A stretch of DNA of 64,000 nucleotides from Achromobacter sp. B7 (GTDB lineage: Bacteria; Pseudomonadota; Gammaproteobacteria; Burkholderiales; Burkholderiaceae_B), in the NCBI RefSeq assembly GCF_003600685.1, contig NZ_CP032084.1, positions 4,402,001 through 4,466,000 on the forward strand. Direction: 5' to 3'. Of the stretch, positions 1 to 64,000 are shown one piece after another (the first letter of the stretch is position 1; every line of letters begins with the position of its first letter). The notes beneath the pieces are model-generated. The model ran no database searches, was not told the origin of the DNA, and saw only the letters and a list, made by a program, of their open reading frames with translations. Both the position numbers and the translations under genes were made by a program.

Positions 1-2
1 TC

Positions 3-1367
3 ATCTTTACCGACGCCGACAACGAAGCCGGCCGACCACAGAAAGAGCTGGAACGCGCCCGGCATATCGGCTATGCGCCCGACGAACGCTGGCACCGGCG
101 CAAGGACGGCGGCCTGATCTTCTGCACGGGCGGCGTCAACCGCATGGACGACCCGCACTATCAGGGCTTTGCGAAGATCGTGCGCGACGTGACGGAACTG
201 AAGCTGCGCGATGCCGAACAAGAGTCGCGCCTGGACCGCGCGCGCGCCGACAACGTGCTGAAGGACGAATTCTTCGCCATGGTGTCGCACGAGCTGAAGC
301 ATCCGCTGAACCTGATCCAGCTGAACGCGGAATTGCTGGCGCGCACGCCGGCGGTGCGCAATTCCCCGGCAGCGGCCCGCTCGGCAGACCTGATCCAGCG
401 GTCGGTCAAAGGGCAAGCGCGCATCATCGACGACCTGCTCGACCTTTCCCGCGTGCGCACGGGCAAGCTGGGCCTGAACCAATCGATATTCGATATCACC
501 GCGATAGCCACCAACATTCTTGAAGTGCTGGGCCCCGTGGCCAGCACGGCAGGCCTGACGCTGCGCGGCGAGTTCGACCCCAACCGCGCCATCCATCTGA
601 ACGCCGATCCGCTGCGCGTGGAGCAGATCATCTGGAACCTGCTGAACAACGGCATCAAGTTCACCCCGCCGGGCGGCACCGTCACGCTGAAGCTGGACGT
701 GGAAGACGAACGCTTGCGGCTGGATGTCATCGATAACGGCCAGGGCATCGACGCCCAGTTCCTGGGCAAGGTGTTCGACATGTTCAGCCAGGCGGATCTG
801 CGCCAGCGCAATCTGGCCAGCCCCGGCCTGGGTATTGGCCTGGCGGTGGCCAGCGAACTGGTCAAGGCCCACGGCGGCACCATCCAGGCGCATTCGGATG
901 GCAATGGGCGTGGCGCGCGCTTCACCGTGCGCATGGCGCTGGCCAACACACAGCAACAGGAAGTGCAGCTGCCGCTACCCGGCGAGAGTCCCCTCAAAGG
1001 GTTGAAGGTGCTGATCGTGGATGACTCCGAGGATATTCTTCACATCATGCGCGAGCTGCTCGAAATGGAAGAGGCCTGCGTCACCGCGGTGGGCAGTGGC
1101 CGCGAGGCGCTGGAAGCATTCGCGAATGCGCCGTTCGACCTGCTGCTCTCCGATATCGGCATGGCCGACATGGACGGGTATGAGCTGATCCGCGCCATTC
1201 GCGAAAAGCATCCGGACAGCGCGGTGCCGGCCATCGCACTGACCGGCTTTGGTTCGAAGGAAGACATGAACGAGGCGCTGCAAGCCGGCTATTCCGCGCA
1301 CATCAGCAAGCCGGTGTCGCTGGACAACCTGCTGGACATCGTGCGCCATCTGCGCGACGGCGGCTAA
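3..1367 (+). CDS. PAS hybrid histidine kinase with C-terminal receiver (5' partial)
   Basis: This is a sensor kinase whose start lies upstream of the window; the frame is open from base 3 and gives 454 residues. The first 50 or so residues read as the end of a PAS fold with the ERWHRRKDG type motif and a following coiled linker. The H-box is DEFFAMVSHELKHPLN, with the phospho-accepting histidine near residue 97, and the ATPase domain shows NLLNNGIKF and GLGIGL. A receiver domain starts near residue 330 (VLIVDDSED, phospho-acceptor in LLLSDIGMADMDGYE, KP near the end). The hybrid layout suggests an intramolecular phosphorelay or feedback receiver. No output domain is visible. The signal is unknown. 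It may belong functionally with the second CheB-CheR kinase 14 kb away, but this is inference. Confidence 0.9.
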   Translation: MFTDADNEAGRPQKELERARHIGYAPDERWHRRKDGGLIFCTGGVNRMDDPHYQGFAKIVRDVTELKLRDAEQESRLDRARADNVLKDEFFAMVSHELKHPLNLIQLNAELLARTPAVRNSPAAARSADLIQRSVKGQARIIDDLLDLSRVRTGKLGLNQSIFDITAIATNILEVLGPVASTAGLTLRGEFDPNRAIHLNADPLRVEQIIWNLLNNGIKFTPPGGTVTLKLDVEDERLRLDVIDNGQGIDAQFLGKVFDMFSQADLRQRNLASPGLGIGLAVASELVKAHGGTIQAHSDGNGRGARFTVRMALANTQQQEVQLPLPGESPLKGLKVLIVDDSEDILHIMRELLEMEEACVTAVGSGREALEAFANAPFDLLLSDIGMADMDGYELIRAIREKHPDSAVPAIALTGFGSKEDMNEALQAGYSAHISKPVSLDNLLDIVRHLRDGG

Positions 1368-1385
1368 GGGGGAACGCGGCGCGCT

Positions 1386-1595
1386 TCAGGCGCCGGCCTG
1401 CCCTTGCCCGGAACTCCGGTGGCCCGCCAGCACCTGAAACGCCCGCGCCACGTCGTCGGGAATTTCGGTATCCAGCACGTCGTGCTTCCACCCCCGCTTG
1501 GGCGGCCACGGCACGCCCAGCAGCGCCAGCTGCTTTTGGTTATAGCCGCCGCCCGCGGTTTGCCATCGCAGCAGCCATTCATTGGTGACTTCCAT
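1386..1595 (-). CDS. Small hypothetical protein, 69 aa
   Basis: I do not recognise this protein. It begins at the ATG at 1595 because a GAGGTG ribosome site lies six bases upstream; an in-frame GTG at 1604 would overlap that site. The sequence has a tryptophan-rich first half and an IPDDVARAF segment. It ends just past the convergent kinase stop. It lies 28 bases after the 54-residue membrane protein on the same strand, so the two are probably co-transcribed from the sigma-54-like site at 1839-1852. The compact, non-repetitive composition argues for a real folded protein. Confidence 0.6.
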   Translation of the reverse strand: MEVTNEWLLRWQTAGGGYNQKQLALLGVPWPPKRGWKHDVLDTEIPDDVARAFQVLAGHRSSGQGQAGA

Positions 1596-1623
1596 AAGGC
1601 TCACCTCAAAGAAGGAACGGCCG

Positions 1624-1788
1624 CTATCGCAGCCAGATCGCTACCGCCCATACCACGAGCAAGATCGCCACAAGCGCTCCGATAAAGGTTGCGAACTGCC
1701 GCCACGGCCCACGGCCGGAAGTGGACTTGCGCGCAGCGTGTGCTTGAGCTTCGTCCGAAAACGGCTGAGTAGGGTTTGGCGTTTTCAT
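1624..1788 (-). CDS. Small single-pass membrane protein, 54 aa
   Basis: A short protein with a hydrophilic first half (MKTPNPTQPFSDEAQAH) and one strong transmembrane helix at about residues 34-53 (FIGALVAILLVVWAVAIW). The start at 1788 is chosen because GGAG sits five bases upstream; a longer frame reaching 1932 has no such site. A good -24/-12 element lies about 50 bases upstream at 1839-1852. The function is unknown. Small inner-membrane proteins of this kind are common in envelope stress responses, but nothing here proves that role. Confidence 0.6.
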   Translation of the reverse strand: MKTPNPTQPFSDEAQAHAARKSTSGRGPWRQFATFIGALVAILLVVWAVAIWLR

Positions 1789-1838
1789 TTCAGCTCCGAT
1801 CCGCCCGAACGGCGGCGATGCCTGGCATGCGTTGTCCA

Positions 1839-1852
1839 GCACGTAGCGTGCC
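1839..1852 (-). promoter_or_regulatory. Sigma-54 type -24/-12 element before the 54-aa membrane protein
   Basis: On the minus strand this reads GGCACGCTACGTGC, with GG and GC ten bases apart and a perfect GGCACG half. The -12 half is GTGC instead of TTGC. It ends 51 bases before the ATG at 1788. Confidence 0.5.
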
Positions 1853-1965
1853 CAAGCCGGACCCCGGGGGTCCCGCCACGCTATGCCGTCTAGTGCTGTC
1901 ACACTATTGCAGCTGTCAGGGTCTGCGCTCATACTCGGCGCTCACACAAACATCAAGGTTCCGAG

Positions 1966-2196
1966 ATGGAAAAAGACATCCAAAATCAGGGTGCACAGGC
2001 CGCCCGGAACGGGTGGAGCCTGTTCGATTGCCCCTACCTGCGGGCGCAACAAATGCCCGGCCACACCGGCGAGCCCATCTCCGAATGGCGCGCCAAGGTC
2101 GCCGCCTGGGAAGCCGGCTGGAAGATGGAAGTGGAAAGTTGGCTGGGCCGTTCCCAACCGCCCGCCGTCGTGCGCGACACGCCGGTAATGCACTGA
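1966..2196 (+). CDS. Rmf/CrpP-fold small protein, 76 aa
   Basis: The sequence has the pattern CPYL, then MPGHTGEPISEW, KVAAWEAGW and ME. This is the layout of CrpP-like proteins, which share the ribosome modulation factor fold. Rmf dimerises 70S ribosomes during stationary phase; the CrpP name comes from a plasmid protein reported in fluoroquinolone resistance, but most chromosomal relatives have no tested role. The start at 1966 follows GGTTCCGAG, a weak ribosome site. It lies in a divergent gap with the 54-residue membrane protein. I did not find a convincing promoter. Family assignment is moderately sure; a biochemical function is not. Confidence 0.6.
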   Translation: MEKDIQNQGAQAARNGWSLFDCPYLRAQQMPGHTGEPISEWRAKVAAWEAGWKMEVESWLGRSQPPAVVRDTPVMH

Positions 2197-2229
2197 CGCC
2201 AGCCGCTTTCCCCCGACTATCCGGGGCCG

Positions 2230-2243
2230 GGTTCGGTACTTGC
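2230..2243 (+). promoter_or_regulatory. Possible sigma-54 -24/-12 element before nadE
   Basis: The site reads GGTTCGGTACTTGC, which keeps GG, ten-base spacing, and the full TTGC, but departs from CAC after the GG. It ends 70 bases before the nadE ATG. It is weaker than the others in this block. Confidence 0.35.
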
Positions 2244-2312
2244 TACCGCCCCTCAGGTGCACATGGCGGACGCCGGTCCGCCGCATTCGCAACTGTGGAG
2301 GGAGACCTGATC

Positions 2313-3221
2313 ATGGCTCGGAATACCAACACGCAAGATCGCCAAGCTGCCATTGCGTGTGAACTCGGCGTCCAACAAGGCTTCGACTCGGCCCGCGAGC
2401 TCGAAAGCCGGATCGCATTCCTGGAAAATTATTTGTCAGACACCGGAAAATCCGGCTATGTGCTGGGCATCAGCGGCGGCGTGGATTCGACGGTGGCGGG
2501 AAGAATGGCGCAGTTGGCCACCGAGCGGCTGCGGCTGAAGGGACGCCGCGCATTCTTCGTGGCGGTGCGTTTGCCGTACGGCGAACAGCACGACGAAGAG
2601 GATGCCACGCGCGCGCTGGACTTCATTCGCGCGGACCACGTCATGCAGGTCGATATCAAGCCGGCGGTAAACGCCCAGCGTGACGCGCTGGAAGCAGCGG
2701 GATTGGTATTCACCGACGAGGCAGCGGAAGACTTCGTCGCTGGCAACATCAAGGCGCGTCAACGCATGGTGGCGCAATACGCGATTGCCGGCGCGCTGGA
2801 CTGCCTGGTCATCGGCACCGACCAGGCGGCGGAAGCGCTGATGGGTTTTTTTACCAAGCACGGCGATGGCGCGGCCGACCTGCTGCCGCTACGCGGTCTG
2901 ACCAAGCGGCGCGTGCGCGCGCTGGGCGTGGTGCTGGGTGCACCCGCCAAGCTCATCACCAAGGCCCCCACGGCCGACCTGGAATCGCTGCGGCCGGGCC
3001 TGCCGGACGAGGTGGCGCTGGGCGTCTCGTACGACGAGATCGATGATTTCCTGGAAGGCCGGCCGGTACGCGACGATGCGCGCGAGACGATCCTGAAGCA
3101 ATACGACGCGACCGCGCACAAGCGCTTGCCGGCCGCCGCGCCGCCAGCGCCCGGCACGGACGATCGGGGCAGCGGCAACGACGCCCCCAACGGCAACGGG
3201 CACCCCTCGGCGGCGGCTTAG
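2313..3221 (+). CDS. nadE: Ammonia-dependent NAD(+) synthetase
   Basis: NadE amidates deamido-NAD with ammonia and ATP in the last step of NAD synthesis. The 302-residue protein carries the PP-loop LGISGGVDST near residue 50, then RLPYGEQHDEEDA, IGTDQAAEALMGFFTKHGDG, KAPTADLE and PDEVALGVSYDEIDDFLEG, all typical of the single-domain enzyme. The start at 2313 has GGAG upstream; the frame stays open to 1776 but that part is not conserved-looking. After residue 265 or so there is a proline/glycine/alanine-rich tail that most NadE proteins lack. Its location beside stress genes and a possible sigma-54 site suggests a conditional copy, and many relatives also carry a glutamine-dependent NadE elsewhere; that is inference. 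Confidence 0.93.
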   Translation: MARNTNTQDRQAAIACELGVQQGFDSARELESRIAFLENYLSDTGKSGYVLGISGGVDSTVAGRMAQLATERLRLKGRRAFFVAVRLPYGEQHDEEDATRALDFIRADHVMQVDIKPAVNAQRDALEAAGLVFTDEAAEDFVAGNIKARQRMVAQYAIAGALDCLVIGTDQAAEALMGFFTKHGDGAADLLPLRGLTKRRVRALGVVLGAPAKLITKAPTADLESLRPGLPDEVALGVSYDEIDDFLEGRPVRDDARETILKQYDATAHKRLPAAAPPAPGTDDRGSGNDAPNGNGHPSAAA

Positions 3222-3229
3222 GACTTCCA

Positions 3230-3245
3230 GGCCCCGCGCGGGGCC
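3230..3245. terminator. GC-rich hairpin between convergent nadE and galU
   Basis: A perfect 16-base palindrome (GGCCCCGC then GCGGGGCC) lies between the two converging genes. There is no T-tract, so its role as a terminator is only likely. Confidence 0.4.
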
Positions 3246-3285
3246 AAGGGGCCGCGGGGCAGCCTCTTAGCCCCGCCCCAGCCCA

Positions 3286-4122
3286 TCACCCCACCATGCC
3301 GTGGTACTTGCGCCCGATTTCCATCGTGGCGCGGTAGAACCCTTCCTTGCTGCCGCAGTCGTAGCGCACGCCGTCGTACTCGTAGCCGTACACCTTGCGA
3401 TCCTGCAACAGCGACGCGATGGCGTCGGTCAATTGAATTTCGCCGCCCACGCCCGGCTGCGTGGCCTTGAGCGCGTCAAAGATCTGGGGCTCAAGAATGT
3501 AGCGGCCCACCACCGCGAGCTCGCTGGGCGCGTCTTCGGGCTTGGGCTTTTCCACGATGCCGGACACCTGCACGACGCTTTGCGAGGCCGGCTTGCCGGA
3601 CACGATGCCGTACTGATTGGTCTGGCTGCGCGGCACGTGTTGCACCGCCAGCACGCTGCCTTCGAACTCGCGCGCCACTTTCATCATCTCGCCGATCACC
3701 GGCGTGTCAGCGTCGATCATGTCGTCGGCCAGCAGCACCGCGAACGGCTCGTCGCCCACGATGGCCGCCGCGCACATCACGGCGTGGCCCAGCCCCAGCG
3801 CGGCGGGCTGACGCGTGTAGACGCATTTGACGGAATCGGGAATCACGTTGCGCACGCTGTCCAGCAACGCCACCTTGTTTTTCAACTCCAGGTCGCGTTC
3901 CAATTCAGGCATGCGGTCAAAGTGGTCTTCAATGGCGCGCTTGTTGCGGCCGGTGACGAAGATCAATTCGGTAATGCCCGCCGCCACGGCCTCCTCGACG
4001 GCATATTGGATCAGGGGCCGGTCAACGATGGGGAGCATTTCCTTGGGCATGGCCTTGGTGGCCGGAAGGAAACGCGTGCCCAGGCCGGCAACGGGAAATA
4101 CCGCTTTTCGAATGGGAAGCAT
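3286..4122 (-). CDS. galU: UTP-glucose-1-phosphate uridylyltransferase
   Basis: GalU makes UDP-glucose from UTP and glucose-1-phosphate, feeding surface polysaccharide synthesis. The 278-residue protein has the nucleotidyltransferase signature [20 protein letters not shown] near the N-terminus, [24 protein letters not shown], and the C-terminal [12 protein letters not shown]. Length matches the bacterial family. The start follows a weak GAGAG site. An excellent sigma-54 element lies 50 bases upstream, so the supply of UDP-glucose is probably tied to the same signal as the glycosyltransferase/mutase operon 4 kb away, which would need UDP-galactose derived from it. Confidence 0.95.
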
Positions 4123-4171
4123 GGCTTGGCTCTCACTGTGATGACAACCCGGAACGGGGTGCCGGAATTGA

Positions 4172-4185
4172 GCAAAAATCGTGCC
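4172..4185 (-). promoter_or_regulatory. Sigma-54 -24/-12 promoter of galU
   Basis: The minus strand reads GGCACGATTTTTGC, a full match to the GGCACG-N4-TTGC consensus, and is followed by T. It ends 50 bases before the galU start codon. Confidence 0.75.
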
Positions 4186-4216
4186 CGCGATCCGGGTTGC
4201 CAGAGCGCCCGTGGCA

Positions 4217-5107
4217 TCAGGTCAATTTGTCGCTGGCGCCCGGCCCCTGACCCAGCTCCGCGCCCGTCTCCGGGTCCGCCGAGGGGTCCGACGCGGTGCG
4301 CGCCACCATGGCTTGCAGCGCCAGCGTTTCTTCTTCCGTCAGCCCAACGCTGGCCATGCCGTCGCCATCGATGGCGCGCTGCTCTTCGCGGGCCGTCACG
4401 TAGGTAAAGTTTTCGTCGCTGTTCCACGAGCCGCGCATATCGCCTTCGCCCTGCGACATGTTGAAGTACACGTTGGCAAAGCGCGGATCGCCCGGCAGCT
4501 TTCCGGGCGGGAAATTGGGCTCCATGGAATACAGCGCCTTTTCAAAGGACCGCTGGTGCGCGACTTCGCGCGTCATCAAAAAGCCCAGGGCTTCCTTGAC
4601 GCCGGGGTCGTCCGTGGCGTTGATCAAGCGTTCGTAGATGATCTTGGCGCGGGCTTCGGCGGCGATGTTCGAGCGCAGGTCGGCGGACGGATCGCCGATG
4701 GTGTCGATATAGCCCGCATTCCACAGCTGGCCGCCCGAGTTGGTCAGCGCCGGCCCGCCGCCGTACAGCACTTGCGTCACGTGCGAATCGTTGCCCGGCC
4801 CGTTCAAGCGCCGGTAGATCTCGGCCTCGGATTCGGTGGCTTCGGCCAGCGCGCCCTTGGCGCCCTTGTTCAGCATGGCCACCATGGTCCCGATCACTTC
4901 CAGATGGCTCAGTTCTTCGGTGGCGATGTCCAGCAGCATGTCTTTGCGGCCAGGATCGTCTTCGGCGATGGCCTGAGTGAAATATCTACACGCCGCCGCC
5001 AGTTCTCCTTGCGGCCCGCCAAATTGTTCCAGCAGCAGGTTCGCCAGACCGGGATTGGTCTGCGAGACGCGGACGGTGTACTGCAATCGTTTGTTGTGAG
5101 CAAACAT
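4217..5107 (-). CDS. Manganese-containing (non-haem) catalase
   Basis: This enzyme disproportionates hydrogen peroxide at a dimanganese centre. The 296-residue protein has the ferritin-like metal ligands in order: [12 protein letters not shown] (first glutamate), [12 protein letters not shown] (glutamate and histidine), then [12 protein letters not shown] and [15 protein letters not shown] for the second half. Length and motifs fit the KatN/YdbD type catalases. A strong AAAGGAG site precedes the ATG. The sigma-54 element at 5160-5173 lies 53 bases upstream. The C-terminal 35 residues are acidic and disordered-looking ([16 protein letters not shown]). Confidence 0.93.
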
Positions 5108-5159
5108 GGTTTATCTCCTTTGACGCCGTTCCCCTAATGGCCCGGCTGCCGCGACCCTC

Positions 5160-5173
5160 GCAACCGCCATGCC
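5160..5173 (-). promoter_or_regulatory. Sigma-54 -24/-12 promoter of the manganese catalase
   Basis: The minus strand reads GGCATGGCGGTTGC with exact ten-base spacing between GG and GC. It lies 53 bases before the catalase ATG and just past the stop of the ABC exporter gene. Confidence 0.7.
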
Positions 5174-5181
5174 GAAACCGC

Positions 5182-7017
5182 CTACGCCTGCTTGAGCTGG
5201 CCTTCGCGCGCGGCGCGCGCATCGTCCAGCGATTCCACCGCCCCGTCATCATGCGGCATCGCGCCCTTGCGGCTGGCTTGCAGGTCCCACAGCGCGCGGA
5301 ACGGCCCACGCGCGCGCAGCAGTTCATCCAGCGTGCCGTCTTCAACGACCGCGCCGTTTTCCAGCACCACGATGCGGTCGTAGCGCGCCAACGAAGACAG
5401 GCGGTGCGCGGCGGCCACCACCGTGCGGCTGCGCATCAGTTCCGCCAGCGCGCGCTGGATCAGCATTTCGGAATGGCTGTCCAGCGCCGAGGTGGCTTCG
5501 TCGAGCAAGAGAATGGGTGCATTTTTTAAAAATGCGCGCGCAATACCGATGCGCTGGCGTTCGCCGCCGGACAACATCGCGCCGCGTTCGCCCACCACGG
5601 TGTCATAGCCCTGCGGCATCTTGCTGATGAACTCGGCGCAATGCGCCTGCGCGGCCGCTTGCAGCACCTCTTCCTCGGACGCATCCGGACGGCCATAGCG
5701 GATGTTCTCCATCACGCTGCGGCGGAACAGGCTGATGTCTTGCGGCACCACCGAGATCGCGTCCTTCAGGCTTTCCAGCGTGGCGTGGCGAATGGGTTGC
5801 CCGCCGATCAAGATGCTGCCGCCGTCCGGTTCGTCGGCCCGTTGCAGCAAGGACAGCAGCGTGGACTTGCCCGCGCCGGAGGCGCCCACCAAGCCGACCT
5901 TCTGCCCGGCCGGTATCGTCAAGGACACGCCCCGCACCGCGCGATTGCCGCCTGGGTAGGTGTAGTGCACGTTGTCGAACACGATGGATGCGGATTCCGG
6001 GCGCAGCGGTCGCGCCCCGGGCAGGTCGGGCACGGCGGGCGGACGCGCCACCACGCGCAGCATTTCGCCGATGACGCCAAACTGCTGCGCGGTGCCGACC
6101 AACGCCAGCGCCAGGTCGCGCGACCCATGCAGGATGCGAAAGGTCAGCGCGCTGACCACCACCACATCGCCCGGCGTGGCGTTGCCGCGTTGCCAGGAAT
6201 GCAGCACCCAGAACAGCATGGCGCTGGCCGCCAGCCACAGGCAGGCATCATGGATCACGCGGGCCTTTTCCACGTACATCCAGCTGCGGCGTTGCGCGCG
6301 GGCTTCTTCGCCCAGCGCCCGCTCCAGCCGCGCGCGCTCACGCGCCTGGGCCGAAAACGCCTGCACCGCCCAGATGTTCGAAATGGCGTCGACGATTTCG
6401 CCGCCGACGTGGGCCGCCTGTTCGCCATAGTGCTGGTGCAGGCCACGCCCCCGGGCGCCAAAGGCGATGATGACCGCGCCCAACACGATCACGAAGCACA
6501 GCAAGGCGGTAGCCATGCGCCAGTCCACCGTCGACAACACCACAATGGCGCCGATGAAGTCCACGCAGGGCGGAATGATGCTCCACACCGCCGCGCCATA
6601 GATCGCGCCCGCCGCCGTGGCGGTGGCGGTGATGCGGTTGGCCAGCGCGCCGGAATGGTGCTGGCGGAAGTAGCGCGTGGAGTGGTGGCTCAGGTGTTCG
6701 AACAGTTCCACCCGCAAGGCCGCGCAGGCCGCCACGATGTTGCGGCAGCCCAGCCAGCCGCCACTGCGCCACAACGCCGCTTCGACGGCGATCAGCGCCA
6801 GGAACACGCCCAGCGGCCACCACACATCACCGGCCGACGCCTGCCCGCCGGCCATGGCGTCCACGATCAGCTTCATGGCGTACTGCACGGCGACCGAGCA
6901 CGTGCCGGCCAACACCACCACGAAGGCCAGCAACCCGAACGCCAGCCGCCGCTGGGCAACGTAGCGCCAGATAAACGCCAACGGTCGGGTGGGCAATGCT
7001 TGTTGATCCGACGACAT
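5182..7017 (-). CDS. ABC exporter, fused permease and ATPase
   Basis: A 611-residue half-transporter of the exporter (MsbA-like) type that would act as a dimer in the inner membrane. The first 320 residues contain about six transmembrane helices. The ATPase domain has Walker A GASGAGKST, the signature LSGGERQRIGIARAF and Walker B ILLLDEATSALD, followed by an H-loop (AAAHRLSSL). The ATG at 7017 is four bases after the stop of the glycosidase gene, so it is the third gene of the operon that begins at 10558. Given the glycosyltransferase and mutase, it may flip or export a galactofuranose-containing glycolipid or oligosaccharide; the substrate is an inference. Confidence 0.88.
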   Translation of the reverse strand: MSSDQQALPTRPLAFIWRYVAQRRLAFGLLAFVVVLAGTCSVAVQYAMKLIVDAMAGGQASAGDVWWPLGVFLALIAVEAALWRSGGWLGCRNIVAACAALRVELFEHLSHHSTRYFRQHHSGALANRITATATAAGAIYGAAVWSIIPPCVDFIGAIVVLSTVDWRMATALLCFVIVLGAVIIAFGARGRGLHQHYGEQAAHVGGEIVDAISNIWAVQAFSAQARERARLERALGEEARAQRRSWMYVEKARVIHDACLWLAASAMLFWVLHSWQRGNATPGDVVVVSALTFRILHGSRDLALALVGTAQQFGVIGEMLRVVARPPAVPDLPGARPLRPESASIVFDNVHYTYPGGNRAVRGVSLTIPAGQKVGLVGASGAGKSTLLSLLQRADEPDGGSILIGGQPIRHATLESLKDAISVVPQDISLFRRSVMENIRYGRPDASEEEVLQAAAQAHCAEFISKMPQGYDTVVGERGAMLSGGERQRIGIARAFLKNAPILLLDEATSALDSHSEMLIQRALAELMRSRTVVAAAHRLSSLARYDRIVVLENGAVVEDGTLDELLRARGPFRALWDLQASRKGAMPHDDGAVESLDDARAAREGQLKQA

Positions 7018-7020
7018 GGT

Positions 7021-8166
7021 TCAACCCCCTAGTGCAACGGCGCGCGGCGCGTCCAGCAAGCCGGCCGGGCCATCACCAAAGCGCGCTGCCTGTTTACGCA
7101 GCTCGACTTCCAACGGCGCGTAGACCGCGCGTTGGCCTGTGTCCGACGGCGCGCTGAGCAAGCCGGTCGAACAGTAGCGGTTGTCTTCCCACCCGGGGTA
7201 GTCCGTGACCGGGTACAGGCAGATGCCCGCCACATCCACTCCCGCGCCGCGCGCGAGCAGCGCCTGGTCCGCCACGTAGCGCAGCCACGGCGCGCGCGCC
7301 GCGCCTTCCGCGCCCGTCTCTGCGATCAGGATCGGACGGCCATGGCGCTGCGCCTGCTCTGCCAGCAACTCCCCCAGCGGCCGGTAGCGCGGGTCGTCAT
7401 GGCGCAACTGCGGGCCGCAATGCAGCCACTGGTTGTGCGGGTAGTAATTGACGCCCACGATATCCAGGTAGCGCTCGTCACCGCCCAATTCCGGCTGCGT
7501 GCGGCCGGTGATCATGTCCACCGCTTCGAACTGCGAGGCGTTGGCGGCGGCGGCCGGGCCGTCGTCACCGGGTTGCCACGGATGCACCGCAATCATCGGC
7601 TCGGCGGCCAAAAAACGCGCGCCGGGATCGATCTCGCGAATGGCGTCGGCCGCCTGCACAAAGGCCCGCACCAGCTGCCGCTTAAGCTCGCCTCCCCGCC
7701 CGGTGCCGCATGGGCTGAAGTGCGCCATGTCGCCGCCTGCCCAGCTCCAGTACGAAATCTCGTTGATCGGGCAAAACCAGGTCGGCAGCTCCGACTCTTG
7801 TGCGATCAGGCGCGCGACGGCGGCGGCATAGCGCGCAAACGCCTCGGGAAAGCGGCTGGACCAGATGTCGATCCACTGGGGCCAGCCAAAGTGGCATAAA
7901 TCCCAGATGACCTGCATGCCGGTCGCGCGCGCCGCCCGCAACATGGGCAGCACGCTGGACCAGTCGTAGGCATAGGGCGCCGGGTTGACCAGGTGCCAGC
8001 GCACGCCGTCGCGCGCGGTGCGCAGCCCCAGCGACACGGCGTGGGCATAGTCCGACTCGGCCCATTGGGCGTGGCCGGTGGACGCCAGCAGATCCAGCTG
8101 GCGTCCGTCGGGAAAGCGGTGGCATGAACATTCGAAACCCGCCAGGAAAGCACTTTGAAAATGCAT
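7021..8166 (-). CDS. Glycoside hydrolase family 1-like protein
   Basis: The 381-residue protein looks like a TIM-barrel glycosidase related to beta-glucosidases. It shows GLRTARDGVRW near the start, PINEISYWSWAGG with the expected acid/base glutamate near residue 160, and AETGAEG near residue 310 with a probable nucleophile glutamate. It is shorter than classical family 1 enzymes (about 450). There is no signal peptide, so it is cytoplasmic. The start at 8166 is 13 bases after the stop of the upstream gene. In this operon it may act as a trimming enzyme or a transglycosidase on the same glycan; that is inference. Confidence 0.75.
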   Translation of the reverse strand: MHFQSAFLAGFECSCHRFPDGRQLDLLASTGHAQWAESDYAHAVSLGLRTARDGVRWHLVNPAPYAYDWSSVLPMLRAARATGMQVIWDLCHFGWPQWIDIWSSRFPEAFARYAAAVARLIAQESELPTWFCPINEISYWSWAGGDMAHFSPCGTGRGGELKRQLVRAFVQAADAIREIDPGARFLAAEPMIAVHPWQPGDDGPAAAANASQFEAVDMITGRTQPELGGDERYLDIVGVNYYPHNQWLHCGPQLRHDDPRYRPLGELLAEQAQRHGRPILIAETGAEGAARAPWLRYVADQALLARGAGVDVAGICLYPVTDYPGWEDNRYCSTGLLSAPSDTGQRAVYAPLEVELRKQAARFGDGPAGLLDAPRAVALGG

Positions 8167-8179
8167 CGGGCGCCCCCGC

Positions 8180-10558
8180 TCAGGCGACAAGCGCGGTGTG
8201 CACCTCGGCGTTCTTCGCGGCGATGGCCTCGTACGTGGCCAAGGCCTGCGCGACCACCTGGTCCATGTTGTAGTAGCGATACGTGGCCAAGCGCCCCACG
8301 AAATGCACACCGGGGGTGGCATCCGCAAGCGCCTGGTAACGCTGGAACAGCGCGGCGTTTTCGGGTCGCGGGATCGGGTAGTAAGGGTCGCCCTGCGCCG
8401 ACGGATATTCGTAAGTGATGGCCGTGCGCGCATGCTGTTGGCCGGTCAGGTGCTTGTATTCCGTGACGCGGGTGTACGGCACATCTTCGGACGGGTAATT
8501 CACCACACCCACCGGTTGATGCCATTCTTCGTCCAGCGTTTCGTGGCGGAACTTCAAGGATCGATACGGTAGCGCACCGAAGCGGTAGCCGAAGTATTCA
8601 TCGATGGGGCCGGTGTAGATCAGGCCATCGAAGGTGAACGCGGCGCGGGCTTCTTGATAATCCAGCCCCAGGGCCAGCGATATGTTCGGATGGTCCAGCA
8701 TGCGTTCGAACATGCGCGTGTAGCCGTGCAGCGGCATGCATTGGTGGCGGTCGGTGAAGTAGCGGTCGTCGGTGGACAGGCGCGTGGGTACGCGGGCGGC
8801 CACGGAACGGTCCAGCTGTGACGGGTCCAGCCCCCACTGCTTGCGCGTGTAGCCGCGAAAGAAGGTCTCGTACAATTCACGGCCAACTTGCGACACCACG
8901 AAATCTTCCGACGTGGCCACGTTGGCGATGGGTTCGGCCACCGACTTCAGAAAGCGCTCGGCCTCTTCGGCCGAAAAGCGCTTGCCGTACAGCTTTTCCA
9001 AGGTGGTCAGGTTGATCGGCATGGGGACCAGCCCCTTGGGCGTTTCCGCCAGCACGCGGTGTTCATAGCTGCGCCACGCCGTGAAGCGCGAGAGGTATTC
9101 CAGCACCTTGGCGGAATTGGTGTGGAAGATGTGCGGACCATAACGGTGCAGCAGCAGGCCGGCATCGTTGAAGTAGTCATACGCGTTGCCGCCCACGTGC
9201 GGGCGCTTGTCCACCACCATCACGCGCTTGCCGCTGCCGCGCGCCAGCCGTTCGGCAAGCACGCTGCCGGCAAAGCCCGCGCCCACGATCATGTAGTCGT
9301 AGTGCCGCACGGTGCCGGCCGACTTGACGGCGCGCGCGGGCTCGTGCGCCGCCGCGCGACGCGTTGCGCTGCTGGTGTAGGCGCGGTTCATCACGCGGCA
9401 CATGCCGTCCCAGCTGGCGTCCCACGACATCCCGCGCAGCGCATGGTCGGCCTTGGCAAGCAGGAGGTCGGGGGTCTTGGCGGCCTGCAACGCGGCCGCG
9501 GCGGCGTCCACGAAGGCGGACGCGTCCTGCGCGATGAACACCACGTCAGAACCGCCATAAGTGCGCACCACGTCGTTGATGGGCGTGGACACCACGGGCC
9601 GCCCCGCCGCCAGATATTCAGGCGTCTTGGTCGGGCTGATGAAGCGCGTGGATTCGTTCAGCGCGAACGGCATCAACGCAACGTCCCAGCCCGCCAGATA
9701 AGCAGGCAACTGGTCATACGAACGCGGTCCCAGGTAATGGATGTTGGCGGCCTGCGGCAATTCAGCGGGGTCTATCTTGACCACCGGGCCAATGAACACA
9801 AAATGCCAGTCTGGCGCCAAGGCCGCCACCTCGGCGACCAGACGCGTGTCGAAGCGTTCGTCCAGCACACCGTAGAAGCCCAGGCGCGGACCGGGTATTT
9901 CTTGCAAGTCGGCCGGAATTTGCGTGACGGCGCGCGCCTGCCCAAAGTGCGCGCAGTCCACGCTGCTGGGAAACGCGTGCACATTGGGATGCAGGCGGCT
10001 CTTGGATTCATACAGGCTGTGGCCGCCGCAAAACACCACGTCGGCGCGCGCCAGCAGGCGCTTTTCCATGTCGACCAATTCCGGCGGCGCGCCACGAAAT
10101 GCGGACAGCTCGTCCATGCAGTCGTACACGACGAGGCTGGCTTCGACCTGATCCGAGAACGGCAGGCTCATGGGCGTGTAGTACCAGAGCACCGGCCGCG
10201 TCACGCCGTCGGCCCAGAGCTTTTCCTGCAACAGCCGGCGGTGGCTTTCCACCCAGTTATCGCGCGCCAGGTGCGGGGTCAGCACGGTGACGCCGTCGCA
10301 CTGATTTTCCTCCAGCCAGCCATGCCGCGCGCTGTCCACCCAAACTGGCTCTTCAACGTAATAGACGGTGTGCGAGCGCGCAAACCGGGTCATCAGATGT
10401 TGGGGGCGCTGGAACACGAAGTTCCAACGCAAGTGCGAAAAGCAAACGATGGCGGGAGTATCGCGTGCCAGCCATGAGCTGCCCGACAAGGCATCTTCAA
10501 GGTAGGTGCGTTCGGCTGCCGGCTGGTGGCCGGATCGAGAGTCGACAGTGCTGCTCAT
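8180..10558 (-). CDS. Fusion of glycosyltransferase and UDP-galactopyranose mutase
   Basis: A 792-residue two-domain protein. Residues 1 to about 400 form a GT-B glycosyltransferase (CFSHLRWNFVFQRPQHLM at the start, later SPTKTPEYLAAGRPVVSTP, the sugar-nucleotide end), of the TuaH-like type. From about residue 420 an FAD-dependent UDP-galactopyranose mutase begins (MIVGAGFAGSVLAERLA, VVDKRPHVGGNAYDY, FRGYTRKQWGLDP, GRLATYRYYNMDQVV). The mutase converts UDP-galactopyranose to UDP-galactofuranose. The start at 10558 has GGAG seven bases upstream; the upstream frame to 10654 is not needed. It heads the operon with the glycosidase and the ABC exporter. Fusing donor synthesis to transfer suggests channelling of galactofuranose. 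Confidence 0.9.
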   Translation of the reverse strand: MSSTVDSRSGHQPAAERTYLEDALSGSSWLARDTPAIVCFSHLRWNFVFQRPQHLMTRFARSHTVYYVEEPVWVDSARHGWLEENQCDGVTVLTPHLARDNWVESHRRLLQEKLWADGVTRPVLWYYTPMSLPFSDQVEASLVVYDCMDELSAFRGAPPELVDMEKRLLARADVVFCGGHSLYESKSRLHPNVHAFPSSVDCAHFGQARAVTQIPADLQEIPGPRLGFYGVLDERFDTRLVAEVAALAPDWHFVFIGPVVKIDPAELPQAANIHYLGPRSYDQLPAYLAGWDVALMPFALNESTRFISPTKTPEYLAAGRPVVSTPINDVVRTYGGSDVVFIAQDASAFVDAAAAALQAAKTPDLLLAKADHALRGMSWDASWDGMCRVMNRAYTSSATRRAAAHEPARAVKSAGTVRHYDYMIVGAGFAGSVLAERLARGSGKRVMVVDKRPHVGGNAYDYFNDAGLLLHRYGPHIFHTNSAKVLEYLSRFTAWRSYEHRVLAETPKGLVPMPINLTTLEKLYGKRFSAEEAERFLKSVAEPIANVATSEDFVVSQVGRELYETFFRGYTRKQWGLDPSQLDRSVAARVPTRLSTDDRYFTDRHQCMPLHGYTRMFERMLDHPNISLALGLDYQEARAAFTFDGLIYTGPIDEYFGYRFGALPYRSLKFRHETLDEEWHQPVGVVNYPSEDVPYTRVTEYKHLTGQQHARTAITYEYPSAQGDPYYPIPRPENAALFQRYQALADATPGVHFVGRLATYRYYNMDQVVAQALATYEAIAAKNAEVHTALVA

Positions 10559-10610
10559 GGGGATACTCCAAAGGAGAAATAAGGGGCAAGGGAAGGGCGC
10601 GACGGATGCC

Positions 10611-10624
10611 GCAATTGGCGTGCC
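10611..10624 (-). promoter_or_regulatory. Sigma-54 -24/-12 promoter of the glycosyltransferase/mutase operon
   Basis: The minus strand reads GGCACGCCAATTGC, a full consensus match, 52 bases before the ATG at 10558. The same 14 bases occur in the opposite direction at 10734-10747 for the divergent operon. Confidence 0.78.
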
Positions 10625-10733
10625 GAAAACTTGCCGATTGCGGGGCCGGATCACGCGGTCTTGCGCAGGCGGGCCGGCTGTCTTGCCGCCTGTTCGCCGT
10701 CAGGCTTTTGAAGGGCCTTGCGGCGGCGTCGCG

Positions 10734-10747
10734 GGCACGCCAATTGC
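10734..10747 (+). promoter_or_regulatory. Sigma-54 -24/-12 promoter of the 88-aa/155-aa/DUF2243 operon
   Basis: The site reads GGCACGCCAATTGC followed by T, identical to the divergent site at 10611-10624. It ends 40 bases before the ATG at 10788. Confidence 0.78.
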
Positions 10748-10787
10748 TCGCCTGCCGGACTCGTTGAACCCCGCCAGGAGAGCTCCC

Positions 10788-11054
10788 ATGCCCCAACCCC
10801 CATCAGACGGTTCCCGCAAGACCATCCCCGGCCAGCCCGACGTCAACGCTGGCGCGTTGCGGCCGTCGTCCAAACCTCAGGCATCGCGTGACATTCCGGA
10901 CATTGACCATCCGCCCGCCGCGCGCAGCCACGAGGGCACGGGCTTTGACCGCGCCGAGGCCCAGGAAGAAACCGAGGCGCGCACCGGCACCTTGCCCGGC
11001 TCGAACGACACGCGCCCCGCGCCACCGCGCGAGGAGTCGGAAGATGATCGTTGA
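10788..11054 (+). CDS. Small disordered hydrophilic protein, 88 aa
   Basis: I do not recognise a family. The protein is rich in proline, glutamate, aspartate and arginine and has almost no hydrophobic residues, so it is probably disordered. The start at 10788 has AGGAG six bases upstream. Its last codons overlap the next ATG (11044) by 11 bases, which indicates translational coupling. A perfect sigma-54 element lies 40 bases upstream, making it the first gene of a three-gene stress operon. Confidence 0.65.
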   Translation: MPQPPSDGSRKTIPGQPDVNAGALRPSSKPQASRDIPDIDHPPAARSHEGTGFDRAEAQEETEARTGTLPGSNDTRPAPPREESEDDR

Positions 11055-11511
11055 AGCCTTTCAGCGCCCGGACGGCAAATGGAGCTTTCGCGGCATAGCC
11101 ATGCTGGGCGTGCAGCAGGACGCCCGCGCCTATCCCACCTGCGAAGCCGCCGTAGAAGCCGCCCGCACCGAATATCCGGACTACGCGGTGTCCATTGTTG
11201 AACCTGAATTCCAGGAGCCCCCCATGAAGCCCACGCAAGCAGAGAAAGCCACCAACCCGCCCACCGCTGGCAGCGGCGCGGTGGAGCCGTCCACCGAGGA
11301 CCAGGTGGATATCGCCAACCGTGTTCAGGACGGCATCAAGCACGCCGATGACCATAGCGAGAAAGGCCGGCAGCCGGCCACCCGCGCGGGCGGCGTCAAA
11401 CCCATGGATGGCAACCCCAACCCCGAGCGCGACACCGAAGGCGATACCTTCAAGCCGGCGGACGACACACCGGCGGTGTTGCCCAAACGTTCTGGCCCGG
11501 TCTCGCAATGA
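11044..11511 (+). CDS. Hypothetical protein with short N-terminal fold and disordered tail, 155 aa
   Basis: The first 55 residues look folded (MIVEAFQRPDGKWSFRGIAM, then AYPTCEAAVEAARTEYPDYAV, a beta-strand and helix pattern). The remaining 100 residues are hydrophilic and disordered-looking. An in-frame ATG at 11224 has AGGAG at good spacing, so the tail may also be made as a separate 95-residue protein. The gene overlaps its upstream neighbour by 11 bases and its downstream neighbour by four (ATGA). No function is recognised. Confidence 0.65.
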   Translation: MIVEAFQRPDGKWSFRGIAMLGVQQDARAYPTCEAAVEAARTEYPDYAVSIVEPEFQEPPMKPTQAEKATNPPTAGSGAVEPSTEDQVDIANRVQDGIKHADDHSEKGRQPATRAGGVKPMDGNPNPERDTEGDTFKPADDTPAVLPKRSGPVSQ

Positions 11512-12332
11512 ACGCGCCGCTGCGGGCCGGCCCGGCCGCCACCCTGCCCCGCCGCCATCCGTGGGCGGGTTTTTTATTGGGCTTCGGCATGGGGGGCTTT
11601 TTCGACGGCATCCTGCTGCATCAGATATTGCAATGGCACCACCTTCTTTCCGGTCTGAACGCGGCATCCCTGGCTGATTTGCGCGTGCAAGTCGTGGCCG
11701 ATGGCGTTTTCCACGCCCTGATGTATGCGGTGGCAGGGGCAGGCTTGTGGAGTCTGTACCGCTCGCGCGGTGCCGGCATGCCGCCGCGCAAGCGTCTGCT
11801 GGCCGAATTCCTGATCGGCTTTGGGGCATGGCATGTGATCGATGCCGTGTTGTCGCATTGGGTGGTGGGCCTGCATCGGCTACGCATGGATGTGGCCGAC
11901 CCCTTGCCCTGGGAGCTGGCGTGGCTGGTCCTGTTTGGGATCGTGCCGCTTCTGGCGGGGTGGGCGCTGCGGCGGCAAGGAGCGGGCGCGGGGGGCGCGG
12001 GCGGCGCGGGCGGCGCCGCCGTGTCCGCGTTGCTGGCCGTGGTCATCACCACGGCGGCGGCCCTGAACCTGTATCCGGTGTCGGCGCCGGCCCAGGACAC
12101 GTCGGTGGTGGTGTTGCGGCCGGGCGCCAGCGCGGCGGGTCTGCTGGCCGCGCTGGACGGCACGGACGCCCGCGTGGTGTGGGCGGACGCGTCGGGCGGC
12201 GTGTGGGTATTGGCGGATGCGCCCAGCGCGACGTTGTTTTCCCTGTTTGGCGCGGGCGCGCTTTACGTCAGCGGCGCCAGCGCACCGGGCGGCTGCTCGG
12301 CGTGGATTGCGCCGCGCGACGGGCGGGCCTGA
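11508..12332 (+). CDS. DUF2243 membrane protein with C-terminal extension
   Basis: The first 160 residues match the DUF2243 family: GFLLGFGMGGFFDGILLHQ, LQWHH, DGVFHALMYAVAG, EFLIGFGAWHVIDAVLSHWVVGLHRLR. Four transmembrane helices are visible, with several histidines placed near their ends, which hints at metal or haem binding but does not prove it. After a GAGGAGGAGGAA linker comes a fifth helix and an extracytoplasmic domain of about 80 residues ending in CSAWIAP. That extension is not usual for the family. The ATG overlaps the previous stop. The role is unknown; it is probably an inner-membrane stress protein. Confidence 0.85.
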   Translation: MNAPLRAGPAATLPRRHPWAGFLLGFGMGGFFDGILLHQILQWHHLLSGLNAASLADLRVQVVADGVFHALMYAVAGAGLWSLYRSRGAGMPPRKRLLAEFLIGFGAWHVIDAVLSHWVVGLHRLRMDVADPLPWELAWLVLFGIVPLLAGWALRRQGAGAGGAGGAGGAAVSALLAVVITTAAALNLYPVSAPAQDTSVVVLRPGASAAGLLAALDGTDARVVWADASGGVWVLADAPSATLFSLFGAGALYVSGASAPGGCSAWIAPRDGRA

Positions 12333-12346
12333 TAGGCGCTACCCGT

Positions 12347-12503
12347 GACGGTGCTGCCGGGACGGCGCTGCCCCGACGGGCGCTGCCCGGGGCGGGCTCC
12401 TGGGGAAGCCGCTCCTGGGGAAGGTGCTCCCGGGAAGGTGCTCCCGGGGAAGGTGCTCCCGGGAAGGTGCTCCCGGGGAAGGTGCTCCCGGGGAAGGTGC
12501 TCT
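12347..12503. repeat. Tandem repeat, 14/15-base unit
   Basis: Five exact copies of AAGGTGCTCCCGGG, three of them with an extra G, run from 12421 to 12493. Upstream (12347-12420) there are degenerate copies with the same GCTGCCCGGG core. The alternation of 14 and 15 bases means no reading frame is kept, so it is an intergenic minisatellite. It ends just before the sigma-54 site at 12510. Confidence 0.85.
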
Positions 12504-12509
12504 TCTTTG

Positions 12510-12523
12510 GGCACGGCACTTGC
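12510..12523 (+). promoter_or_regulatory. Sigma-54 -24/-12 element before the 72-aa membrane protein
   Basis: The site reads GGCACGGCACTTGC followed by T, a full consensus match. The next start codon is 95 bases downstream at 12618, a slightly longer leader than for the other sites. Confidence 0.7.
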
Positions 12524-12617
12524 TGTATAGGACCGCGGCCTGCGCCGCATTCCTTTGCAGACCCGCACGGCGTGGGCGGGACCCTTCCACACACGTCCTT
12601 GGATTACAGGATCGACC

Positions 12618-12836
12618 ATGGCCTCCCCCACCTTGCCCTCCGTGCCGCAAGCCGCCCCGCTGCCGCTGGCCGGCGCCGCGACCTCGCTTCCGATCACGCC
12701 CGCGACTCGTTTGCCGCTTGCCGGTCCCGCAACCGGCTTCCGGCTGTCGCTAGGTATTTTGTTGGCCATCGTGTTCTGGATGGTGGCCGGCTCGCTCCTG
12801 GTGACGCTTTGGCTGGCGTCGCAGCGGCTGGCGTAG
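12618..12836 (+). CDS. Small single-pass membrane protein, 72 aa
   Basis: The first 40 residues are rich in proline, alanine and leucine with a repeated LPLAGPAT/LPLAGAAT element. One transmembrane helix follows (SLGILLAIVFWMVAGSLLVTLWLA). The start at 12618 has AGGA at suitable spacing. It is alone between the DUF2243 operon and the convergent copper protein. The function is unknown. The sigma-54 element at 12510 supports expression. Confidence 0.6.
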   Translation: MASPTLPSVPQAAPLPLAGAATSLPITPATRLPLAGPATGFRLSLGILLAIVFWMVAGSLLVTLWLASQRLA

Positions 12837-12874
12837 CCGGCCAGTCGCGCCCGCGCGTGCAGGGCGCCATCCGT

Positions 12875-13207
12875 TCAGGCCGCCATCTTTTTGCAGCTGT
12901 CGGCGCAGCGCCGGCAGGCTGCAACGCAGTCGTCCATGCCACCGACGCCTTCGCAGCTGTCCGCGCAAGCGGCGCATATTTCGGCGCACGCGCCGCAAAC
13001 GCGATCGTGTTGTTCGATGCCAATCAGCATCGTGTGCGCGGCCGTACGGCAGATTTCTGCGCAGGCCATCATCAGGCGGAAGTGTTCGGGTTCGACATGT
13101 TCGCCGCCCGCCTCCAGGCAGTGGTTGGACGCGGTTTGCAGGCAGTGCCGATAGCAGGCCAGGCAGTTGTCGATGCAGGCTTCCATTTCTTTGTTCACGG
13201 CGGTCAT
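12875..13207 (-). CDS. Four-helix bundle copper-binding protein (DUF326/Csp type)
   Basis: The 110-residue protein has repeated cysteine pairs along helices: CIDNCLACYRHC, CAEICRTAA, CGACAEICAACADSC, CVAACRRCADSC. This is the pattern of the cytosolic copper-storage Csp and related four-helix cysteine bundles that bind many Cu(I) ions. There is no signal peptide, which fits the cytoplasmic subtype. The start at 13207 has AAGGAG seven bases upstream. The gene is monocistronic and has a -24/-12 candidate at 13255-13268. It may buffer copper during the stress response controlled by this block. Confidence 0.85.
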   Translation of the reverse strand: MTAVNKEMEACIDNCLACYRHCLQTASNHCLEAGGEHVEPEHFRLMMACAEICRTAAHTMLIGIEQHDRVCGACAEICAACADSCEGVGGMDDCVAACRRCADSCKKMAA

Positions 13208-13254
13208 CGCTGATCTCCTTGCATAGTTATCCCCGGGGTGGGACCGCAAGGGCC

Positions 13255-13268
13255 GCAAATCGCATTCC
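13255..13268 (-). promoter_or_regulatory. Probable sigma-54 -24/-12 element before the copper protein
   Basis: The minus strand reads GGAATGCGATTTGC, with correct spacing and a complete TTGC, 48 bases before the ATG. The -24 half is GGAATG, the same variant seen at 14951-14964. Confidence 0.5.
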
Positions 13269-13288
13269 TGCCGCGCTCGGCGCGCCGG

Positions 13289-14296
13289 TCAAGCGATGTC
13301 GGTCTTCGCCAAGGGGCCGTCGGTGGTCGCGGCCAGGCTGCGTAGTTGCTGGTAGGCCGCTTCCCATTGCGCCACCGACGCCCGCAACCGGCCCGTGGCG
13401 TCGGCCGTTGCCCCGCCCGTAGCGATTTCTTCACTGGCCAGCAAAATACGCTCGCGCAGCAGGCGGGCGGCGGACCAGATGGCATCGTCAACCTGCTCGG
13501 CCTGCGCGGCGTTCAGCGAGGCGGAGGAGAATGCGTGACCGGTGTGGCACCGATACCGGACGGGCACGCCCGTGTCCACGCGCCAGATTGCGCCGCCACA
13601 TTCCGGGCAGGTCAGGCCTACCTGCCGCCCGATGCGTTCGAGCACGGCCGCCGAGGACTGGCCCGTTTCCGTCATGCGCGACTCGGTGCGCAGCGTTTCG
13701 GACGGCCCGCTGCCCGCTGCGCGAGGCGCCACTGCTGTGTTGATCGCTTTAGCCATCGCATTTCCAATTTGTTGAAGCGGCAGCACCTGCGCCGTGGGCA
13801 CGGCCGCGATCGCGTTGGCAGGCATATCCTGCGCCACGCTGTCCTCCGGGTCCTGCACGATGGCAAAACCGCCACACGCGTGCACCGATTTCAGCCCGGC
13901 CGAGCCATCGTCCAGGCGCCCGGTCAGGACGATGCCCACGACGCGCGGCCCGTAATGCACGGCGGCTGAACGAAACAACGGGTCCGCCGCCGGCCGCGTG
14001 AAGTTTTCCTTCGGGCCACGCGTCAACACTGTGGCGTCATGCTGCAAAATCATGTGCCGGTCGGGCGGCGCGATATAGACGACGCCGGGCGCGAAGGGCT
14101 GGCCATCCTCGGCATGTTGCACCTGCCAGCGCGTACGGTTTTGCAGCAGGCTGGGCAGGACGCTGCGGTAGCCGTCCACATGCATCGCCACGAACACCGA
14201 TGCGCGCAGGCCTGGGTCCAGATCGCCCAACAAGACCTCCAGCGCGGCCAGGCCGCCCGTGGAGACCGCCACCACCACGATGTCTCGGTTTTGCAT
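13289..14296 (-). CDS. Stand-alone CheB-type protein-glutamate methylesterase
   Basis: A 335-residue protein with a CheB esterase domain at residues 1-190 and no receiver domain. The catalytic triad is visible: serine in VSTGGLAALE, histidine in AMHVDGYRSVLPSLL, aspartate in GRLDDGSAGLKSVHACGG. The C-terminal 100 residues hold a CPECGG/YRCHTGHAFS zinc-ribbon-like segment, as in the YcsA-like CheB proteins of Alphaproteobacteria and Betaproteobacteria. It lies 38 bases after the 128-residue exported protein and is probably the third gene of that operon. No methyl-accepting receptor is nearby, so its target may be a sensor kinase rather than chemotaxis. Confidence 0.88.
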   Translation of the reverse strand: MQNRDIVVVAVSTGGLAALEVLLGDLDPGLRASVFVAMHVDGYRSVLPSLLQNRTRWQVQHAEDGQPFAPGVVYIAPPDRHMILQHDATVLTRGPKENFTRPAADPLFRSAAVHYGPRVVGIVLTGRLDDGSAGLKSVHACGGFAIVQDPEDSVAQDMPANAIAAVPTAQVLPLQQIGNAMAKAINTAVAPRAAGSGPSETLRTESRMTETGQSSAAVLERIGRQVGLTCPECGGAIWRVDTGVPVRYRCHTGHAFSSASLNAAQAEQVDDAIWSAARLLRERILLASEEIATGGATADATGRLRASVAQWEAAYQQLRSLAATTDGPLAKTDIA

Positions 14297-14334
14297 GATG
14301 CGCCGCCTTTGCTTTACATGGCGTCCGGCCTTTT

Positions 14335-14721
14335 TCAGCGGCCGAACATGTTGGTCTTGTGTCCGCCCGAGCCCGCCTTGCCGCCGGGAATCTGCCCGTC
14401 GGGCGCCGGGTTGGCCGATGAGCCCTTGACCGTGCCCTGCCCCTGCACCGGCTGCGACGGCGTGGTGCCCGGCGCGGCCTGCGGCACGGTGGGCGGCGGG
14501 CGCGACGGATCGCCTTTGGATGGTGCCGGTGCGCCGCTGTCCGGCGCGGGCCCCTGGGGCGCCGGCGTGCCGGCAGGCGGCGGGCCACCCTGCCCCGCCG
14601 GCCCCGCCGGGCCACCGGCCGATTGCGCGAAGGTCAACGGCGCCCAGGCCAGGCCCGCCGCCAAAGCGAGGGCAAGCGCTGAGCGGCGAGCGCCATGCAA
14701 ACTATGCCCAGGATGTGTCAT
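14335..14721 (-). CDS. Exported proline/glycine-rich protein, 128 aa
   Basis: A signal peptide covers about residues 1-33 (RRSALALALAAGLAWAPLTFAQ), with cleavage likely after AFAQ-type residues. The mature part is almost entirely proline, glycine, alanine and polar residues (GGPPPAGTPAPQGPAPDSG), so it is disordered and periplasmic or cell-wall associated. The start at 14721 has AAAGGAG upstream. It lies 13 bases after the 59-residue gene and before cheB. No family is recognised. Confidence 0.7.
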   Translation of the reverse strand: MTHPGHSLHGARRSALALALAAGLAWAPLTFAQSAGGPAGPAGQGGPPPAGTPAPQGPAPDSGAPAPSKGDPSRPPPTVPQAAPGTTPSQPVQGQGTVKGSSANPAPDGQIPGGKAGSGGHKTNMFGR

Positions 14722-14734
14722 GGCGTGTTCTCCT

Positions 14735-14914
14735 TTAAGGCTTGCTACGCGAACCGGCGCCGCGATTGCGCTGGCTCTGCTGATCCTGGCCGGTGCCGAT
14801 CTGCGTGACATGGCCTTCTTTCTTGCTGCGGTTCTGCGTGTCGCGGTGGCTGGCCTGCGCTTCGCGCGGGGTGTCGTCGGCGGTGGGGTTGGGCTTGTTG
14901 TCTTTGGATTTCAT
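14735..14914 (-). CDS. Small highly charged protein, 59 aa
   Basis: The protein is made nearly only of charged and polar residues (MKSKDNKPNPTADDTPRE; later RNRGAGSRSKP), so it is probably disordered. An AAGGA ribosome site precedes the ATG at 14914. It is the first gene of the operon with the exported protein and the solo CheB. A -24/-12 candidate lies 37 bases upstream. It resembles small stress-induced hydrophilic proteins in composition only. Confidence 0.6.
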   Translation of the reverse strand: MKSKDNKPNPTADDTPREAQASHRDTQNRSKKEGHVTQIGTGQDQQSQRNRGAGSRSKP

Positions 14915-14950
14915 CGCGAATTCCTTTTGAAAAGTGGCGCTTGTCTTCCA

Positions 14951-14964
14951 GCAAGCTGCATTCC
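14951..14964 (-). promoter_or_regulatory. Probable sigma-54 -24/-12 element before the 59-aa/128-aa/CheB operon
   Basis: The minus strand reads GGAATGCAGCTTGC, with ten-base spacing and TTGC. It ends 37 bases before the ATG at 14914. The -24 half has the same GGAATG variant as the copper gene. Confidence 0.5.
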
Positions 14965-15113
14965 TGAAACCGCCGTCGCATAGCACCGTTACCGCACGGT
15001 TTTTTCAGGGTGCGTCCCGCATAGGTATGTAGATTTTTCCGACCGGGACACCCAGTGATTCCCCGTGCTAACGTCGTCGAATATCATCCTGCTTTTCCCA
15101 TTTTTGGAACGAC

Positions 15114-18100
15114 ATGACCCTTTCCAGTGCCGCTTTTGTTGTGGGTATCGGTGCTTCCGCCGGCGGCGTGGAGGCCCTGGAAGGTTTCTTTGCGGGCATT
15201 CCCAAAGAGCCCGACATGTCGTTCATCGTGGTGACGCATCTGGGCCCGGGCCGCGAAAGCCATCTGCCGGAGGTCATCGGCCGCCACACGTCGTTGCCGG
15301 TCAACACCGCGGAAAACGACATGGCGATCGAGATGAACCAGGTCTATGTACTGGGGGCGGACGCCGACATCTCGATCAGCCAGGGCCGCATCAAGCTTGC
15401 CGCCACGTCCGGCCAGCGCGCCGGGCGGCGCCCCATCGATCAGTTCTTCATGTCGCTGGCACGCGATTATGGCCAACGCGCGGTGGGCATTGTGCTGTCC
15501 GGCAGCGATTCCGACGGCACCCTGGGCTTGAAGACCATCAAGGAATATGGCGGCATCACCATGGCCCAGGCCCCGAATGGCAACGGGCCGGCCTATGCCG
15601 AAATGCCCGACAGCGCCATCGGCGCCGGCATCATCGACTTTGCGCTGCCCGCAGTCGAAATGGGCACGCGCCTGCACATGCTTGACGCCGCGCCGACCTC
15701 CCCGATCGGCCTGTTAAGCGCCGACGAAGACGAAGCCATGCTCCCCGAAATGGAAAGGATCAAGTCGGACATCTATGCGATTTTGCTGACCCGCACGGGC
15801 CATGATTTCAGCGGTTACAAAAGCAAGACCTTCATGCGTCGCGTGCATCGCCGCATGAAGGTAAACCAGTCGGACTCGCTGGAGGCCTACCTGGCGTACC
15901 TGCGGCAAACGCCCCAGGAAGCCGGCGCGCTGTTTCGTGACCTGTTGATCAGCGTGACCGACTTCTTCCGCGACCCCGAGGCGTTCGAGGCGCTGGCCAA
16001 GCTGGTGGTGCCGCAGCTGCTGGAAGGGCGCAGCGTTGGCGATACCGTCAGGGTGTGGGTGCCTGGCTGTGCCACCGGCGAAGAAGTCTATTCGCTTGCC
16101 ATCCTGCTGCGCGAGCACATGGACAAGATGGATACGCCTCCGCGCGTGCAGCTGTTCGCCACCGACATCGACGAGCGGGCGCTGAATATTGCGCGCACGG
16201 CCCGCTATCCGGGCACGCTGCTGGACAGCGTCAGCCCGGAACGCCGCGAGCGGTTCTTCATTGCCGATGGCGAAAGTTATCTGGTCAGCAAGCAGATCCG
16301 CGAACTGTGCATTTTTTCGCCGCACAGCGTTTTGCGCGACCCGCCCTTTTCGCGCATCGACCTGGTGTCGTGCCGCAATCTGTTGATCTATTTCGGCGGC
16401 ACCATTCAGAAGCAGGTGTTCCCGACGTTCCATTACGCGCTGCGCAGCGGCGGCTATCTGTTCCTGGGCATGTCGGAAAACACGACGCAGTTCTCCGATA
16501 TGTTCGGCCCCGTGGACAAAAAGCATCGGATTTTCCAGCGGCGCAGCGACATCGCCGTACGCCCGCGACCGCATTTCAACCTGCCATCGGCGGGGATGCC
16601 GTCGTCGCAGGACCTTCTGCATCGGCGCCTGCCGGCCAGTGCCACGGGGCTGCGCCAATCCATCGATTCGCAGGTGCTGAACCAGCATGCGCCGCCCCAC
16701 GTACTGGTCAACAAAGATGGCGACGTGGTGTATTACTCGGGCCGCACGGGCAAGTACCTGGAGGCGGCGGCGGGCGTGCCGACGCGCCAGATCCTGGCGC
16801 TGGCGCGCAAGGACCTGCGCCTGGACCTGCGCGCGCTGCTCAACGACGCCATGTCCACCGGCGTGACGGCCACGCGGCATAACGTGGCCATCGAAGGCGA
16901 CGACGGCCGCGTGCAGCTGCTGCGCCTGACGGTGGACCCGTTGCTGGAGAACCGCGAAGGCGAACCGCTGTACCTGGTGCTGTTCGCCGACGACGGCCCG
17001 CCCGTCAGCCGCGAAGAGGCCGACGCCTATCTGCACGCCGCGCACATCGGCGCGGCCGAACAGATTGAAAGCGAGCTGCGCGAAACGCGCGACCGCCTGC
17101 AATCGACCATCGAGGAATACGAAACCGCGCTGGAAGAATTGAAGTCATCCAACGAAGAGCTGGTCTCGGTCAACGAAGAGTTGCAATCGTCCAACGAAGA
17201 GCTGGAAGCGTCCAAGGAAGAACTGGTGTCGCTCAACGAAGAGCTGCACACCGTGAATGCCGAATTGCAAGGCAAGGTCGACGAGCTGGACCGCAGCAAC
17301 AGCGACCTGCACAACCTGTTTGCCAGCACCGCGTTCGCCACGCTGTTCCTGGACGGCAACCTGGTGATCCGCAGCTTCACGCCGCCCGTGTCAGACGTGT
17401 TCCGCATCTTGCCCAGCGACCGGGGTCGGCCCATTACCGACCTGGCCAGCCGCGTCCCGTTGCCCTCGTTCGCGCAAGACATCCAGCAGGTGTTTCGAAC
17501 CCAGGAAGTGATCGAGCGCCGCATTGAAGGCGATGGCGACGCCAAGCACTACCTGCTGCGGCTGGCGCCTTACCGCGATGCCAACAACCGCGTGGACGGC
17601 GTGGTCGTCACCTTCATCGACATCACGCAGATCACGCAGGCCGAAAAGCGGCATCGCATCCTGATTGCCGAGCTGCAACACCGCACCCGCAACCTGCTGG
17701 CGCTGGTGCAGAGCATTGCGTATCGCACCCTGGGGCGTGGCGAGCCCTATGACCGGCTGGACAGCCGGCTGTCGGCGCTGAGCCGGGTGCAGGGCCTGCT
17801 AAGCGATGCGTCGCACGAGGCCGTGGATTTTGGCGAGATCGTGCGCCGCGAGCTGGACGCCGTGGGGCACGGGCAGCACGTGTCGGTGCAAGGCGAGCCC
17901 ACGTTCGTCAGCGCGGAATGCAGCCAGTCACTGGCATTGGCGCTGCACGAACTGGGCACCAACGCGCTCAAGCATGGCGCCTTGAAATACTCCAGTGGGC
18001 AGTTGCAGGTGCAATGGCACACGCGGCCACAGGGCGACGGGCAGACGCTGGTTGTGGAATGGCACGAGTCCGGCCTGCCCACGCCGCCTGATACGCGCCG

Positions 18101-18248
18101 CAAGGGCTATGGGCGCGAGCTTATCGAACAGGCACTGACGTTCACCCTGCAAGCGCGCACGTCGCTGGATTTCAGGGAAGATGGCCTGCGCTGCCGTATT
18201 GAAGTTCCATTACGACCGTCGACCAACTTTAAGATCGCGGCCAAGTAA
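15114..18248 (+). CDS. CheB-CheR-PAS-HWE sensor histidine kinase
   Basis: A 1044-residue cytoplasmic multi-domain sensor. Residues 5-190 are a CheB esterase with all catalytic residues (GASAGGVEAL, THLGPGRESHL, SGSDSDGTLGLK). Residues 210-480 are a CheR methyltransferase (FFRDPEAFEAL, WVPGCATGEEVYS). A PAS-like domain follows near 510-630, then a coiled coil of SSNEEL/SLNEEL repeats (about 650-730), a second PAS domain (735-850), and an HWE/HisKA_2 kinase (AELQHRTRNLLALVQSIAY; N-box ALHELGTNALKHG). The next gene, 10 bases on, is its likely receiver partner. I saw no sigma-54 site here. The combination is known in Proteobacteria, but its signal is not. Confidence 0.93.
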   Translation: MTLSSAAFVVGIGASAGGVEALEGFFAGIPKEPDMSFIVVTHLGPGRESHLPEVIGRHTSLPVNTAENDMAIEMNQVYVLGADADISISQGRIKLAATSGQRAGRRPIDQFFMSLARDYGQRAVGIVLSGSDSDGTLGLKTIKEYGGITMAQAPNGNGPAYAEMPDSAIGAGIIDFALPAVEMGTRLHMLDAAPTSPIGLLSADEDEAMLPEMERIKSDIYAILLTRTGHDFSGYKSKTFMRRVHRRMKVNQSDSLEAYLAYLRQTPQEAGALFRDLLISVTDFFRDPEAFEALAKLVVPQLLEGRSVGDTVRVWVPGCATGEEVYSLAILLREHMDKMDTPPRVQLFATDIDERALNIARTARYPGTLLDSVSPERRERFFIADGESYLVSKQIRELCIFSPHSVLRDPPFSRIDLVSCRNLLIYFGGTIQKQVFPTFHYALRSGGYLFLGMSENTTQFSDMFGPVDKKHRIFQRRSDIAVRPRPHFNLPSAGMPSSQDLLHRRLPASATGLRQSIDSQVLNQHAPPHVLVNKDGDVVYYSGRTGKYLEAAAGVPTRQILALARKDLRLDLRALLNDAMSTGVTATRHNVAIEGDDGRVQLLRLTVDPLLENREGEPLYLVLFADDGPPVSREEADAYLHAAHIGAAEQIESELRETRDRLQSTIEEYETALEELKSSNEELVSVNEELQSSNEELEASKEELVSLNEELHTVNAELQGKVDELDRSNSDLHNLFASTAFATLFLDGNLVIRSFTPPVSDVFRILPSDRGRPITDLASRVPLPSFAQDIQQVFRTQEVIERRIEGDGDAKHYLLRLAPYRDANNRVDGVVVTFIDITQITQAEKRHRILIAELQHRTRNLLALVQSIAYRTLGRGEPYDRLDSRLSALSRVQGLLSDASHEAVDFGEIVRRELDAVGHGQHVSVQGEPTFVSAECSQSLALALHELGTNALKHGALKYSSGQLQVQWHTRPQGDGQTLVVEWHESGLPTPPDTRRKGYGRELIEQALTFTLQARTSLDFREDGLRCRIEVPLRPSTNFKIAAK

Positions 18249-18258
18249 AAGGATCACC

Positions 18259-18636
18259 ATGACTGAAACTCTCCCACTGTCGGCTTGCAAGTTGCTGATC
18301 GTTGAAGACGAATACGTCATTGCGGAAACGCTGGCGGAAGCGCTGCGCGAAGTGGGCGCCGAGATCGTCGGCATGATCGGATGGCTGGACGAGGCGACGC
18401 GCTTTGCCGACACACACGCCGGGCAATTCAATTGCGCGGTGGTTGACATCAATTTGCACGGCACGCTGTCTTATCCGCTGATCGATGCGTTGACGGCGCA
18501 GGGCGTGCATGTGGTGCTGCTGACGGGGTTTGGCGTCGAGGCCCTGGAAGCGTGCTATCGCGAATTTCCCCGTTGCGAAAAGCCCTTCAACCAGGCCAGA
18601 TTGATATCGATGCTGCTGTCCCGGTTCGGCCAGTAG
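18259..18636 (+). CDS. Single-domain response regulator
   Basis: A 125-residue receiver with LLIVEDEYVIAETL (acidic pocket), the phospho-acceptor aspartate in CAVVDINLHG, threonine in VVLLTGFG and lysine in RCEKPFN. It has no output domain. It follows the HWE kinase by 10 bases with an AGGA ribosome site, and receivers of this kind are usual partners of HWE kinases. It may pass phosphate on, or act as a sink. Confidence 0.9.
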   Translation: MTETLPLSACKLLIVEDEYVIAETLAEALREVGAEIVGMIGWLDEATRFADTHAGQFNCAVVDINLHGTLSYPLIDALTAQGVHVVLLTGFGVEALEACYREFPRCEKPFNQARLISMLLSRFGQ

Positions 18637-18655
18637 CCTGGCGCCGCCGCACGGC

Positions 18656-18669
18656 GGCACAACATTTGC
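18656..18669 (+). promoter_or_regulatory. Sigma-54 -24/-12 promoter of the MscS channel gene
   Basis: The site reads GGCACAACATTTGC followed by T, with correct spacing and full GGCAC and TTGC halves. It ends 33 bases before the ATG at 18703. Confidence 0.75.
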
Positions 18670-18702
18670 TGCCCACCGCGAGTCCAACCTTGCGGAGGCG
18701 GT

Positions 18703-19902
18703 ATGTTGAGTCAATGGATTTCCGGAACGCGCGCGCTCGCGGACCATCCCATCGCCCTGTGGCTGATCGCGGCGGCGGTCGCGGCCACCCTGTATTTGAT
18801 ATTGATCTTTGCGTTCCGCCTCGTGCGCACGCGGCTGGAGCGGCGCGCGGCGCAGCCCGGGCACGGCATGGCGGCGGGCGCGATCCGCGTCATGCAGCGC
18901 ACCAGCTGGATCCTGCTGGCCATCTTCGCCTTGCTGATCGGCATCGACGTGGCGGGCGCGCCGTTCCCCTGGAGCGAAGGCGGTGCACAACATTTGTGGT
19001 TTGTGCTGATCGCGCTGCAACTGGCGCTATGGCTGGACCGCGCGGTGGACGTGGGCTTGAGCCACGCCCTGCACAACCGGGGCACCGTGACCGCAACCTT
19101 GCTGAGTTTTCTGCTGCGGGCGCTGGTGTGGGTGATCGCGCTGCTGGCCATGCTGGACAACCTGGGCGTGAACATCACCGCGCTGGTCGCCAGCCTGGGG
19201 ATCGGTGGCGTGGCCGTGGCCTTGGCGGTGCAGACCATCTTGAGCGACCTGTTCGCGTCGATCTCCATCGGGTTGGACAAGCCCTTTGAAGCCGGCGACT
19301 TCATTGTGTTCGGGCAGGTGGCCGGCAGCATCGAGCACGTGGGGCTGAAAACCACGCGCATTCGCAGCCTGGGCGGCGAGCAGATCGTCTGCTCGAATAC
19401 CGAGCTGCTCAAACAGACCATCCAAAACTACAAACGGATGCAACAACGGCGCATCGTGTTTTCAGTGCGCATTACGTACAAAACCGACGTGGAAAAAGTG
19501 GCCGCCGTGCCGGGCATTATTCGTTCGCAGATCGAGGGCCAGAGCGACACGCGCTTTGACCGCGCGCATCTGGCCCGATTTGGCGAGGGCGCGCTGGAGT
19601 TCGAGGCGGTCTATTACGTGCTGACGGCGGATTACAACCACTACATGGACATCCAGCAGGCGATCAACCTGGGGATCATGCGGCAGTTGCAGGCGGCGGG
19701 CATCGCGCTGGCATTGCCGGAACAGATCTTGCATATGCCGCGGGATGCGGCGGATGCGGCGCCGGCGGCGGAAGACGCGGCAGGGAATACGGCCGGGAAT
19801 GCGGCGGGGAATGCGGCGGGATCCTCGCCCGGCAAGGGCGTTGGGTCGGCGGGGGGACGCAACCCGGGGGGGAGTGCGCCGCCCGCGCCGCTACCGGCCT
19901 AG
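18703..19902 (+). CDS. MscS-family mechanosensitive ion channel
   Basis: The 399-residue protein has four probable transmembrane helices in residues 15-185 and the MscS pore and beta domain: VNITALVASLGIGGVAVALAVQ, SDLFASISIGLDKPFEAGDFI, GSIEHVGLKTTRIRSLGGEQ. Channels of this family open on membrane tension and release solutes in hypo-osmotic shock. The last 50 residues are an alanine/glycine/proline tail (NTAGNAAGNAAG) that is probably disordered. GGAGG precedes the ATG at 18703. Its stop codon is the first TAG of the 8-base repeat array that follows. Confidence 0.92.
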   Translation: MLSQWISGTRALADHPIALWLIAAAVAATLYLILIFAFRLVRTRLERRAAQPGHGMAAGAIRVMQRTSWILLAIFALLIGIDVAGAPFPWSEGGAQHLWFVLIALQLALWLDRAVDVGLSHALHNRGTVTATLLSFLLRALVWVIALLAMLDNLGVNITALVASLGIGGVAVALAVQTILSDLFASISIGLDKPFEAGDFIVFGQVAGSIEHVGLKTTRIRSLGGEQIVCSNTELLKQTIQNYKRMQQRRIVFSVRITYKTDVEKVAAVPGIIRSQIEGQSDTRFDRAHLARFGEGALEFEAVYYVLTADYNHYMDIQQAINLGIMRQLQAAGIALALPEQILHMPRDAADAAPAAEDAAGNTAGNAAGNAAGSSPGKGVGSAGGRNPGGSAPPAPLPA

Positions 19903-20059
19903 CGGCGTAGCGGCGTAGCGGCTTAGCGGCGTAGCGGCTTAGCGGCGTAGCGGCTTAGCGGCGTAGCGGCTTAGCGGCGTAGCGGCTTAGCGGCGTAGCG
20001 GCTTAGCGGCGTAGCGGCTTAGCGGCGTAGCGGCTTAGCGGCGTAGCGGCTTAGCGGCC
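19900..20059. repeat. Twenty tandem 8-base units TAGCGGCK
   Basis: From the stop codon of the mscS-like gene, 20 consecutive 8-base units run without a gap. All are TAGCGGC plus one base; after the first two the last base alternates G and T, giving a 16-base higher-order unit, and the final unit ends in C. Because 8 is not a multiple of 3, the TAG codons fall in all three forward frames. Confidence 0.95.
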
Positions 20060-20069
20060 TGGCGGCCGG

Positions 20070-20089
20070 GCCGGGCGGAAACGCCCGGC
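20070..20089. terminator. Hairpin with GAAA loop after the repeat array
   Basis: An 8-base perfect stem (GCCGGGCG and CGCCCGGC) closes a GAAA tetraloop. It lies between the mscS-like gene and the convergent 84-residue gene. There is no T-tract. Confidence 0.5.
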
Positions 20090-20099
20090 ATCCCGGCCA

Positions 20100-20354
20100 T
20101 TACAGGCCGCGCGTGCTGCGCAGCCATTGCTGGTCGGCGATATTGGCGTCACCCAAGCGGTCGATACCGGGGGTCTGCTGCGGGTCCAGGCCCGGCATCG
20201 GATTGGGCAGGGCATCGGGCGGCCAGCGCCCGTCCTTGTCCCGTTCCTGGCCCGGCGCGCGGCGGTCCGGATTCTCGGCCGGGGATTGGTCGGGCTGGCC
20301 CTGGTTGGGCTGCGGCGAGGTCGGCTTTTGCTGCAGCGTCGACGGGATGTTCAT
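20100..20354 (-). CDS. Small disordered hydrophilic protein, 84 aa
   Basis: Rich in proline, glutamine, aspartate and arginine (LQQKPTSPQPNQGQPDQSP), with a slightly more hydrophobic end (GIDRLGDANIADQQWLRSTRGL) that could be a binding motif. AGGAG lies six bases before the ATG at 20354. The promoter candidate is the sigma-54 site at 20431-20444. I do not recognise a family. Confidence 0.6.
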   Translation of the reverse strand: MNIPSTLQQKPTSPQPNQGQPDQSPAENPDRRAPGQERDKDGRWPPDALPNPMPGLDPQQTPGIDRLGDANIADQQWLRSTRGL

Positions 20355-20430
20355 GGCAGGCTCCTGGCGTTGGTGGGGCAACGGCCCCCATTGATGGGAT
20401 GACGGAATGTCGGGATAACGCCATGCCGGA

Positions 20431-20444
20431 GCAACTGCCATGCC
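20431..20444 (-). promoter_or_regulatory. Sigma-54 -24/-12 element before the 84-aa gene
   Basis: The minus strand reads GGCATGGCAGTTGC, differing by one base from the catalase site. It ends 76 bases before the ATG at 20354. The divergent element for cinA starts only 14 bases away. Confidence 0.65.
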
Positions 20445-20457
20445 CGCAGCGCCGCCG

Positions 20458-20471
20458 GGAACGCGGTTTGC
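20458..20471 (+). promoter_or_regulatory. Sigma-54 -24/-12 element before the CinA-family gene
   Basis: The site reads GGAACGCGGTTTGC followed by T, with correct spacing and a full TTGC. It ends 62 bases before the ATG at 20534. Confidence 0.55.
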
Positions 20472-20533
20472 TTGGGGGGCACTCGCCTGGGGCAATGGCC
20501 ATGACAAGGCGGCCCCCTTACCGGAGCGCAACG

Positions 20534-21064
20534 ATGAACGCTATCGAACGAGTCGCGACATTCATGCAGGAAAACGACCTGACGCTGGTGACCGCCGAGT
20601 CCTGCACGGCGGGGCTGATTGCGGCCACCCTGGCCGACATTCCCGGCGCCGGCCAATTGCTGGACTGTGCCTTCGTCGTGTATTCCGTTGAGGCCAAGCA
20701 GCGTTGCCTGGGGGTGCCGCAGGCCACGCTGCGCTCGCACAATCTGACCAGCGAAGCCGTCGCGCGCGACATGGCGCTGGGCGCGGCGCGCAAAAGCCCC
20801 GCGAACGTGGCGGTGTCCAATACCGGCGTCACCGACGCCACCGACGACGAAATTCCCAGCGGCACGCAGTGCTACGCCTGGGTCTTCAAGATGGGCAATG
20901 CCGACGCCCACCCCGTGGTGTTCACCGCCACCAAGCGTTTCTCGGGCGACCGCAACAGCATACGCAAGGCCAGCGCCGAATATGCCCTGCAAGGGGTGGT
21001 AGAACACTATCGGGCGCTGCAAAAAGGCGGGGGCCGGGCCGGGGGCGGGGGCCAGAATGCCTAG
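20534..21064 (+). CDS. CinA C-terminal domain protein (NMN deamidase-like)
   Basis: A 176-residue stand-alone CinA domain with the family signature LVTAESCTAGLIAATLADIPGA, then VVYSVEAKQRCLGV and SNTGVTDATDDEIPSGTQ. The E. coli relative PncC hydrolyses nicotinamide mononucleotide to nicotinate mononucleotide in NAD recycling. Its presence with nadE in the same stress block fits a link to NAD turnover, although the typical GPGG motif is replaced by NTGVTDATDDE, which could change activity. The C-terminal glycine-rich stretch (GGGRAGGGGQ) is unusual. Confidence 0.85.
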   Translation: MNAIERVATFMQENDLTLVTAESCTAGLIAATLADIPGAGQLLDCAFVVYSVEAKQRCLGVPQATLRSHNLTSEAVARDMALGAARKSPANVAVSNTGVTDATDDEIPSGTQCYAWVFKMGNADAHPVVFTATKRFSGDRNSIRKASAEYALQGVVEHYRALQKGGGRAGGGGQNA

Positions 21065-21236
21065 TACTGCCGGCCCCCCCAGTGCAAGATGATTTCGTTC
21101 AAAGCCGGTTCATAATCTTCAAGCGCTGCAAGGTGGGCAGCGCTACGCTCAGGGTTTCGCGGCGCCGGGGCCGGCTTGTTCCCAAGCCTGCACCGACGCC
21201 CGCCCTCCCCGTGGCACCTACCCGGAGTACAAGCCC

Positions 21237-22073
21237 ATGAGCACCATCACCACCCCCGACGGCGTGCAGATTTTCTTCAAGGACTGGGGTCCCAAGACCG
21301 CCCAGCCCATCATGTTCCACCATGGCTGGCCCTTGTCCAGCGACGACTGGGACGCGCAGATGCTGTACTTCGTGAACAAGGGGTTTCGCGTCATTGCGCA
21401 CGACCGCCGTGGCCACGGACGCTCAAGCCAGGTCAGCGACGGCCATGATATGGACCACTACGCCGCCGACGCGTCCGCCGTGGTCGAACACCTGGACCTG
21501 CGCAATACGGTGCACATCGGCCATTCGACGGGCGGTGGCGAAGTGGCGCGCTATGTCGCCAAATTCGGCCAGCCGCAAGGCCGCGTCGCCAAGGCCGTGC
21601 TGGTCAGCGCCGTGCCTCCGCTGATGCTCAAGACCGAATCCAACCCAGGCGGCCTGCCGATGGAAGTGTTCGACGGCTTCCGCGAAGCGCTTGCCGCCAA
21701 CCGCGCCCAATTCTACGTAGACGTGGCCTCGGGCCCGTTCTACGGATTTAACCGTTCGGGCGCCAAGGTGTCGCAGGGCGTCATCAACAACTGGTGGCGC
21801 CAAGGCATGATCGGCGGCGCGCGTGCCCATTACGAAGGCATCAAGGCGTTTTCCGAGACCGACCAGACCGAAGACCTGAAGGCCATCACCGTGCCCACGC
21901 TCGTCATGCACGGCGACGACGACCAGATCGTGCCCATCGACGACGCCTCGCGCCTGTCGGTCAAGCTGCTGAAAAACGGCACGTTGAAGGTGTATCAAGG
22001 CTTGCCGCACGGCATGTTGACGACCCACGCCGACATCATCAATCCGGACCTGCTGGCCTTTATCAAGGGCTGA
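21237..22073 (+). CDS. Alpha/beta hydrolase of the non-haem chloroperoxidase type
   Basis: A 278-residue hydrolase with oxyanion segment [15 protein letters not shown], nucleophile serine in [15 protein letters not shown], aspartate in [12 protein letters not shown] and histidine in [12 protein letters not shown]. The GHSTGGGE element is typical of cofactor-free haloperoxidase/esterase proteins, which are serine esterases with a side perhydrolase activity. The natural substrate cannot be read from sequence. It is transcribed alone and is followed by a terminator. I found no sigma-54 site upstream. Confidence 0.9.
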
Positions 22074-22452
22074 TTTACCGCGTGTACCCGGGAAGGGGCG
22101 GCGCAAATCGCCCCTTTTCAGAATATTCCGACACACGCATGTGGCAATGGCCTATATACTCGCCTATTGCCGACAGCAGATTGGGCGCCAAACGCGCAAA
22201 AACTGCACCGCTTCGACGCTCGAATCAGCCCGGTAATCATCTCTTTCCGGGGTCCGAAGCCTGCTTTAGGGTGGGCTAGCCGCAGTAAGCCGCAACGTCG
22301 GCGCGCTGCCCGGGCACGATCCACACCGTACGCTTCGTCGCGGCACCGCTTGAACATTCTCTTCCCAAAGCGCTGTCATCTCCTCCATTGCCTCGCCCGC
22401 GCACGCCGAAAGGCCTACGCCTAGCGGGGCCTTTCGTCCAAGAAGAACCGAC
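22074..22452. other. Intergenic region before the rnk-like gene
   Basis: This gap holds the terminator at 22093-22119 and a TATACT hexamer at 22155-22160 without a clear -35. A hairpin with 8-base arms (GAAAGGCC at 22408-22415, GGCCTTTC at 22428-22435) lies just before the ribosome site of the next gene and may affect its translation. I see no coding sequence. Confidence 0.5.
22093..22119 (+). terminator. Intrinsic terminator after the hydrolase gene
   Basis: Eight-base arms AAGGGGCG (22093-22100) and CGCCCCTT (22109-22116) are followed by TT. It lies 20 bases after the stop. Confidence 0.7.
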
Positions 22453-22875
22453 ATGAACGCCGTGCCGCAAGACAAACTCATTACCGCCCTGGACCACGCC
22501 CGACTGCTGGGCATGATCACCCGCCCCGCCACCGCCGCGACCCTGTCGCGCGATGCCGTCGATGCCGCGCAGGAATTGCTGGACTCCGCGCCCATCATCG
22601 CCATCGAGGAAGTCACGCCCGACATCATCACGATGCGTTCGCGCGTGCGCCTGCTGAACGACAAGGGCGATGAAATGGTTGTCACGCTGTGCTATCCGGC
22701 CGATGCCAACCTGGCGCAGGGCCAGGTGTCGGTGATGTCGCCGCTGGGCCTGAGCCTGATCGGCTCGCGCACCGGCCAGCTGGTCACGTGGACGGCGCCG
22801 AACCAGACCGAGCATTCGGCCAGCATCGAAGAAATTCTGTACCAGCCCGAAGCGGCTGGCGACACCACGGCCTGA
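22453..22875 (+). CDS. rnk: Rnk-like GreA/GreB C-terminal domain protein
   Basis: The 140-residue protein has a short helical N-terminus and a GreA/GreB C-terminal fold from about residue 55 (VTPDIITMRSRVRLLNDKGDEMVVTLCYPADA, then VSVMSPLGLSLIGSRTGQ). This matches regulator of nucleoside diphosphate kinase (Rnk), which binds RNA polymerase but lacks the long coiled-coil of GreA. The gene is monocistronic with a perfect terminator behind it. An RBS is weak (AAGAAGAACC). Confidence 0.85.
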   Translation: MNAVPQDKLITALDHARLLGMITRPATAATLSRDAVDAAQELLDSAPIIAIEEVTPDIITMRSRVRLLNDKGDEMVVTLCYPADANLAQGQVSVMSPLGLSLIGSRTGQLVTWTAPNQTEHSASIEEILYQPEAAGDTTA

Positions 22876-22912
22876 TGCAACGCGGGCGGTGTCATACCCC
22901 CCGCATTGGCAA

Positions 22913-22940
22913 GGCGCTGAAGTTTTCAGCGCCTTTTTTT
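22913..22940 (+). terminator. Intrinsic terminator after the rnk-like gene
   Basis: A perfect 9-base stem (GGCGCTGAA, loop GTT, TTCAGCGCC) is followed by at least seven T residues. Confidence 0.92.
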
Positions 22941-22951
22941 TCGCGGTGATT

Positions 22952-23041
22952 TTCAGGCCGAATGTTCAGGCCAATATTCAGGCCGAATATTCAGGCCGAA
23001 TCTTCGGGCCGAATCTTCAGGCCGAATCTTCGGGCCGGGTT
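22952..23041. repeat. Seven tandem 13-base units
   Basis: The unit is TTCAGGCCGAATC with small changes (A/G at the fourth position, A/G/C at the end; the second copy is 12 bases). The array lies between the rnk terminator and the convergent pcaG stop. The last copy merges into a CCGGG-T5-GCCCGG hairpin that may end the catabolic operon transcript. Confidence 0.85.
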
Positions 23042-23068
23042 TTTGCCCGGATCGCGTGATGGCGCAGG

Positions 23069-23677
23069 CTACACGTCGAAGAACACCGTTTCGTACGGCC
23101 CCTGCATATGGACGTCGAATCGGTAGATAAGCTCGCCACCCCGCTCGTCCTTGCGCGCCAGCAGGCTGTGGCGCCGCGCGGCATACACGGAATTTAAGAC
23201 CGCGTCCTCTGCATTCGCCTCGGCCTCGTCCTGGAAGTACACGCGCGTGAACACGTGCAGCAACAGCCCTCGCATGGTCACGATCATGTCGATATGCGGC
23301 GCCTCGCCGTCTGCCTGCGACGCCGGCTTGACCGTGTGAAACGCGTAGCGGTGGCCCAGGTCGGTGCCCGTGCCGCAACGCCCGAAGCCCCGAAACCCCA
23401 TGGCCGATGCCTCGTACACATTGCGCGGATACCGGCCCTGCCCGTCCACGTGCGAGATTTCCACCAGTGCGTCCGACACCGGCATGCCATCGCCGTCCAG
23501 CACACGGCCTTCCAGGCGCATGCGCGTACCGCGCGCCTCGTCATCCGCCAGCACGGTGTCAAAGGGCTGATCGAAGTCGTAGCCGTACTGCGCCGCCGTC
23601 AAGCCGTACGCGAAATACGGGCCGACCGTCTGCGATGGCGTCTGCCCAAAATTGTCTTGCAAGCCTTGCATCAACAT
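23069..23677 (-). CDS. pcaG: Protocatechuate 3,4-dioxygenase alpha subunit
   Basis: The alpha subunit of the intradiol dioxygenase that opens protocatechuate to beta-carboxy-cis,cis-muconate. The 202-residue protein starts with the family motif TPSQTVGPYFAYGL and has RMRLEGRVLDGDGMPVSDALVEI and HIDMIVTMRGLLLHVFTRVYF. It lacks the iron ligands, as expected for the alpha chain. It begins nine bases after pcaH and is the last gene of the operon. Confidence 0.95.
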   Translation of the reverse strand: MLMQGLQDNFGQTPSQTVGPYFAYGLTAAQYGYDFDQPFDTVLADDEARGTRMRLEGRVLDGDGMPVSDALVEISHVDGQGRYPRNVYEASAMGFRGFGRCGTGTDLGHRYAFHTVKPASQADGEAPHIDMIVTMRGLLLHVFTRVYFQDEAEANAEDAVLNSVYAARRHSLLARKDERGGELIYRFDVHMQGPYETVFFDV

Positions 23678-23686
23678 GACCCCTCC

Positions 23687-24472
23687 TTAGCCGTTTTCAA
23701 ACGGCGTGCAACGCGCCCCGCGCAGCACGATGTCGAACTGATATCCCAACGCAAAACCTTCTTCGGTCAGGCCCACGCTGAAGTCCGCGATCAGCCGGCT
23801 GCGCGCCGCTTCCGGCGTACCGTTCAGCATCGGGTCGAAGGCATGCAACGGGTCGCCCGGAAAGTACATTTGCGTGACCAGCCGTGTACCGAAGTGCTGG
23901 CCGAAAAGGGATAGATGAATATGCTGCGGGCGCCAGGCGTTGGGATGGTTGCCCCAGGGATAGGCGCCCGGCTTGATCGTCAAGAAGCGGTATCGCCCGT
24001 CCGCATCGGTCAGGCAGCGGCCCGCGCCCAGGAAGTTCGGGTCCAGCGGCGCGTCGTGGCGGTCGGCCTTGTGCACATAGCGGCCGGCCGCATTGGCCTG
24101 CCAGATTTCGATCAGCGTGTGCGACACCGGCCGCCCAAGATCGTCAACTACCCGGCCGGCCAACACCATGCGTTCGCCGATGGGTTCACCATTGCGGCGC
24201 GCATTGCGCGTCAGGTCGTGGTCCAGCTTGCCCACACTGTCGTCGCCAAAGACCGGCCGGCGCATTTCGCCCAACGCCGCGGCCAGGGGCACGAGCGGCA
24301 GTGTCGGGCCGCGCAATTGCGTCGAACGATAGTCCTCGTAGAGATAGGCCGGATGGCTGGCCCAGTCGCGCGGCGACAGGCCCGCGGGTGGGCGCGAGCT
24401 TGACGCCAATGAGGGTCGCGATGACGGGCGCCGCGGCTGCGGCGGGACAGGAGCGGTTTCGGATGAGGTCAT
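23687..24472 (-). CDS. pcaH: Protocatechuate 3,4-dioxygenase beta subunit
   Basis: The catalytic beta subunit, 261 residues. The Fe(III) ligands are visible: tyrosine in AAGRYVHKADRH, tyrosine in KPGAYPWGNHPNAWRPQHIH and the two histidines of the HIH element. An N-terminal stretch of 30 residues rich in proline and serine precedes the conserved DWASHPAYLYEDYRST. The ATG overlaps the upstream dehydrogenase stop by four bases, so translation is coupled. With PcaG it completes conversion of 4-hydroxybenzoate-derived protocatechuate. Confidence 0.95.
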   Translation of the reverse strand: MTSSETAPVPPQPRRPSSRPSLASSSRPPAGLSPRDWASHPAYLYEDYRSTQLRGPTLPLVPLAAALGEMRRPVFGDDSVGKLDHDLTRNARRNGEPIGERMVLAGRVVDDLGRPVSHTLIEIWQANAAGRYVHKADRHDAPLDPNFLGAGRCLTDADGRYRFLTIKPGAYPWGNHPNAWRPQHIHLSLFGQHFGTRLVTQMYFPGDPLHAFDPMLNGTPEAARSRLIADFSVGLTEEGFALGYQFDIVLRGARCTPFENG

Positions 24473-25440
24473 GGGTGTCTCTCGGTCGGAATATCAGATT
24501 GGCGCGCCTGGATCAGGCGCACCAGGCCCAGCAACAGGGCGGTGTGTGGCACCGGCACGCCCGCCGCGCGCGCCCGCGCCACCACTTCGCCGTTGATCGT
24601 TTCAATTTCGGTAGGCCTGCCCGCCAGCACGTCTTGCAACATCGACGGCTTGTGGCCGCGATGATGCGCAATGGCGTGCGCGACGCTGGCATGGCAGGCC
24701 GCCGCGTCGGCGTCGACGCCACTTGCGCGCGCCACGGCGATCACCTCGGACACCACGGTGCGCGCCAGCATCGGGCCGTCAGCCACCTTGCCCAACTGAC
24801 CCACCGCGCAGCCCGAGACGGCGCACAGGCTGTTAAGCGCGGCGTTGAAGGCCACCTTTTGCCAGATCGCCTTCCAGACGTTGGGGTCGACTTCGCATTG
24901 CAAACCGGCGTCATTGAGCACTGTCGCGATGTGCATGACGTCGGTGTCTACGTTGCCGTCGCCTTCACCATCCCCGCCGCTACCGCGCGCCTGCCACATG
25001 CGGATCACGCCGCCGCCATGCGATCTGACGTGGCCGGGCCCCGCCAGATCGGCCGGCCACGTTGTCATGCCGACCAGGATGCGCGCCGGGTCCACATGGC
25101 GCGAAACCGCTTCCAGGTTGCCCAACCCGTTCTGCAAGGTCAGCACCCGCGCAGGTGCGCGCAGCAGCGGCGCCACGCTGCGTAGCGCGGCGTCGGTATG
25201 CAGGCTTTTGGTGAAGAGGATCAACAGGTCCGGCGGCTGCCGGTGGTGCTCGGGCCGCGCCACCGTCATGCCGTGGATGCGCCTGTCGCCCTGGTCGGTC
25301 TCCAGCCGCAAACCGCTGCGGCGTATCGCCTCCAGATGGGCATCGTCGATATCCAGCAACGTCACCTGCCGACCGCTCTCGGCCAGCAACCCGCCAAACA
25401 GGCAACCCATGGCGCCCGCGCCCAGCATCGCGATATTCAT
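24469..25440 (-). CDS. Ketopantoate reductase-family dehydrogenase, possible D-mandelate dehydrogenase
   Basis: A 323-residue protein with a Rossmann motif MLGAGAMGCLFGGLLAESG, KSLHTDAAL, LQNGLGNLE and the C-terminal lysine and asparagine segment WQKVAFNAALNSLCAV, the layout of 2-dehydropantoate 2-reductase (PanE/ApbA). It overlaps both neighbours by four bases inside an aromatic acid operon, so pantothenate synthesis is unlikely. D-mandelate dehydrogenases of lactic acid bacteria belong to this same family, so oxidation of D-4-hydroxymandelate to 4-hydroxybenzoylformate is a reasonable role here. The family call is firm; the substrate is inferred from context. Confidence 0.85.
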   Translation of the reverse strand: MNIAMLGAGAMGCLFGGLLAESGRQVTLLDIDDAHLEAIRRSGLRLETDQGDRRIHGMTVARPEHHRQPPDLLILFTKSLHTDAALRSVAPLLRAPARVLTLQNGLGNLEAVSRHVDPARILVGMTTWPADLAGPGHVRSHGGGVIRMWQARGSGGDGEGDGNVDTDVMHIATVLNDAGLQCEVDPNVWKAIWQKVAFNAALNSLCAVSGCAVGQLGKVADGPMLARTVVSEVIAVARASGVDADAAACHASVAHAIAHHRGHKPSMLQDVLAGRPTEIETINGEVVARARAAGVPVPHTALLLGLVRLIQARQSDIPTERHP

Positions 25441-26894
25441 CGTGTGCCCCCCACGACGGCAACGGTGCGCAGCGGCGGCGCCGCGCGCCTGCCGGGGATA
25501 TGCCGGCGCACCATCAGCAACGCAATCAGCGCAAACACCATGACCGTGCCCAGTAACAGCAGGTAGCCCTGCGCGCCGCCCAGCGTGATGACGGTTGCGC
25601 CGACGAAGGCGCTAAGGATGGCGCCAAGACGCCCGAAAGCCAGCGCCCCCGCCGTGCCGGTGGCGCGCACGCCGGTGGCATAGACGTACGCGCACAGCGC
25701 ATACATGGTGGATTGCACGGCGTTGACGAACAGCCCGTGAACGCCGAACCCAAACACCAGCAAGGAAGAGCTTTGCCGCACGTCGACCATCAGCATCAGG
25801 AAGGCGCTGCCCAGCGCGCCCACGCAGCAGATGGCAAGCGGCCAACGCGAGCCCCAGCGCGTCATGGCGACGGCGCACACCAGCGCCCCGATCACGCCTC
25901 CGAGGTTGTAGGCGGTCAGCCCGGACGCGGCCACCGCCAGCGGCAAGCCTTCCGAGGTCAGCATCGTGGGCAACCAGCTGAACGCGCTGTACACCGCCGT
26001 CAGGCACATGAAGAAGGCCACCCAGATGGCGATGGTGTCGGCGCCGTAGCCCTTCGAGAACAAGGCCCGCACGCCACGCTGCGGCTGGGCGCCCGGCTGT
26101 TCAAGCGCCTGCTCGACGGCGTCGGTGTAGTGCACGCCTTGCGGCATGGGCCGGCCCATGCGGCCCAGCAACGCGCCCAACTCGTTCCAGCGCTCGGGTC
26201 GGCGCGCCAGGAATCGGGGCGATTCGGGCAACGTGGCCATCAAGGCAAAGCCCAGGGCGATGGGCAGCGATCCGCCGATGAAGAACGAAGCGCGCCACCC
26301 ATACAAAGGTAGGACATACGCCGAAAACAGGCCCGCCAGCATCCCGCCCAAAGGCACGCAGACGATGGTGGCCGTGACTGCCAGCGTGCGGCGACGCGCG
26401 GGCGTGAATTCGGCGGTAACCGTCGTGGAACTGGGCAGCGCGCCACCGATGCCTAGGCCGGCAATGAAGCGCAGCACGGCCACGGTCAGGGCATCGGGCG
26501 CCAGCCCGATGGCGCACGTGGCTGTGCCAAACACAAACACGCTGACGATGACGGCCATGCGGCGGCCGTAGCGGTCGGCGAACAGGCCGGCGCACGCGCT
26601 GCCGATCCCCATGCCGATCAGGCCGGACGCCACGGCGGGCGCGAAAGCCTCGCGCGTGATGCCCCATTCCTGGATCATCATCGGAATCGCAAAGCCGATC
26701 AGTTGGCCATCAAACCCGTCCATGACGATGGACATGGCGGCAAGCATCACCACAAACTTCTGCATGGACGTGAAGGGGCCGTTGTCCAGCAGGTCGCCGA
26801 CGTCGGCGCTACCGGGGTCGGCGCTACCGGGATCGACGTTACGGCGGTCGGGCGGCGCGGCGCGAACCGCCGCGTTCTGGGCACTACGAGTCAT
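25437..26894 (-). CDS. MFS aromatic acid transporter (AAHS type)
   Basis: A 485-residue twelve-helix transporter. The helix 1 segment MDGFDGQLIGFAIPMM and the loop GLFADRYGRRMAV fit the aromatic acid:H+ symporter family of PcaK and BenK. The large central loop (RFLARRPERWNELGALLGRMG) and later helices are intact. The start at 26894 has AAAGGAG upstream; a 22-residue longer frame is not preferred. The N-terminus has a small repeat (DPGSADPGSADVGD). It probably imports 4-hydroxymandelate, 4-hydroxybenzoate or protocatechuate. Confidence 0.9.
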   Translation of the reverse strand: MTRSAQNAAVRAAPPDRRNVDPGSADPGSADVGDLLDNGPFTSMQKFVVMLAAMSIVMDGFDGQLIGFAIPMMIQEWGITREAFAPAVASGLIGMGIGSACAGLFADRYGRRMAVIVSVFVFGTATCAIGLAPDALTVAVLRFIAGLGIGGALPSSTTVTAEFTPARRRTLAVTATIVCVPLGGMLAGLFSAYVLPLYGWRASFFIGGSLPIALGFALMATLPESPRFLARRPERWNELGALLGRMGRPMPQGVHYTDAVEQALEQPGAQPQRGVRALFSKGYGADTIAIWVAFFMCLTAVYSAFSWLPTMLTSEGLPLAVAASGLTAYNLGGVIGALVCAVAMTRWGSRWPLAICCVGALGSAFLMLMVDVRQSSSLLVFGFGVHGLFVNAVQSTMYALCAYVYATGVRATGTAGALAFGRLGAILSAFVGATVITLGGAQGYLLLLGTVMVFALIALLMVRRHIPGRRAAPPLRTVAVVGGTR

Positions 26895-26925
26895 GCTGGT
26901 TCTCCTTTGCGGAAATAGCCCGCGT

Positions 26926-28155
26926 TCAGTCCCAGGGCGGCGCCATGGGCAGCCCCACATAGTTTTCCGCCAGCGTGGTGCACGCGGCGCGTGATTGCGT
27001 CAGGTAGTCGAGTTCGGCGTCTTGTAGCTTGCGGTCAAAGGCGTCCGCGTGGGGATAACGGTGCAGCAACGCCGTCATCCATTTTGAAAACCGCTGCGCG
27101 CGCCAAACGCGGCGCAAGGCGTCAGCGCTGTAGGTGTCCAGCAGGTCGTCTTTGCCATGCCGATAGAAACGAGTTAGCGCGCGCGACAGCAGGCACACGT
27201 CGGACACGGCCAGGTTCAAGCCCTTGGCGCCGGTTGGCGGCACCACATGGGCGGCGTCGCCCGCCAGGAACAGGCGGCCGTGCCGCATGGGCTCGGTCAC
27301 CCTGCTGCGCATGCCGATGACGGTCTTGTCGAAGATGGGGCCTTCCTTGGGCGCCCAGCCGTCTGGCGTGGCCAGGCGGGCGCGCAGCGTGGCCCAGATG
27401 CGGTCATCGGACCAGTCGCAGGGGGCCTCGCGCGGGTCGCATTGCAGGTACATGCGTTGCACCTCGCGCGACCGGGTGCTGACCAGCGCAAAGCCGTCGG
27501 CGCCCAAGGCGTAGATCAGCTCGTCGGAAGACGGCGGTGCCTGGCACAAGATGCCCAGCCAGCCGAACGGGTAGCGGTGCTCAAGGGTGTGCAAGGCATG
27601 GGGGGCGATGGCGGCGCGGCTGACGCCGTGCGTGCCGTCGCAGCCCACGACAAAATCCGCGCGCAGCGAGACGGGGACGCCGCCGTCATCGCGGAACCGA
27701 ACCACGGGTCCGGATGACGCCGTGGTGTGTGGGGCGCGGGGCACATCGTTGGCATGGGTGACGTCGTGCAGCGTGACGTCGGTGACGTTGAAGCGCACGT
27801 CGCCCCCCGCCGCCAACCGCGCATCGAGCAAGTCGTTGATGACTTCGTGCTGCGCGTAAACCATTACCGCGCGCCCGCCCGTCAGGTCGACAAAGTCGAT
27901 ACGGCGGTCAACGCCGCCAACCCGCAACACCGTGCCTTCGTGCCGAAAGCCTTCGCTGCGCAGCCGCCCGCCCAAGCCGACTTCGGTCAACACGTCGACC
28001 GTGCCCTGCTCCAGCACCCCCGCGCGCACGGTGGCGCGGATGGTTTCCTGGCCACGGCATTCCAGCACCACGGAATCGACGCCCTGCAAGTGCAACAACT
28101 GCGACAGCATCAGCCCGGCCGGGCCGGCCCCGATGATGGCTACCTGAGTACGCAT
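26926..28155 (-). CDS. pobA: 4-hydroxybenzoate 3-monooxygenase
   Basis: PobA hydroxylates 4-hydroxybenzoate to protocatechuate with FAD and NADPH. The 409-residue protein begins MRTQVAIIGAGPAGLMLSQLLH and has RAGVLEQGTVD, GCDGTHGVSR, YPFGWLGILCQ, FLAGDAAHVVPPTGAKGLNLA and AENYVGLP, all typical of PobA. The start at 28155 is set by similarity and an AAGGA site; the longer frame to 28266 reads through repeats. It lies 31 bases before the MFS gene. Confidence 0.95.
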   Translation of the reverse strand: MRTQVAIIGAGPAGLMLSQLLHLQGVDSVVLECRGQETIRATVRAGVLEQGTVDVLTEVGLGGRLRSEGFRHEGTVLRVGGVDRRIDFVDLTGGRAVMVYAQHEVINDLLDARLAAGGDVRFNVTDVTLHDVTHANDVPRAPHTTASSGPVVRFRDDGGVPVSLRADFVVGCDGTHGVSRAAIAPHALHTLEHRYPFGWLGILCQAPPSSDELIYALGADGFALVSTRSREVQRMYLQCDPREAPCDWSDDRIWATLRARLATPDGWAPKEGPIFDKTVIGMRSRVTEPMRHGRLFLAGDAAHVVPPTGAKGLNLAVSDVCLLSRALTRFYRHGKDDLLDTYSADALRRVWRAQRFSKWMTALLHRYPHADAFDRKLQDAELDYLTQSRAACTTLAENYVGLPMAPPWD

Positions 28156-28170
28156 ACATGGTCCTTTGGC

Positions 28171-28234
28171 AAAGGGAAGGCGGAAAGGAAGGTGGAGTGG
28201 GAGGCGAAGTGGAAGGCGAAGTGGAACGCGAAGC
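28171..28234. repeat. Purine-rich 12-base tandem repeat in the aldehyde dehydrogenase-pobA gap
   Basis: About five degenerate copies of GGCGAAGTGGAA fill most of the 107-base gap, all purine-rich on the plus strand. The repeat is not part of either gene. Confidence 0.65.
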
Positions 28235-28262
28235 CAACGCCGAGAGCAACGCCCGCCCCGCG

Positions 28263-29753
28263 TCAAAACGCGTAGTCACGTGGCGTGGTTTGCACCGTGA
28301 GCCAGCGCAGGTCGGTAAAGGCGTCGATGCCGGCCTTGCCGCCAAAGCGTCCCATGCCGCTTTCCTTCATGCCGCCGAACGGCATCTGGGCCTCGTCGTG
28401 GACGGTGGCCCCGTTGACGTGGCAAATGCCGGATTCAATCCGACGCGCCACGGCGATGGCGCGCCCCACGTCGCGCCCGAACACCGCCGACGCCAGCCCG
28501 TATTCGTTGTCGTTGGCGCAGGCCACGGCTTCTTCCACGCCGCTGACGCGCACGATGCCCGTGACCGGCCCGAAGGCCTCTTCGCGGTACAGCCGCATGC
28601 TGGGCGTCACGTGGTCGATCAGGGTGGCCGGCATCAAGGTGGTGTTGGACTTGCCGCCTGCCACCAAGCGGCCGCCTTGCGCCAGCGCGTCGTCGATCAG
28701 GGCATTGCAGAGCTTGACCGCGTTCATGTCGACCACGGCGCCCAGCGCCACGGCGGCTTCGCGCGGATCCCCCAGCGGCAGCCCGGCTGCGCGGTCGGCC
28801 AGCTTTTGCACGAAGGCGTCGGCCACCGTGCGGTCGACGATGATGCGTTCGGTGGCCATGCAGGTCTGCCCGGAATTGGCAAAGGCGCCGAACACGGCGG
28901 CACGCGCGGCCGCGTCCAGGTCGGCGTCATCGAGCACCACGAAAGGCGCCTTGCCGCCAAGCTCAAGAACGACAGGTTTCAGATGATTTGCGCACGCCGA
29001 AGCGATACGCCTGCCTACCTGCGTGGACCCCATGAAGCTGACGCGCCGCACCGACGGGTGCGCCACCATGGCCTCGACGACGGTGGCCGCGTCGGCCGGC
29101 GCGTTTGTGATGAAGTTCAGCACGCCTCGCGGAAAGCCCACCGCTTGCAGCGTGTGCATGACCAGCCCATGCGTGGCCGGGCACAAGCCGCTGCCCTTGA
29201 GCACAACGGTATTGCCGCAAGCCAGCGGCGTGGCGATGGCGCGCACGGCAAGAATGACCGGCGCGTTCCAGGCCGCGATGCCCAGCACCACGCCCGCCGG
29301 CTGGCGCACGGCCAGCGCCAGGTTGCCCGGCACATCGGACGGGATGACCTCGCCGCTGACCTGGGTGGTCAGCGCGGCCGCCTCCAGCAGCACGCTGACG
29401 GCAAGTTGGACATTGAACCGTGCCCAGCCGGCCGAGGCGCCGGTTTCAAGTGCCATGATGTCGGCAAACGATTGCGCCCGGGCCTGGATGGCTTCTGCCG
29501 CGCGCATGAGTAGTTGGCGCCGTTCACCCGGGCCGGTGGCCGACCAGGACGGAAATGCGGCCGACGCGGCTTGCACGGCGGCCACGGCGTCCTGCACGCT
29601 GGCCGCGGGCGCCAGCGAGGCAATGCTGCCGTCCAGCGGACTGTGGCGCTTGAACGTCAGGCCGTCGCGCGCGCCGGTGGCGTCGCCGTTGATCAATAGG
29701 GATACCTGCGCGGGAGAAACCTGCACGGGAACCTGCACGGGGGATACCTGCAT
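28263..29753 (-). CDS. Aldehyde dehydrogenase (benzaldehyde/4-hydroxybenzaldehyde type)
   Basis: A 496-residue NAD(P)-dependent aldehyde dehydrogenase. The glutamate base lies in VVLELGGKAPFVV and the nucleophile cysteine in ANSGQTCMATERI; PFGGMKESGMGRFGG is near the end. The sequence resembles benzaldehyde and vanillin dehydrogenases. AAGGAGG lies ten bases before the ATG. The first 18 residues are an odd repeat (QVSPVQVPVQVSPAQV). It follows the benzoylformate decarboxylase, whose product would be its substrate, so I expect 4-hydroxybenzaldehyde to 4-hydroxybenzoate. Confidence 0.88.
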   Translation of the reverse strand: MQVSPVQVPVQVSPAQVSLLINGDATGARDGLTFKRHSPLDGSIASLAPAASVQDAVAAVQAASAAFPSWSATGPGERRQLLMRAAEAIQARAQSFADIMALETGASAGWARFNVQLAVSVLLEAAALTTQVSGEVIPSDVPGNLALAVRQPAGVVLGIAAWNAPVILAVRAIATPLACGNTVVLKGSGLCPATHGLVMHTLQAVGFPRGVLNFITNAPADAATVVEAMVAHPSVRRVSFMGSTQVGRRIASACANHLKPVVLELGGKAPFVVLDDADLDAAARAAVFGAFANSGQTCMATERIIVDRTVADAFVQKLADRAAGLPLGDPREAAVALGAVVDMNAVKLCNALIDDALAQGGRLVAGGKSNTTLMPATLIDHVTPSMRLYREEAFGPVTGIVRVSGVEEAVACANDNEYGLASAVFGRDVGRAIAVARRIESGICHVNGATVHDEAQMPFGGMKESGMGRFGGKAGIDAFTDLRWLTVQTTPRDYAF

Positions 29754-29807
29754 GGCGCTGTGGCCTCCTTGGGGATACGACTTGCCGCGAGTTGGGGTCC
29801 GACGTCA

Positions 29808-29844
29808 GGTTCCAGGAACCTGGGGTCCGGAGTCAGACTCCGGA
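29808..29844. repeat. Two adjacent palindromes (REP-like) in the decarboxylase-dehydrogenase gap
   Basis: GGTTCC-A-GGAACC (29808-29820) is followed by TCCGGAGT-CAG-ACTCCGGA (29826-29844). Two strong hairpins in tandem inside an operon look like a REP-type element that could protect or attenuate the transcript. Confidence 0.55.
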
Positions 29845-29861
29845 AACCCCGCGGACAGGAT

Positions 29862-31508
29862 TCAGGACACCCGCACTTCAACCAGCGTGGGGCTGCCGCT
29901 GGCCATGGCGTCGGCCAGTACCGCGCCCAGGCGCGCGGCGTCCGACACGCGCACGCCGCCGCAGCCCAGCCCCCGGGCCAGCGCAACGAAGTCAATGCCG
30001 GGCAGTTCGGTGCCCATGACCTTGTCGTGCGGCCCGAAGCCGAATGCCGGCGCAAAGTCTTGCAGCGCGGCATAGCGGCGGTTGTTGAGAATGACGAAGG
30101 TGATCGGCAGCTTGTGCTGCGCGGCGCTCCAGAGCGCTTGTATCGAGTACAGGCTGGAACCGTCGCCGATCAGCGCGATGACACGCCGGTCGGGCTTGCC
30201 CAGCGCTACGCCCACCGCTGCGGGCATGCCATAACCCAGGCCGCCGCTGTCCATGGTGTAGAAGGTTTGCGAGCGCACGTGCGGCAGATAGTGCTGCATG
30301 ACGGGTCGGGCGCTGGGGGCTTCTTCCACGACGATGTCGGACGGGTCGCGCATGGCGGCCAGCGTCTGCAGCACGAAGGCGGTGGACATCGGCGAAGACG
30401 GGCCGGGCGCGGGACTGGCGGCGCGCCGCGCGGGCAAGGGCCGCATGATGGGCGCGGGCCGCGCCAGCAGATCGCGCAGGCACAGGCGGATACTGCCCAC
30501 GGCCGCCAGCCCCGCCGGCGCCCACGCCGCCGTGTCCGGGTCGTCGGTCAGCAGGCAAAGCTCGGCGCCGTCGGGCACGTGCGGCCCGGCGCCGTCGACG
30601 TGATAGGTAAAGGCGGGCGCCCCCACCACCAGGATCAGATCGTGCCCTTGCAGGCGGGCGACGATGCCCTCGCGCGCGGCCGGCAAAAACCCGGCGAAGA
30701 GGCGATGGCGTTCCGGGAAGCTGCAACGGCCCGACATGGGCGCGGCCCACACGCGCGCGCTGTGCAGTTCGGCCAGCGCCACGATTTCGTTCCAGGCGCC
30801 GTCGCGGTCCACGGCAGCGCCCACGACCATGGCGGGGCGTCGGCAGGCGTCCAGCAAGGCGCCGATGCGCCCGATGGCCTCGGGCTGCGGGCGCAGTTCA
30901 GTGCTGACGCCGCGATGCGCCAACGGCGGCGAAGGCGCGTCCCAGTCGTCTACGGGCACGGACACCAGCACGGGCCCACGCGGCGGCATCATGGCCAGGT
31001 AGTAGGCGCGCGCGATGGCCAGTGGCACGTCTTGCGCGCGGGCGGGCTCGGTGCTCCATTTGACGTAAGGCCGGGGCAACTCGGTGGCATTGCTGGAAGA
31101 CAGGAAGGGGTCGAAGGGCAGGATGCCGCGCGCCTGCTGGCCGGCGACCACCACCATGGGCGTACGGTTCTTGTATGCCGTGAACAGGTTGCCCATGGCG
31201 TTGCCGACCCCGGCCGCCGAATGCAGGTTGACCATCGACGCATTGCGCGTGGCTTGCGCATAACCGTCGGCCATGCCTACCACCGTGGCTTCCTGCAAGC
31301 CCAGCACATAGCGGAAATCATCGGGAAACCCGCGAAACATGGGCAGCTCGGTTGAGCCCGGGTTGGCGAATACCGACGTCATGCCGACGCGGCGCATCAG
31401 GTCGTAGACGGCGTCGCGCACGGTGGGCGGCTGCGGGGGCGGGACCAGGTCGGACTCGCTACCAGAGGCGTTCAGCGCGCCTAAAAGGCCAAAAACGGGT
31501 CCGTTCAT
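29862..31508 (-). CDS. mdlC: Benzoylformate decarboxylase (thiamine diphosphate enzyme)
   Basis: MdlC decarboxylates benzoylformate or its 4-hydroxy form to the aldehyde. The 548-residue protein has the three conserved N-terminal active-site features: serine in FANPGSTELPMF, glutamate in GLQEATVVGMADGYA, histidine in LHSAAGVGNAMGNL. The ThDP motif is LIGDGSSLYSIQALWSA with NNRRY after it. A Bordetella-like first 20 residues precede them. The start at 31508 has AGGA upstream; the frame to 31574 is not preferred. It is the first gene of the seven-gene operon and is divergent from the LysR gene. Confidence 0.9.
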   Translation of the reverse strand: MNGPVFGLLGALNASGSESDLVPPPQPPTVRDAVYDLMRRVGMTSVFANPGSTELPMFRGFPDDFRYVLGLQEATVVGMADGYAQATRNASMVNLHSAAGVGNAMGNLFTAYKNRTPMVVVAGQQARGILPFDPFLSSSNATELPRPYVKWSTEPARAQDVPLAIARAYYLAMMPPRGPVLVSVPVDDWDAPSPPLAHRGVSTELRPQPEAIGRIGALLDACRRPAMVVGAAVDRDGAWNEIVALAELHSARVWAAPMSGRCSFPERHRLFAGFLPAAREGIVARLQGHDLILVVGAPAFTYHVDGAGPHVPDGAELCLLTDDPDTAAWAPAGLAAVGSIRLCLRDLLARPAPIMRPLPARRAASPAPGPSSPMSTAFVLQTLAAMRDPSDIVVEEAPSARPVMQHYLPHVRSQTFYTMDSGGLGYGMPAAVGVALGKPDRRVIALIGDGSSLYSIQALWSAAQHKLPITFVILNNRRYAALQDFAPAFGFGPHDKVMGTELPGIDFVALARGLGCGGVRVSDAARLGAVLADAMASGSPTLVEVRVS

Positions 31509-31615
31509 AGCTTGGGTCCTTGTGGTGAGGTGGCGGGGTTGACGAGGCGCCGGGCTGGGCCTGGGCACGGTCAACAGCGATGGCAGAGTGTCGCCCCCCC
31601 TAGCAGACTTGAGAA

Positions 31616-31627
31616 TTGATATATCGA
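31616..31627. promoter_or_regulatory. Candidate LysR operator
   Basis: TTGATATATCGA is an imperfect palindrome with an ATAT centre, 22 bases before the LysR start and in the 141-base divergent gap. It fits the T-N11-A style only loosely. Confidence 0.35.
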
Positions 31628-31649
31628 GACAAAGTCATTACGCTTTGGC

Positions 31650-32564
31650 ATGCCATTCGACCTACACCAATTGGCGGCATTCAACGCGGTCGTAGCCGCC
31701 GGCAGCCTCGGACGTGCCGCCGACGCCATGCATGTCACGCAGTCCGCACTAAGCCGCATCGTGCGCCGCCTGGAAGGCCAGGTCGGCGCTCCACTATTCG
31801 AACGTCATTCCAAGGGCATGCAGCTGACCGATATCGGGCTGACGCTGTTGCCGCATTCCACCGCGCTGCTGCGCGATGCCGAAAGCGCCAAAGAGGAAAT
31901 CCGTGCGCTGCTGGGGCTGGCCAAGGGCACCATCCGGGTCGGCACGGTGGGCAGCATTGCGTGCCTGATTCTTCCCACCGCGCTGACCCGAACCTGCAAT
32001 CGCTGGCCCACGTTGCAGGTGCAGGTGGTGGAAGGCGTATGGGATCGCCTGGCCAGCGCGCTGCTGTCGCGCGAGATCGACCTGGCGCTGGGCGCGCATA
32101 CCGACGACACGGACGAAATTGTCTCGGTGCCGGACTGCCGTTGGGAAGACACGAGCTACGTGGTGGCCAGCACCAGCCACCCGCTGCGCTCCCGCCCCGG
32201 TCTCAGCCTGGCCGATACGCTGGCGTACAAGTGGGCGATCCTGCCGCGCGGCACCGAGCCCTTCGAACACATGAACCAGCTATTCACGCGGCACCGCTTG
32301 TCCATGCCGGACGTCACGGTTGAAACGCGTTCCATCACGGTGCTGAAGAATCTGATTGCGCATTCGGAATTTTTGGGTTGGATGCCCGAACCGATGTATC
32401 ACGCCGAACTGCGCGCGGGCCTGCTTGACCGGCTGCCGATTCCCGGCGCGTCCGACACGCGCATGCTGACGGCGTTTCGGCGCACGCAAGGGCTGCTGCC
32501 CCTGCCCGCCGCGAAGCTGCTGAACGAACTGCGCCAATTGACCAACGGCGTGCCGCTGCGGTAA
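31650..32564 (+). CDS. LysR-family transcriptional regulator
   Basis: A 304-residue regulator with an N-terminal winged helix-turn-helix (QLAAFNAVVAAGSLGRAADAMHVTQSALSRIVRRLEGQ cut here as two parts: SLGRAADAMHV and TQSALSRIV) and a substrate-binding domain from residue 90. It is divergent from the mandelate-type operon with 141 bases between start codons, the normal arrangement for a LysR protein that activates its neighbour. The likely effector is an intermediate such as 4-hydroxybenzoylformate or 4-hydroxymandelate; that is inferred from position. Confidence 0.9.
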   Translation: MPFDLHQLAAFNAVVAAGSLGRAADAMHVTQSALSRIVRRLEGQVGAPLFERHSKGMQLTDIGLTLLPHSTALLRDAESAKEEIRALLGLAKGTIRVGTVGSIACLILPTALTRTCNRWPTLQVQVVEGVWDRLASALLSREIDLALGAHTDDTDEIVSVPDCRWEDTSYVVASTSHPLRSRPGLSLADTLAYKWAILPRGTEPFEHMNQLFTRHRLSMPDVTVETRSITVLKNLIAHSEFLGWMPEPMYHAELRAGLLDRLPIPGASDTRMLTAFRRTQGLLPLPAAKLLNELRQLTNGVPLR

Positions 32565-32599
32565 GCGGCCGGGCGATACCGCCGCGCCACGCTGTTGCG

Positions 32600-34294
32600 C
32601 TAGCGGCCCGCCCGCCCCGCTTCCTGCAATTGCCGCCACAGGATCTTGCCCGTGCTGGACTTGGGCAGCGCGTCCACGAATTCAACGATGCGCGGCGCCT
32701 TGTAGGCGGCCATGCGGGCGCGGGCCCACGCGATCACCTCGTCTTCGCGCGCGCTGCCCAGGGCCTCGGGCCGCAGCACCAGCAGCGCCTTGACGGTTTC
32801 GCCCCGGCACGGGTCGGGCACGCCGATGACGCAGGCCTCGTGCACGGCGGGATGCTCGTACAAGGCGTTCTCGACCTCGGCCGGCCACACCTTGTAGCCC
32901 GACGCATTGATCATGCGCTTGAGCCGATCGGTGATGAAGAAATAGCCGTCCTCGTCCACCCGCCCCAGGTCACCGGTGCGAAAGTAGCGTTCGCCTTCCA
33001 ACATGAAAAACGCCTCGTCATCGGCGGCCGCGTTGTTCCAGTAACCCAGCATCAGCTGCGCGCCGCGTGTGACCAGTTCGCCCACTTGCCCGGCCGGCAA
33101 TTCTTCAAGCGTAGCCGGGTCCACCACGCGCGTATCGACGCCGAAAGTCGGCACTCCGATGCACTGGCGCTTGTTGCGGTGCATGGGATTGCAGTGCAGG
33201 AACGACGCGGTCTCGGTCAGCCCATAGGCTTCGTTGAAGACGATGCCGTAGCGCTCGGCCAGCATGGCCGATACCGCCTCGGGCATGGGCGCGCCGCCGC
33301 CGCACAACAAGGCCAGGCGCGACAGGTCATACGATTCGATGTCGGGCTGCGCAAAGAAGTCCACCACCATCGCCGGGGGCGCGGCCCACACGCTGACGCG
33401 ATGCCGCGCCATCAATTGCGCGGCCACCTGCCGGTCCCAGCGCGGCAGCAGCACGACGGTGGCGCCCAGCAGGATGGGCAGGTTCATGCAATTCTGCATG
33501 CCCAGCAGGTGAAACAGCGGCGCCACGCCCATGATGACGGCTTCGGACGTCAGCCCACGCCACAGCGCCGACCCCGTCACCGCCGCGCCCAGCGTGCCGT
33601 GCGTGTGGCGGCAGCCCTTGGGCCGCCCGGTGGTGCCGGACGTATAGGGCAGCAGGCACAGATCGCCCGCGTGCGCCCGGTGCGGTTTGGGCGGCGCGTT
33701 GACCGCCAAGGCGCCGTACCAGGGCACGCCGCCCGGCATGTCTACCTTGTCGCGCGGCGCGGCGATCCAGTCGGGCGGCGGCGTCTGGCCATCGCCGCCC
33801 TCGCCCAGGTAGTCGGAATAGGCATGGACGATGACGCGTTCCAGCCGGCCGTCTTCAACAAAGCCCGCCAGCCGTGGCGCCAGTTCCTGCGCGGCAAACG
33901 CCACGCGCGCACCGCTGTCCTTCAGATAGTGATCCAGCTCATCTTCCGTGCTCATCGCGTTCACCGGCACCACGACCGCATCGGCGCGCAGCACGGCGTA
34001 GTAGGCGATGATGAATTGCGGGCAGTTCTGGCTCAGCAGCAGCACGCGGTCGCCGGCTGCAACGCCCGCGCTGTGTTGCAGATAGCCGGCCATGGCGTCG
34101 ACCTCGCGCTTCAGGCGCGCATAGTCCAGCACCGTGTCGTAGAACACGATGGCGGGCTTGTCGGGATAGCGGGTGGCCGACGCCTCCAGATTGAAGACGA
34201 GGCTGGAGCGGGGCTGGTTGATGTGGGCCGGCAAGCCCTTGGGCCATACCCGGGGCAATACCTTGGGCTCCAACCGAAAATGCGCTTGCTGCAT
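32600..34294 (-). CDS. AMP-forming acyl-CoA synthetase
   Basis: A 564-residue adenylate-forming enzyme with the P-loop YTSGTTGRPKGCRHTHG, the A5-like region EAYGLTETASF, GELVTRGAQLMLGYW, YFRTGDLGRVDEDGYFFITDR and the catalytic lysine near PKSSTGKILW. It activates a carboxylic acid to its CoA ester. The start at 34294 is preferred over a nine-residue longer frame. It is the last gene of the operon that begins with the thiolase. The long hydrophobic pocket cannot be read for chain length, so the acid is unknown. Confidence 0.9.
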   Translation of the reverse strand: MQQAHFRLEPKVLPRVWPKGLPAHINQPRSSLVFNLEASATRYPDKPAIVFYDTVLDYARLKREVDAMAGYLQHSAGVAAGDRVLLLSQNCPQFIIAYYAVLRADAVVVPVNAMSTEDELDHYLKDSGARVAFAAQELAPRLAGFVEDGRLERVIVHAYSDYLGEGGDGQTPPPDWIAAPRDKVDMPGGVPWYGALAVNAPPKPHRAHAGDLCLLPYTSGTTGRPKGCRHTHGTLGAAVTGSALWRGLTSEAVIMGVAPLFHLLGMQNCMNLPILLGATVVLLPRWDRQVAAQLMARHRVSVWAAPPAMVVDFFAQPDIESYDLSRLALLCGGGAPMPEAVSAMLAERYGIVFNEAYGLTETASFLHCNPMHRNKRQCIGVPTFGVDTRVVDPATLEELPAGQVGELVTRGAQLMLGYWNNAAADDEAFFMLEGERYFRTGDLGRVDEDGYFFITDRLKRMINASGYKVWPAEVENALYEHPAVHEACVIGVPDPCRGETVKALLVLRPEALGSAREDEVIAWARARMAAYKAPRIVEFVDALPKSSTGKILWRQLQEAGRAGR

Positions 34295-34334
34295 GCGTGT
34301 CTCTCTCCGAGTCCCGCGCAAGGTGCCGGCCGCT

Positions 34335-35510
34335 TTACGCGGCCATGCCCCGCGCGATGATTTCTTTCATGATTTCATTCGAACCGCCGTAGATCTTGCC
34401 CACGCGCGCATCCGCGTACATCCGCGCAATGGGCGTTTCCAGCATGTAGCCGTAGCCGCCGTGCAATTGCAGGCATTCGTCGATGACCTGGCAGTTCATC
34501 TGGGTGGTCCACCACTTGGCCATCGCGGCGGTGGGCAGGTCCAGCGTGCCCTGCAACTGGCGCGCGATGCAGTCGTCGACAAAGCGCGCGGCGATGGTCG
34601 CCACCGTTTCGCATTCGGCCAGCTTGAAGCGCGTGTTCTGCATGTCGATCAGCGCCTGGCCGAAGACCTGCCGCGTCTTGGTATAGGCCACGGTGTCGTC
34701 GACGGCGCGCCGCATGGTGGCCACCGCGCCCACCGCGATCAGCAGCCGTTCGCGCGGCAATTGCTGCATCAGCTGCGTAAAGCCCTGCCCTTCGGCCTCG
34801 CCCAGCAGGTTGGCGGCGGGCACGCGCACGTCGTCAAAAAACAGTTCGGCCGTATCGCCGCTTTTCTGGCCCAGTTTTTCCAGCAGCCGCCCGCGCCGAA
34901 AGCCGGGCAGATCATCCGTTTGCACCATGATGAGCGACACGCCGCGCGATCCGGCGTGCGGGTCGGTCTTGGCCACCACGCAAATCAGGTCGGCGTGCAG
35001 GCCGTTCGTGATGAAGGTCTTGGAACCATTGAGGACGTAGCTGTCGCCGTCGCGCCGGGCCGTGGTGCGCACGCTTTTCAGGTCGGACCCGGCGCCCGGC
35101 TCGCTCATCGCGATGGCGCCCACGCGCTCGCCGGTGGCCATGCCCGGCAGCCAGCGCTGCCGCTGCGCCTCGGTGCCGTAGTTCAGGATGTAGTGCGCCA
35201 GGATGGCGCTGTGCACGTTGTTGCTAAAGCCATGGACCATGGCGCGCGCCTGCTCGGCCGCCACGATGGCTTCGTGCGCGAAGCTGCCCGCGCCGCCGCC
35301 ATAGGCCTCGGGCATGCTGACGCACAGCAGGCCCAGGCGCCCGGCCCGTGTCCAGATGTCGCGATCGGCGTGCTGCTGCTTGCGCCAGCGTTCTTCGTCG
35401 GGCGCGAATTCCTTTTCGAAGATGCGGCGCGTCGCATCCTGGAACAACGCCAGGTCGGCGTCCATCCACGCGGCGCGTGGCGGTTCCATCGGGTTAGGCA
35501 GGCGCGTCAT
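34335..35510 (-). CDS. Acyl-CoA dehydrogenase
   Basis: A 391-residue FAD flavoprotein that introduces the alpha,beta double bond in an acyl-CoA. It shows AIAMSEPGAGSDLKSVRT, LNGSKTFITNG, the LHGGYGYMLETPIARMYADARVGKIYGG end, and the usual glutamate in the final helix region (GGSNEIMKE). The ATG overlaps the SDR stop by four bases. It is 40 bases before the ligase. Confidence 0.93.
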   Translation of the reverse strand: MTRLPNPMEPPRAAWMDADLALFQDATRRIFEKEFAPDEERWRKQQHADRDIWTRAGRLGLLCVSMPEAYGGGAGSFAHEAIVAAEQARAMVHGFSNNVHSAILAHYILNYGTEAQRQRWLPGMATGERVGAIAMSEPGAGSDLKSVRTTARRDGDSYVLNGSKTFITNGLHADLICVVAKTDPHAGSRGVSLIMVQTDDLPGFRRGRLLEKLGQKSGDTAELFFDDVRVPAANLLGEAEGQGFTQLMQQLPRERLLIAVGAVATMRRAVDDTVAYTKTRQVFGQALIDMQNTRFKLAECETVATIAARFVDDCIARQLQGTLDLPTAAMAKWWTTQMNCQVIDECLQLHGGYGYMLETPIARMYADARVGKIYGGSNEIMKEIIARGMAA

Positions 35511-36331
35511 GGGCGGCCGCCACCCACGACCAGCACCTGCCCGCTGACGTAGTTCGATTCAGGCAGGCAGAACAGATAGACCGCGCCCGCTGCCTCGGCG
35601 GGCGTGCCGGCGCGGCCCAGCGGGATCAGGCTTTCGGCGTTCTTGTGCACCTGCGGGTTGACGCCCACCTTGATCTGGCGCCCCTGGATGTCCAGCGTGG
35701 TGTCGCCGTCGGCCACGGCGTCGGTCAGCCGCGTCTTGATCAGGCCGAACGCCACGCTGTTGACGTTGACTTTGTAGCGGCCCCATTCCTTGGCCAGCGC
35801 GCGCGTCAGGCCGTTGATGCCGGCCTTGGCGGCGGCGTAATTGGCCTGGCCGGCGTTGCCCATCACGCCCGAGGTGGACGAGATATTGACCACCTTGCGG
35901 AACACTTCGCGCCCTTCGGCGGCCTCGGCCTTGGCGGCTTCGCGGATGAAGCCGGACGCGGCGCGCAGGATGCGGAAAGGGGCGGATAGATGCACGGCAA
36001 GGATTTCATCCCATTGCTCGTCCGTCATTTTCTGAATGACGTTGTCCCAGGTGTAGCCGGCGTTGTTCACGATGATGTCCAGGCCGCCGTAGGTATCGAT
36101 TGCCGCGTTGACGAAACGGTCGGCAAAGCCCGGCGCGGTGACGCTGCCGGGGCATGCCTGGGCCTGGCCGCCCGCTTGGCGGATGCGTGTCACCGTGTCT
36201 TGCGCCGGTCCGTCGTCCAGGTCGTTGACGACAACCCTTGCGCCTTCGCGCGCCAGTTTCAGCGCGATCTCCTGGCCGATGCCACGGCCCGAGCCGGACA
36301 CCAGCGCTACCTTGCCTTCAAGTGTTCCCAT
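35507..36331 (-). CDS. SDR-family 3-hydroxyacyl dehydrogenase-like protein
   Basis: A 274-residue short-chain dehydrogenase with GSGRGIGQEIA for NAD(P), NNAGYTWDNV, serine in VVNISSTSGVMG and the YAAAK catalytic pair in ANYAAAKAGING. It resembles FabG/3-hydroxyacyl-CoA dehydrogenases. The start at 36331 has AGGAG upstream; the long frame to 36523 runs into the thiolase intergenic part. It probably oxidises a 3-hydroxyacyl-CoA between the dehydrogenase and thiolase steps. Confidence 0.9.
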   Translation of the reverse strand: MGTLEGKVALVSGSGRGIGQEIALKLAREGARVVVNDLDDGPAQDTVTRIRQAGGQAQACPGSVTAPGFADRFVNAAIDTYGGLDIIVNNAGYTWDNVIQKMTDEQWDEILAVHLSAPFRILRAASGFIREAAKAEAAEGREVFRKVVNISSTSGVMGNAGQANYAAAKAGINGLTRALAKEWGRYKVNVNSVAFGLIKTRLTDAVADGDTTLDIQGRQIKVGVNPQVHKNAESLIPLGRAGTPAEAAGAVYLFCLPESNYVSGQVLVVGGGRP

Positions 36332-36419
36332 CGTTGTTGTCTCCTGACTGGGTGCGGGGCGGCGAGTATCGGGTATCGATCCGCCGCCAGATGTTGGATG
36401 CGTGTGGCGCTGGCCGCCG

Positions 36420-37604
36420 TCACGCGGCCTGGTACAGCGTGACGACGCAAGCGCCGCCCAGCCCCAGGTTGTGCTGCAACGCCAGACGCGCGCCCTCGAC
36501 TTGCCGCAAGTCGGCCTGCCCACGCAACTGCCAGACCAGTTCGGCGCACTGCGCCAGGCCCGTCGCCCCCAGCGGATGGCCCTTGGACAGCAGGCCGCCA
36601 GATGGATTCGTCACCACGCGGCCGCCGTAGGTGTTGTCGCCATCGACAATGAATTTTTCGGCTGTGCCCTCGGGCGTCAGGCGCAGGCCCTCGTAGGTGA
36701 TCAATTCGTTTGCCGTGAAGCAGTCATGCAATTCGACGACATCAAGGTCGGCGGGGTCCACGCCCGCGGCCTCGTACACGCGGTCGGCGGCGGCGCGCGT
36801 CATGTCCAGACCGACCAGCCGGCGCATGTCGGCGGTGTCGAACGTGGACGGCGTGTCGGTCGTCATGGCCTGCGCGGCGATGCTGACGGCGGGCCGCAAG
36901 CCGTGGCGCCGCGCAAACGCGTCCGAACACAGAATGGCCGCCGCCGCGCCGCAGGTGGGCGGGCAGCATTGCAGGCGCGTCAGCGGATCGAAGATCATGG
37001 GCGCGTCCATCACTTCGGGCAGCGTGACGGTATTGCGGAATACGGCGTAGGGATTGCGGGCCGCGTGCTGGCGCGCCTTGACCGAGATGCGCGCGAACGT
37101 ATCGGCGCGTATGTCGTGCTGCTTCATGTAGTCGCGCGCGGCGCCGCCGAAAAATTGCACGGCGCGCGGCGTGGCGGCGTCATAGCCCTGCGCGTCGGTC
37201 ATGGCCGACACGAAGCCGGCAAGTGGCGACGGCCGGTCTTCGTACACGCCTTTCAGCGCGCCGGGCACCATTTGTTCAAACCCCACGGCCAGCGCACATT
37301 CCACCGCGCCGCTTTCCACGGCCTGCCGCGCCAGGAACAGCGCCGACGAACCGCTGGCGCAATTGTTATTGACGTTGAAGACGGGAATGCCGGTCAGGCC
37401 CACGCCATACACCACGGCCTGGCCCGAGGTGGAATCGCCATAGACGTATCCGGCATAGGCTTGCTGCACGGCGTCGTAGGGCACGCCCGCATCGGCCAGC
37501 GCTTCTTGCACGGCGCGCATCCCCATCACGGAATAAGGGTCGCTGGCGCCGGGTTTGCAGAACGGAATCATGCCGACGCCGGCCACCCATACTTTTCGAT
37601 TCAT
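36420..37604 (-). CDS. Thiolase (SCP2-type lipid-transfer/thiolase)
   Basis: A 394-residue thiolase. The acyl-accepting cysteine lies in FNVNNNCASGSSALFLARQ, the histidine in HDCFTANELITYEGL, and a second motif GGLLSKGHPLGATGLAQ has the conserved glycine loop. The NNCASG and HPLGATG forms are typical of SCP2 thiolases acting on branched or sterol-side-chain CoA esters. It is the first gene of the four-gene operon. AGGAG precedes the ATG. Confidence 0.92.
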   Translation of the reverse strand: MNRKVWVAGVGMIPFCKPGASDPYSVMGMRAVQEALADAGVPYDAVQQAYAGYVYGDSTSGQAVVYGVGLTGIPVFNVNNNCASGSSALFLARQAVESGAVECALAVGFEQMVPGALKGVYEDRPSPLAGFVSAMTDAQGYDAATPRAVQFFGGAARDYMKQHDIRADTFARISVKARQHAARNPYAVFRNTVTLPEVMDAPMIFDPLTRLQCCPPTCGAAAAILCSDAFARRHGLRPAVSIAAQAMTTDTPSTFDTADMRRLVGLDMTRAAADRVYEAAGVDPADLDVVELHDCFTANELITYEGLRLTPEGTAEKFIVDGDNTYGGRVVTNPSGGLLSKGHPLGATGLAQCAELVWQLRGQADLRQVEGARLALQHNLGLGGACVVTLYQAA

Positions 37605-37770
37605 GCGGGGTTCTCCTGAAGTGTGTCGCGGTGGCGGGCTGCGGGTCGGCGGATCGGCGTGTTTGCAGATTTTGGATTGCAGATTGCAGTTTGCGGATTG
37701 CCATCGTCACCGACCTTGCCCAGCCCGTAGCTTGGCGGCTTGGCGCGGCGCGCGGCAATGGCCGCAGGCG

Positions 37771-38835
37771 TCAAACGGATTGGCGGAAAGTGTCAGGGGC
37801 CGACGGCGCGCGGCCAGGCATCGATGCCGGTGCGCAGGTCAGCTGGGTGCGGCGGTATTCGCCGGGAGACACGCCGGTCCATTTCTTGAACGCGCGATGA
37901 AAGGTGCTGGGTTCGGAAAAGCCCAGCCGCGCGGCGATGTCCACCAGCGACAGATCCAGACGGCCCAGGTATTCAACGGCGGCATCGCGCCGCAGATCGT
38001 CCTTCAGTACCTGAAAGCCCTGCCCCTCGTCGCGCAGATGGCGCCTGAGCGTTTGCGGCGTCATCGACAGCTGCGCGCTGACCTGCGCCAGCGATGGAAG
38101 ATCCCCCGACAAGTCGTTGCGCAGCAGGCGGCGGATGCGATCGGTAAGCGTGGCGCGGTCTTGATACTTCACCAGCAGGTCGAACGGCGCGTTCGCCAGA
38201 AAGGCGTGCAGCGCCTGCGCGTCCTGCACCACGGGCAGGGCCAGCCACCGGGCATCAAGCCACAGGCCGGTGTCGGGCCGGCCGTACCGTACCGGCGCGT
38301 GAAAGACTTTTTGCGCGTCGGCGCTACGCGCGCCGGCTTTGTAATCCACGCCCAGGATGGGCAGGCGGCGCCCCGCCAGCCAGTTGGCCACGCCCAGCGT
38401 GAAGAACAGAAACGTGCGCTCGCCGTACCACTGCGTGCAGTCCGGCGCGCCGCGGGCGTCCAGCACGATGCGCGCGGTATCGCCGCTGACGCACAGCCGC
38501 GCGGTGAAGTCGCGCAGCACGCCATGGTAGTAGCGAAACGCCACGCGCAGCGCCTGGCCCACGGTGCCTTCCTGCAAGGCCAGCCGGCAGGCGTGGGCAA
38601 AGGCGCCCAGCGGCACCGGATGGCGCCCCATGCCCAAAAAATCGTCACGCGTGGCGCGCCGCAACATCCGCAGGATCTGTGCGAACTGGGCCTGCGATAC
38701 GCGCGCCAGTGGCGCATGCAACAAGGCGGGCGGCACCTGGGCGCGCCGCAGCACGCGTTCCACGTCCACGCCGCGCGCGCGGGCGCCTTGCAGGATCTGG
38801 GCGATGTGCCCCACGGCGATGGTGTGATGCGTCAT
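37771..38835 (-). CDS. AraC-family transcriptional regulator
   Basis: A 354-residue AraC protein. The first 190 residues match the arabinose-binding-like domain found in regulators of fatty acid and aromatic catabolism, and the final 100 hold the double helix-turn-helix (LPSLAQVSAQLSMTPQTLRRHL, LSLVDIAARLGFSEPSTFHRAFKKW). It lies just upstream of the thiolase operon in the same direction and is divergent from the CoA-transferase, so it probably controls both. The effector is unknown. Confidence 0.92.
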   Translation of the reverse strand: MTHHTIAVGHIAQILQGARARGVDVERVLRRAQVPPALLHAPLARVSQAQFAQILRMLRRATRDDFLGMGRHPVPLGAFAHACRLALQEGTVGQALRVAFRYYHGVLRDFTARLCVSGDTARIVLDARGAPDCTQWYGERTFLFFTLGVANWLAGRRLPILGVDYKAGARSADAQKVFHAPVRYGRPDTGLWLDARWLALPVVQDAQALHAFLANAPFDLLVKYQDRATLTDRIRRLLRNDLSGDLPSLAQVSAQLSMTPQTLRRHLRDEGQGFQVLKDDLRRDAAVEYLGRLDLSLVDIAARLGFSEPSTFHRAFKKWTGVSPGEYRRTQLTCAPASMPGRAPSAPDTFRQSV

Positions 38836-39028
38836 GGCGGATTCCTACGGCGGGGGCGCGAACCGAGTCGGGTCGATGGTAGCGAAAGCCATGCGGCCAA
38901 GGAATGCCCGGCGTGAGCATTCCCGCCAAGCGGAATCATCCATTTCGCCATTGGATCGGCGCAAAGCCGCGCCTAGACTGGCTTTTGCCGCTGGCTGGCT
39001 GCCTCTTCGTATTTACCGGAGTCCCTCT

Positions 39029-40198
39029 TTGGATACGCCGAACACCGCCCCGCTTGCGGGCATCAAGGTGCTGGACCTGTCGCGATTGCTGCCCGGCCCG
39101 CTGGGCGCGCAGTACCTGGCCGACCTGGGCGCCGACGTCATCAAGATCGAGGACACGCAAGCGGGCGACTACGCGCCGCCCGCGTTGCGCGCCGTGTGCA
39201 ACCGCAACAAGCGCGGGCTGCGGCTGGACCTGAAGCATCCCGAAGGGCAGGCGGCGCTGGCACGGTTGGCGCGCGACGCCGATGTGGTGGTCGAGAGTTT
39301 CCGGCCCGGCGTGACGGCGCGGCTGAAGGCCGACTACGCAACGCTGTCGCGACACAATCCCCGGCTGGTGTATTGCAGCATCACGGGCTACGGGCAGGAT
39401 GGCCCGCTATGCGATGACGCGGGGCATGACCTGAACTATGCGGCGGTTGCGGGCGTGGCGGACCAGATGGGGTGTGGGCCGGATCAACCGGCCTTGTCGA
39501 ACCTGCCGGTGGCCGACATTCTGGGCGGCTCGCTGACGGCGGTGATGGGCATCCTGGCGGCGCTGGTCGATGCGCAGCGCACGGGGCGCGGACGCTATGT
39601 GGATATCGCCATCGCCGACGGCTTGCTGGCGGGCGCGGTGGTGCCGCTGGCCACGCTGAACGCGCACGGCGCGACGCGGCCCGCCGGCGGCGACACCTTG
39701 TCGGGTGCGCTGGCGTGCTATGGCCAATACCGAACGCAAGACGGCCGCTATCTGGCCGTCGCGGCATTGGAACCGAAGTTCTGGGACACGCTGTGCCGCA
39801 GGCTTGAGCGGCCGGATCTGCTGGCCTGGCATCGGGATGAAGACGCGAGACGGCAAGCGTGGGTGCGGTCGGAATTGCAGCAACGGTTTGGATCGCAACC
39901 GCTGGCGCATTGGCTGCAATTGCTGGACGGCGCCGACTGCTGCGTCGCGCCGGTGCTGAAGCTGGCCGAAAGCCTGGCGCATCCGCACTACGCCGCGCGC
40001 GGCATGGTGCACGCGGCGCGGCACCCGGAATACGGGGCCGGCGCGCAGGTGGCCAGCCCGGTAAAGATGTCCGGCTTTCAATTCGCCATCCGACGCCAGG
40101 CGCCGCTGCCGGGCGAACACACCCACCAGATCCTGCGCGACGCCGGCTATGACGACGCCGCCATCGCCAGCCTGTCCACGCGCGGCATTGCGCGTTGA
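39029..40198 (+). CDS. CaiB/BaiF-family CoA-transferase or alpha-methylacyl-CoA racemase
   Basis: A 389-residue type III CoA-transferase fold protein. It shows GIKVLDLSRLLPGPLGAQYLADLGADVIKIE, CNRNKRGLRLDLKHPEG, VVVESFRPGV, YCSITGYGQDGP and AGHDLNYAAVAG, with the conserved aspartate. The GHDLNY form is common to alpha-methylacyl-CoA racemases. A TTG start at 39029 with GGAG upstream is chosen because the conserved region begins immediately after it; earlier ATG starts give an unrelated extension. It is divergent from the AraC gene. Confidence 0.85.
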   Translation: MDTPNTAPLAGIKVLDLSRLLPGPLGAQYLADLGADVIKIEDTQAGDYAPPALRAVCNRNKRGLRLDLKHPEGQAALARLARDADVVVESFRPGVTARLKADYATLSRHNPRLVYCSITGYGQDGPLCDDAGHDLNYAAVAGVADQMGCGPDQPALSNLPVADILGGSLTAVMGILAALVDAQRTGRGRYVDIAIADGLLAGAVVPLATLNAHGATRPAGGDTLSGALACYGQYRTQDGRYLAVAALEPKFWDTLCRRLERPDLLAWHRDEDARRQAWVRSELQQRFGSQPLAHWLQLLDGADCCVAPVLKLAESLAHPHYAARGMVHAARHPEYGAGAQVASPVKMSGFQFAIRRQAPLPGEHTHQILRDAGYDDAAIASLSTRGIAR

Positions 40199-40309
40199 GG
40201 CGGGCGGGAAGCCGTTGCCGTGCCCCTTGCTGTGACACTTGCCGCGCCTTGCGGTGCCTGTCGCTGTGCCCCTTGCTGTGCCCCATAACAAATCAGGACG
40301 GAGACAACC

Positions 40310-41308
40310 ATGACGGATTCCTCTCGCAGCAGCATCGCCTTGCCCCGACGCCGCAGCCTGCTCAAGCTGGGGCTGATCTTGCCGGCCACGTTGGGCCTTT
40401 GGCGCGGCGCCCGAGCCGCCACGTTTCCGGCACGCCCGATCACGTTGATCGTGCCGTTTCCGGCGGGCGGCGCCACCGATACGCAGATGCGCGCGCTGGC
40501 CGTGGCGGCTTCCAAAGAACTGGGCCAAACCGTGGTCATCGCGAACCGCCCCGGCGCGGGCGGCACGTTGGGGCCAGCTGCGATGGCGCAGACGGCGGCG
40601 CCGGACGGCTACACGATCTCGGTGGTAGTGGGCACGCTGTTTCGCTACCCGTTCCTGCAACAGGTGAACTACGACCCGGTCAAGGACTTCACCTACATCG
40701 CCTGCATGACGGCCTATTCCTACGGCATCGTGGTGCGCCAGGACGCGCCCTGGAAAACGCTGGACGAACTGATCGCGCACGCGCGCGCCAACCCCGAGAA
40801 GATCAGCTACGGCGGCACGGGCGCGGGGGGCTCGGGCCGCATCGCCATCGAACGCCTGTCGCGCTTGACCGGGGCACGGTTCAACTTCATTCCGTACAAG
40901 GGCGCGGCCGAAGAAACGACGGCACTGCTGGGCGGCCACATCCAGATGGTGTCGGACGCGGGCTGGGGGCCGATGATCGACACGGGCCGCGCGCGGTTGT
41001 TGGCCATCGTCGGCGACGCGCGCGCCAAGCGCGTGCCCGACGTGCCGACGATGACCGAACTGGGCTACCCCATCGTGGCGACCAACCCTGTCGGTATCGC
41101 CGGCCCCAAGGGCATGGACCCGAAGATCGTCGCCGTACTGCAAAAGGCCTTCCACCGCGCCTCGCGCGACCCCGAGTACAACCGCGCGCTGGACAATGCC
41201 GACCAGCCGCACATGCTGATGGACAGCGCCGCGTACACGGAATTTGCAGTCAAGCAGGTGGCCGAGGAAAAACACTTCGTGGCCGAACTGGGCTTGAAGA
41301 TGCAATAA
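40310..41308 (+). CDS. Bug-type (TctC) solute-binding receptor
   Basis: A 332-residue periplasmic receptor of the tripartite tricarboxylate transporter family, highly amplified in Bordetella and Achromobacter. A twin-arginine-like signal RRRSLLKLGLILPATLG precedes the mature FPARPITLIVPFPAGGATDTQMR. The GYGGTGAGGSGR and AIVGDARAKRVPDVPTMTELGYP elements are typical. No TctAB membrane genes are nearby, as is usual for Bug receptors. It follows the CoA-transferase by 111 bases with imperfect GTGCCCCTTGCT repeats in between. Confidence 0.92.
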   Translation: MTDSSRSSIALPRRRSLLKLGLILPATLGLWRGARAATFPARPITLIVPFPAGGATDTQMRALAVAASKELGQTVVIANRPGAGGTLGPAAMAQTAAPDGYTISVVVGTLFRYPFLQQVNYDPVKDFTYIACMTAYSYGIVVRQDAPWKTLDELIAHARANPEKISYGGTGAGGSGRIAIERLSRLTGARFNFIPYKGAAEETTALLGGHIQMVSDAGWGPMIDTGRARLLAIVGDARAKRVPDVPTMTELGYPIVATNPVGIAGPKGMDPKIVAVLQKAFHRASRDPEYNRALDNADQPHMLMDSAAYTEFAVKQVAEEKHFVAELGLKMQ

Positions 41309-41318
41309 GGCCGGGCGC

Positions 41319-41347
41319 AAAAAAGCCGCGCGGGATCTTCGCGCGGC
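41319..41347 (-). terminator. Terminator after the tautomerase gene
   Basis: On the minus strand, an 8-base GC stem (arms at 41325-41332 and 41340-41347) is followed by six T residues, 19 bases after the tautomerase stop. Confidence 0.8.
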
Positions 41348-41365
41348 GGATGCGGCAACGGCAGC

Positions 41366-41740
41366 TTAGCGGCCGGCGGCCTTGGCGCTGATGCCGTTGG
41401 CCACGCCCATGTCCACCTTGGGCACGTCGCGGATCAGCACCCGCACGTCTTCGCCCGAGATATCGATACTGCTGCACACGGCCTGGTTCAGCGCGGCGAT
41501 CAGCGCGGCCTTCTTGGCTTCGTCGCGCCCTTCGATCAGCGCCACGTCGACGCGCACCATGCGCTTGCCGATTTCACCGGCCACGATCACGTTTTCAGCG
41601 GGCACTTCCTGCAAGACGATGCGCACGCTGGGCAGCGGCGCGGCAATGCTCTGGACGACCGCGTCGGACGCGGCGCGCAACAAGGCGGCCTTCTGGGCGG
41701 CCGAGTGGCCTTGCAGGATCTGGACATTCAAAATGGGCAT
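41366..41740 (-). CDS. Two-domain 4-oxalocrotonate tautomerase-like protein
   Basis: A 124-residue protein made of two fused 4-oxalocrotonate tautomerase units. The first starts MPILNVQILQGHSAAQKAAL, with the catalytic proline as residue 2. The second begins near residue 61 as MVRVDVALIEGRDEAKKAAL; valine replaces the proline, so only the first active site is complete. Each unit is the usual 60 residues. The start at 41740 fits the need for an N-terminal proline. It may isomerise an unsaturated keto acid from the nearby degradation genes; the substrate is unknown. Confidence 0.9.
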   Translation of the reverse strand: MPILNVQILQGHSAAQKAALLRAASDAVVQSIAAPLPSVRIVLQEVPAENVIVAGEIGKRMVRVDVALIEGRDEAKKAALIAALNQAVCSSIDISGEDVRVLIRDVPKVDMGVANGISAKAAGR

Positions 41741-41797
41741 GACGGCTTCCGGTGATTCGAACGGGGAATGCCGGACGCGTGGCCGGCCAGCCATCAT

Positions 41798-41844
41798 AAA
41801 ACGACTTTGCCCGGCTGCAAGCGGATTGCAGCCGGGCAAAGTCG
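41798..41844 (-). terminator. Long-stem hairpin terminator after proV
   Basis: Nineteen-base perfect arms (41802-41820 and 41826-41844) close a five-base GCGGA loop. On the minus strand the stem is followed by TTTTA, so it ends the proV transcript. The stem is longer than most intrinsic terminators. Confidence 0.85.
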
Positions 41845-41885
41845 ATACGCCCTAAAACAGCGGGGCGCGGGGGTGCGAACGAGGG

Positions 41886-43139
41886 TCAGGCGGCCTGGTC
41901 GCGGGGCTCGTGCACGGGTTCGCTTGCCAGATCCATCGCGGCGGGTTCCGCCGTGGCGTTTTCCGTGAGCGCCGGCGTCACCAGTTCAACGACCTTCTTG
42001 CGCGACAGCATGCCCAGGAATTCGTCGTCTTCGCCGGTAACGGCAACCGGTTGGTCGCTGTGCACCAGTTGGGCCAGCACTTCGCCCAGGCCGGCGGTGG
42101 CCGGCACGGACGCCAGGTCTTCCACGAAACGCGACACATCGCGCACGCCTTCCTGGATGGCCTGCTCGGCCGCCTTGGCGGTCAGCACGCCGGCCAGGCG
42201 CTTGCCGTCCAGCACCGGCGCGTATTCGTAGTCCATGGCGCGCATGCGGTCCAGCGCATGCGCCGGACGCGAACGCATCGTCAAGGTCAGGCGCGCGGGG
42301 TTGACGGCGTGCGTGGCGTTCAGCACCTTGGTGCGGTTCACGTCTTGCAGGAAGGACTGCACGTAGTCATTGGCCGGATTCAGCAGGATGTCTTCCGGCG
42401 TGCCTTCCTGCACCAGTTCGCCGTCCTTCAGGATGGCGATGCGGTTGCCCAGGCGCAGCGCTTCGTCCAGATCGTGCGTGATGAACACGATGGTCTTGTT
42501 CAGCTTGGCTTGCAGTTGCAGCAGCTGGTCCTGCATTTCGCGTCGAATAAGCGGGTCCAGCGCCGAGAACGCTTCATCCATCAGCAGGATTTCGGCGTCG
42601 GTGGCCAGCGCCCGCGCCAGGCCCACCCGCTGCTGCATGCCGCCGGACAGCTGGTGCGGATACTGGTTTTCGAAGCCGGCCAGGCCCACCTGCTCAAGCC
42701 AGTCGCGGGCGCGCTTCTCGCGTTCAGCCTTGCCCACGCCCTGCACCGTCAGGCCGTATGCGGCGTTGTCCAGCACGGTGCGGTGCGGGAACAGGCCAAA
42801 GCGCTGGAACACCATGCTCATCTTCTTTTGACGGAAGATTTCGAGGTCTCGCTTGTTCAGGCTGACGACGTCCACGCCATCGACCAGGATGTGGCCGGCG
42901 CTGGGTTCGATCAGGCGGTTGAAGTGGCGGATCAGCGTCGACTTGCCGGACCCGGACAGGCCCATGATGACGTAGATGCTGCCCTCTTCAATCGACAGGC
43001 TGATGTCGCGCAGGCCCAGCGTGTGGCCGCTTTCGGCCAACAGCTGTTCCTTGCTCATGCCGCCCTGGGCGGCCGCCAGCCATTTCTTCGGATGCGATCC
43101 GAAGACCTTGTAGATGTTCTTGACTTCGATCTTGCTCAT
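41886..43139 (-). CDS. proV: Glycine betaine/proline ABC transporter ATPase
   Basis: A 417-residue ATPase with Walker A GLSGSGKSTLIRHF, signature LSGGMQQRVGLARAL and Walker B EILLMDEAFSALDPL, followed by a tandem CBS region from about residue 270 (ARLTLTMRSRPAHALDRMR) that senses ionic strength in OpuA. It overlaps proW by four bases. The start MSKIEVKNIYKVFG matches the family. Confidence 0.95.
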   Translation of the reverse strand: MSKIEVKNIYKVFGSHPKKWLAAAQGGMSKEQLLAESGHTLGLRDISLSIEEGSIYVIMGLSGSGKSTLIRHFNRLIEPSAGHILVDGVDVVSLNKRDLEIFRQKKMSMVFQRFGLFPHRTVLDNAAYGLTVQGVGKAEREKRARDWLEQVGLAGFENQYPHQLSGGMQQRVGLARALATDAEILLMDEAFSALDPLIRREMQDQLLQLQAKLNKTIVFITHDLDEALRLGNRIAILKDGELVQEGTPEDILLNPANDYVQSFLQDVNRTKVLNATHAVNPARLTLTMRSRPAHALDRMRAMDYEYAPVLDGKRLAGVLTAKAAEQAIQEGVRDVSRFVEDLASVPATAGLGEVLAQLVHSDQPVAVTGEDDEFLGMLSRKKVVELVTPALTENATAEPAAMDLASEPVHEPRDQAA

Positions 43140-43993
43140 CGCTGGCCTCCCATGCGCATGCGCTGTCCATACGATTGCGTGATCCGGTCGAACAGCACGG
43201 CCAGCACCACGATACCCAGGCCCGCCAGCAGGCCACGGCCCACTTCCAGGCGGTTGATGCCCAGCAACACTTCATAGCCCAGGCCGCGCGCGCCGATCAT
43301 CGACGCAATCACCACCATGGACAGCGCCATCATCGTGGTCTGGTTGATACCGGCCATGATGTTGGGCAACGCCAGCGGCAATTGCACGCCAAACAGTTGC
43401 TGGCGCGGGTTGGCGCCAAAGGCGCGCGACGCTTCCAGCACTTCGCGGTCGACCAGGCGGATACCCAGGTCGGTCAGGCGGATCAGCGGCGGCACGGCGT
43501 AGATCACGGTGGCGATGATGGCGGGAATCTTGCCCAGGCCAAACAGCATCACAACCGGAATCAGGTAGACGAAGCTGGGCATCGTCTGCATCACGTCCAG
43601 CACGGGCAGCATGATGGAACGCAGCCAGTTGATGCGTGCCATCAGCACGCCCAGCGGGATGCCGATCAGCACCGACAGGCCGGCGGCCATGATCATCAGC
43701 GCCAGCGTCTGCATGCCGGCGTCCCACAGACCCAGCACGCCGATGACGCACAGCAGCGCGCCCATGGCCAGGCTCAGGCCGATGCGGCGGCTGACGCCCC
43801 ACGCGATCGCGATGGTGACGGCGACGACGGCCCACCAGGGCGAGCTGCGCAGCAACTGCTCCAGCCACACCAGGGCGTGCAGGACCGGCTGAGACAGGGT
43901 CTCTAGCGTGTCCGCGTAGTTGGTGACCAGGTGATCGACGAACCCGTCGATCGCCGCCCTGACCTGACGGGCGGGAATAATTTCAGGAAACAT
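43136..43993 (-). CDS. proW: Glycine betaine/proline ABC transporter permease
   Basis: A 285-residue permease with about six helices and the EAA loop (VLEASRAFGANPRQQLFGVQLPLALPNIMAG). GGAG lies upstream of the ATG at 43993. It is separated from proX by 309 bases, unusually far, with a hairpin and repeats in between. Confidence 0.93.
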   Translation of the reverse strand: MFPEIIPARQVRAAIDGFVDHLVTNYADTLETLSQPVLHALVWLEQLLRSSPWWAVVAVTIAIAWGVSRRIGLSLAMGALLCVIGVLGLWDAGMQTLALMIMAAGLSVLIGIPLGVLMARINWLRSIMLPVLDVMQTMPSFVYLIPVVMLFGLGKIPAIIATVIYAVPPLIRLTDLGIRLVDREVLEASRAFGANPRQQLFGVQLPLALPNIMAGINQTTMMALSMVVIASMIGARGLGYEVLLGINRLEVGRGLLAGLGIVVLAVLFDRITQSYGQRMRMGGQR

Positions 43994-44088
43994 AGTTTCG
44001 ACTCCATTCTTTGGCGCTTTCCGGCGGCCGGTGGCCACCACGCATTCCGGATTCCGGAGGGGCATGCGGCCGGGGCGCTTTCTTGACG

Positions 44089-44148
44089 AAAGCGGGCCAC
44101 AAAGCAGGCCATAAAGCAGGCCACTAAACGGGCCACAAAGCGGGCCAC
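44089..44148. repeat. Five tandem 12-base units AAAGCRGGCCAC
   Basis: Five near-identical units (one of 13 and one of 11 bases) lie between the proX terminator and proW. Confidence 0.85.
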
Positions 44149-44210
44149 ATACGGTGCAACGCCTTTTGCTGGCGGCGGGGTAACAAACGCCCGGCCAGCG
44201 GCCATCTCAG

Positions 44211-44251
44211 GGGAAAAAGCCCGATGCAAAGACCGCAACGGGCTTTTTCCC
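44211..44251. terminator. Bidirectional hairpin between proX and proW
   Basis: Thirteen-base perfect arms GGGAAAAAGCCCG and CGGGCTTTTTCCC around a 15-base loop. Reading from proX on the minus strand the right arm carries a T5 run within the stem, so partial termination with read-through to proW is likely. Confidence 0.65.
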
Positions 44252-44302
44252 TTAAGGCGGCCGGCCCGCGCCATGACAGCGCTAGGCCGACTTCCAATAC
44301 GG

Positions 44303-45304
44303 TTACAGCGCGCTTTGGACGCGCGTGGCGACGTCGGCGGGAACCCACTTGGTCCAGACGTCGGGCTTGTTCTTCAAGAACCACTTGGCCACGGCGTTCG
44401 ATTCGTCACCGGACTCTTCCATGTGGGCCAGGGTTTCGTTGATGACCGGCAGCGGCACCGACACCTTGGACAGGAACTCGGTCAGCGTGGGCGCTTCTTC
44501 CGAGAACTTGGTGTTCACCGCCGTGAAGACGGGGTTGTCCGGGTAGGCGCTGGGCTCGGGCTTGGCGCACTTGGTCGACGTCAGGCACTTGTGCTTTTCG
44601 GCATCGTAAGGCGGCATGTCGAGCTTGACCAGATCCATCGCGCCCACCAGCGGCGTGGGGGACCAGTAATAGAACACCACGTTCTGCTTGCGCTTGTAAG
44701 CCGACATCAGCGCGGCTTTCTGCGCGGCGCCCGTGCCGGGCGAGTACAGGGTGTAGGTATCGTCCAGCTTCAAGGCGTGGAACAGGTTGTTGCTGGTGAC
44801 TTCGCAACCCCAGCCCGCCGGGCAGCCGTAGAAACGGCCCTTGCCGGGTTCTTCCGGATCCTTGAATTCGTCCTTGAACTTGGGCAGGTCGGCGGCGGAC
44901 TTCAGTTCGGGCAGGCGTTCAGCGGTGTAACGCGGGATGTACCAGCCTTCGGCGCCCATGTACAAGTCGCCGATGCGCTTGACCTTGCCGGTCTTTTGCG
45001 CGCGGTCCCAGGGGTCCGCCACGCTGTTCAGCCAGATTTCGGTATTGATGTCCAGATCGCCGCGCTCCAGCGCGGCCAGGGCAGGCAGCGTTTCCGTCGG
45101 CAGGGTTTCGGTCTTGCAACCGTAGCCCTTTTCCATGATGAAACGTTCGACATCGACCAGAACCAGGTTGGATTCCCAGTTCATGGCGCCGAAATTGACC
45201 GGGCGCTTGATTTCACACTGCGGAGCGTCGGCGGCTTGGGCCGCGCCGGCAAATGCAAACATAACGGCCGCGGCGGCCAGGGTCTTGACAGGGGTAAAAC
45301 GCAT
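44303..45304 (-). CDS. proX: Glycine betaine-type periplasmic binding protein
   Basis: A 333-residue receptor with a clear signal peptide (LAAAAVMFAFAGAAQA, cleavage after AQA). The mature part has NFGAMNWESNLVLVDVERFIMEKGYGCKTE, then EIWLNSV and YYWSPTPLVG, typical of ProX-like choline/betaine receptors. It is the first gene of the transporter operon, with the promoter expected in the AT-rich gap upstream. Confidence 0.9.
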   Translation of the reverse strand: MRFTPVKTLAAAAVMFAFAGAAQAADAPQCEIKRPVNFGAMNWESNLVLVDVERFIMEKGYGCKTETLPTETLPALAALERGDLDINTEIWLNSVADPWDRAQKTGKVKRIGDLYMGAEGWYIPRYTAERLPELKSAADLPKFKDEFKDPEEPGKGRFYGCPAGWGCEVTSNNLFHALKLDDTYTLYSPGTGAAQKAALMSAYKRKQNVVFYYWSPTPLVGAMDLVKLDMPPYDAEKHKCLTSTKCAKPEPSAYPDNPVFTAVNTKFSEEAPTLTEFLSKVSVPLPVINETLAHMEESGDESNAVAKWFLKNKPDVWTKWVPADVATRVQSAL

Positions 45305-45807
45305 TGGCTTTTTGCCTCCATAGGTTCAAGGACACACGCCGGGTCTGGCCCGGAAGTGCCGTGGAGCTAAGGGGGTTGTGCGGAAGACGGGCAGAACCGC
45401 CAATACAAACCGACACTAGCGACAAGAACAACCGCAAAGGCGCGGGTTCTTGCAAGACAGGAGTTTCAAAAACATGGTTTTTGAAAACCCACAGAAATTG
45501 AACAAAACTGAACGAAGAAGGCAGCATCTTAAACGAAATTGCTGCGCTGCCCAAGTGCAAGCCTGAATAAGTCAGATACATTCCCGGCCGAAAAGCTACG
45601 GGATTACCCTTGTCGATCAGGGGCGGTTTGTGAATTTCCCCTGGGGAATATTGGTATCAAATAGCCGATACATTCAGTTAATATTTTAATCTTATCAGTA
45701 CATACAACGCGTTCCAGCGGCCTGAAAAGCGCGTTCCGGTCCGCGGTCGAAGGCTTTTTATTGTCCTTTTTCAGCTTGTATTCAGCGGGCAGTCAACGAC
45801 CGACTGG
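45305..45807. other. AT-rich regulatory gap upstream of proX
   Basis: This 503-base gap is far richer in A and T than its neighbours, mainly at 45600-45710. It contains a perfect 10-base inverted repeat at 45464-45486 and two copies of GATACATTC at 45575-45583 and 45667-45675. It should hold the osmotically controlled proX promoter. No protein or RNA gene is evident. Confidence 0.6.
45464..45486. promoter_or_regulatory. Perfect inverted repeat, candidate operator for proX
   Basis: TTTCAAAAAC, ATG, GTTTTTGAAA: ten-base arms with a three-base spacer, about 160 bases before the proX start. Confidence 0.5.
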
Positions 45808-47082
45808 TCAGCGGGCCGGACTTTCGGAGTCGCCATACATGTAGTCGCGACGCCATGGGTAGGCCAGGTCGCCCGGGTTGTCCAATTCGTCGGCGCGGCC
45901 CACGGCAGGCGTCTGGCCCAGGATCTGATGCAGCGCGATCCAGCCGTGCTCGAACGCCATGGCGCAGCCCGCCAGGTACAGGCGGTAGGCACGTAGCGAC
46001 CGGGCGCCCTCTTCCCCGTGCAGCACCTGCGCCGCTTCGGGCAGCCGGGCTTCCAGCGCATCGCTCCAGGCCCACAGCGTGCGGGCGTAATGCGGGCGCA
46101 GGTTTTCAACGTCCACCTCTTCCAGGCCGCCATTGGTCATCGCCTGCATGACCACGCTGATGTGCGTCAGCTCACCGCCCGGAAAGATGTACTTTTCGAT
46201 GAACTCGCCCATGCCGTTGCCCAGTTCGGCGTTGTAGACGCCCGCCGCGGTGATGCCATGGTTCATGATCAAGCCGCCGGGACGCAACAGACGGCGCAGC
46301 TTGGCGAAATAGCCGTCCAGTTGCGCGCGGCCCACGTGCTCGAACATGCCCACCGACGCAATCTTGTCGAAAGGGGCGGTTTCATCCAGCTTGCGGTAGT
46401 CCAGCAGCGACATGCGGACCCGGCCCGACAGGCCCTTTTCCTCGATCAGCTTTGTCACATAGGCGTGCTGGTTGCGCGACAGCGTGATGCCGGTGGCGTC
46501 CACGCCATAGTGCTCGGCGGCCCACAACAGCAACCCGCCCCAGCCCGCGCCCACATCCAGAAAGCGTTCGCCCGGGCGCAGCCGCAGTTTGCGGCAGATG
46601 TGATCCAGCTTTGCCTCCTGGGCCTGTGCCAGCGTCATGTCCGGCGTGCGGAAATAGGCGCAGGAATACACGCGGCGCGGGTCCAGCCACAGCGCATAGA
46701 AGTCATCCGACAGGTCGTAGTGGAATTCGATCTGCTTGGCGTCGCGCTCGATGGAATGGCGCCACACCGACATCACGCGGCGCACCAGTTCGGTCAACCA
46801 GCCGCCGCGCGCGGCCTCCACGGGCGAGCCCGGCAGCAACGCCGAGGCGGCCGCCATGACGTCGCGCATATTGCCTTCGATATCGATGCGCCCTTCCACG
46901 TAGTCCTGCCCCAGCACGCCGACGGCGCCTTCGGCCAGGTGCACCAGCGCGGCCTTGTCGTGCGTGACGAATCGCACGCGCGGATCGGGCGGCCCGACCA
47001 CCGCGCCATCGGGCAGCACCAGTTGCACCGGCACCGGCAGGGCTTGAAGTTTGCGTTCCACGACAGACAGCAAAGGATTCAC
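45808..47082 (-). CDS. Cyclopropane-fatty-acyl-phospholipid synthase-family methyltransferase
   Basis: A 424-residue SAM-dependent methyltransferase acting on unsaturated acyl chains in the membrane. It shows HYDLSDDFYALWLDPRRVYSCAYF, FLDVGAGWGGLLLWAAEHYGVDATGITLS, SVGMFEHVGR and YIFPGGELTHIS, all conserved in Cfa. A GTG start at 47082 with GGAG five bases upstream is preferred; another GTG lies six codons upstream. It is slightly longer than the 382-residue E. coli enzyme. Confidence 0.9.
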   Translation of the reverse strand: MNPLLSVVERKLQALPVPVQLVLPDGAVVGPPDPRVRFVTHDKAALVHLAEGAVGVLGQDYVEGRIDIEGNMRDVMAAASALLPGSPVEAARGGWLTELVRRVMSVWRHSIERDAKQIEFHYDLSDDFYALWLDPRRVYSCAYFRTPDMTLAQAQEAKLDHICRKLRLRPGERFLDVGAGWGGLLLWAAEHYGVDATGITLSRNQHAYVTKLIEEKGLSGRVRMSLLDYRKLDETAPFDKIASVGMFEHVGRAQLDGYFAKLRRLLRPGGLIMNHGITAAGVYNAELGNGMGEFIEKYIFPGGELTHISVVMQAMTNGGLEEVDVENLRPHYARTLWAWSDALEARLPEAAQVLHGEEGARSLRAYRLYLAGCAMAFEHGWIALHQILGQTPAVGRADELDNPGDLAYPWRRDYMYGDSESPAR

Positions 47083-47237
47083 GGCATCTCCACTGAACAC
47101 GACAGGTCGTCGGCGACTTTATCGGAAAAGCGGTGACATTTCCCTGTCAGGTGGCGCGTGATAAAGTCGCTGGCTTGGCGCTGAACGGACGGGTAACCGA
47201 GACGCGCGCCCTGTCCCTGCGTTTTACCGCGATCACC

Positions 47238-48437
47238 ATGTCCCCATCATCTGTTTCCCGCAGCGGCCTGCCCGGCTGGCTCATTCTCATGGGCGCGCTG
47301 ACCGCGATCGGTCCGTTCGCCATCGATATGTATTTGCCGGCGTTCCCGACCATCGCGGCAAACCTGGGCGTGCCGCGCGGCGATGTCGAACGCACGCTGG
47401 CCGCCTACCTGATCGGCCTGGCGCTGGCGCAGGTGTTCTACGGCCCGATGGCCGACCGCTTCGGCCGCAAGCCGCCGCTGATGGTAGGCCTGGCGCTGTT
47501 CATGATTGCCTCGCTGGGCTGCGCGCTGTCCGGCTCGGTTGAAGCGCTGACCGGCTGGCGCGTGGTGCAGGCCATGGGCGGCGCGGCCGGTATCGTGATC
47601 CCGCGCGCCGTCATTCGCGACCACTACGAAACCCACGAAGCCGCGCGCGCGATGTCGCTGCTGATGCTGATCATGGGGCTGGCCCCGATTCTTGCACCGC
47701 TGGCGGGCGGGCAGTTGCTGGCCATCGCGTCCTGGCGCAGCCTGTTCTGGATCATGCTGGCTGGCGGCGCAATGCTGATGGTGGCCGTGGCCCGCATCAT
47801 GAAGGAATCGCTGGCGCCCGAACGCGTGGTGCCACTGCGCTGGAGCACCATCTTGCGCAACTATCGCGACCTGTTCCGGCATCGTGGCTTCATGGCGCAC
47901 AGCCTGGCGGGCGGTTTCGGTCAGGCCGGCATGTTTGCCTACATCATTGGATCGCCGCGTGTCTTTATCGAGCTCTACGGCGTGCAGCCGCAGTACTACG
48001 GGCTGCTGTTCGGCACGAATGCGCTGTCGCTGATCGTTTGTTCGCAGATCAGCGCGCGACTGCTGCGCACCTATCAGCCCCGCCAGTTGCAGCGTTACGC
48101 GCTGACGTCGCTGGCCATTGCCAGCCTGGTCGCGGTGGGCTTGACGCTGGCCGGTTGGATGACGTTGCCTCTCTTGATGGTGTGCTTGATCTGCTACATG
48201 GGCAGCCAGGGCTTCGTGAACCCGAATTCGGCCGCGCTGGCGCTGTCGGACCAAGGCAAGCGCCTGGGCGCGGCGTCGGCGCTATTGGGGACGCTGCAAT
48301 TGTCCTGCGGCGCGTTGGCCGGCTTTGCCGTCAGCGCCTGGCAGACCGACAGCGCCCTGCCCCTGACCACCACGCTGGCCACGTGCGCGTGCCTGTCCTG
48401 GATCTCGGGGCGTGTGGCGCGTTCGCACACCGCCTGA
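47238..48437 (+). CDS. Bcr/CflA-family MFS efflux transporter
   Basis: A 399-residue twelve-helix drug/H+ antiporter with the family motif AIDMYLPAFPTIAANLGV, GLALAQVFYGPMADRFGRKPP and GGAAGIVIPRAVIRDHYE. The start at 47238 follows ACCGCGATCACC without a strong ribosome site; the frame open to 47133 covers the divergent promoter region and is not preferred. It is divergent from the cfa-like gene. Confidence 0.9.
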   Translation: MSPSSVSRSGLPGWLILMGALTAIGPFAIDMYLPAFPTIAANLGVPRGDVERTLAAYLIGLALAQVFYGPMADRFGRKPPLMVGLALFMIASLGCALSGSVEALTGWRVVQAMGGAAGIVIPRAVIRDHYETHEAARAMSLLMLIMGLAPILAPLAGGQLLAIASWRSLFWIMLAGGAMLMVAVARIMKESLAPERVVPLRWSTILRNYRDLFRHRGFMAHSLAGGFGQAGMFAYIIGSPRVFIELYGVQPQYYGLLFGTNALSLIVCSQISARLLRTYQPRQLQRYALTSLAIASLVAVGLTLAGWMTLPLLMVCLICYMGSQGFVNPNSAALALSDQGKRLGAASALLGTLQLSCGALAGFAVSAWQTDSALPLTTTLATCACLSWISGRVARSHTA

Positions 48438-48774
48438 CGCACTGCCGCTTGATCTGCCTGCGTTTTTCGTATTAGAATCTACGTCTTCACATGAAGTTTC
48501 CCGTGCGGGACTACTATGCTTTGTAGTTCAGCACTCTGACCCCAACCGCGCATTTCGGTACTTTGGCAACAACCCAGGTACACGGCGGATGGCAGGCAGC
48601 GGGTATAAGCACGGGGCAGGTTCCACTTGCCCCTCATCCACTAAGACTGGGTGGCCGGCAGCGCAACACAGTGCGCACCAAAAGTGCACTACAGCGCACT
48701 ACAGCCCGGCGGCTAAAACCCTGTCTACCTCCCCCAAGCGATGCGCGACAAGAACGACATAAAGAGGTGCATCC
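48438..48774. other. Leader region of rpmB-rpmG
   Basis: A 337-base gap. It has a promoter candidate at 48449-48478 and so a leader of about 290 bases. In it, short inverted repeats such as CTACTATGCTTTGTAG and the imperfect GTGCACTACAGCGCACTACAG direct repeat can be seen. No supported protein gene. Confidence 0.5.
48449..48478 (+). promoter_or_regulatory. Sigma-70 type promoter of rpmB-rpmG
   Basis: TTGATC (48449-48454), an 18-base spacer and TAGAAT (48473-48478). Confidence 0.55.
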
Positions 48775-49011
48775 ATGGCACGCGTATGCCAAGTGACCGG
48801 CAAAGGCCCGATGGTGGGCAACAATGTTTCGCACGCGAACAACAAGACCAAGCGTCGCTTCCTGCCCAACCTGCAATCGCGCCGGTTCTGGGTTGAAAGC
48901 GAAAACCGCTGGGTTCGCCTGCGTGTTTCGGCCAAGGCCATCCGCACGATCGACAAGAACGGCATCGACGCCGTGCTGGCCGAAATGCGTGCCCGCGGCG
49001 AACTGGCCTAA
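48775..49011 (+). CDS. rpmB: 50S ribosomal protein L28
   Basis: A 78-residue ribosomal protein starting [34 protein letters not shown] (given here as its conserved landmarks [12 protein letters not shown] and [18 protein letters not shown]). Length and composition match bacterial L28. An AAAGAGGTG site precedes the ATG. The next gene, rpmG, follows after 37 bases, the usual order. Confidence 0.97.
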
Positions 49012-49048
49012 TCGGCCTCCCCGCCAATCTACATACTAGGAGCACGAC

Positions 49049-49216
49049 ATGGCCAAAGGTATCCGCGAAAAGATCAAGCTCGAGTCGACTGCCGGCACGG
49101 GTCATTTCTACACGACGACCAAGAACAAGCGCAACATGCCCGAGAAGATGCTGATCAAGAAATTTGATCCGGTCGCTCGCAAGCACGTTGACTACAAGGA
49201 AACCAAGCTGAAGTAA
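49049..49216 (+). CDS. rpmG: 50S ribosomal protein L33
   Basis: A 55-residue protein read directly from the bases: [20 protein letters not shown], then [20 protein letters not shown] and [16 protein letters not shown] lies upstream. This is the zinc-free form, without CxxC pairs, typical of Betaproteobacteria. It ends the rpmBG operon. Confidence 0.97.
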
Positions 49217-49241
49217 TTCAGCCGGTTTTCCAGGTAGTGAA

Positions 49242-49268
49242 AAGCCCCGCCTCGCGGGGCTTTTTTTG
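49242..49268 (+). terminator. Intrinsic terminator after rpmG
   Basis: Nine-base stem AAGCCCCGC, loop CTC, GCGGGGCTT, then a T run. Confidence 0.93.
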
Positions 49269-49354
49269 TTGGCGCGGAGCGTTTTTTATTATTGCCGCGC
49301 GGCAAAGGGGCGTGCTTCAATTGGCCGCTACCCTGCCCCGACCCCTTGCCTGCG

Positions 49355-50593
49355 ATGACCGCCATGCTTCGTCCCTGCCTTACTTTGCTGCGCCGCGCGC
49401 TCGCGCCCGCACTCCTGGCCCTGGCACTGACGCCTGTTGGCGCCGCCACCACCAAGGACAAGGAACCGCCCATACGCATCGGCGAGATCAACAGCTACAA
49501 GGCCATTCCCGCCTTTCTTGGCCCCTACAAAAAGGGCTGGCAATTGGCGGTGGAAGAGGTCAACGCCGGTGGTGGCGTGTTGGGCCGGAAGCTGGAAGTG
49601 ATTTCGCGCGATGACAACGGCAACCCGGGCGATTCGGTACGCGCCGCCCAGGAGCTCATTGCCCGCGAAAAAGTAGAGCTGATCTTCGGCGGCTTTCTGT
49701 CCAACACCGGCCTGGCGCTGACCGACTTCGCCAAGCAGCAGCAGGTGTTTTTCCTGGCCGCCGAGCCGCTGACCGACAAGATCACCTGGCAAGAGGGCAA
49801 CCGCTACACCTGGCGCCTGCGCCCGTCCACCTGGATGCACGTGGCGGCGCTTGCGCCCAAGGCCCTGGCCTTGCGCAAGAAGCGCTGGGCCATCGTCTAC
49901 CCCAATTACGAATACGGGCAGTCCGCCGTGGCCACCTTCAAGGCCATGATGAAGTCGTTCCAGTCGGATGTGGAATTCGTGGCGGAACAGGCCGTGCCGC
50001 TGGGCAAGGTAGACGCGGGCGCCGTGGTGCAGGCCCTGGCCGACGCCAAGCCCGATGCCATCTTTAACGTGCTGTTCGCCGCCGACCTGACGCGGTTTGT
50101 GCGCGAGGGCAACACGCGCGGCTTGTTCGAGAACATGCCGGTGGTGTCCGTGCTGTCGGGCGAACCGGAATACCTGGAACCGCTGGGCGCCGACACGCCC
50201 AGCGGCTGGATCGTGACCGGCTACCCCTGGTACGCCATCGACACCCCCGCCAATACCGCCTTCGTGGACGCCTACAAGAAGCGCTACAACGAAACGCCCA
50301 AGGTGGGCTCGGTGGTGGGCTATGCGTCCCTGATGTCGATCGCCCAGGGGCTGAAAGCCGCCGGCGCCGTGGATACGGAAAAGCTGGTGGACGCGTTTGG
50401 CGGCCTCAAGGTGGACACACCCTACGGCCCGATCCAATACCGCAAGATCGACCACCAATCGACGATGGGCGTCTACGTGGGCGTCACGGCGGTGGAAGAC
50501 GGCAAGGGCGTCATGAAAGACTTCGCCTACATCGACGGCGCGCGCTTGCAGCCGCCCGATGAGCAGGTGCGCAAGATGCGTCCCGCCAACTGA
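49355..50593 (+). CDS. Liv-type ABC transporter substrate-binding protein
   Basis: A periplasmic type I receptor of 412 residues. A signal peptide (LRRALAPALLALALTPVGA) is followed by IRIGEINSYKAIPAFLGPYKKGWQLAVEEVN and LEVISRDDNGNPGDSVRAAQELI. It is of the branched-chain amino acid/amide/urea superfamily; the ligand is not known. The ATG at 49355 or the one three codons later are both possible, as neither has a good ribosome site. It overlaps the permease start by one base (TGATG). Confidence 0.88.
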   Translation: MTAMLRPCLTLLRRALAPALLALALTPVGAATTKDKEPPIRIGEINSYKAIPAFLGPYKKGWQLAVEEVNAGGGVLGRKLEVISRDDNGNPGDSVRAAQELIAREKVELIFGGFLSNTGLALTDFAKQQQVFFLAAEPLTDKITWQEGNRYTWRLRPSTWMHVAALAPKALALRKKRWAIVYPNYEYGQSAVATFKAMMKSFQSDVEFVAEQAVPLGKVDAGAVVQALADAKPDAIFNVLFAADLTRFVREGNTRGLFENMPVVSVLSGEPEYLEPLGADTPSGWIVTGYPWYAIDTPANTAFVDAYKKRYNETPKVGSVVGYASLMSIAQGLKAAGAVDTEKLVDAFGGLKVDTPYGPIQYRKIDHQSTMGVYVGVTAVEDGKGVMKDFAYIDGARLQPPDEQVRKMRPAN

Positions 50594-52470
50594 TGAGCCT
50601 GTCGGGGCTGCTGTCGCAGCTGCTTAACGGCCTGGCGGACGCCAGCGCCTTGTTCCTGGTGGCCGCGGGCTTATCGCTGATCTTCGGCGTGACCCGCGTG
50701 GTGAATTTCGCCCACGGCTCGTTCTACATGCTGGGCGTGTACCTGGCCTGGACCTTCACCAACTGGTTCGGCACCGGCCCCGCTTATTGGCTGGGCTTGC
50801 TGCTGGCCGCGCTGGTGACCGGGCTGGTCGGCCTGGCCGCCGAATGGTTGGTGCTGAAGCGGCTGTACCGCGCGCCCGAACTGTTTCAACTACTGGCCAC
50901 CTTTGCACTGGTGCTGATCATCGGTGATGCGGCACTGGCCATCTGGGGCCCCGAGGACCTGTTCGCCGCGCGCGCGCCGGGCCTGTCCGGCGCCGTGCAG
51001 ATTCTGGGCCGGCGCTATCCGCAATATGACCTGCTGCTGATCGCCGCCGGCCCCGTCGTGCTGGGGCTGCTGTGGCTGCTGCTGATGCGCACGCGCTGGG
51101 GCCGTTTGCTGCGCGCCGCCTCCGAAAACCGCAACATGCTGGCCGCCCTGGGCGTGAACCAGGCGTGGCTGTTTACGTCGGCCTTCACGCTGGGGGCGTT
51201 TCTGGCCGGGCTGGGCGGCGCGCTGGCCGCACCGCGCGTGCCGGCCACGCTGGGCCTGGACCTGGAAATCATCGCCAGCGCTTTTGTCGTGGTGGTGGTG
51301 GGCGGGCTGGGCTCCATTCCCGGCGCGTTCCTGGCCGCGGTGCTGATCTGCTCGGTCAAGGCTGTCTTCGTATTCCTGGGCCAGGTCGCCATCGGCCCCT
51401 GGGTGTTCAACCTGTCCAAACTGACCTTGCTGGCGGAATTTGCCGTGATGGCGGTCGTGCTGGTGGTGCGCCCCTGGGGATTGCTGGGCCAGCCGCCTGC
51501 CCCCGCGTCGCACGCCGGCGCGCCGGAACGGCCCATTACCCCCGCCGGCCCGCGTACGCGCTACGCCTATGGCGCGCTGCTGGTGCTGCTGGCCCTGGTG
51601 CCCGTCGCCACGCTGCAATGGCCGTATCTGGGCATCCTGATGACCGAGATCCTGATCGCCGCCCTGTTCGCCGCCAGCCTGCATTTTCTGACCGGCCTGG
51701 CGGGCATGACGTCGTTCGGCCACGCTGCCTGGTTTGGCCTGGGCGCGTATGGGGCCGCCCTGCTGCTGAAGCTGGCCGCCATCCCCATGGAAGCCGCGCT
51801 GTTGCTGGGCCCCTTCGCCGCGGCGTTCGGGGCGCTGCTGTTCGGCTGGTTCTGCGTGCGCCTGTCCGGCGTGTATCTGGCCATGTTGACGCTGGCCGTG
51901 GCGCAGATTCTGTGGGCAATGGCCTATCAGTGGGACGACGTCACCGGTGGCAGCAACGGCCTGATCGGGCTATGGCCGTCGGCGTGGCTGTCGCAAGGCC
52001 CGTGGTTCTATTACGTGACGCTGGCGCTGTGCGCGGCAGGCATCGCGTGGCTGCGCCGGCTGGCGTTTGCGCCGCTGGGCTACGCGCTGCGCGGCGTGCG
52101 CGATTCGCCGCTGCGCGCCGAGGCGCTGGGCATGGACACCCGCCGCGTGCAGTGGGCGGGCTTTGTCGCGGCGTCCTTCGCGGCGGGGCTGGCCGGGTCG
52201 TTGTACGCCTTTTCCAAGGGCAGCATCGCACCGGACGTGCTGGCGGTCAGCCGGTCGGTAGACGGGCTGGTGATGGTGTTGCTGGGCGGCCTGCAAACGC
52301 TGGCGGGGCCGCTGGTTGGCGCGGCCGCCTACACCTGGCTGCAAGACGTTGCCGCGCGCAGCACCGAGTACTGGCACGCGGTGCTGGGCCTGGCCATCCT
52401 GGTGCTGGTCATGGCATTTCCCGATGGCCTGGCGGGCGCCGCCGCGCGCCTGAACCGGAGGCGCGCATGA
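50593..52470 (+). CDS. Fused LivH-LivM permease
   Basis: A 625-residue protein that joins the two permeases of a branched-chain amino acid-type importer. Residues 1-290 match LivH (GLSLIFGVTRVVNFAHGSFYMLG, VVVVGGLGSIPGAFLAA). After a hydrophilic linker near 300-315 (APASHAGAPERPITP), residues 315-625 match LivM (GLAGMTSFGHAAWFGLGAYG, ALRGVRDSPLRAEALGMDTRR). In most systems they are separate genes. It overlaps livG by four bases. Confidence 0.92.
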   Translation: MSLSGLLSQLLNGLADASALFLVAAGLSLIFGVTRVVNFAHGSFYMLGVYLAWTFTNWFGTGPAYWLGLLLAALVTGLVGLAAEWLVLKRLYRAPELFQLLATFALVLIIGDAALAIWGPEDLFAARAPGLSGAVQILGRRYPQYDLLLIAAGPVVLGLLWLLLMRTRWGRLLRAASENRNMLAALGVNQAWLFTSAFTLGAFLAGLGGALAAPRVPATLGLDLEIIASAFVVVVVGGLGSIPGAFLAAVLICSVKAVFVFLGQVAIGPWVFNLSKLTLLAEFAVMAVVLVVRPWGLLGQPPAPASHAGAPERPITPAGPRTRYAYGALLVLLALVPVATLQWPYLGILMTEILIAALFAASLHFLTGLAGMTSFGHAAWFGLGAYGAALLLKLAAIPMEAALLLGPFAAAFGALLFGWFCVRLSGVYLAMLTLAVAQILWAMAYQWDDVTGGSNGLIGLWPSAWLSQGPWFYYVTLALCAAGIAWLRRLAFAPLGYALRGVRDSPLRAEALGMDTRRVQWAGFVAASFAAGLAGSLYAFSKGSIAPDVLAVSRSVDGLVMVLLGGLQTLAGPLVGAAAYTWLQDVAARSTEYWHAVLGLAILVLVMAFPDGLAGAAARLNRRRA

Positions 52471-53228
52471 CCTCGCCCACCTCCCCCTTGTTGCAGGTGC
52501 AGGGCCTGCGCAAGTCCTTTGGCGGAATCGATGCCTTGGCGGGCGTGTCGTTCACGCTGGACGCCGGTCAGATGCTGGCGCTGATCGGGCCAAACGGCGC
52601 GGGCAAGTCCACCTGCTTTAACGCGCTGGGCGGCCAGTTGCGGCCCGATGCCGGATCCGTGCGGCTGGGTGGCCGCGAGCTGGTCGGCTTGTCGGCGGGC
52701 AGGATCTGCCAGCTGGGCGTGGGCCGCACCTTCCAGACCGCAGCCACGTTTCGTTCGATGACGGTGTGCGAAAACGTGCAGACCGCGCTGCTGGCGCGCG
52801 ACCGCCTGCTGTTTCGCGCCTGGCGCCGCGCCGGCCGCCACGCGCTGGACGAGGCCATGAGCCTGCTGGCGCAGGTCCACATGGCGGACAAGGCCCACGC
52901 GCATTGCGGCACGCTGGCCTATGGCGACGTCAAGCGGGTGGAGCTTGCCATGGCCTTGGCGCACCGACCACGGCTGCTGCTGATGGATGAACCCACCGCG
53001 GGCATGGCCACCAACGAGCGGCACGCCCTGATGCAGCTGACGCGCCAGTTGGCCGACAGCCGGCGCATCGCCGTGCTGTTCACGGAACACAGCCTGGACG
53101 TGGTGTTCAAACACGCGGACCGCATCGCGGTACTGGTGCGCGGGGCTCTGCTGGCCGAAGGCGCCCCCGCCGTCATCGCGGCGGATGAGCGCGTGCGGGC
53201 CGCCTACCTGGGTACGGAAACACCCTGA
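52467..53228 (+). CDS. Liv-type ABC transporter ATPase
   Basis: A 253-residue ATPase of the LivG type: Walker A LIGPNGAGKSTCFNAL, GVGRTFQTAATFRSMTVCENVQTALLAR, the signature LAYGDVKRVELAMAL and Walker B LLLMDEPTAGM. The signature LAYGD differs slightly from the usual LSYGE. The ATG at 52467 overlaps the permease stop (ATGA). No second ATPase (LivF) follows; the next gene is on the other strand and overlaps its end by 25 bases. Confidence 0.9.
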   Translation: MTSPTSPLLQVQGLRKSFGGIDALAGVSFTLDAGQMLALIGPNGAGKSTCFNALGGQLRPDAGSVRLGGRELVGLSAGRICQLGVGRTFQTAATFRSMTVCENVQTALLARDRLLFRAWRRAGRHALDEAMSLLAQVHMADKAHAHCGTLAYGDVKRVELAMALAHRPRLLLMDEPTAGMATNERHALMQLTRQLADSRRIAVLFTEHSLDVVFKHADRIAVLVRGALLAEGAPAVIAADERVRAAYLGTETP

Positions 53229-55009
53229 TCCGGCGAGGCTTGCGCGGGGGTCTGGCATTCCCAGAATATCCGCGCCTGGCAGCCCGCACAGATACCGCGA
53301 TCCAGCCTGGCGTAGATGTCGCGCAGCGCGGTCGCCTTGTCGGGGTAGATATGGTCCGCCCCCAACCGATCCAGGAATCCCGTGCGGCGCCACATGTCCA
53401 GCACTTCGGGCCGGGGGCGGTGGAAATACAGGTCGCCGCCCATCGCGCGCCGCGCAACAAGTTCGTCTTCCCATACCTCGGCGCCGGCCAGATCGATGAA
53501 GTTCATGCTCTTGGCCATCACCAGCAGATGGCGCGGCGCATCGGGCGCTTCGCGCAGCTCGTGCAGCCGCTGCGCCACGTGCGCCGCCGCGCCGAAGTAG
53601 ATGGACCCTTCCATGCGCAGCAACTTCAGCTGCGGGCATTCCGGCAGCGCGTCGGCTTGGTGTGCCAGCACCACGAAGCGCCGATCCGGCCCGCGTGAAT
53701 CAAAGCCCATCGTGCGCATGGCGGGGCGCGAGGTGCGGTGCAGGTAGGCCATCAGCGACAGCACGGTGCCCAGCAGAATGGCCACTTCCATGCGGATCGT
53801 GACGGTGGCGGCCAGCGTGGCGGCGGCAATGGCGCATTCGCCTGGCTGCATCCGGATCAGCTGGCGCCAACGCGGGATGTCCAGCAACGTCCATGCCACC
53901 AGCAACAACAGCCCCGAGATGGCGGCGTTGGGAATCATGGCCAGCAGCGGGGCGGACAGGGCCACCAGCACCACCAGCAACACCGCCGAAAATACCGCCG
54001 CCAGCGGCGTCTTGGCGCCCGCTTCGAAATTGGGAATCGACCGGTTCAACGAACCGCAGGACAAGTAGCAGGAAAAGAAGCCGCCCACGATGTTCGACAG
54101 CCCCTGCCCCACGAATTCGCGGTTGGCGTCGATACGCTGACCCGACCGGGTGGCCACCGCCTTGGCAATGGATATCGATTGCGCCAGGGCCACGATGGTC
54201 AGCGCGAAGGCCAGGCTCATCAGGTCGGGCAAGGCGCGCCAGTCCACGCTGGGCACGTGGAACGGCGGCCACGGCTGCGCGATGGCGCCCACCACCGATA
54301 CCGCATCCCCACCCGCCTTGGCCACCCACGAATTGAACGCCGCTGCCGCCACAGAACCGGCCACCAGGCCCAGCAACATGTAGGGCTTGCGCTTGTCCAG
54401 CCGCCGCACCAGCAGCGCCACGCCCAGCGTGGTCAGCGTGACCAGGACGGCGCCGGGATGCACTTGATCCAGATGCGTGCCCACACTGACAAGCAAGGCG
54501 CCCGCCCCGTGCGACGCGGGCGACGGCACACCCAGCCCGTCTTTCAAGGCATGCACGGCGATCAGCAGCGCGGCACCGCTGGTGAAACCGAACAGCGCCG
54601 ACGGCGAAATGAAATGTGCCAACGACCCCAGGCGCAGCGCGCCCACCAGCCACTGCATCACCCCCACCAGCACCGTGACGGCCAGCGCCAGTTCGATATA
54701 GCCGGGGCTGCCCGCGACCGCCAGCGGTGTCAGCACCGCGAACAAGGCCAGCGAATTGGCATTGGTCGGACCCGACATCACGTGGCGGCTCGACCCGAAC
54801 AAGGCCGCGACGATACAGGGCACGATCGCCGAATACAGCCCGTATTCAGCAGGCAACCCGGCCAGTGTGGCGAAGGCGACGCCTTGCGGCAGCACCAGCA
54901 GCGCGCCCAGCAGGCCGGCGAACAGGTCCGCCCGCAACGTGACGCGGCTGACCTCGTTCACCCATGAACCGAACAGGCGGCTCGCCAGTTTGCTTGCCGC
55001 TTGCGTCAT
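53204..55009 (-). CDS. SulP-family anion transporter with STAS domain
   Basis: A 601-residue membrane transporter with 10 to 14 helices and the SulP motifs LLGALLVLPQGVAFATLAGLPAEYGLYSAI and RHVMSGPTNANSLALFAVL. The last 170 residues contain a STAS domain (GSIYFGAAAHVAQRLHEL, LVMAKSMNFIDLAGAEVWEDEL). Family substrates include sulfate and bicarbonate. Its C-terminal residues have two cysteines in CAGCQAR. It overlaps the ATPase gene tail-to-tail by 25 bases. Confidence 0.93.
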   Translation of the reverse strand: MTQAASKLASRLFGSWVNEVSRVTLRADLFAGLLGALLVLPQGVAFATLAGLPAEYGLYSAIVPCIVAALFGSSRHVMSGPTNANSLALFAVLTPLAVAGSPGYIELALAVTVLVGVMQWLVGALRLGSLAHFISPSALFGFTSGAALLIAVHALKDGLGVPSPASHGAGALLVSVGTHLDQVHPGAVLVTLTTLGVALLVRRLDKRKPYMLLGLVAGSVAAAAFNSWVAKAGGDAVSVVGAIAQPWPPFHVPSVDWRALPDLMSLAFALTIVALAQSISIAKAVATRSGQRIDANREFVGQGLSNIVGGFFSCYLSCGSLNRSIPNFEAGAKTPLAAVFSAVLLVVLVALSAPLLAMIPNAAISGLLLLVAWTLLDIPRWRQLIRMQPGECAIAAATLAATVTIRMEVAILLGTVLSLMAYLHRTSRPAMRTMGFDSRGPDRRFVVLAHQADALPECPQLKLLRMEGSIYFGAAAHVAQRLHELREAPDAPRHLLVMAKSMNFIDLAGAEVWEDELVARRAMGGDLYFHRPRPEVLDMWRRTGFLDRLGADHIYPDKATALRDIYARLDRGICAGCQARIFWECQTPAQASPDQGVSVPR

Positions 55010-55214
55010 CGTGTCGCCTGCTCCATCGTGCCTCCGGGGCGCCAAAAGCCGTCTAGCGTAATCCCTCGCTGGGGTGCGCGCAACGGCCTATGCGTGCAAA
55101 AGAGGCATGCGGGAGATTGCCGCGGATAGGTGGCTTTGGTGGGGTGGCTTTGGTGGGGTGGCCTCGGATGGGGCGCTACAACATGCATGGTCAGCGTTGA
55201 CGCCTGGGGGCGGA

Positions 55215-56087
55215 CTACTTCAGATATCGCTGCTCAAGTTCGCGCATGGCGGCATCGCCCTGCAACGCGATGATGTCCTTGACCGAAGGCAGATCGGCAT
55301 CCACGGCGTGTATGCCGCCGTCGCGCCGGATGCGCGCGAACACATCGCGCATGGCGCCCACCGCCGCGCGGATGGCATGGTTGCCGTAGATCACCAAGCC
55401 CACCTTGCCCAACGCCTGGATGTCGGCTTCGCGCAGTTGCGGATATGCGGTCGGCACCAGCACCAGCGGCACGCGGCCGGGCCAGGCGGCTATGAACGCC
55501 AGGACCTCGTCGGGCGTGCTTTGCTTGGAATGAATCAGGATGGCGTCGGCGCCCGCGGCCTCGTAGGCCAGGGCGCGGGACAGCGCTTCCTGCTGGCCCA
55601 AGCCGGCGATCAGCGCCTCGGTGCGGGCGATGACGCAAAAATCCGCGTCCCGCCGCGCGGCGCAGGCGGCCTCGATCTTGCCCTGGAATTCTTCTGTCCG
55701 AACCAGTTCCTGCCTGCCGCCGGCGCGCAAGCTGGTGTCCTTGGGAAACGTCTTGTCTTCCATCACCACGGCCGACACGCCCGCCGCTTCGTACTGCGGC
55801 ACCATATACGACACGTTGATCGCGTTGCCAAAACCGGTGTCGATGTCGGCAATGACGGGCACGTCCACCGTCGCGGCGATGGCGCGCATCATGTCCAGAT
55901 GCACGGACGAGGAAAGAATGCTGGCGTCGGGCACCGCGTAGCTGGCGGACAACTCAAAGCCGCTGCCCCAGATGGCGTCAAAGCCGGCGTCGGCGGCCAG
56001 CCGCGCCGCCATCGGGTTGTGCGCCGACATGGCGTGCATCAATGCGGAATCTTGCAGTTTCTGGCGAAAACGAAGGTTGCGGTTCAT
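55215..56087 (-). CDS. Phosphonopyruvate hydrolase (PEP mutase family)
   Basis: A 290-residue TIM-barrel enzyme of the isocitrate lyase/PEP mutase superfamily. It shows MSAHNPMAARLAADAGFDAIWGSGFELSASYAVPD split as AHNPMAARLA and GFDAIWGSGFELSAS, ADIDTGFGN and EDKTFPKDTSL. PEP mutase has EDKxxPKxNS, with asparagine; here threonine replaces it, as in phosphonopyruvate hydrolase of Variovorax, whose sequence I recall as very close. The reaction would split phosphonopyruvate to pyruvate and phosphate. It is a single-gene unit without phosphonate transport genes nearby. Confidence 0.82.
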   Translation of the reverse strand: MNRNLRFRQKLQDSALMHAMSAHNPMAARLAADAGFDAIWGSGFELSASYAVPDASILSSSVHLDMMRAIAATVDVPVIADIDTGFGNAINVSYMVPQYEAAGVSAVVMEDKTFPKDTSLRAGGRQELVRTEEFQGKIEAACAARRDADFCVIARTEALIAGLGQQEALSRALAYEAAGADAILIHSKQSTPDEVLAFIAAWPGRVPLVLVPTAYPQLREADIQALGKVGLVIYGNHAIRAAVGAMRDVFARIRRDGGIHAVDADLPSVKDIIALQGDAAMRELEQRYLK

Positions 56088-56202
56088 GGCATGGCGTCGT
56101 CAGGGCGGCGCCCAGCGCGCCGGTTTGACGCATCGTAGCGTCATTTTTCTGAACGGCGATTCAGGGCGCAAGGGCTGAAAGACAGTCGAACCCCGTCGCC
56201 GC

Positions 56203-56751
56203 TCAGCCCGCGTCGCCGCCCCGGCGCACCGCCATGGCGTGCCCGATGGCGGCCAGCGCCTCGTCCGAAACCAGCCGCGACGCCATCGGCAGCAACTCGT
56301 CTTCCTCGCGCTGGATATGCGCGGCATAGGCCTGCGTGAATTCGCGGACCTGCTCCGCCGGCAAGATCGCCGGCAGGCCCGCCGCGATATCGGATAAGGC
56401 CTGGCGCAGCGGCGCCCAGAACGTCGCCAGGCGGCGATGGTCGTCCATCAGGCCCGCTACCAACGCATGCAGGCAGCCCGCATCCGAACCCGCCATGGAA
56501 TCGATCAAGGCGGGGAACAGGTCTTCTTCTTCGTCTTCGTGATGGTGCACCGCCGCAGTGTCGAAATACCGGCGCACGCTGGCGGCGGCGGTTTGCGCGG
56601 CCTCGTCGCTGCCGTGCACGGGCAGGTGCGCGGCCAGCCGTTCAAGCGTGGCGCACTGGCGGGCGATGCGTCCGTGGCAGGCGGACAGCAGGGCCAATGG
56701 GTCATCCGATCCGGGCGCGGGCGCCGGGCCTGCGGGAATGCTCACCACCAT
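56203..56751 (-). CDS. Hemerythrin-domain protein
   Basis: A 182-residue hemerythrin-like protein. The di-iron ligands fit HGRIARQCATLERL, HHHEDEEEDLFP, DDHRRLATFW and HIQREEDELLP. AGGAGGT lies five bases before the ATG at 56751, a near-perfect ribosome site. The family binds oxygen or nitric oxide, or serves iron repair. It follows dacC by 28 bases on the same strand. Confidence 0.9.
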   Translation of the reverse strand: MVVSIPAGPAPAPGSDDPLALLSACHGRIARQCATLERLAAHLPVHGSDEAAQTAAASVRRYFDTAAVHHHEDEEEDLFPALIDSMAGSDAGCLHALVAGLMDDHRRLATFWAPLRQALSDIAAGLPAILPAEQVREFTQAYAAHIQREEDELLPMASRLVSDEALAAIGHAMAVRRGGDAG

Positions 56752-56779
56752 CGCACACCTCCTGCATGTTGCTGCGCCA

Positions 56780-57940
56780 TCAACCAGAATGGCCGCGCCA
56801 CCACAGTCGAACGCTGTCCCAGGCGCGGCCGGCAAAACCTGCCTCGGCCACCGGCTCCAGCGCCACCACGGGAAACTGCATGGCGGGCTTGCCGTCCACC
56901 AGCACGCGCAACGCGCCCACCGTGTCCTGCGCCGCAATCGGCGCCACCAGCGGCAACGTCGGCGTCCACACCGGCTCGACCTTGGCGCCGGCCGGCACGG
57001 TCACATAGGCGTCGCGCGCAAAACCGACTTTCAAGCTGTCGCTTTCGCCCTTCCAGACTTCCGGCGTGGCCACGGCCTGGCCGCGCGCGTACAGCTTGAT
57101 CGTATTGAAACCCTGAAAACCCCACTCCAGCAACTGCCGGCTTTCCTGCGTGCGCAGCTTGTCGGAGGCCGTGCCCACCACCACCGTAATCAGGCGGCGC
57201 TGGTCGGTGCCATTGGGCCGCCGCGCGGTGGCCACAATGCAGTAACCGGCGGAATCGGTGTGGCCGGTTTTCAAGCCATCCACGCTGGGGTCCAGCCACA
57301 GCAGCCGGTTGCGATTGGGCTGCGTGATCTTGTTGAAGGTGAATTGCTTGGCGGAATCGTACGTCTTGTACAGCTGCGGGTAGTCGCGGATGAAGCGCGT
57401 GGCCAGGATGGACAAGTCGCTGGCCGTTGAATACGTGCCCGGATCGGGCAAGCCGTGCGGGCTGGCAAAGTGCGTGGCATGCAGGCCAAGCTTTGCCGCC
57501 GTGTCGTTCATGCGCGCCACGAAGGCTTCCACGCTGCCCGAGACCGCCTCGGCCAGCGCAATGGCCGCATCATTGCCCGACTGGACCATCAAGCCGCGCA
57601 GCAGGTCGTCCACGCTCACTTTCGAGCCCGGCTCCAGGAACATCTTGGAGCTGCCTGCCGGCACTTTCCAGGCGCGCGTGGAAATGACTACCGTTTGGCT
57701 CGACGTGATTTCTTTCTTGTTCAGAGCGTCAAACACGACGTAGGCCGTCATGATCTTGGTCAGGGACGCCGGCTCGATGCGCGTGGTGGCCGCGTGCGAC
57801 GCGATCACCTGCCCGCTGGTTTCATCCAACAACAGCCAGGCCTTTGCCGACAACACAGGTTCGGGCATCGGCTGCGCCAGCGCGCTGGACAGGCATGCGG
57901 TTGCGACGAGCAGGCTCGCCGCCAATTTCTTCATCAACAT
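56780..57940 (-). CDS. dacC: D-alanyl-D-alanine carboxypeptidase (PBP5/6 type)
   Basis: The 386-residue enzyme removes the terminal D-alanine of peptidoglycan stem peptides. It has a signal peptide (KLAASLLVATACLSSALA), SLTKIMTAYVV (serine nucleophile and lysine), SGNDAA and KTGHTDSAGYCIV. The C-terminal beta domain and an amphipathic end (VRLWWRGHSG) for membrane attachment are present. A second possible ATG is two codons in. Confidence 0.93.
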   Translation of the reverse strand: MLMKKLAASLLVATACLSSALAQPMPEPVLSAKAWLLLDETSGQVIASHAATTRIEPASLTKIMTAYVVFDALNKKEITSSQTVVISTRAWKVPAGSSKMFLEPGSKVSVDDLLRGLMVQSGNDAAIALAEAVSGSVEAFVARMNDTAAKLGLHATHFASPHGLPDPGTYSTASDLSILATRFIRDYPQLYKTYDSAKQFTFNKITQPNRNRLLWLDPSVDGLKTGHTDSAGYCIVATARRPNGTDQRRLITVVVGTASDKLRTQESRQLLEWGFQGFNTIKLYARGQAVATPEVWKGESDSLKVGFARDAYVTVPAGAKVEPVWTPTLPLVAPIAAQDTVGALRVLVDGKPAMQFPVVALEPVAEAGFAGRAWDSVRLWWRGHSG

Positions 57941-58228
57941 ATCGGTGCTTGAAATCCATGCTTTTGTTTTTCGCGACGCAATTGGAACACGGGATGCGCG
58001 GAAGGTTCAGTGATGCGCGAGGCCACGTCCGCGAGCCATTGCGCGATGGCATTATTTTGAAGAAACCCTTGCAGGAAGCACTTTTCTGCGTGGAAAACAA
58101 CAAACAACGGCTGAAATCCCGGCGGAAAACCGCTAGAACGGCTAGTCTTCCGCTATCATCGGGCGCGTGGCGTTAATTGCCGATACCCGGCGCGCGCTGC
58201 CCCATGTCCTCAACTACGGATTTTGACC

Positions 58229-58687
58229 ATGGCCACGAAAGCAAAAGCTCCTGCCAAGAAAGTCACCAAGACCGCCGTCAAGGCACCTGCAAAGAAGGCA
58301 ACCGCCGCCAAGACCGCTGTGAAGCCCGCAGCCAAGAAGGCCGTCGCCGCCAAGAAGGTCGCTGCTGCACCCAAGGCCATCAAGGCTGCAATGAACAAGA
58401 CCCAGCTGGTCGCTTACATCGTTGAGCAATCGGGCGTTGAAGCCAAGGCCGTCAAGGCCGTGCTGGCCAGCCTGGAAACCTCGGTGCTGGGTTCCGTGGA
58501 CAAGAAGGGCGCCGGCGAATTCACGCTGCCCGGCCTGTTCAAGGTTGCCGTGCAGAAGGTTCCCGCCAAGGCCAAGCGCTTCGGCAAGGACCCGTTCACT
58601 GGCGTTGAGCGCTGGTTCCCCGCCAAGCCGGCTTCGGTCAAGGTGAAGGTTCGCCCGCTCAAGAAGCTGAAGGACGCCGCGCAGTAA
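58229..58687 (+). CDS. HU-family DNA-binding protein with histone H1-like tail
   Basis: A 152-residue nucleoid protein. Residues 1-52 are almost all lysine, alanine and proline (KAPAKKVTKTAVKAPAKKA), like eukaryotic histone H1 tails. Residues 55-152 are an HU/IHF domain (MNKTQLVAYIVEQSGV, GEFTLPGLFKV, RFGKDPFTGVERWFPAKPA). This is the architecture of the Bordetella and Achromobacter H1-like proteins. A strong terminator follows. Confidence 0.93.
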   Translation: MATKAKAPAKKVTKTAVKAPAKKATAAKTAVKPAAKKAVAAKKVAAAPKAIKAAMNKTQLVAYIVEQSGVEAKAVKAVLASLETSVLGSVDKKGAGEFTLPGLFKVAVQKVPAKAKRFGKDPFTGVERWFPAKPASVKVKVRPLKKLKDAAQ

Positions 58688-58713
58688 TTCGCGCGACCAT
58701 CCGGTCAAGCCGG

Positions 58714-58748
58714 AAAGGCCCGCCTCGAAAGAGGCGGGCCTTTCTTTT
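58714..58748 (+). terminator. Intrinsic terminator after the HU/H1 gene
   Basis: A 13-base stem (AAAGGCCCGCCTC and GAGGCGGGCCTTT) closes a GAAA tetraloop and runs into T-rich sequence. Confidence 0.94.
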
Positions 58749-58783
58749 TGCCGCGCGATTTGCGCGAGCCGGGTTCAGGGGAC

Positions 58784-58814
58784 TAGAATTTATCTTTACG
58801 TGAAGAAACTTCAC
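58784..58814 (+). promoter_or_regulatory. Promoter and candidate MarR operator
   Basis: TAGAAT at 58784-58789 is a -10 candidate. Ten bases later lies GTGAAG-AAA-CTTCAC (58800-58814), a perfect inverted repeat covering the expected transcript start, 17 bases before the MarR ATG. This is where an autorepressor would bind. Confidence 0.6.
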
Positions 58815-58831
58815 ATCAAATAAATTCGATC

Positions 58832-59350
58832 ATGCCCACGTCCGACCTTGTCGATCTCGTCATCTCGCAATGGACCACCGAATGCCCCAACCAAGACTTC
58901 GCGGCCATGGCGGTTGTGACCCGGGTGTTCCGCCTGAACGCCTTTGCGACCCGAAACGTCAATCGCAGCTTTCGCCGCCATCACCTGCACCAGGGCGAAT
59001 TCGACGTCCTGGCGACGCTTTACCGCACCGGCGCGCCGCACGCCTTGAACCCGCAGAAGTTGGTCGAAGCCTTGTTGCTGACATCAGGGGCGATGACGAA
59101 CCGGCTTGACCGGCTGGAACAGGCGGGGCTGCTGGTGCGCAATCCGAACCCCGACGACCGGCGCGGCATCATCGTGTCACTGACCCCTGACGGCCTGCGC
59201 GTCATCAAGCAGGTGCTGAAGGATTACCTGAAGGATCTGGGCGAACTGCTGGATCCGCTCTCGGCCGCCGAACGCAAACAATTGGCCGGCCTGCTGAAAA
59301 AGCTGCTGATCAAGCACGATCAGGAAACGCCCGGAGGGATCGGCGTCTGA
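58832..59350 (+). CDS. MarR-family transcriptional regulator
   Basis: A 172-residue winged-helix dimer. The core is LHQGEFDVLATLYRTGAPHALNPQKLVEALLLTSGAMTNRLDRLEQAGLLVR, with recognition helix TSGAMTNRLDRLEQ and the wing NPNPDDRRGIIVSLT. An inverted repeat in its promoter suggests autoregulation. The MFS gene behind it, 132 bases later, is a likely target. Confidence 0.92.
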   Translation: MPTSDLVDLVISQWTTECPNQDFAAMAVVTRVFRLNAFATRNVNRSFRRHHLHQGEFDVLATLYRTGAPHALNPQKLVEALLLTSGAMTNRLDRLEQAGLLVRNPNPDDRRGIIVSLTPDGLRVIKQVLKDYLKDLGELLDPLSAAERKQLAGLLKKLLIKHDQETPGGIGV

Positions 59351-59482
59351 CGCGCTGCCGCCCATGGCGCGGTTGCCCTAGACGTAGACGTTGATGTCGC
59401 CGTCGCCCTCGTTGCCACCGTTGCCGCCTCCCCTCTCCCTTCGCTTTCTCCCGCCATTTTCGAACCGCCTTCGCTCCGCTTC

Positions 59483-60724
59483 ATGACAGCTTCCCCCGCC
59501 TCCGCGCCCCCCGCCCCGCCTACCCCGCCCACCCCGACGCTGACCGCGCCGATCGTCCTGTTGATGTCGATCGCGACCGGCCTGGCCGTCGCCAGCAACT
59601 ACTACGCGCAACCGCTCCTGCATACGATCGGCCAGCAATTCGGGCTGTCCAACGCCGCGGCGGGGGCCATCGTCACCACGGCCCAGTTGAGCTACGCGTT
59701 GGGTTTGATGCTGCTGGTGCCGCTGGGCGATCTCTTTGAACGCCGCCGTCTGATCGTGCTGATGACCTTGCTGTCAGCGGGCGGCCTGTTGATTTCTTCC
59801 TTCGCCACCCACATCGCGGTGCTGCTGCTGGGCACGGCGCTGACGGGGCTGTTGTCCGTGGTGGCCCAGATTCTGGTGCCGTTCGCGGCCACCCTTGCCG
59901 CCCCGCACGAGCGCGGCAAGGCGGTGGGCACGGTCATGAGCGGCCTGCTGCTGGGCATTCTGCTGGCTCGCACCGTGGCAGGCGTGCTGGCGGACGTGGG
60001 CAGTTGGCGCACCGTGTACTGGGTGGCCGCCGTGCTGATGCTGGGCATGTCCGCCGCCCTGTGGCGTGTGCTGCCGCGCTACCAGAGTCCCACCACGATG
60101 AGCTATCCGCGCCTGTTGGGCTCGATCCTGCGCATGTTTGTCCAAGAGCCGCTGTTTCGCGCGCGGTCGCTGCTAGGCTTTTTGCTGTTCGCCGCGTTCA
60201 GCATGCTGTGGACGCCGTTGACCTTCCTGCTGGCCAGCCCGCCCTATCAATACAGCAACACCACCATCGGCCTGTTCGGCCTGGCCGGGGCGGCGGGCGC
60301 CTATGCCGCGAACCGCTTCGGCCGTCTGGCGGACCGGGGCCTGGGCAACCTGGCCACGCGCGTGGGCCTGCTGCTGCTGCTGGGGTCCTGGGGCCTGATG
60401 GCCTTTGGCCAGGTCTCGGTATTTGCCCTGTTGGCGGGCATTCTGGTGCAGGACCTGGCCATCCAGGGCGTTCATGTCACCAATAGCAGTTCGCTCTATC
60501 GCCTGCGTCCCGAAGCACGCAGCCGCCTTACCGCGGGCTACATGACCAGCTACTTCCTCGGCGGCGCCTCCGGTTCACTGGTATCGTCCTGGCTTTACGC
60601 CCATTTCGGCTGGCCCGGCGTGGTCATCGCGGGCGCTGTTCTGGGCGTAGTTACATTGGCATACGGCGTCTTGGCGCCCAGTGCGCGCATCCCCGAAACA
60701 GCCCCGCCCCCTAGCCGCGTCTAG
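59483..60724 (+). CDS. MFS transporter
   Basis: A 413-residue twelve-helix transporter. SNYYAQPLLHTIGQQFGLSNAAAG and LVPLGDLFERRRLIVLM are typical of the YnfM-type MFS group that exports small compounds. The proline-rich N-terminus (PASAPPAPPTPPTPT) is unusual. It lies 3' of the MarR gene and ends about 100 bases before leuS. Confidence 0.88.
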   Translation: MTASPASAPPAPPTPPTPTLTAPIVLLMSIATGLAVASNYYAQPLLHTIGQQFGLSNAAAGAIVTTAQLSYALGLMLLVPLGDLFERRRLIVLMTLLSAGGLLISSFATHIAVLLLGTALTGLLSVVAQILVPFAATLAAPHERGKAVGTVMSGLLLGILLARTVAGVLADVGSWRTVYWVAAVLMLGMSAALWRVLPRYQSPTTMSYPRLLGSILRMFVQEPLFRARSLLGFLLFAAFSMLWTPLTFLLASPPYQYSNTTIGLFGLAGAAGAYAANRFGRLADRGLGNLATRVGLLLLLGSWGLMAFGQVSVFALLAGILVQDLAIQGVHVTNSSSLYRLRPEARSRLTAGYMTSYFLGGASGSLVSSWLYAHFGWPGVVIAGAVLGVVTLAYGVLAPSARIPETAPPPSRV

Positions 60725-60731
60725 CACCTCC

Positions 60732-60737
60732 TATAAT
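60732..60737 (+). promoter_or_regulatory. -10 hexamer upstream of leuS
   Basis: A perfect TATAAT about 90 bases before the leuS start, at the stop of the MFS gene. I see no good -35, so an extended or weak promoter is possible. Confidence 0.4.
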
Positions 60738-60824
60738 CAGGGGTTTTGACCGCCACCGCGTCAGGCCGCCCCCGCGTCCACGCGGCAGGGCGGCTAGCCC
60801 TTTTTTGCCACCGTGCCCGAGCCC

Positions 60825-63482
60825 ATGCAGGAACGTTACCTCCCCACTACCGTCGAAGCGGCCGCCCATCAAGACTGGCAGGCCCGCGACGCCTATCTGG
60901 TCCACGAACACGCGAAGAACGCCGACGGCTCCGAAAAGCCGAAGTTCTACGCCTGCTCGATGCTGCCCTACCCCAGTGGCAAGCTGCATATGGGCCACGT
61001 GCGCAACTACACCATCAACGACATGATGGCGCGTCAGTTGCGCATGCGCGGCTATAACGTCCTGATGCCCATGGGCTGGGATGCCTTCGGCATGCCGGCG
61101 GAAAACGCCGCCATCAAGTCCAAGGTGCCGCCTGCCAAGTGGACCTACGACAACATCGCCTACATGAAGAAGCAGATGAAGGCGATGGGTCTGGCAATCG
61201 ACTGGACGCGCGAAATGTGCGCCTGCGATCCGCAATACTACAAATGGAACCAGTGGCTGTTCCTGAAGATGCTGGAAAAGGGCGTGGCCTATCGCAAGAC
61301 CCAGGTCGTGAACTGGGACCCGGTCGACCAGACCGTGCTGGCCAACGAACAGGTCATCGACGGCCGTGGCTGGCGCTCAGGCGCGCTGGTTGAAAAGCGC
61401 GAGATCCCGGGCTACTACCTGCGCATCACCGACTACGCCGACGAACTGTTGGGCGCTGTCCAGAACGACCTGCCCGGCTGGCCCGAGCGCGTTCGCCTGA
61501 TGCAGGAAAACTGGATCGGCAAGTCCGAAGGCCTGCGCTTTGCCTTCCCGCACAAGATCGCCGGCCAGGATGGCCAGCTGATCCAGGACGGCAAGCTGTA
61601 CGTTTTCACCACCCGCGCCGACACGATCATGGGCGTGACCTTCTGCGCCGTGGCGCCGGAACACCCGCTGGCCACGCATGCCGCGCAAAACAACCCCGAG
61701 CTGGGCGCGTTCATCGAACAGTGCAAGCTGGGCGGCACGACCGAGGCCGAAATGGCCACGCGCGAAAAAGAAGGCATGCGCACGGGCCTGACCGTCACGC
61801 ACCCCGTCACGGGCGCGGACGTCGAAGTGTGGGTCGGCAACTACGTGCTGATGACCTACGGCGACGGCGCCGTCATGGGCGTGCCCGCCCACGACGAACG
61901 CGACTTTGCCTTCGCCAAGAAATACGACTTGCCCATCGTGCAAGTCGTGGACGTGCCCGGCAAGGAATACTCCGCCGCCGCCTGGCAGGAATGGTATGGC
62001 GACAAGCAGTCTGGCCGCACCATCAATTCCGGCAAGTACGACGGCCTGTCGCACAAGGAAGCCGTGGACGCCATCGCGGCCGACCTGGGCGCGCAAGGCC
62101 TGGGCGAAAAGCAAACCACGTGGCGCCTGCGCGACTGGGGCATCTCGCGCCAGCGCTACTGGGGCACCCCGATCCCGATCATCCACTGCGCCGACTGCGG
62201 CCCGGTGCCGGTTCCCGAAAAAGACCTGCCCGTCGTCCTGCCCGACGACCTGATCCCGGACGGCAGCGGCAACCCGCTGGCCAAGAACGAAGCCTTCCTG
62301 TCCTGCGCCTGCCCCAGCTGCGGCAAGCCCGCGCGCCGCGAAACGGACACGATGGACACGTTTGTGGACTCGTCCTGGTACTTCATGCGCTACACCTCGC
62401 CGGGCAACGACAACGCCATGGTCGACGCGCGCAATGACTACTGGATGCCGATGGACCAGTACATCGGCGGCATCGAGCACGCCGTGCTGCACTTGCTGTA
62501 CGCCCGCTTCTGGACCAAGGTCATGCGCGACATGGGCCTGCTCAATTTCGACGAGCCCTTCACCAAGCTGCTGTGCCAGGGCATGGTGCTGAACCATATC
62601 TATTCGCGCAAGACGCCCCAGGGCGGCATTGAATACTTCTGGCCCGAAGACGTTGAAAACGTCTACGACGACCGTGGCGCCATCACCGGCGCCAAGCTCA
62701 AGTCGGACGGTTCCGCCATCAACTACGGCGGCGTGGGCACGATGTCCAAGTCCAAGAACAACGGTGTCGATCCGCAATCGCTGATCGACACGCTGGGCGC
62801 CGACACGGCACGCCTGTTCGTCATGTTCGCCAGCCCGCCCGAGCAGACGCTTGAATGGTCGGATTCGGGCGTGGAAGGTTCCAACCGCTTCCTGCGTCGC
62901 CTGTGGTCCATCAGCTACGCGCGCCGCGACGCCGTGGCGCGTGGCCTGGCCAATGGCGGTGACTGGTCGCAAGCCACCGCCGCCGTCAAGGATCTGCGCC
63001 GCGAGGTCTACACGCTGCTCAAGCAAGCCGACTACGACTACCAGCGCATCCAGTACAACACCGTCGTGTCCGCCTGCATGAAGATGCTGAACGCCATCGA
63101 CGACGCCAAGCTGCCCGAGGACGCCGCGGCCGATGCCGCCTACGCCGAAACGCTGGGCGTGCTGCTGCGCGTGCTGTACCCGGTGGTCCCGCACATCACC
63201 TGGCACCTGTGGCAAGACCTGGGCTACGCGAAAGAGCTGGGCGACCTGCTGGACGCGCCGTGGCCGCATGTGGACGAAGCCGCCCTGATCGCGGACGAAA
63301 TCGAGCTGATGCTCCAGGTCAACGGCAAGCTGCGCGGCTCGATCCGCGTGGCCGCCGGCGCCGCCAAGGAAGACATCGAAAAGCTCGCTGCCAGCCAGGA
63401 AGAGGTCTCGCGCTTCCTGGAAGGCCGCCCGCCCAAGCGCGTCATCGTGGTGCCGGGCAAACTGGTCAACGTCGTAGGCTGA
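60825..63482 (+). CDS. leuS: Leucyl-tRNA synthetase
   Basis: An 885-residue class I synthetase. The HIGH motif appears as [15 protein letters not shown] and KMSKS as [12 protein letters not shown]. The editing domain between residues 220 and 400 has [12 protein letters not shown] and [11 protein letters not shown]. The ATG at 60825 ([11 protein letters not shown]) is preferred; a GTG four codons upstream is also open. It is followed after 11 bases by lptE, the normal order in this group. Confidence 0.97.
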
Positions 63483-63493
63483 TGAGGTCAAGC

Positions 63494-64000
63494 ATGTACT
63501 TCGCCGGGCAACTCTCGCACTCCCCCCGCCAATCGTGGCTGCTGCGCGGCGCCTGCCTGGCGCTGTTCATGCTGCTGTCCGCTTGCGGCTTCGCACTGCG
63601 CGGCGTTACGCCGATGCCGTTCGACACGCTTTATGTCGGCATGCCCGATACCACTCAGTTCGGGGCGGACGTGCGCCGCGCGCTGCGCGCGGCCTCGCCC
63701 AATACCAAGCTGGTCGATTCGCCCAAGGAAGCGCAGGCCATTCTGCAGCAGGTTGGCGATACGCGTACGTTGCGCGAGGTGTCTCTGAACGCCCAGGGCC
63801 GGGTCGAGGAATACGAGCTGGGTATCAACTACACGTTCCGTCTCATCGACAACAAGGGCCGTGCGTTGATCCCCGACACCACCTTGTCCATCTACCGCGA
63901 AATGCCGTACGACGACCAAGTGGTGCAGGCCAAGCAAGGTCAGATCGACACCTTGTATAAAGCCATGCAGCGCGACCTGGTGTCCCGTCTGCTGCGCCGC
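63494..64000 (+). CDS. lptE: LPS-assembly lipoprotein LptE (3' partial)
   Basis: LptE plugs the outer-membrane LptD pore for lipopolysaccharide insertion. The reading frame stays open to the last base of the window, giving 169 residues. A lipoprotein signal ends in MLLSACGFALRG, with the lipobox cysteine near residue 32. The N-terminus MYFAGQLSHSPRQSW is longer than in many homologues. The sequence then shows TLYVGMPDTTQFGADVRRAL and TFRLIDNKGRALIPDTTLSIYRE, as in RlpB/LptE. The start has AGG seven bases upstream. Confidence 0.93.
   Translation, partial: MYFAGQLSHSPRQSWLLRGACLALFMLLSACGFALRGVTPMPFDTLYVGMPDTTQFGADVRRALRAASPNTKLVDSPKEAQAILQQVGDTRTLREVSLNAQGRVEEYELGINYTFRLIDNKGRALIPDTTLSIYREMPYDDQVVQAKQGQIDTLYKAMQRDLVSRLLRR

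Follow-up and report, generated by a model that had tools for sequence, protein, structure and literature searches.

A cluster of sigma-54-type promoter elements ahead of stress and surface genes in Achromobacter sp. B7 and its probable link to a second RpoN

Genes and sigma-54-type elements of the block

The window analysed here is a 64,000 nt stretch of Achromobacter sp. B7 (NZ_CP032084.1, positions 4,402,001–4,466,000, forward strand), from the first letter of which positions are counted. A pattern scan for the strict element, GGCAY-N5-TTGC with a 14-base geometry, gives seven exact matches between about 4.2 and 20.4 kb. All seven strict elements of the 1–22 kb region are intergenic, share the strand of the gene that follows and stand 34–95 bases ahead of its start, while one further strict match in the window, at 53884, lies inside a gene.

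On the minus strand, GGCACGATTTTTGC (4172..4185) precedes galU (3286..4122), a UTP-glucose-1-phosphate uridylyltransferase scoring above the TIGR01099 cut-off, with the start 50 bases on, and GGCATGGCGGTTGC (5160..5173) precedes a manganese catalase gene (4217..5107, PF05067) with the start 53 bases on. Also on the minus strand, GGCACGCCAATTGC (10611..10624) stands 53 bases ahead of an operon encoding a 792-residue fusion of glycosyltransferase and UDP-galactopyranose mutase (GT-GLF; 8180..10558, PF13692, PF03275), a 381-residue protein (7021..8166) that looks glycoside hydrolase-like by eye but has no family match, and, in the same run, an ABC exporter (5182..7017; PF00664, PF00005). The GT-GLF start was taken as 10558, which aligns with that in related genome G038; the automatic start is too far in and would give 194 bases. 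Divergent from this element, a second copy of GGCACGCCAATTGC (10734..10747, plus strand) lies 41 bases ahead of an operon (10788..12332) for an 88-residue protein and a 155-residue protein, both without family, and a DUF2243 membrane protein (PF10002). The remaining strict elements are GGCACGGCACTTGC (12510..12523, plus strand), 95 bases ahead of a 72-residue membrane protein without family (12618..12836); GGCACAACATTTGC (18656..18669, plus strand), 34 bases ahead of an MscS-family mechanosensitive channel (18703..19902; PF00924, PF21082, PF21088); and GGCATGGCAGTTGC (20431..20444, minus strand), 77 bases ahead of an 84-residue protein without family (20100..20354). The block further contains, on the plus strand, genes for a CheB-CheR-PAS-HWE histidine kinase and a single-domain response regulator (15114..18636; PF01339, PF01739, PF07536), the latter below the PF00072 cut-off (27.3 of 30.2 bits). 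Outside the window, 8 kb to its left, a glycosyltransferase gene also has an element in front.

Weaker elements were found, like the strict ones, at the positions first reported, and three of the five gain a strict counterpart in a relative. The CinA C-terminal-type gene (20534..21064, plus strand, PF02464) is preceded by GGAACGCGGTTTGC (GGAAC; 20458..20471, plus strand), and one of its two homologues has a strict element (GGCACGCCAGTTGC in G020, none in G006). Similarly, GGAATGCAGCTTGC (GGAAT; 14951..14964, minus strand), 37 bases ahead of genes for a 59-residue protein, a 128-residue protein and a CheB methylesterase (13289..14914, minus strand; the third PF01339), corresponds to a strict GGCATGCAGCTTGC in G038 and to no strict element in G020 (1/2 homologues). 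The third, GGAATGCGATTTGC (GGAAT; 13255..13268, minus strand), stands 48 bases ahead of a 110-residue Cys-rich protein (12875..13207, minus strand), of four-helix copper-binding type by eye and without family match, which has a strict element in one of four homologues (G020). The poor elements GGCACGCTACGTGC (GGCAC-N5-GTGC; 1839..1852, minus strand), ahead of a 53–54-residue protein, and GGTTCGGTACTTGC (GGTTC; 2230..2243, plus strand), read by eye ahead of nadE, are left unsupported, with strict elements in none of two and none of three homologues, respectively.

Chance, spacing and conservation

It had been estimated that GGCAC-N5-TTGC should occur less than once per 64 kb. This holds for single-base composition (0.81 expected) but not when dinucleotides are preserved, which gives a mean of 1.92, with five or more reached in 7 of 100 shuffles; the raw window count of five is therefore by itself modest, and we do not accept it as sufficient proof. 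Placement is more telling. In the 1–22 kb region 7/7 matches at N5 are promoter-like, against 1/6 for N2, N3, N4, N6, N7 and N8 pooled, and the effect, with promoter-like fractions of 7/7, 17/20 and 50/57, is confined to N5. Strict matches are promoter-like in 7/7 cases in the block and in 17/20 at 2.88–3.06 Mb, compared to 3/10 in a 320 kb background. Element density is not uniform along the genome, an outcome that a genome scan had been proposed to decide: seven promoter-like elements in 22 kb against three in 320 kb gives a Poisson probability of 3e-9, or 7e-7 after 284 windows, and 1e-3 when the background rate is set at its upper 95% limit.

The elements are also conserved. A strict element lies ahead of homologues in related genomes in 15/20 cases, compared to 1/29 for neighbours that have none here, and the reversed pattern is absent from homologue upstreams (0/62). 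Other reversed-pattern controls gave 0/41 and 0/30, with one promoter-like site among seven reversed matches in the 320 kb background. Opposite-strand matches at homologue upstreams (4/20, 1/29 and 1/13) fit divergent promoters, as expected, though they are not independent of them. By gene, a strict element is found at 50–62 bases in four of five galU homologues, in six of the nine genus genomes carrying the Mn catalase (own genome counted), in 3/3 homologues of the GT-GLF operon, and in the single homologue of both the 72-residue and the 84-residue protein. The MscS element recurs unchanged, and equally far from the start, in G020 and likewise in G038, where the gene is truncated by the end of the locus examined, and the 10734 element is found in G038, ahead of the 155-residue gene, and absent in G020. 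Throughout, spacer bases vary freely. Together these comparisons confirm, at the level of sequence, a real cluster of putative sigma-54-type (-24/-12) promoters ahead of stress and surface genes.

Block membership differs between species, the Mn catalase being carried by 9/43 genus genomes and the full GT-GLF fusion by 4/43, so the modules appear to have their own element rather than one common block control. In a search for the block as a whole on plasmids, 99 records matched, none across most of the block, and the ten listed cover 3–5%.

A second rpoN with two activators

No sigma-54 activator lies in the window, as previously observed, and a PF00158 profile search of the genome found none within about 415 kb of the block (nearest matches ∼415 kb to the left of the window and 629 kb to its right). 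Looking beyond the window for an AAA+ enhancer-binding protein, as had been advised, leads to the second of the genome's two rpoN genes. This gene, rpoN2 (G000:C1:2922747-2924201), is 1.48 Mb from the block and adjoins two sigma-54 activators. RpoN2 contains PF00309, PF04963 and PF04552, scores above the TIGR02395 cut-off and carries the sequence ARRTVSKYRG, which we take to be the RpoN box. Around rpoN2, 17 promoter-like elements in ∼110 kb serve genes for Ku/LigD, CsbD, topoisomerase IB, PRC-barrel and BON proteins and glycogen synthase. The suggestion that the window block forms a regulon in itself therefore survives in part: the promoter cluster before stress and surface genes is real, but it is not self-contained and seems to belong to the periphery of a wider set, centred on rpoN2 and its two activators.

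Both activators have PF00158 and PF02954. EBP1 (333 residues) consists of AAA+ and HTH without a sensor domain, while EBP2 (460 residues) is an NtrC-type response regulator. Among the nine strong activators of the genome only these two have a GSFTGA loop, the other seven having GAFTGA (4), GAYTGA (2) or GAFSGA (1), and GSFTGA is invariant in 11/11 aligned EBP1 sequences. An element lies ahead of rpoN2 in 41/41 orthologues tested, and a strict one is retained ahead of Ku in only 11/30 loci tested; the upstream tests for both genes covered the 30 genus loci that the search gave.

A shared upstream activator palindrome was not found in 26 own promoters compared with 281 background upstream regions. 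The only seed below 1e-4, AGGCTT with a gap of 5 and no more than two mismatches, occurred in 6/26 own promoters, 3/281 background regions and 1/51 upstream regions in relatives, and was dropped because it is not common to relatives. TTAC-N9-GTAA, initially found in 10/77, turned out to be a single orthologous site that occurs only before rpoN2. A contrast in the spacer between block and other promoters, C at the second position (14/19 versus 5/21 elsewhere, p = 0.004), was rejected as too weak, the position having been picked post hoc; it is found in 19/36 at relatives' rpoN2 loci.

Distribution of RpoN2 and its activators

Among the matches listed, rpoN2 and EBP1 occur together in 41/43 genus genomes; likewise, 41 have two or three rpoN matches, while G007 and G033 have one, of RpoN1 type. 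RpoS was not detected above the TIGR02394 cut-off in any of the 43 (two of these less than 80% complete), while one of 14 control genomes, taken to be E. coli (first listed), exceeded it. G007, without rpoN2 among the matches listed, has neither a Ku nor a Mn catalase match and shows the lowest motif density of the 41 genomes at least 90% complete; its ratio to the reversed control, 1.92, is second lowest after G022 (1.85). It keeps the RpoN1-type gene and 11 promoter-like sites, at genes whose N-termini, judged by eye, suggest glnA, dctA and transport functions and not the stress set. The promoter-like fraction is similar (40/73 in the B7 genome versus 11/23, p = 0.64), and only the number and the genes differ; nature offers just this one case, G007. 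In G001, by contrast, rpoN2 is present while Ku is missing from the matches listed.

Across other genera of the family, motif density does not follow rpoN2 (median 6.8 per Mb in 14 genomes with it, 5.9 in 15 without, p = 0.29; G048, 0.8 Mb with no match to either, was left out). At least 15 non-genus genomes have an RpoN2 match below 1e-130, and of 11 such loci examined, four have no separate EBP1 found within 20 kb. In an RpoN tree the RpoN1 and single-rpoN sequences are long-branched and the RpoN2 group is weakly supported (81/53). Gene calls came from a codon model built in-house, which misses genes in some other genera, where many elements stand without a called gene, so per-locus counts there are lower bounds.

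Putative assignment of the promoters

Our preferred reading, which we consider probable, is that the elements are -24/-12 promoters of RpoN2 acting with EBP1 and EBP2. Together these would make up a stress regulon that amplifies itself, with the modules of the window block at its margin. That RpoN2 and not RpoN1 uses the promoters is inferred, as are the parts played by the two activators, the signal and the function in stress. In this model starvation or stress would lead a kinase to phosphorylate EBP2, candidates being a PAS hybrid kinase near rpoN2 or the hybrid kinase encoded at the left edge of the window, and the two activators, which might assemble into mixed hexamers, would open RpoN2-polymerase at the listed promoters. 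As rpoN2 is itself preceded by such a promoter, the response would amplify itself. Its targets would serve to remove peroxide, to join DNA ends and repair DNA, to protect against envelope and osmotic stress, and to make surface polysaccharide and storage carbohydrate. A gene set of this kind is that of a general stress response, here in a genus in which RpoS was not detected, and the window block would contribute outlying modules with one promoter each.

That the elements are not promoters at all, being instead a conserved site of another regulator or an effect of coding or composition, is very improbable: the raw GGCAC count (5 versus 1.9 expected) could be read in this way, but the fixed geometry, intergenic position, strand, distance to the start, conservation despite a free spacer and near-empty reversed-pattern controls could not easily be. 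It is unlikely, if a more serious alternative, that housekeeping RpoN1 uses the promoters with another activator, RpoN2 being a redundant copy and the clustering of elements simply that of genes. The consensus is identical for RpoN1, which is never the missing factor among the matches listed, motif density across the family is not seen to vary with rpoN2, and in R. solanacearum the known phenotypes are those of rpoN1, which drives rpoN2, and not of rpoN2 itself. Against this, the largest cluster surrounds rpoN2 and the two activators with a private GSFTGA motif, and G007, with the RpoN1 type only, has its promoter-like sites at genes that look to lie outside the stress set. Since RpoN1 reads the same consensus and is needed for rpoN2 expression in R. 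solanacearum, it could nonetheless serve some of the promoters.

It is also quite unlikely that the RpoN2 regulon, though real, is a cell-envelope or exopolysaccharide programme and not a general stress response. galU, GT-GLF, MscS, DUF421 and the element-bearing glycosyltransferase gene left of the window would suit such a programme, as would the published view, in the sections cited, of sigma-54 as a controller of the cell exterior (PMC3162934), while Ku, LigD, topoisomerase IB, UDG, an Lhr-type helicase, CsbD, catalase and trehalose/glycogen genes lie outside it. With that view (PMC3162934), as far as it is cited, our proposal shares surface genes under sigma-54; it differs in that the sigma factor is a second one and in that genes for peroxide and DNA repair take the centre.

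General stress responses are usually ascribed to sigma-70-family factors. The sigma-S, sigma-B and EcfG responses cover a similar range of genes, among them catalase, Ku/LigD, CsbD, small stress proteins and those for trehalose or glycogen, and their factors belong to that family and need no ATPase; here the factor would be sigma-54 with AAA+ activators. We lean towards the wider reading that RpoN2 of Burkholderiales and its two GSFTGA activators form a dedicated, self-amplifying sigma-54-class general stress system, which in a genus without detected RpoS may fill the place of sigma-S/EcfG, gated by ATP-driven activators and not by anti-sigma factors or proteolysis, with GSFTGA perhaps separating it from RpoN1/GAFTGA circuits. 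If so, a similar stress gene set would be under a polymerase switch of unrelated mechanism, one that requires an ATPase to fire, and a list of uncharacterised small proteins would become a predicted regulon.

Comparison with characterised systems

EBP1 resembles PspF of the phage-shock response in being AAA+ and HTH without a sensor domain, but scores 251 bits against a cut-off of 443.55 (TIGR02974) and 207 against 529 (NF008622); with both curated models below cut-off, we rejected its identification as PspF.

In R. solanacearum, two GSFTGA activators, Rsp1667 and Rsp1668, are listed with RpoN2 as possible target in the sections cited (PMC4676750). There, rpoN2 is among the predicted sigma-54 targets, its expression requires RpoN1, and RpoN2 is not redundant with RpoN1; within those sections it has no assigned regulon or function and its role is called 'enigmatic' (PMC4676750, PMC4371752). 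A second rpoN and two GSFTGA activators are thus common to both, as far as those sections describe them; the likeness is drawn at the level of description, and the difference is the stress-gene set with conserved promoters proposed here, which would offer a testable role for this factor. In a Burkholderia, RpoN2 is required for full katE expression and a putative RpoN box lies ahead of katE (PMC4745423). This likewise ties a catalase to a second sigma-54, as we propose, although the parts cited define no regulon and RpoS is discussed in the same organism (PMC4745423).

Our model might also bear on stress traits reported, in the portion of the literature cited, for a Burkholderia megaplasmid. 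On two Burkholderia megaplasmids rpoN2 lies among genes for Ku, LigD, DUF892, PRC, BON, UdgX and trehalose. Neither locus has a strict element directly before rpoN2; strict matches there are promoter-like in 10/11 and 5/7 cases, against 0 for the reversed pattern.

Putative sigma-54-type promoters at the left end of the window

The 64-kb window of the Achromobacter sp. B7 genome (a single contig of 6,236,552 bases) contains eight exact GGCAY-N5-TTGC sequences on both strands (sigma-54-type -24/-12, hereafter strict elements), seven of them within 4172–20444. Dinucleotide shuffles give an expectation of 3.1 per 64 kb and reach eight in 3 of 100, and with one mismatch permitted the motif is not in excess in the window (57 observed, 66.5 expected). 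For GGCAC-N5-TTGC five are observed against 1.9 expected by the same shuffles; the preliminary description's estimate of less than one per 64 kb holds by single-base composition (0.81) but not by shuffling, and since 7 of 100 shuffles reach five, the count alone is modest. Their placement is what clearly goes beyond chance: each of the seven elements in the block (window ~4.2–20.4 kb) is intergenic, on the same strand as the next gene and 34–95 bases ahead of its start, the start of the glycosyltransferase–UDP-galactopyranose mutase fusion being corrected following its homologue in the compared genome G038. The sequence supports the proposed promoter cluster as real, with 7/7 strict elements correctly placed and oriented. 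Across the 43 genus genomes, four carry the 792-aa fusion (8180–10558) at full length. By eye, tandem repeats lie at 12385–12500 (about 15–16 bases, GGAAGGTGCTCCCGGG), immediately upstream of the 12510 element, and at 19903–20060 (GGCTTAGCGGCGTAGC units), directly after mscS.

As a spacing control the boxes were shifted to N2, N3, N4, N6, N7 or N8. Matches that were promoter-like (intergenic, on the gene's strand, shortly upstream of a start) numbered 7/7 at N5 against 1/6 at the other spacings pooled in the block, 17/20 against 3/46 in the rpoN2 region (2.88–3.06 Mb), 50/57 against 6/40 in rpoN2 loci of nine relatives, and 3/10 against 0/71 in 320 kb of background; the reversed pattern was promoter-like in one of seven background matches and in 0/4 in the other three sets. 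Element density is not equal across the genome, with seven in 22 kb against three in the 320-kb background, for which the Poisson probability is 3e-9, or 7e-7 after 284 windows and 1e-3 at the background upper bound. The complete genome list of GGCACG-N4-TTGC holds 73 sites (reversed pattern, 14), and four within 8.4 kb anywhere has a probability of 0.0026 for the 53 sites left after excluding the rpoN2 cluster and collapsing one repetitive gene. The collapsed repeat is L258 (G000:C1:1962002-1967998), a repetitive coding region with five GGCACGCTGGTTGC copies in 639-base steps, one of them double.

Conservation of the elements

In eight loci of relatives, picked for presence of the Mn catalase or the fusion, a strict element lies 15–150 bases upstream of 15/20 homologues of strict-element genes, and of 1/29 homologues of neighbouring element-less genes, the single case being a 155-aa gene of G038 where the preceding 88-aa gene was not found. 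The imperfect elements earlier assigned to CinA, the copper protein, the 59-aa/CheB operon, the 54-aa protein and nadE correspond to a strict element in 3/13 homologues. The reversed pattern occurs upstream of 0/62 homologues and the opposite-strand pattern, which divergent promoters would give, in 4/20, 1/29 and 1/13 of the three groups, respectively. Across species the galU elements (GGCACGATTTTTGC, GGCACGGGGCTTGC, GGCACAGAATTTGC, GGCACGCGAATTGC) keep the boxes constant while the free spacer bases vary. The Mn catalase has a strict element 45–53 bases upstream in 6/9 genomes and none within 150 bases in the remaining three; in three of the six element-bearing loci none of the other block genes was seen within the 20 kb fetched, except for a copper-protein homologue (55–59%) in two. 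Also in the block, at 15114–18636, are a CheB-CheR-PAS-HWE kinase and a single-domain regulator without a strict element of their own (0/2 homologues).

A second sigma-54 and the activators encoded beside it

As first noted, the window holds no sigma-54 activator: PF00158 matches are absent there and within about 415 kb, the genome having nine strong and four weak matches. Two rpoN genes are present, at 140 kb and 2.92 Mb, and rpoN2 is 38–41% identical to rpoN1. It follows the activator gene EBP1 (AAA+ and HTH, without a sensor) on the same strand, with EBP2 (response regulator-AAA+-HTH) divergent from EBP1. GSFTGA is confined to these two of the nine strong activators, the rest having GAFTGA (4), GAYTGA (2) or GAFSGA (1). 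A PAS hybrid histidine kinase lies near rpoN2 (2920001–2921935), and a second hybrid kinase at the very start of the window.

rpoN2 and EBP1 occur in 41/43 genus genomes, the exceptions being G007 and the 57% complete G033, and rpoN2, EBP1 and EBP2 stand together in the fetched 20 kb in 9/9 genus loci and 7/11 of other genera; loci with the trio include Achromobacter aloeverae, Caballeronia sordidicola and Burkholderiaceae bacterium 26. A strict element lies 34–100 bases upstream of all 41 rpoN2 orthologues tested (30 genus, 11 outside; reversed pattern 0, opposite strand 1). In 10/10 genus loci a TTAC-N9-GTAA palindrome, a candidate control site, precedes the rpoN2 -24 box by 52–65 bases (about 4321–4337 in L017, an rpoN2 locus); with up to one mismatch it is at none of 67 other promoters examined.

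Most likely, a stress-sensing hybrid kinase would pass phosphate to EBP2, and EBP1 and EBP2 would open RpoN2-polymerase; rpoN2 would be amplified from its own promoter, with RpoN1 starting it, as reported in R. solanacearum, and RpoN2-polymerase would then transcribe the regulon. No shared enhancer was found in promoters other than that of rpoN2, and the back-to-back promoters at 2932767 and 2932808 leave only 40 bases between them, which leaves room for activators at degenerate sites or in solution; that they act in this way is speculation.

Extent of the putative RpoN2 regulon

The stretch from 2.918 to 3.027 Mb holds 17 strict elements in promoter-like position (20 matches in the 180 kb examined). 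The genes that they immediately precede, or that share a run with such a gene, include rpoN2, CsbD, topoisomerase IB, Ku-LigD with a ligase and Lhr-type helicase, BON, UDG, DUF421, cytochrome c, PRC-barrel, a thiamine-diphosphate enzyme and glycogen synthase; several precede small proteins without a family, and one (2917893) is 13 bases ahead of a VgrG-like gene. Of 30 Ku loci, 11 show a strict element no more than 200 bases upstream (at about 30, 82 or 118 bases), nine more have GGAAY-N5-TTGC at 29–31 bases, and ten have neither. Outside both blocks, 20 of 51 sites are promoter-like, 28 coding and three other; the genes behind them include glnA-like, dctA-like (by eye) and BrkB-type membrane protein genes, so sigma-54 sites extend beyond stress genes. 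Background-sample elements precede a DUF892-like gene (under the Pfam cut-off) and a Phage_holin_3_6 gene. Two genes at L265 (3430646) and L272 (4132012), presumably type VI secretion-associated, have near-identical N-termini and GGCACG-N4-TTGC 229–234 bases upstream of each.

No RpoS exceeded the TIGR02394 cut-off in 43 genus genomes; the best scores in 42 of them (281–292 bits against 378.7; open frames of 647–879 codons) are best read as RpoD, and 1/14 control genomes, presumably E. coli, passed. The block, noted earlier as looking like a regulon, contains a real promoter cluster, and the genome-wide equal density that would have refuted it is not what the scan shows. The reading that fits best makes the block an outlying, modular component of an RpoN2 regulon resembling a general stress response.

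In G007, a complete genome of the genus, an RpoN1-type gene is present; orthologues of rpoN2 and EBP1 are missing, as are matches to Ku and Mn catalase. Among 41 genomes at least 90% complete its GGCACG-N4-TTGC density is the lowest, at 3.5 per Mb against a median of 7.3 for the rest, and its ratio to the reversed control is the second lowest (1.92; G022, 1.85); the incomplete G028 and G033 (8.4 and 5.4) were not ranked. Its 23 sites divide into 11 promoter-like, seven coding and five other, several of the promoter-like ones preceding glnA, dctA, transport or uptake genes (by eye). This is suggestive rather than proof, since the promoter-like fraction does not differ from that of our genome (40/73, 19 of the 40 in the two blocks; p = 0.64) and G001 is without Ku despite having rpoN2. 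In the wider family, motif density fails to track rpoN2 presence.

Prior work and other lineages

In the available excerpts on R. solanacearum, Rsp1667 and Rsp1668 are listed as GSFTGA activators whose possible targets include Rsp1671 (RpoN2), and no metabolic role is reported for rpoN2 (PMC4676750); the gene is induced in minimal medium, depends on rpoN1 and lacks a phenotype of its own, so that its role is described as one that 'remains enigmatic' (PMC4371752). An excerpt on a Burkholderia gives katE expression as RpoN2-dependent (PMC4745423). An RpoN2 stress regulon is unmentioned in the accessible portions of PMC3162934, PMC12316311, PMC11722255, PMC4552427, PMC5552954, PMC5773237 and PMC5357869, and among the matches listed from open-licence literature none describes, for this group, a general stress regulon run by sigma-54.

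Plasmids of Burkholderia pyrrocinia (880 kb) and B. multivorans (744 kb) carry rpoN2 homologues (46–48% identical) with genes annotated for stress functions around them. Both have PRC-barrel, PfpI-type and treY genes; treZ, treS, glgB, glgX and the activator pair are on the former, and Ku, LigD, two DUF892, BON, UdgX and DUF4142 on the latter. A 2014 paper reportedly, by its title, concerns plasmid pC3 and stress tolerance. Neither plasmid locus has a strict element directly ahead of rpoN2; strict matches are promoter-like relative to annotated genes in 5/7 (B. pyrrocinia) and 10/11 (B. multivorans), reversed-pattern ones in 0. Caballeronia and Paraburkholderia, too, have an element ahead of a gene of trehalose-phosphate synthase type (GT20), close to the same pair of activators. 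In a tree these RpoN2 group with the family RpoN2 and apart from the RpoN1 of the Achromobacter genome, although support is weak (81/53) and branches are long.
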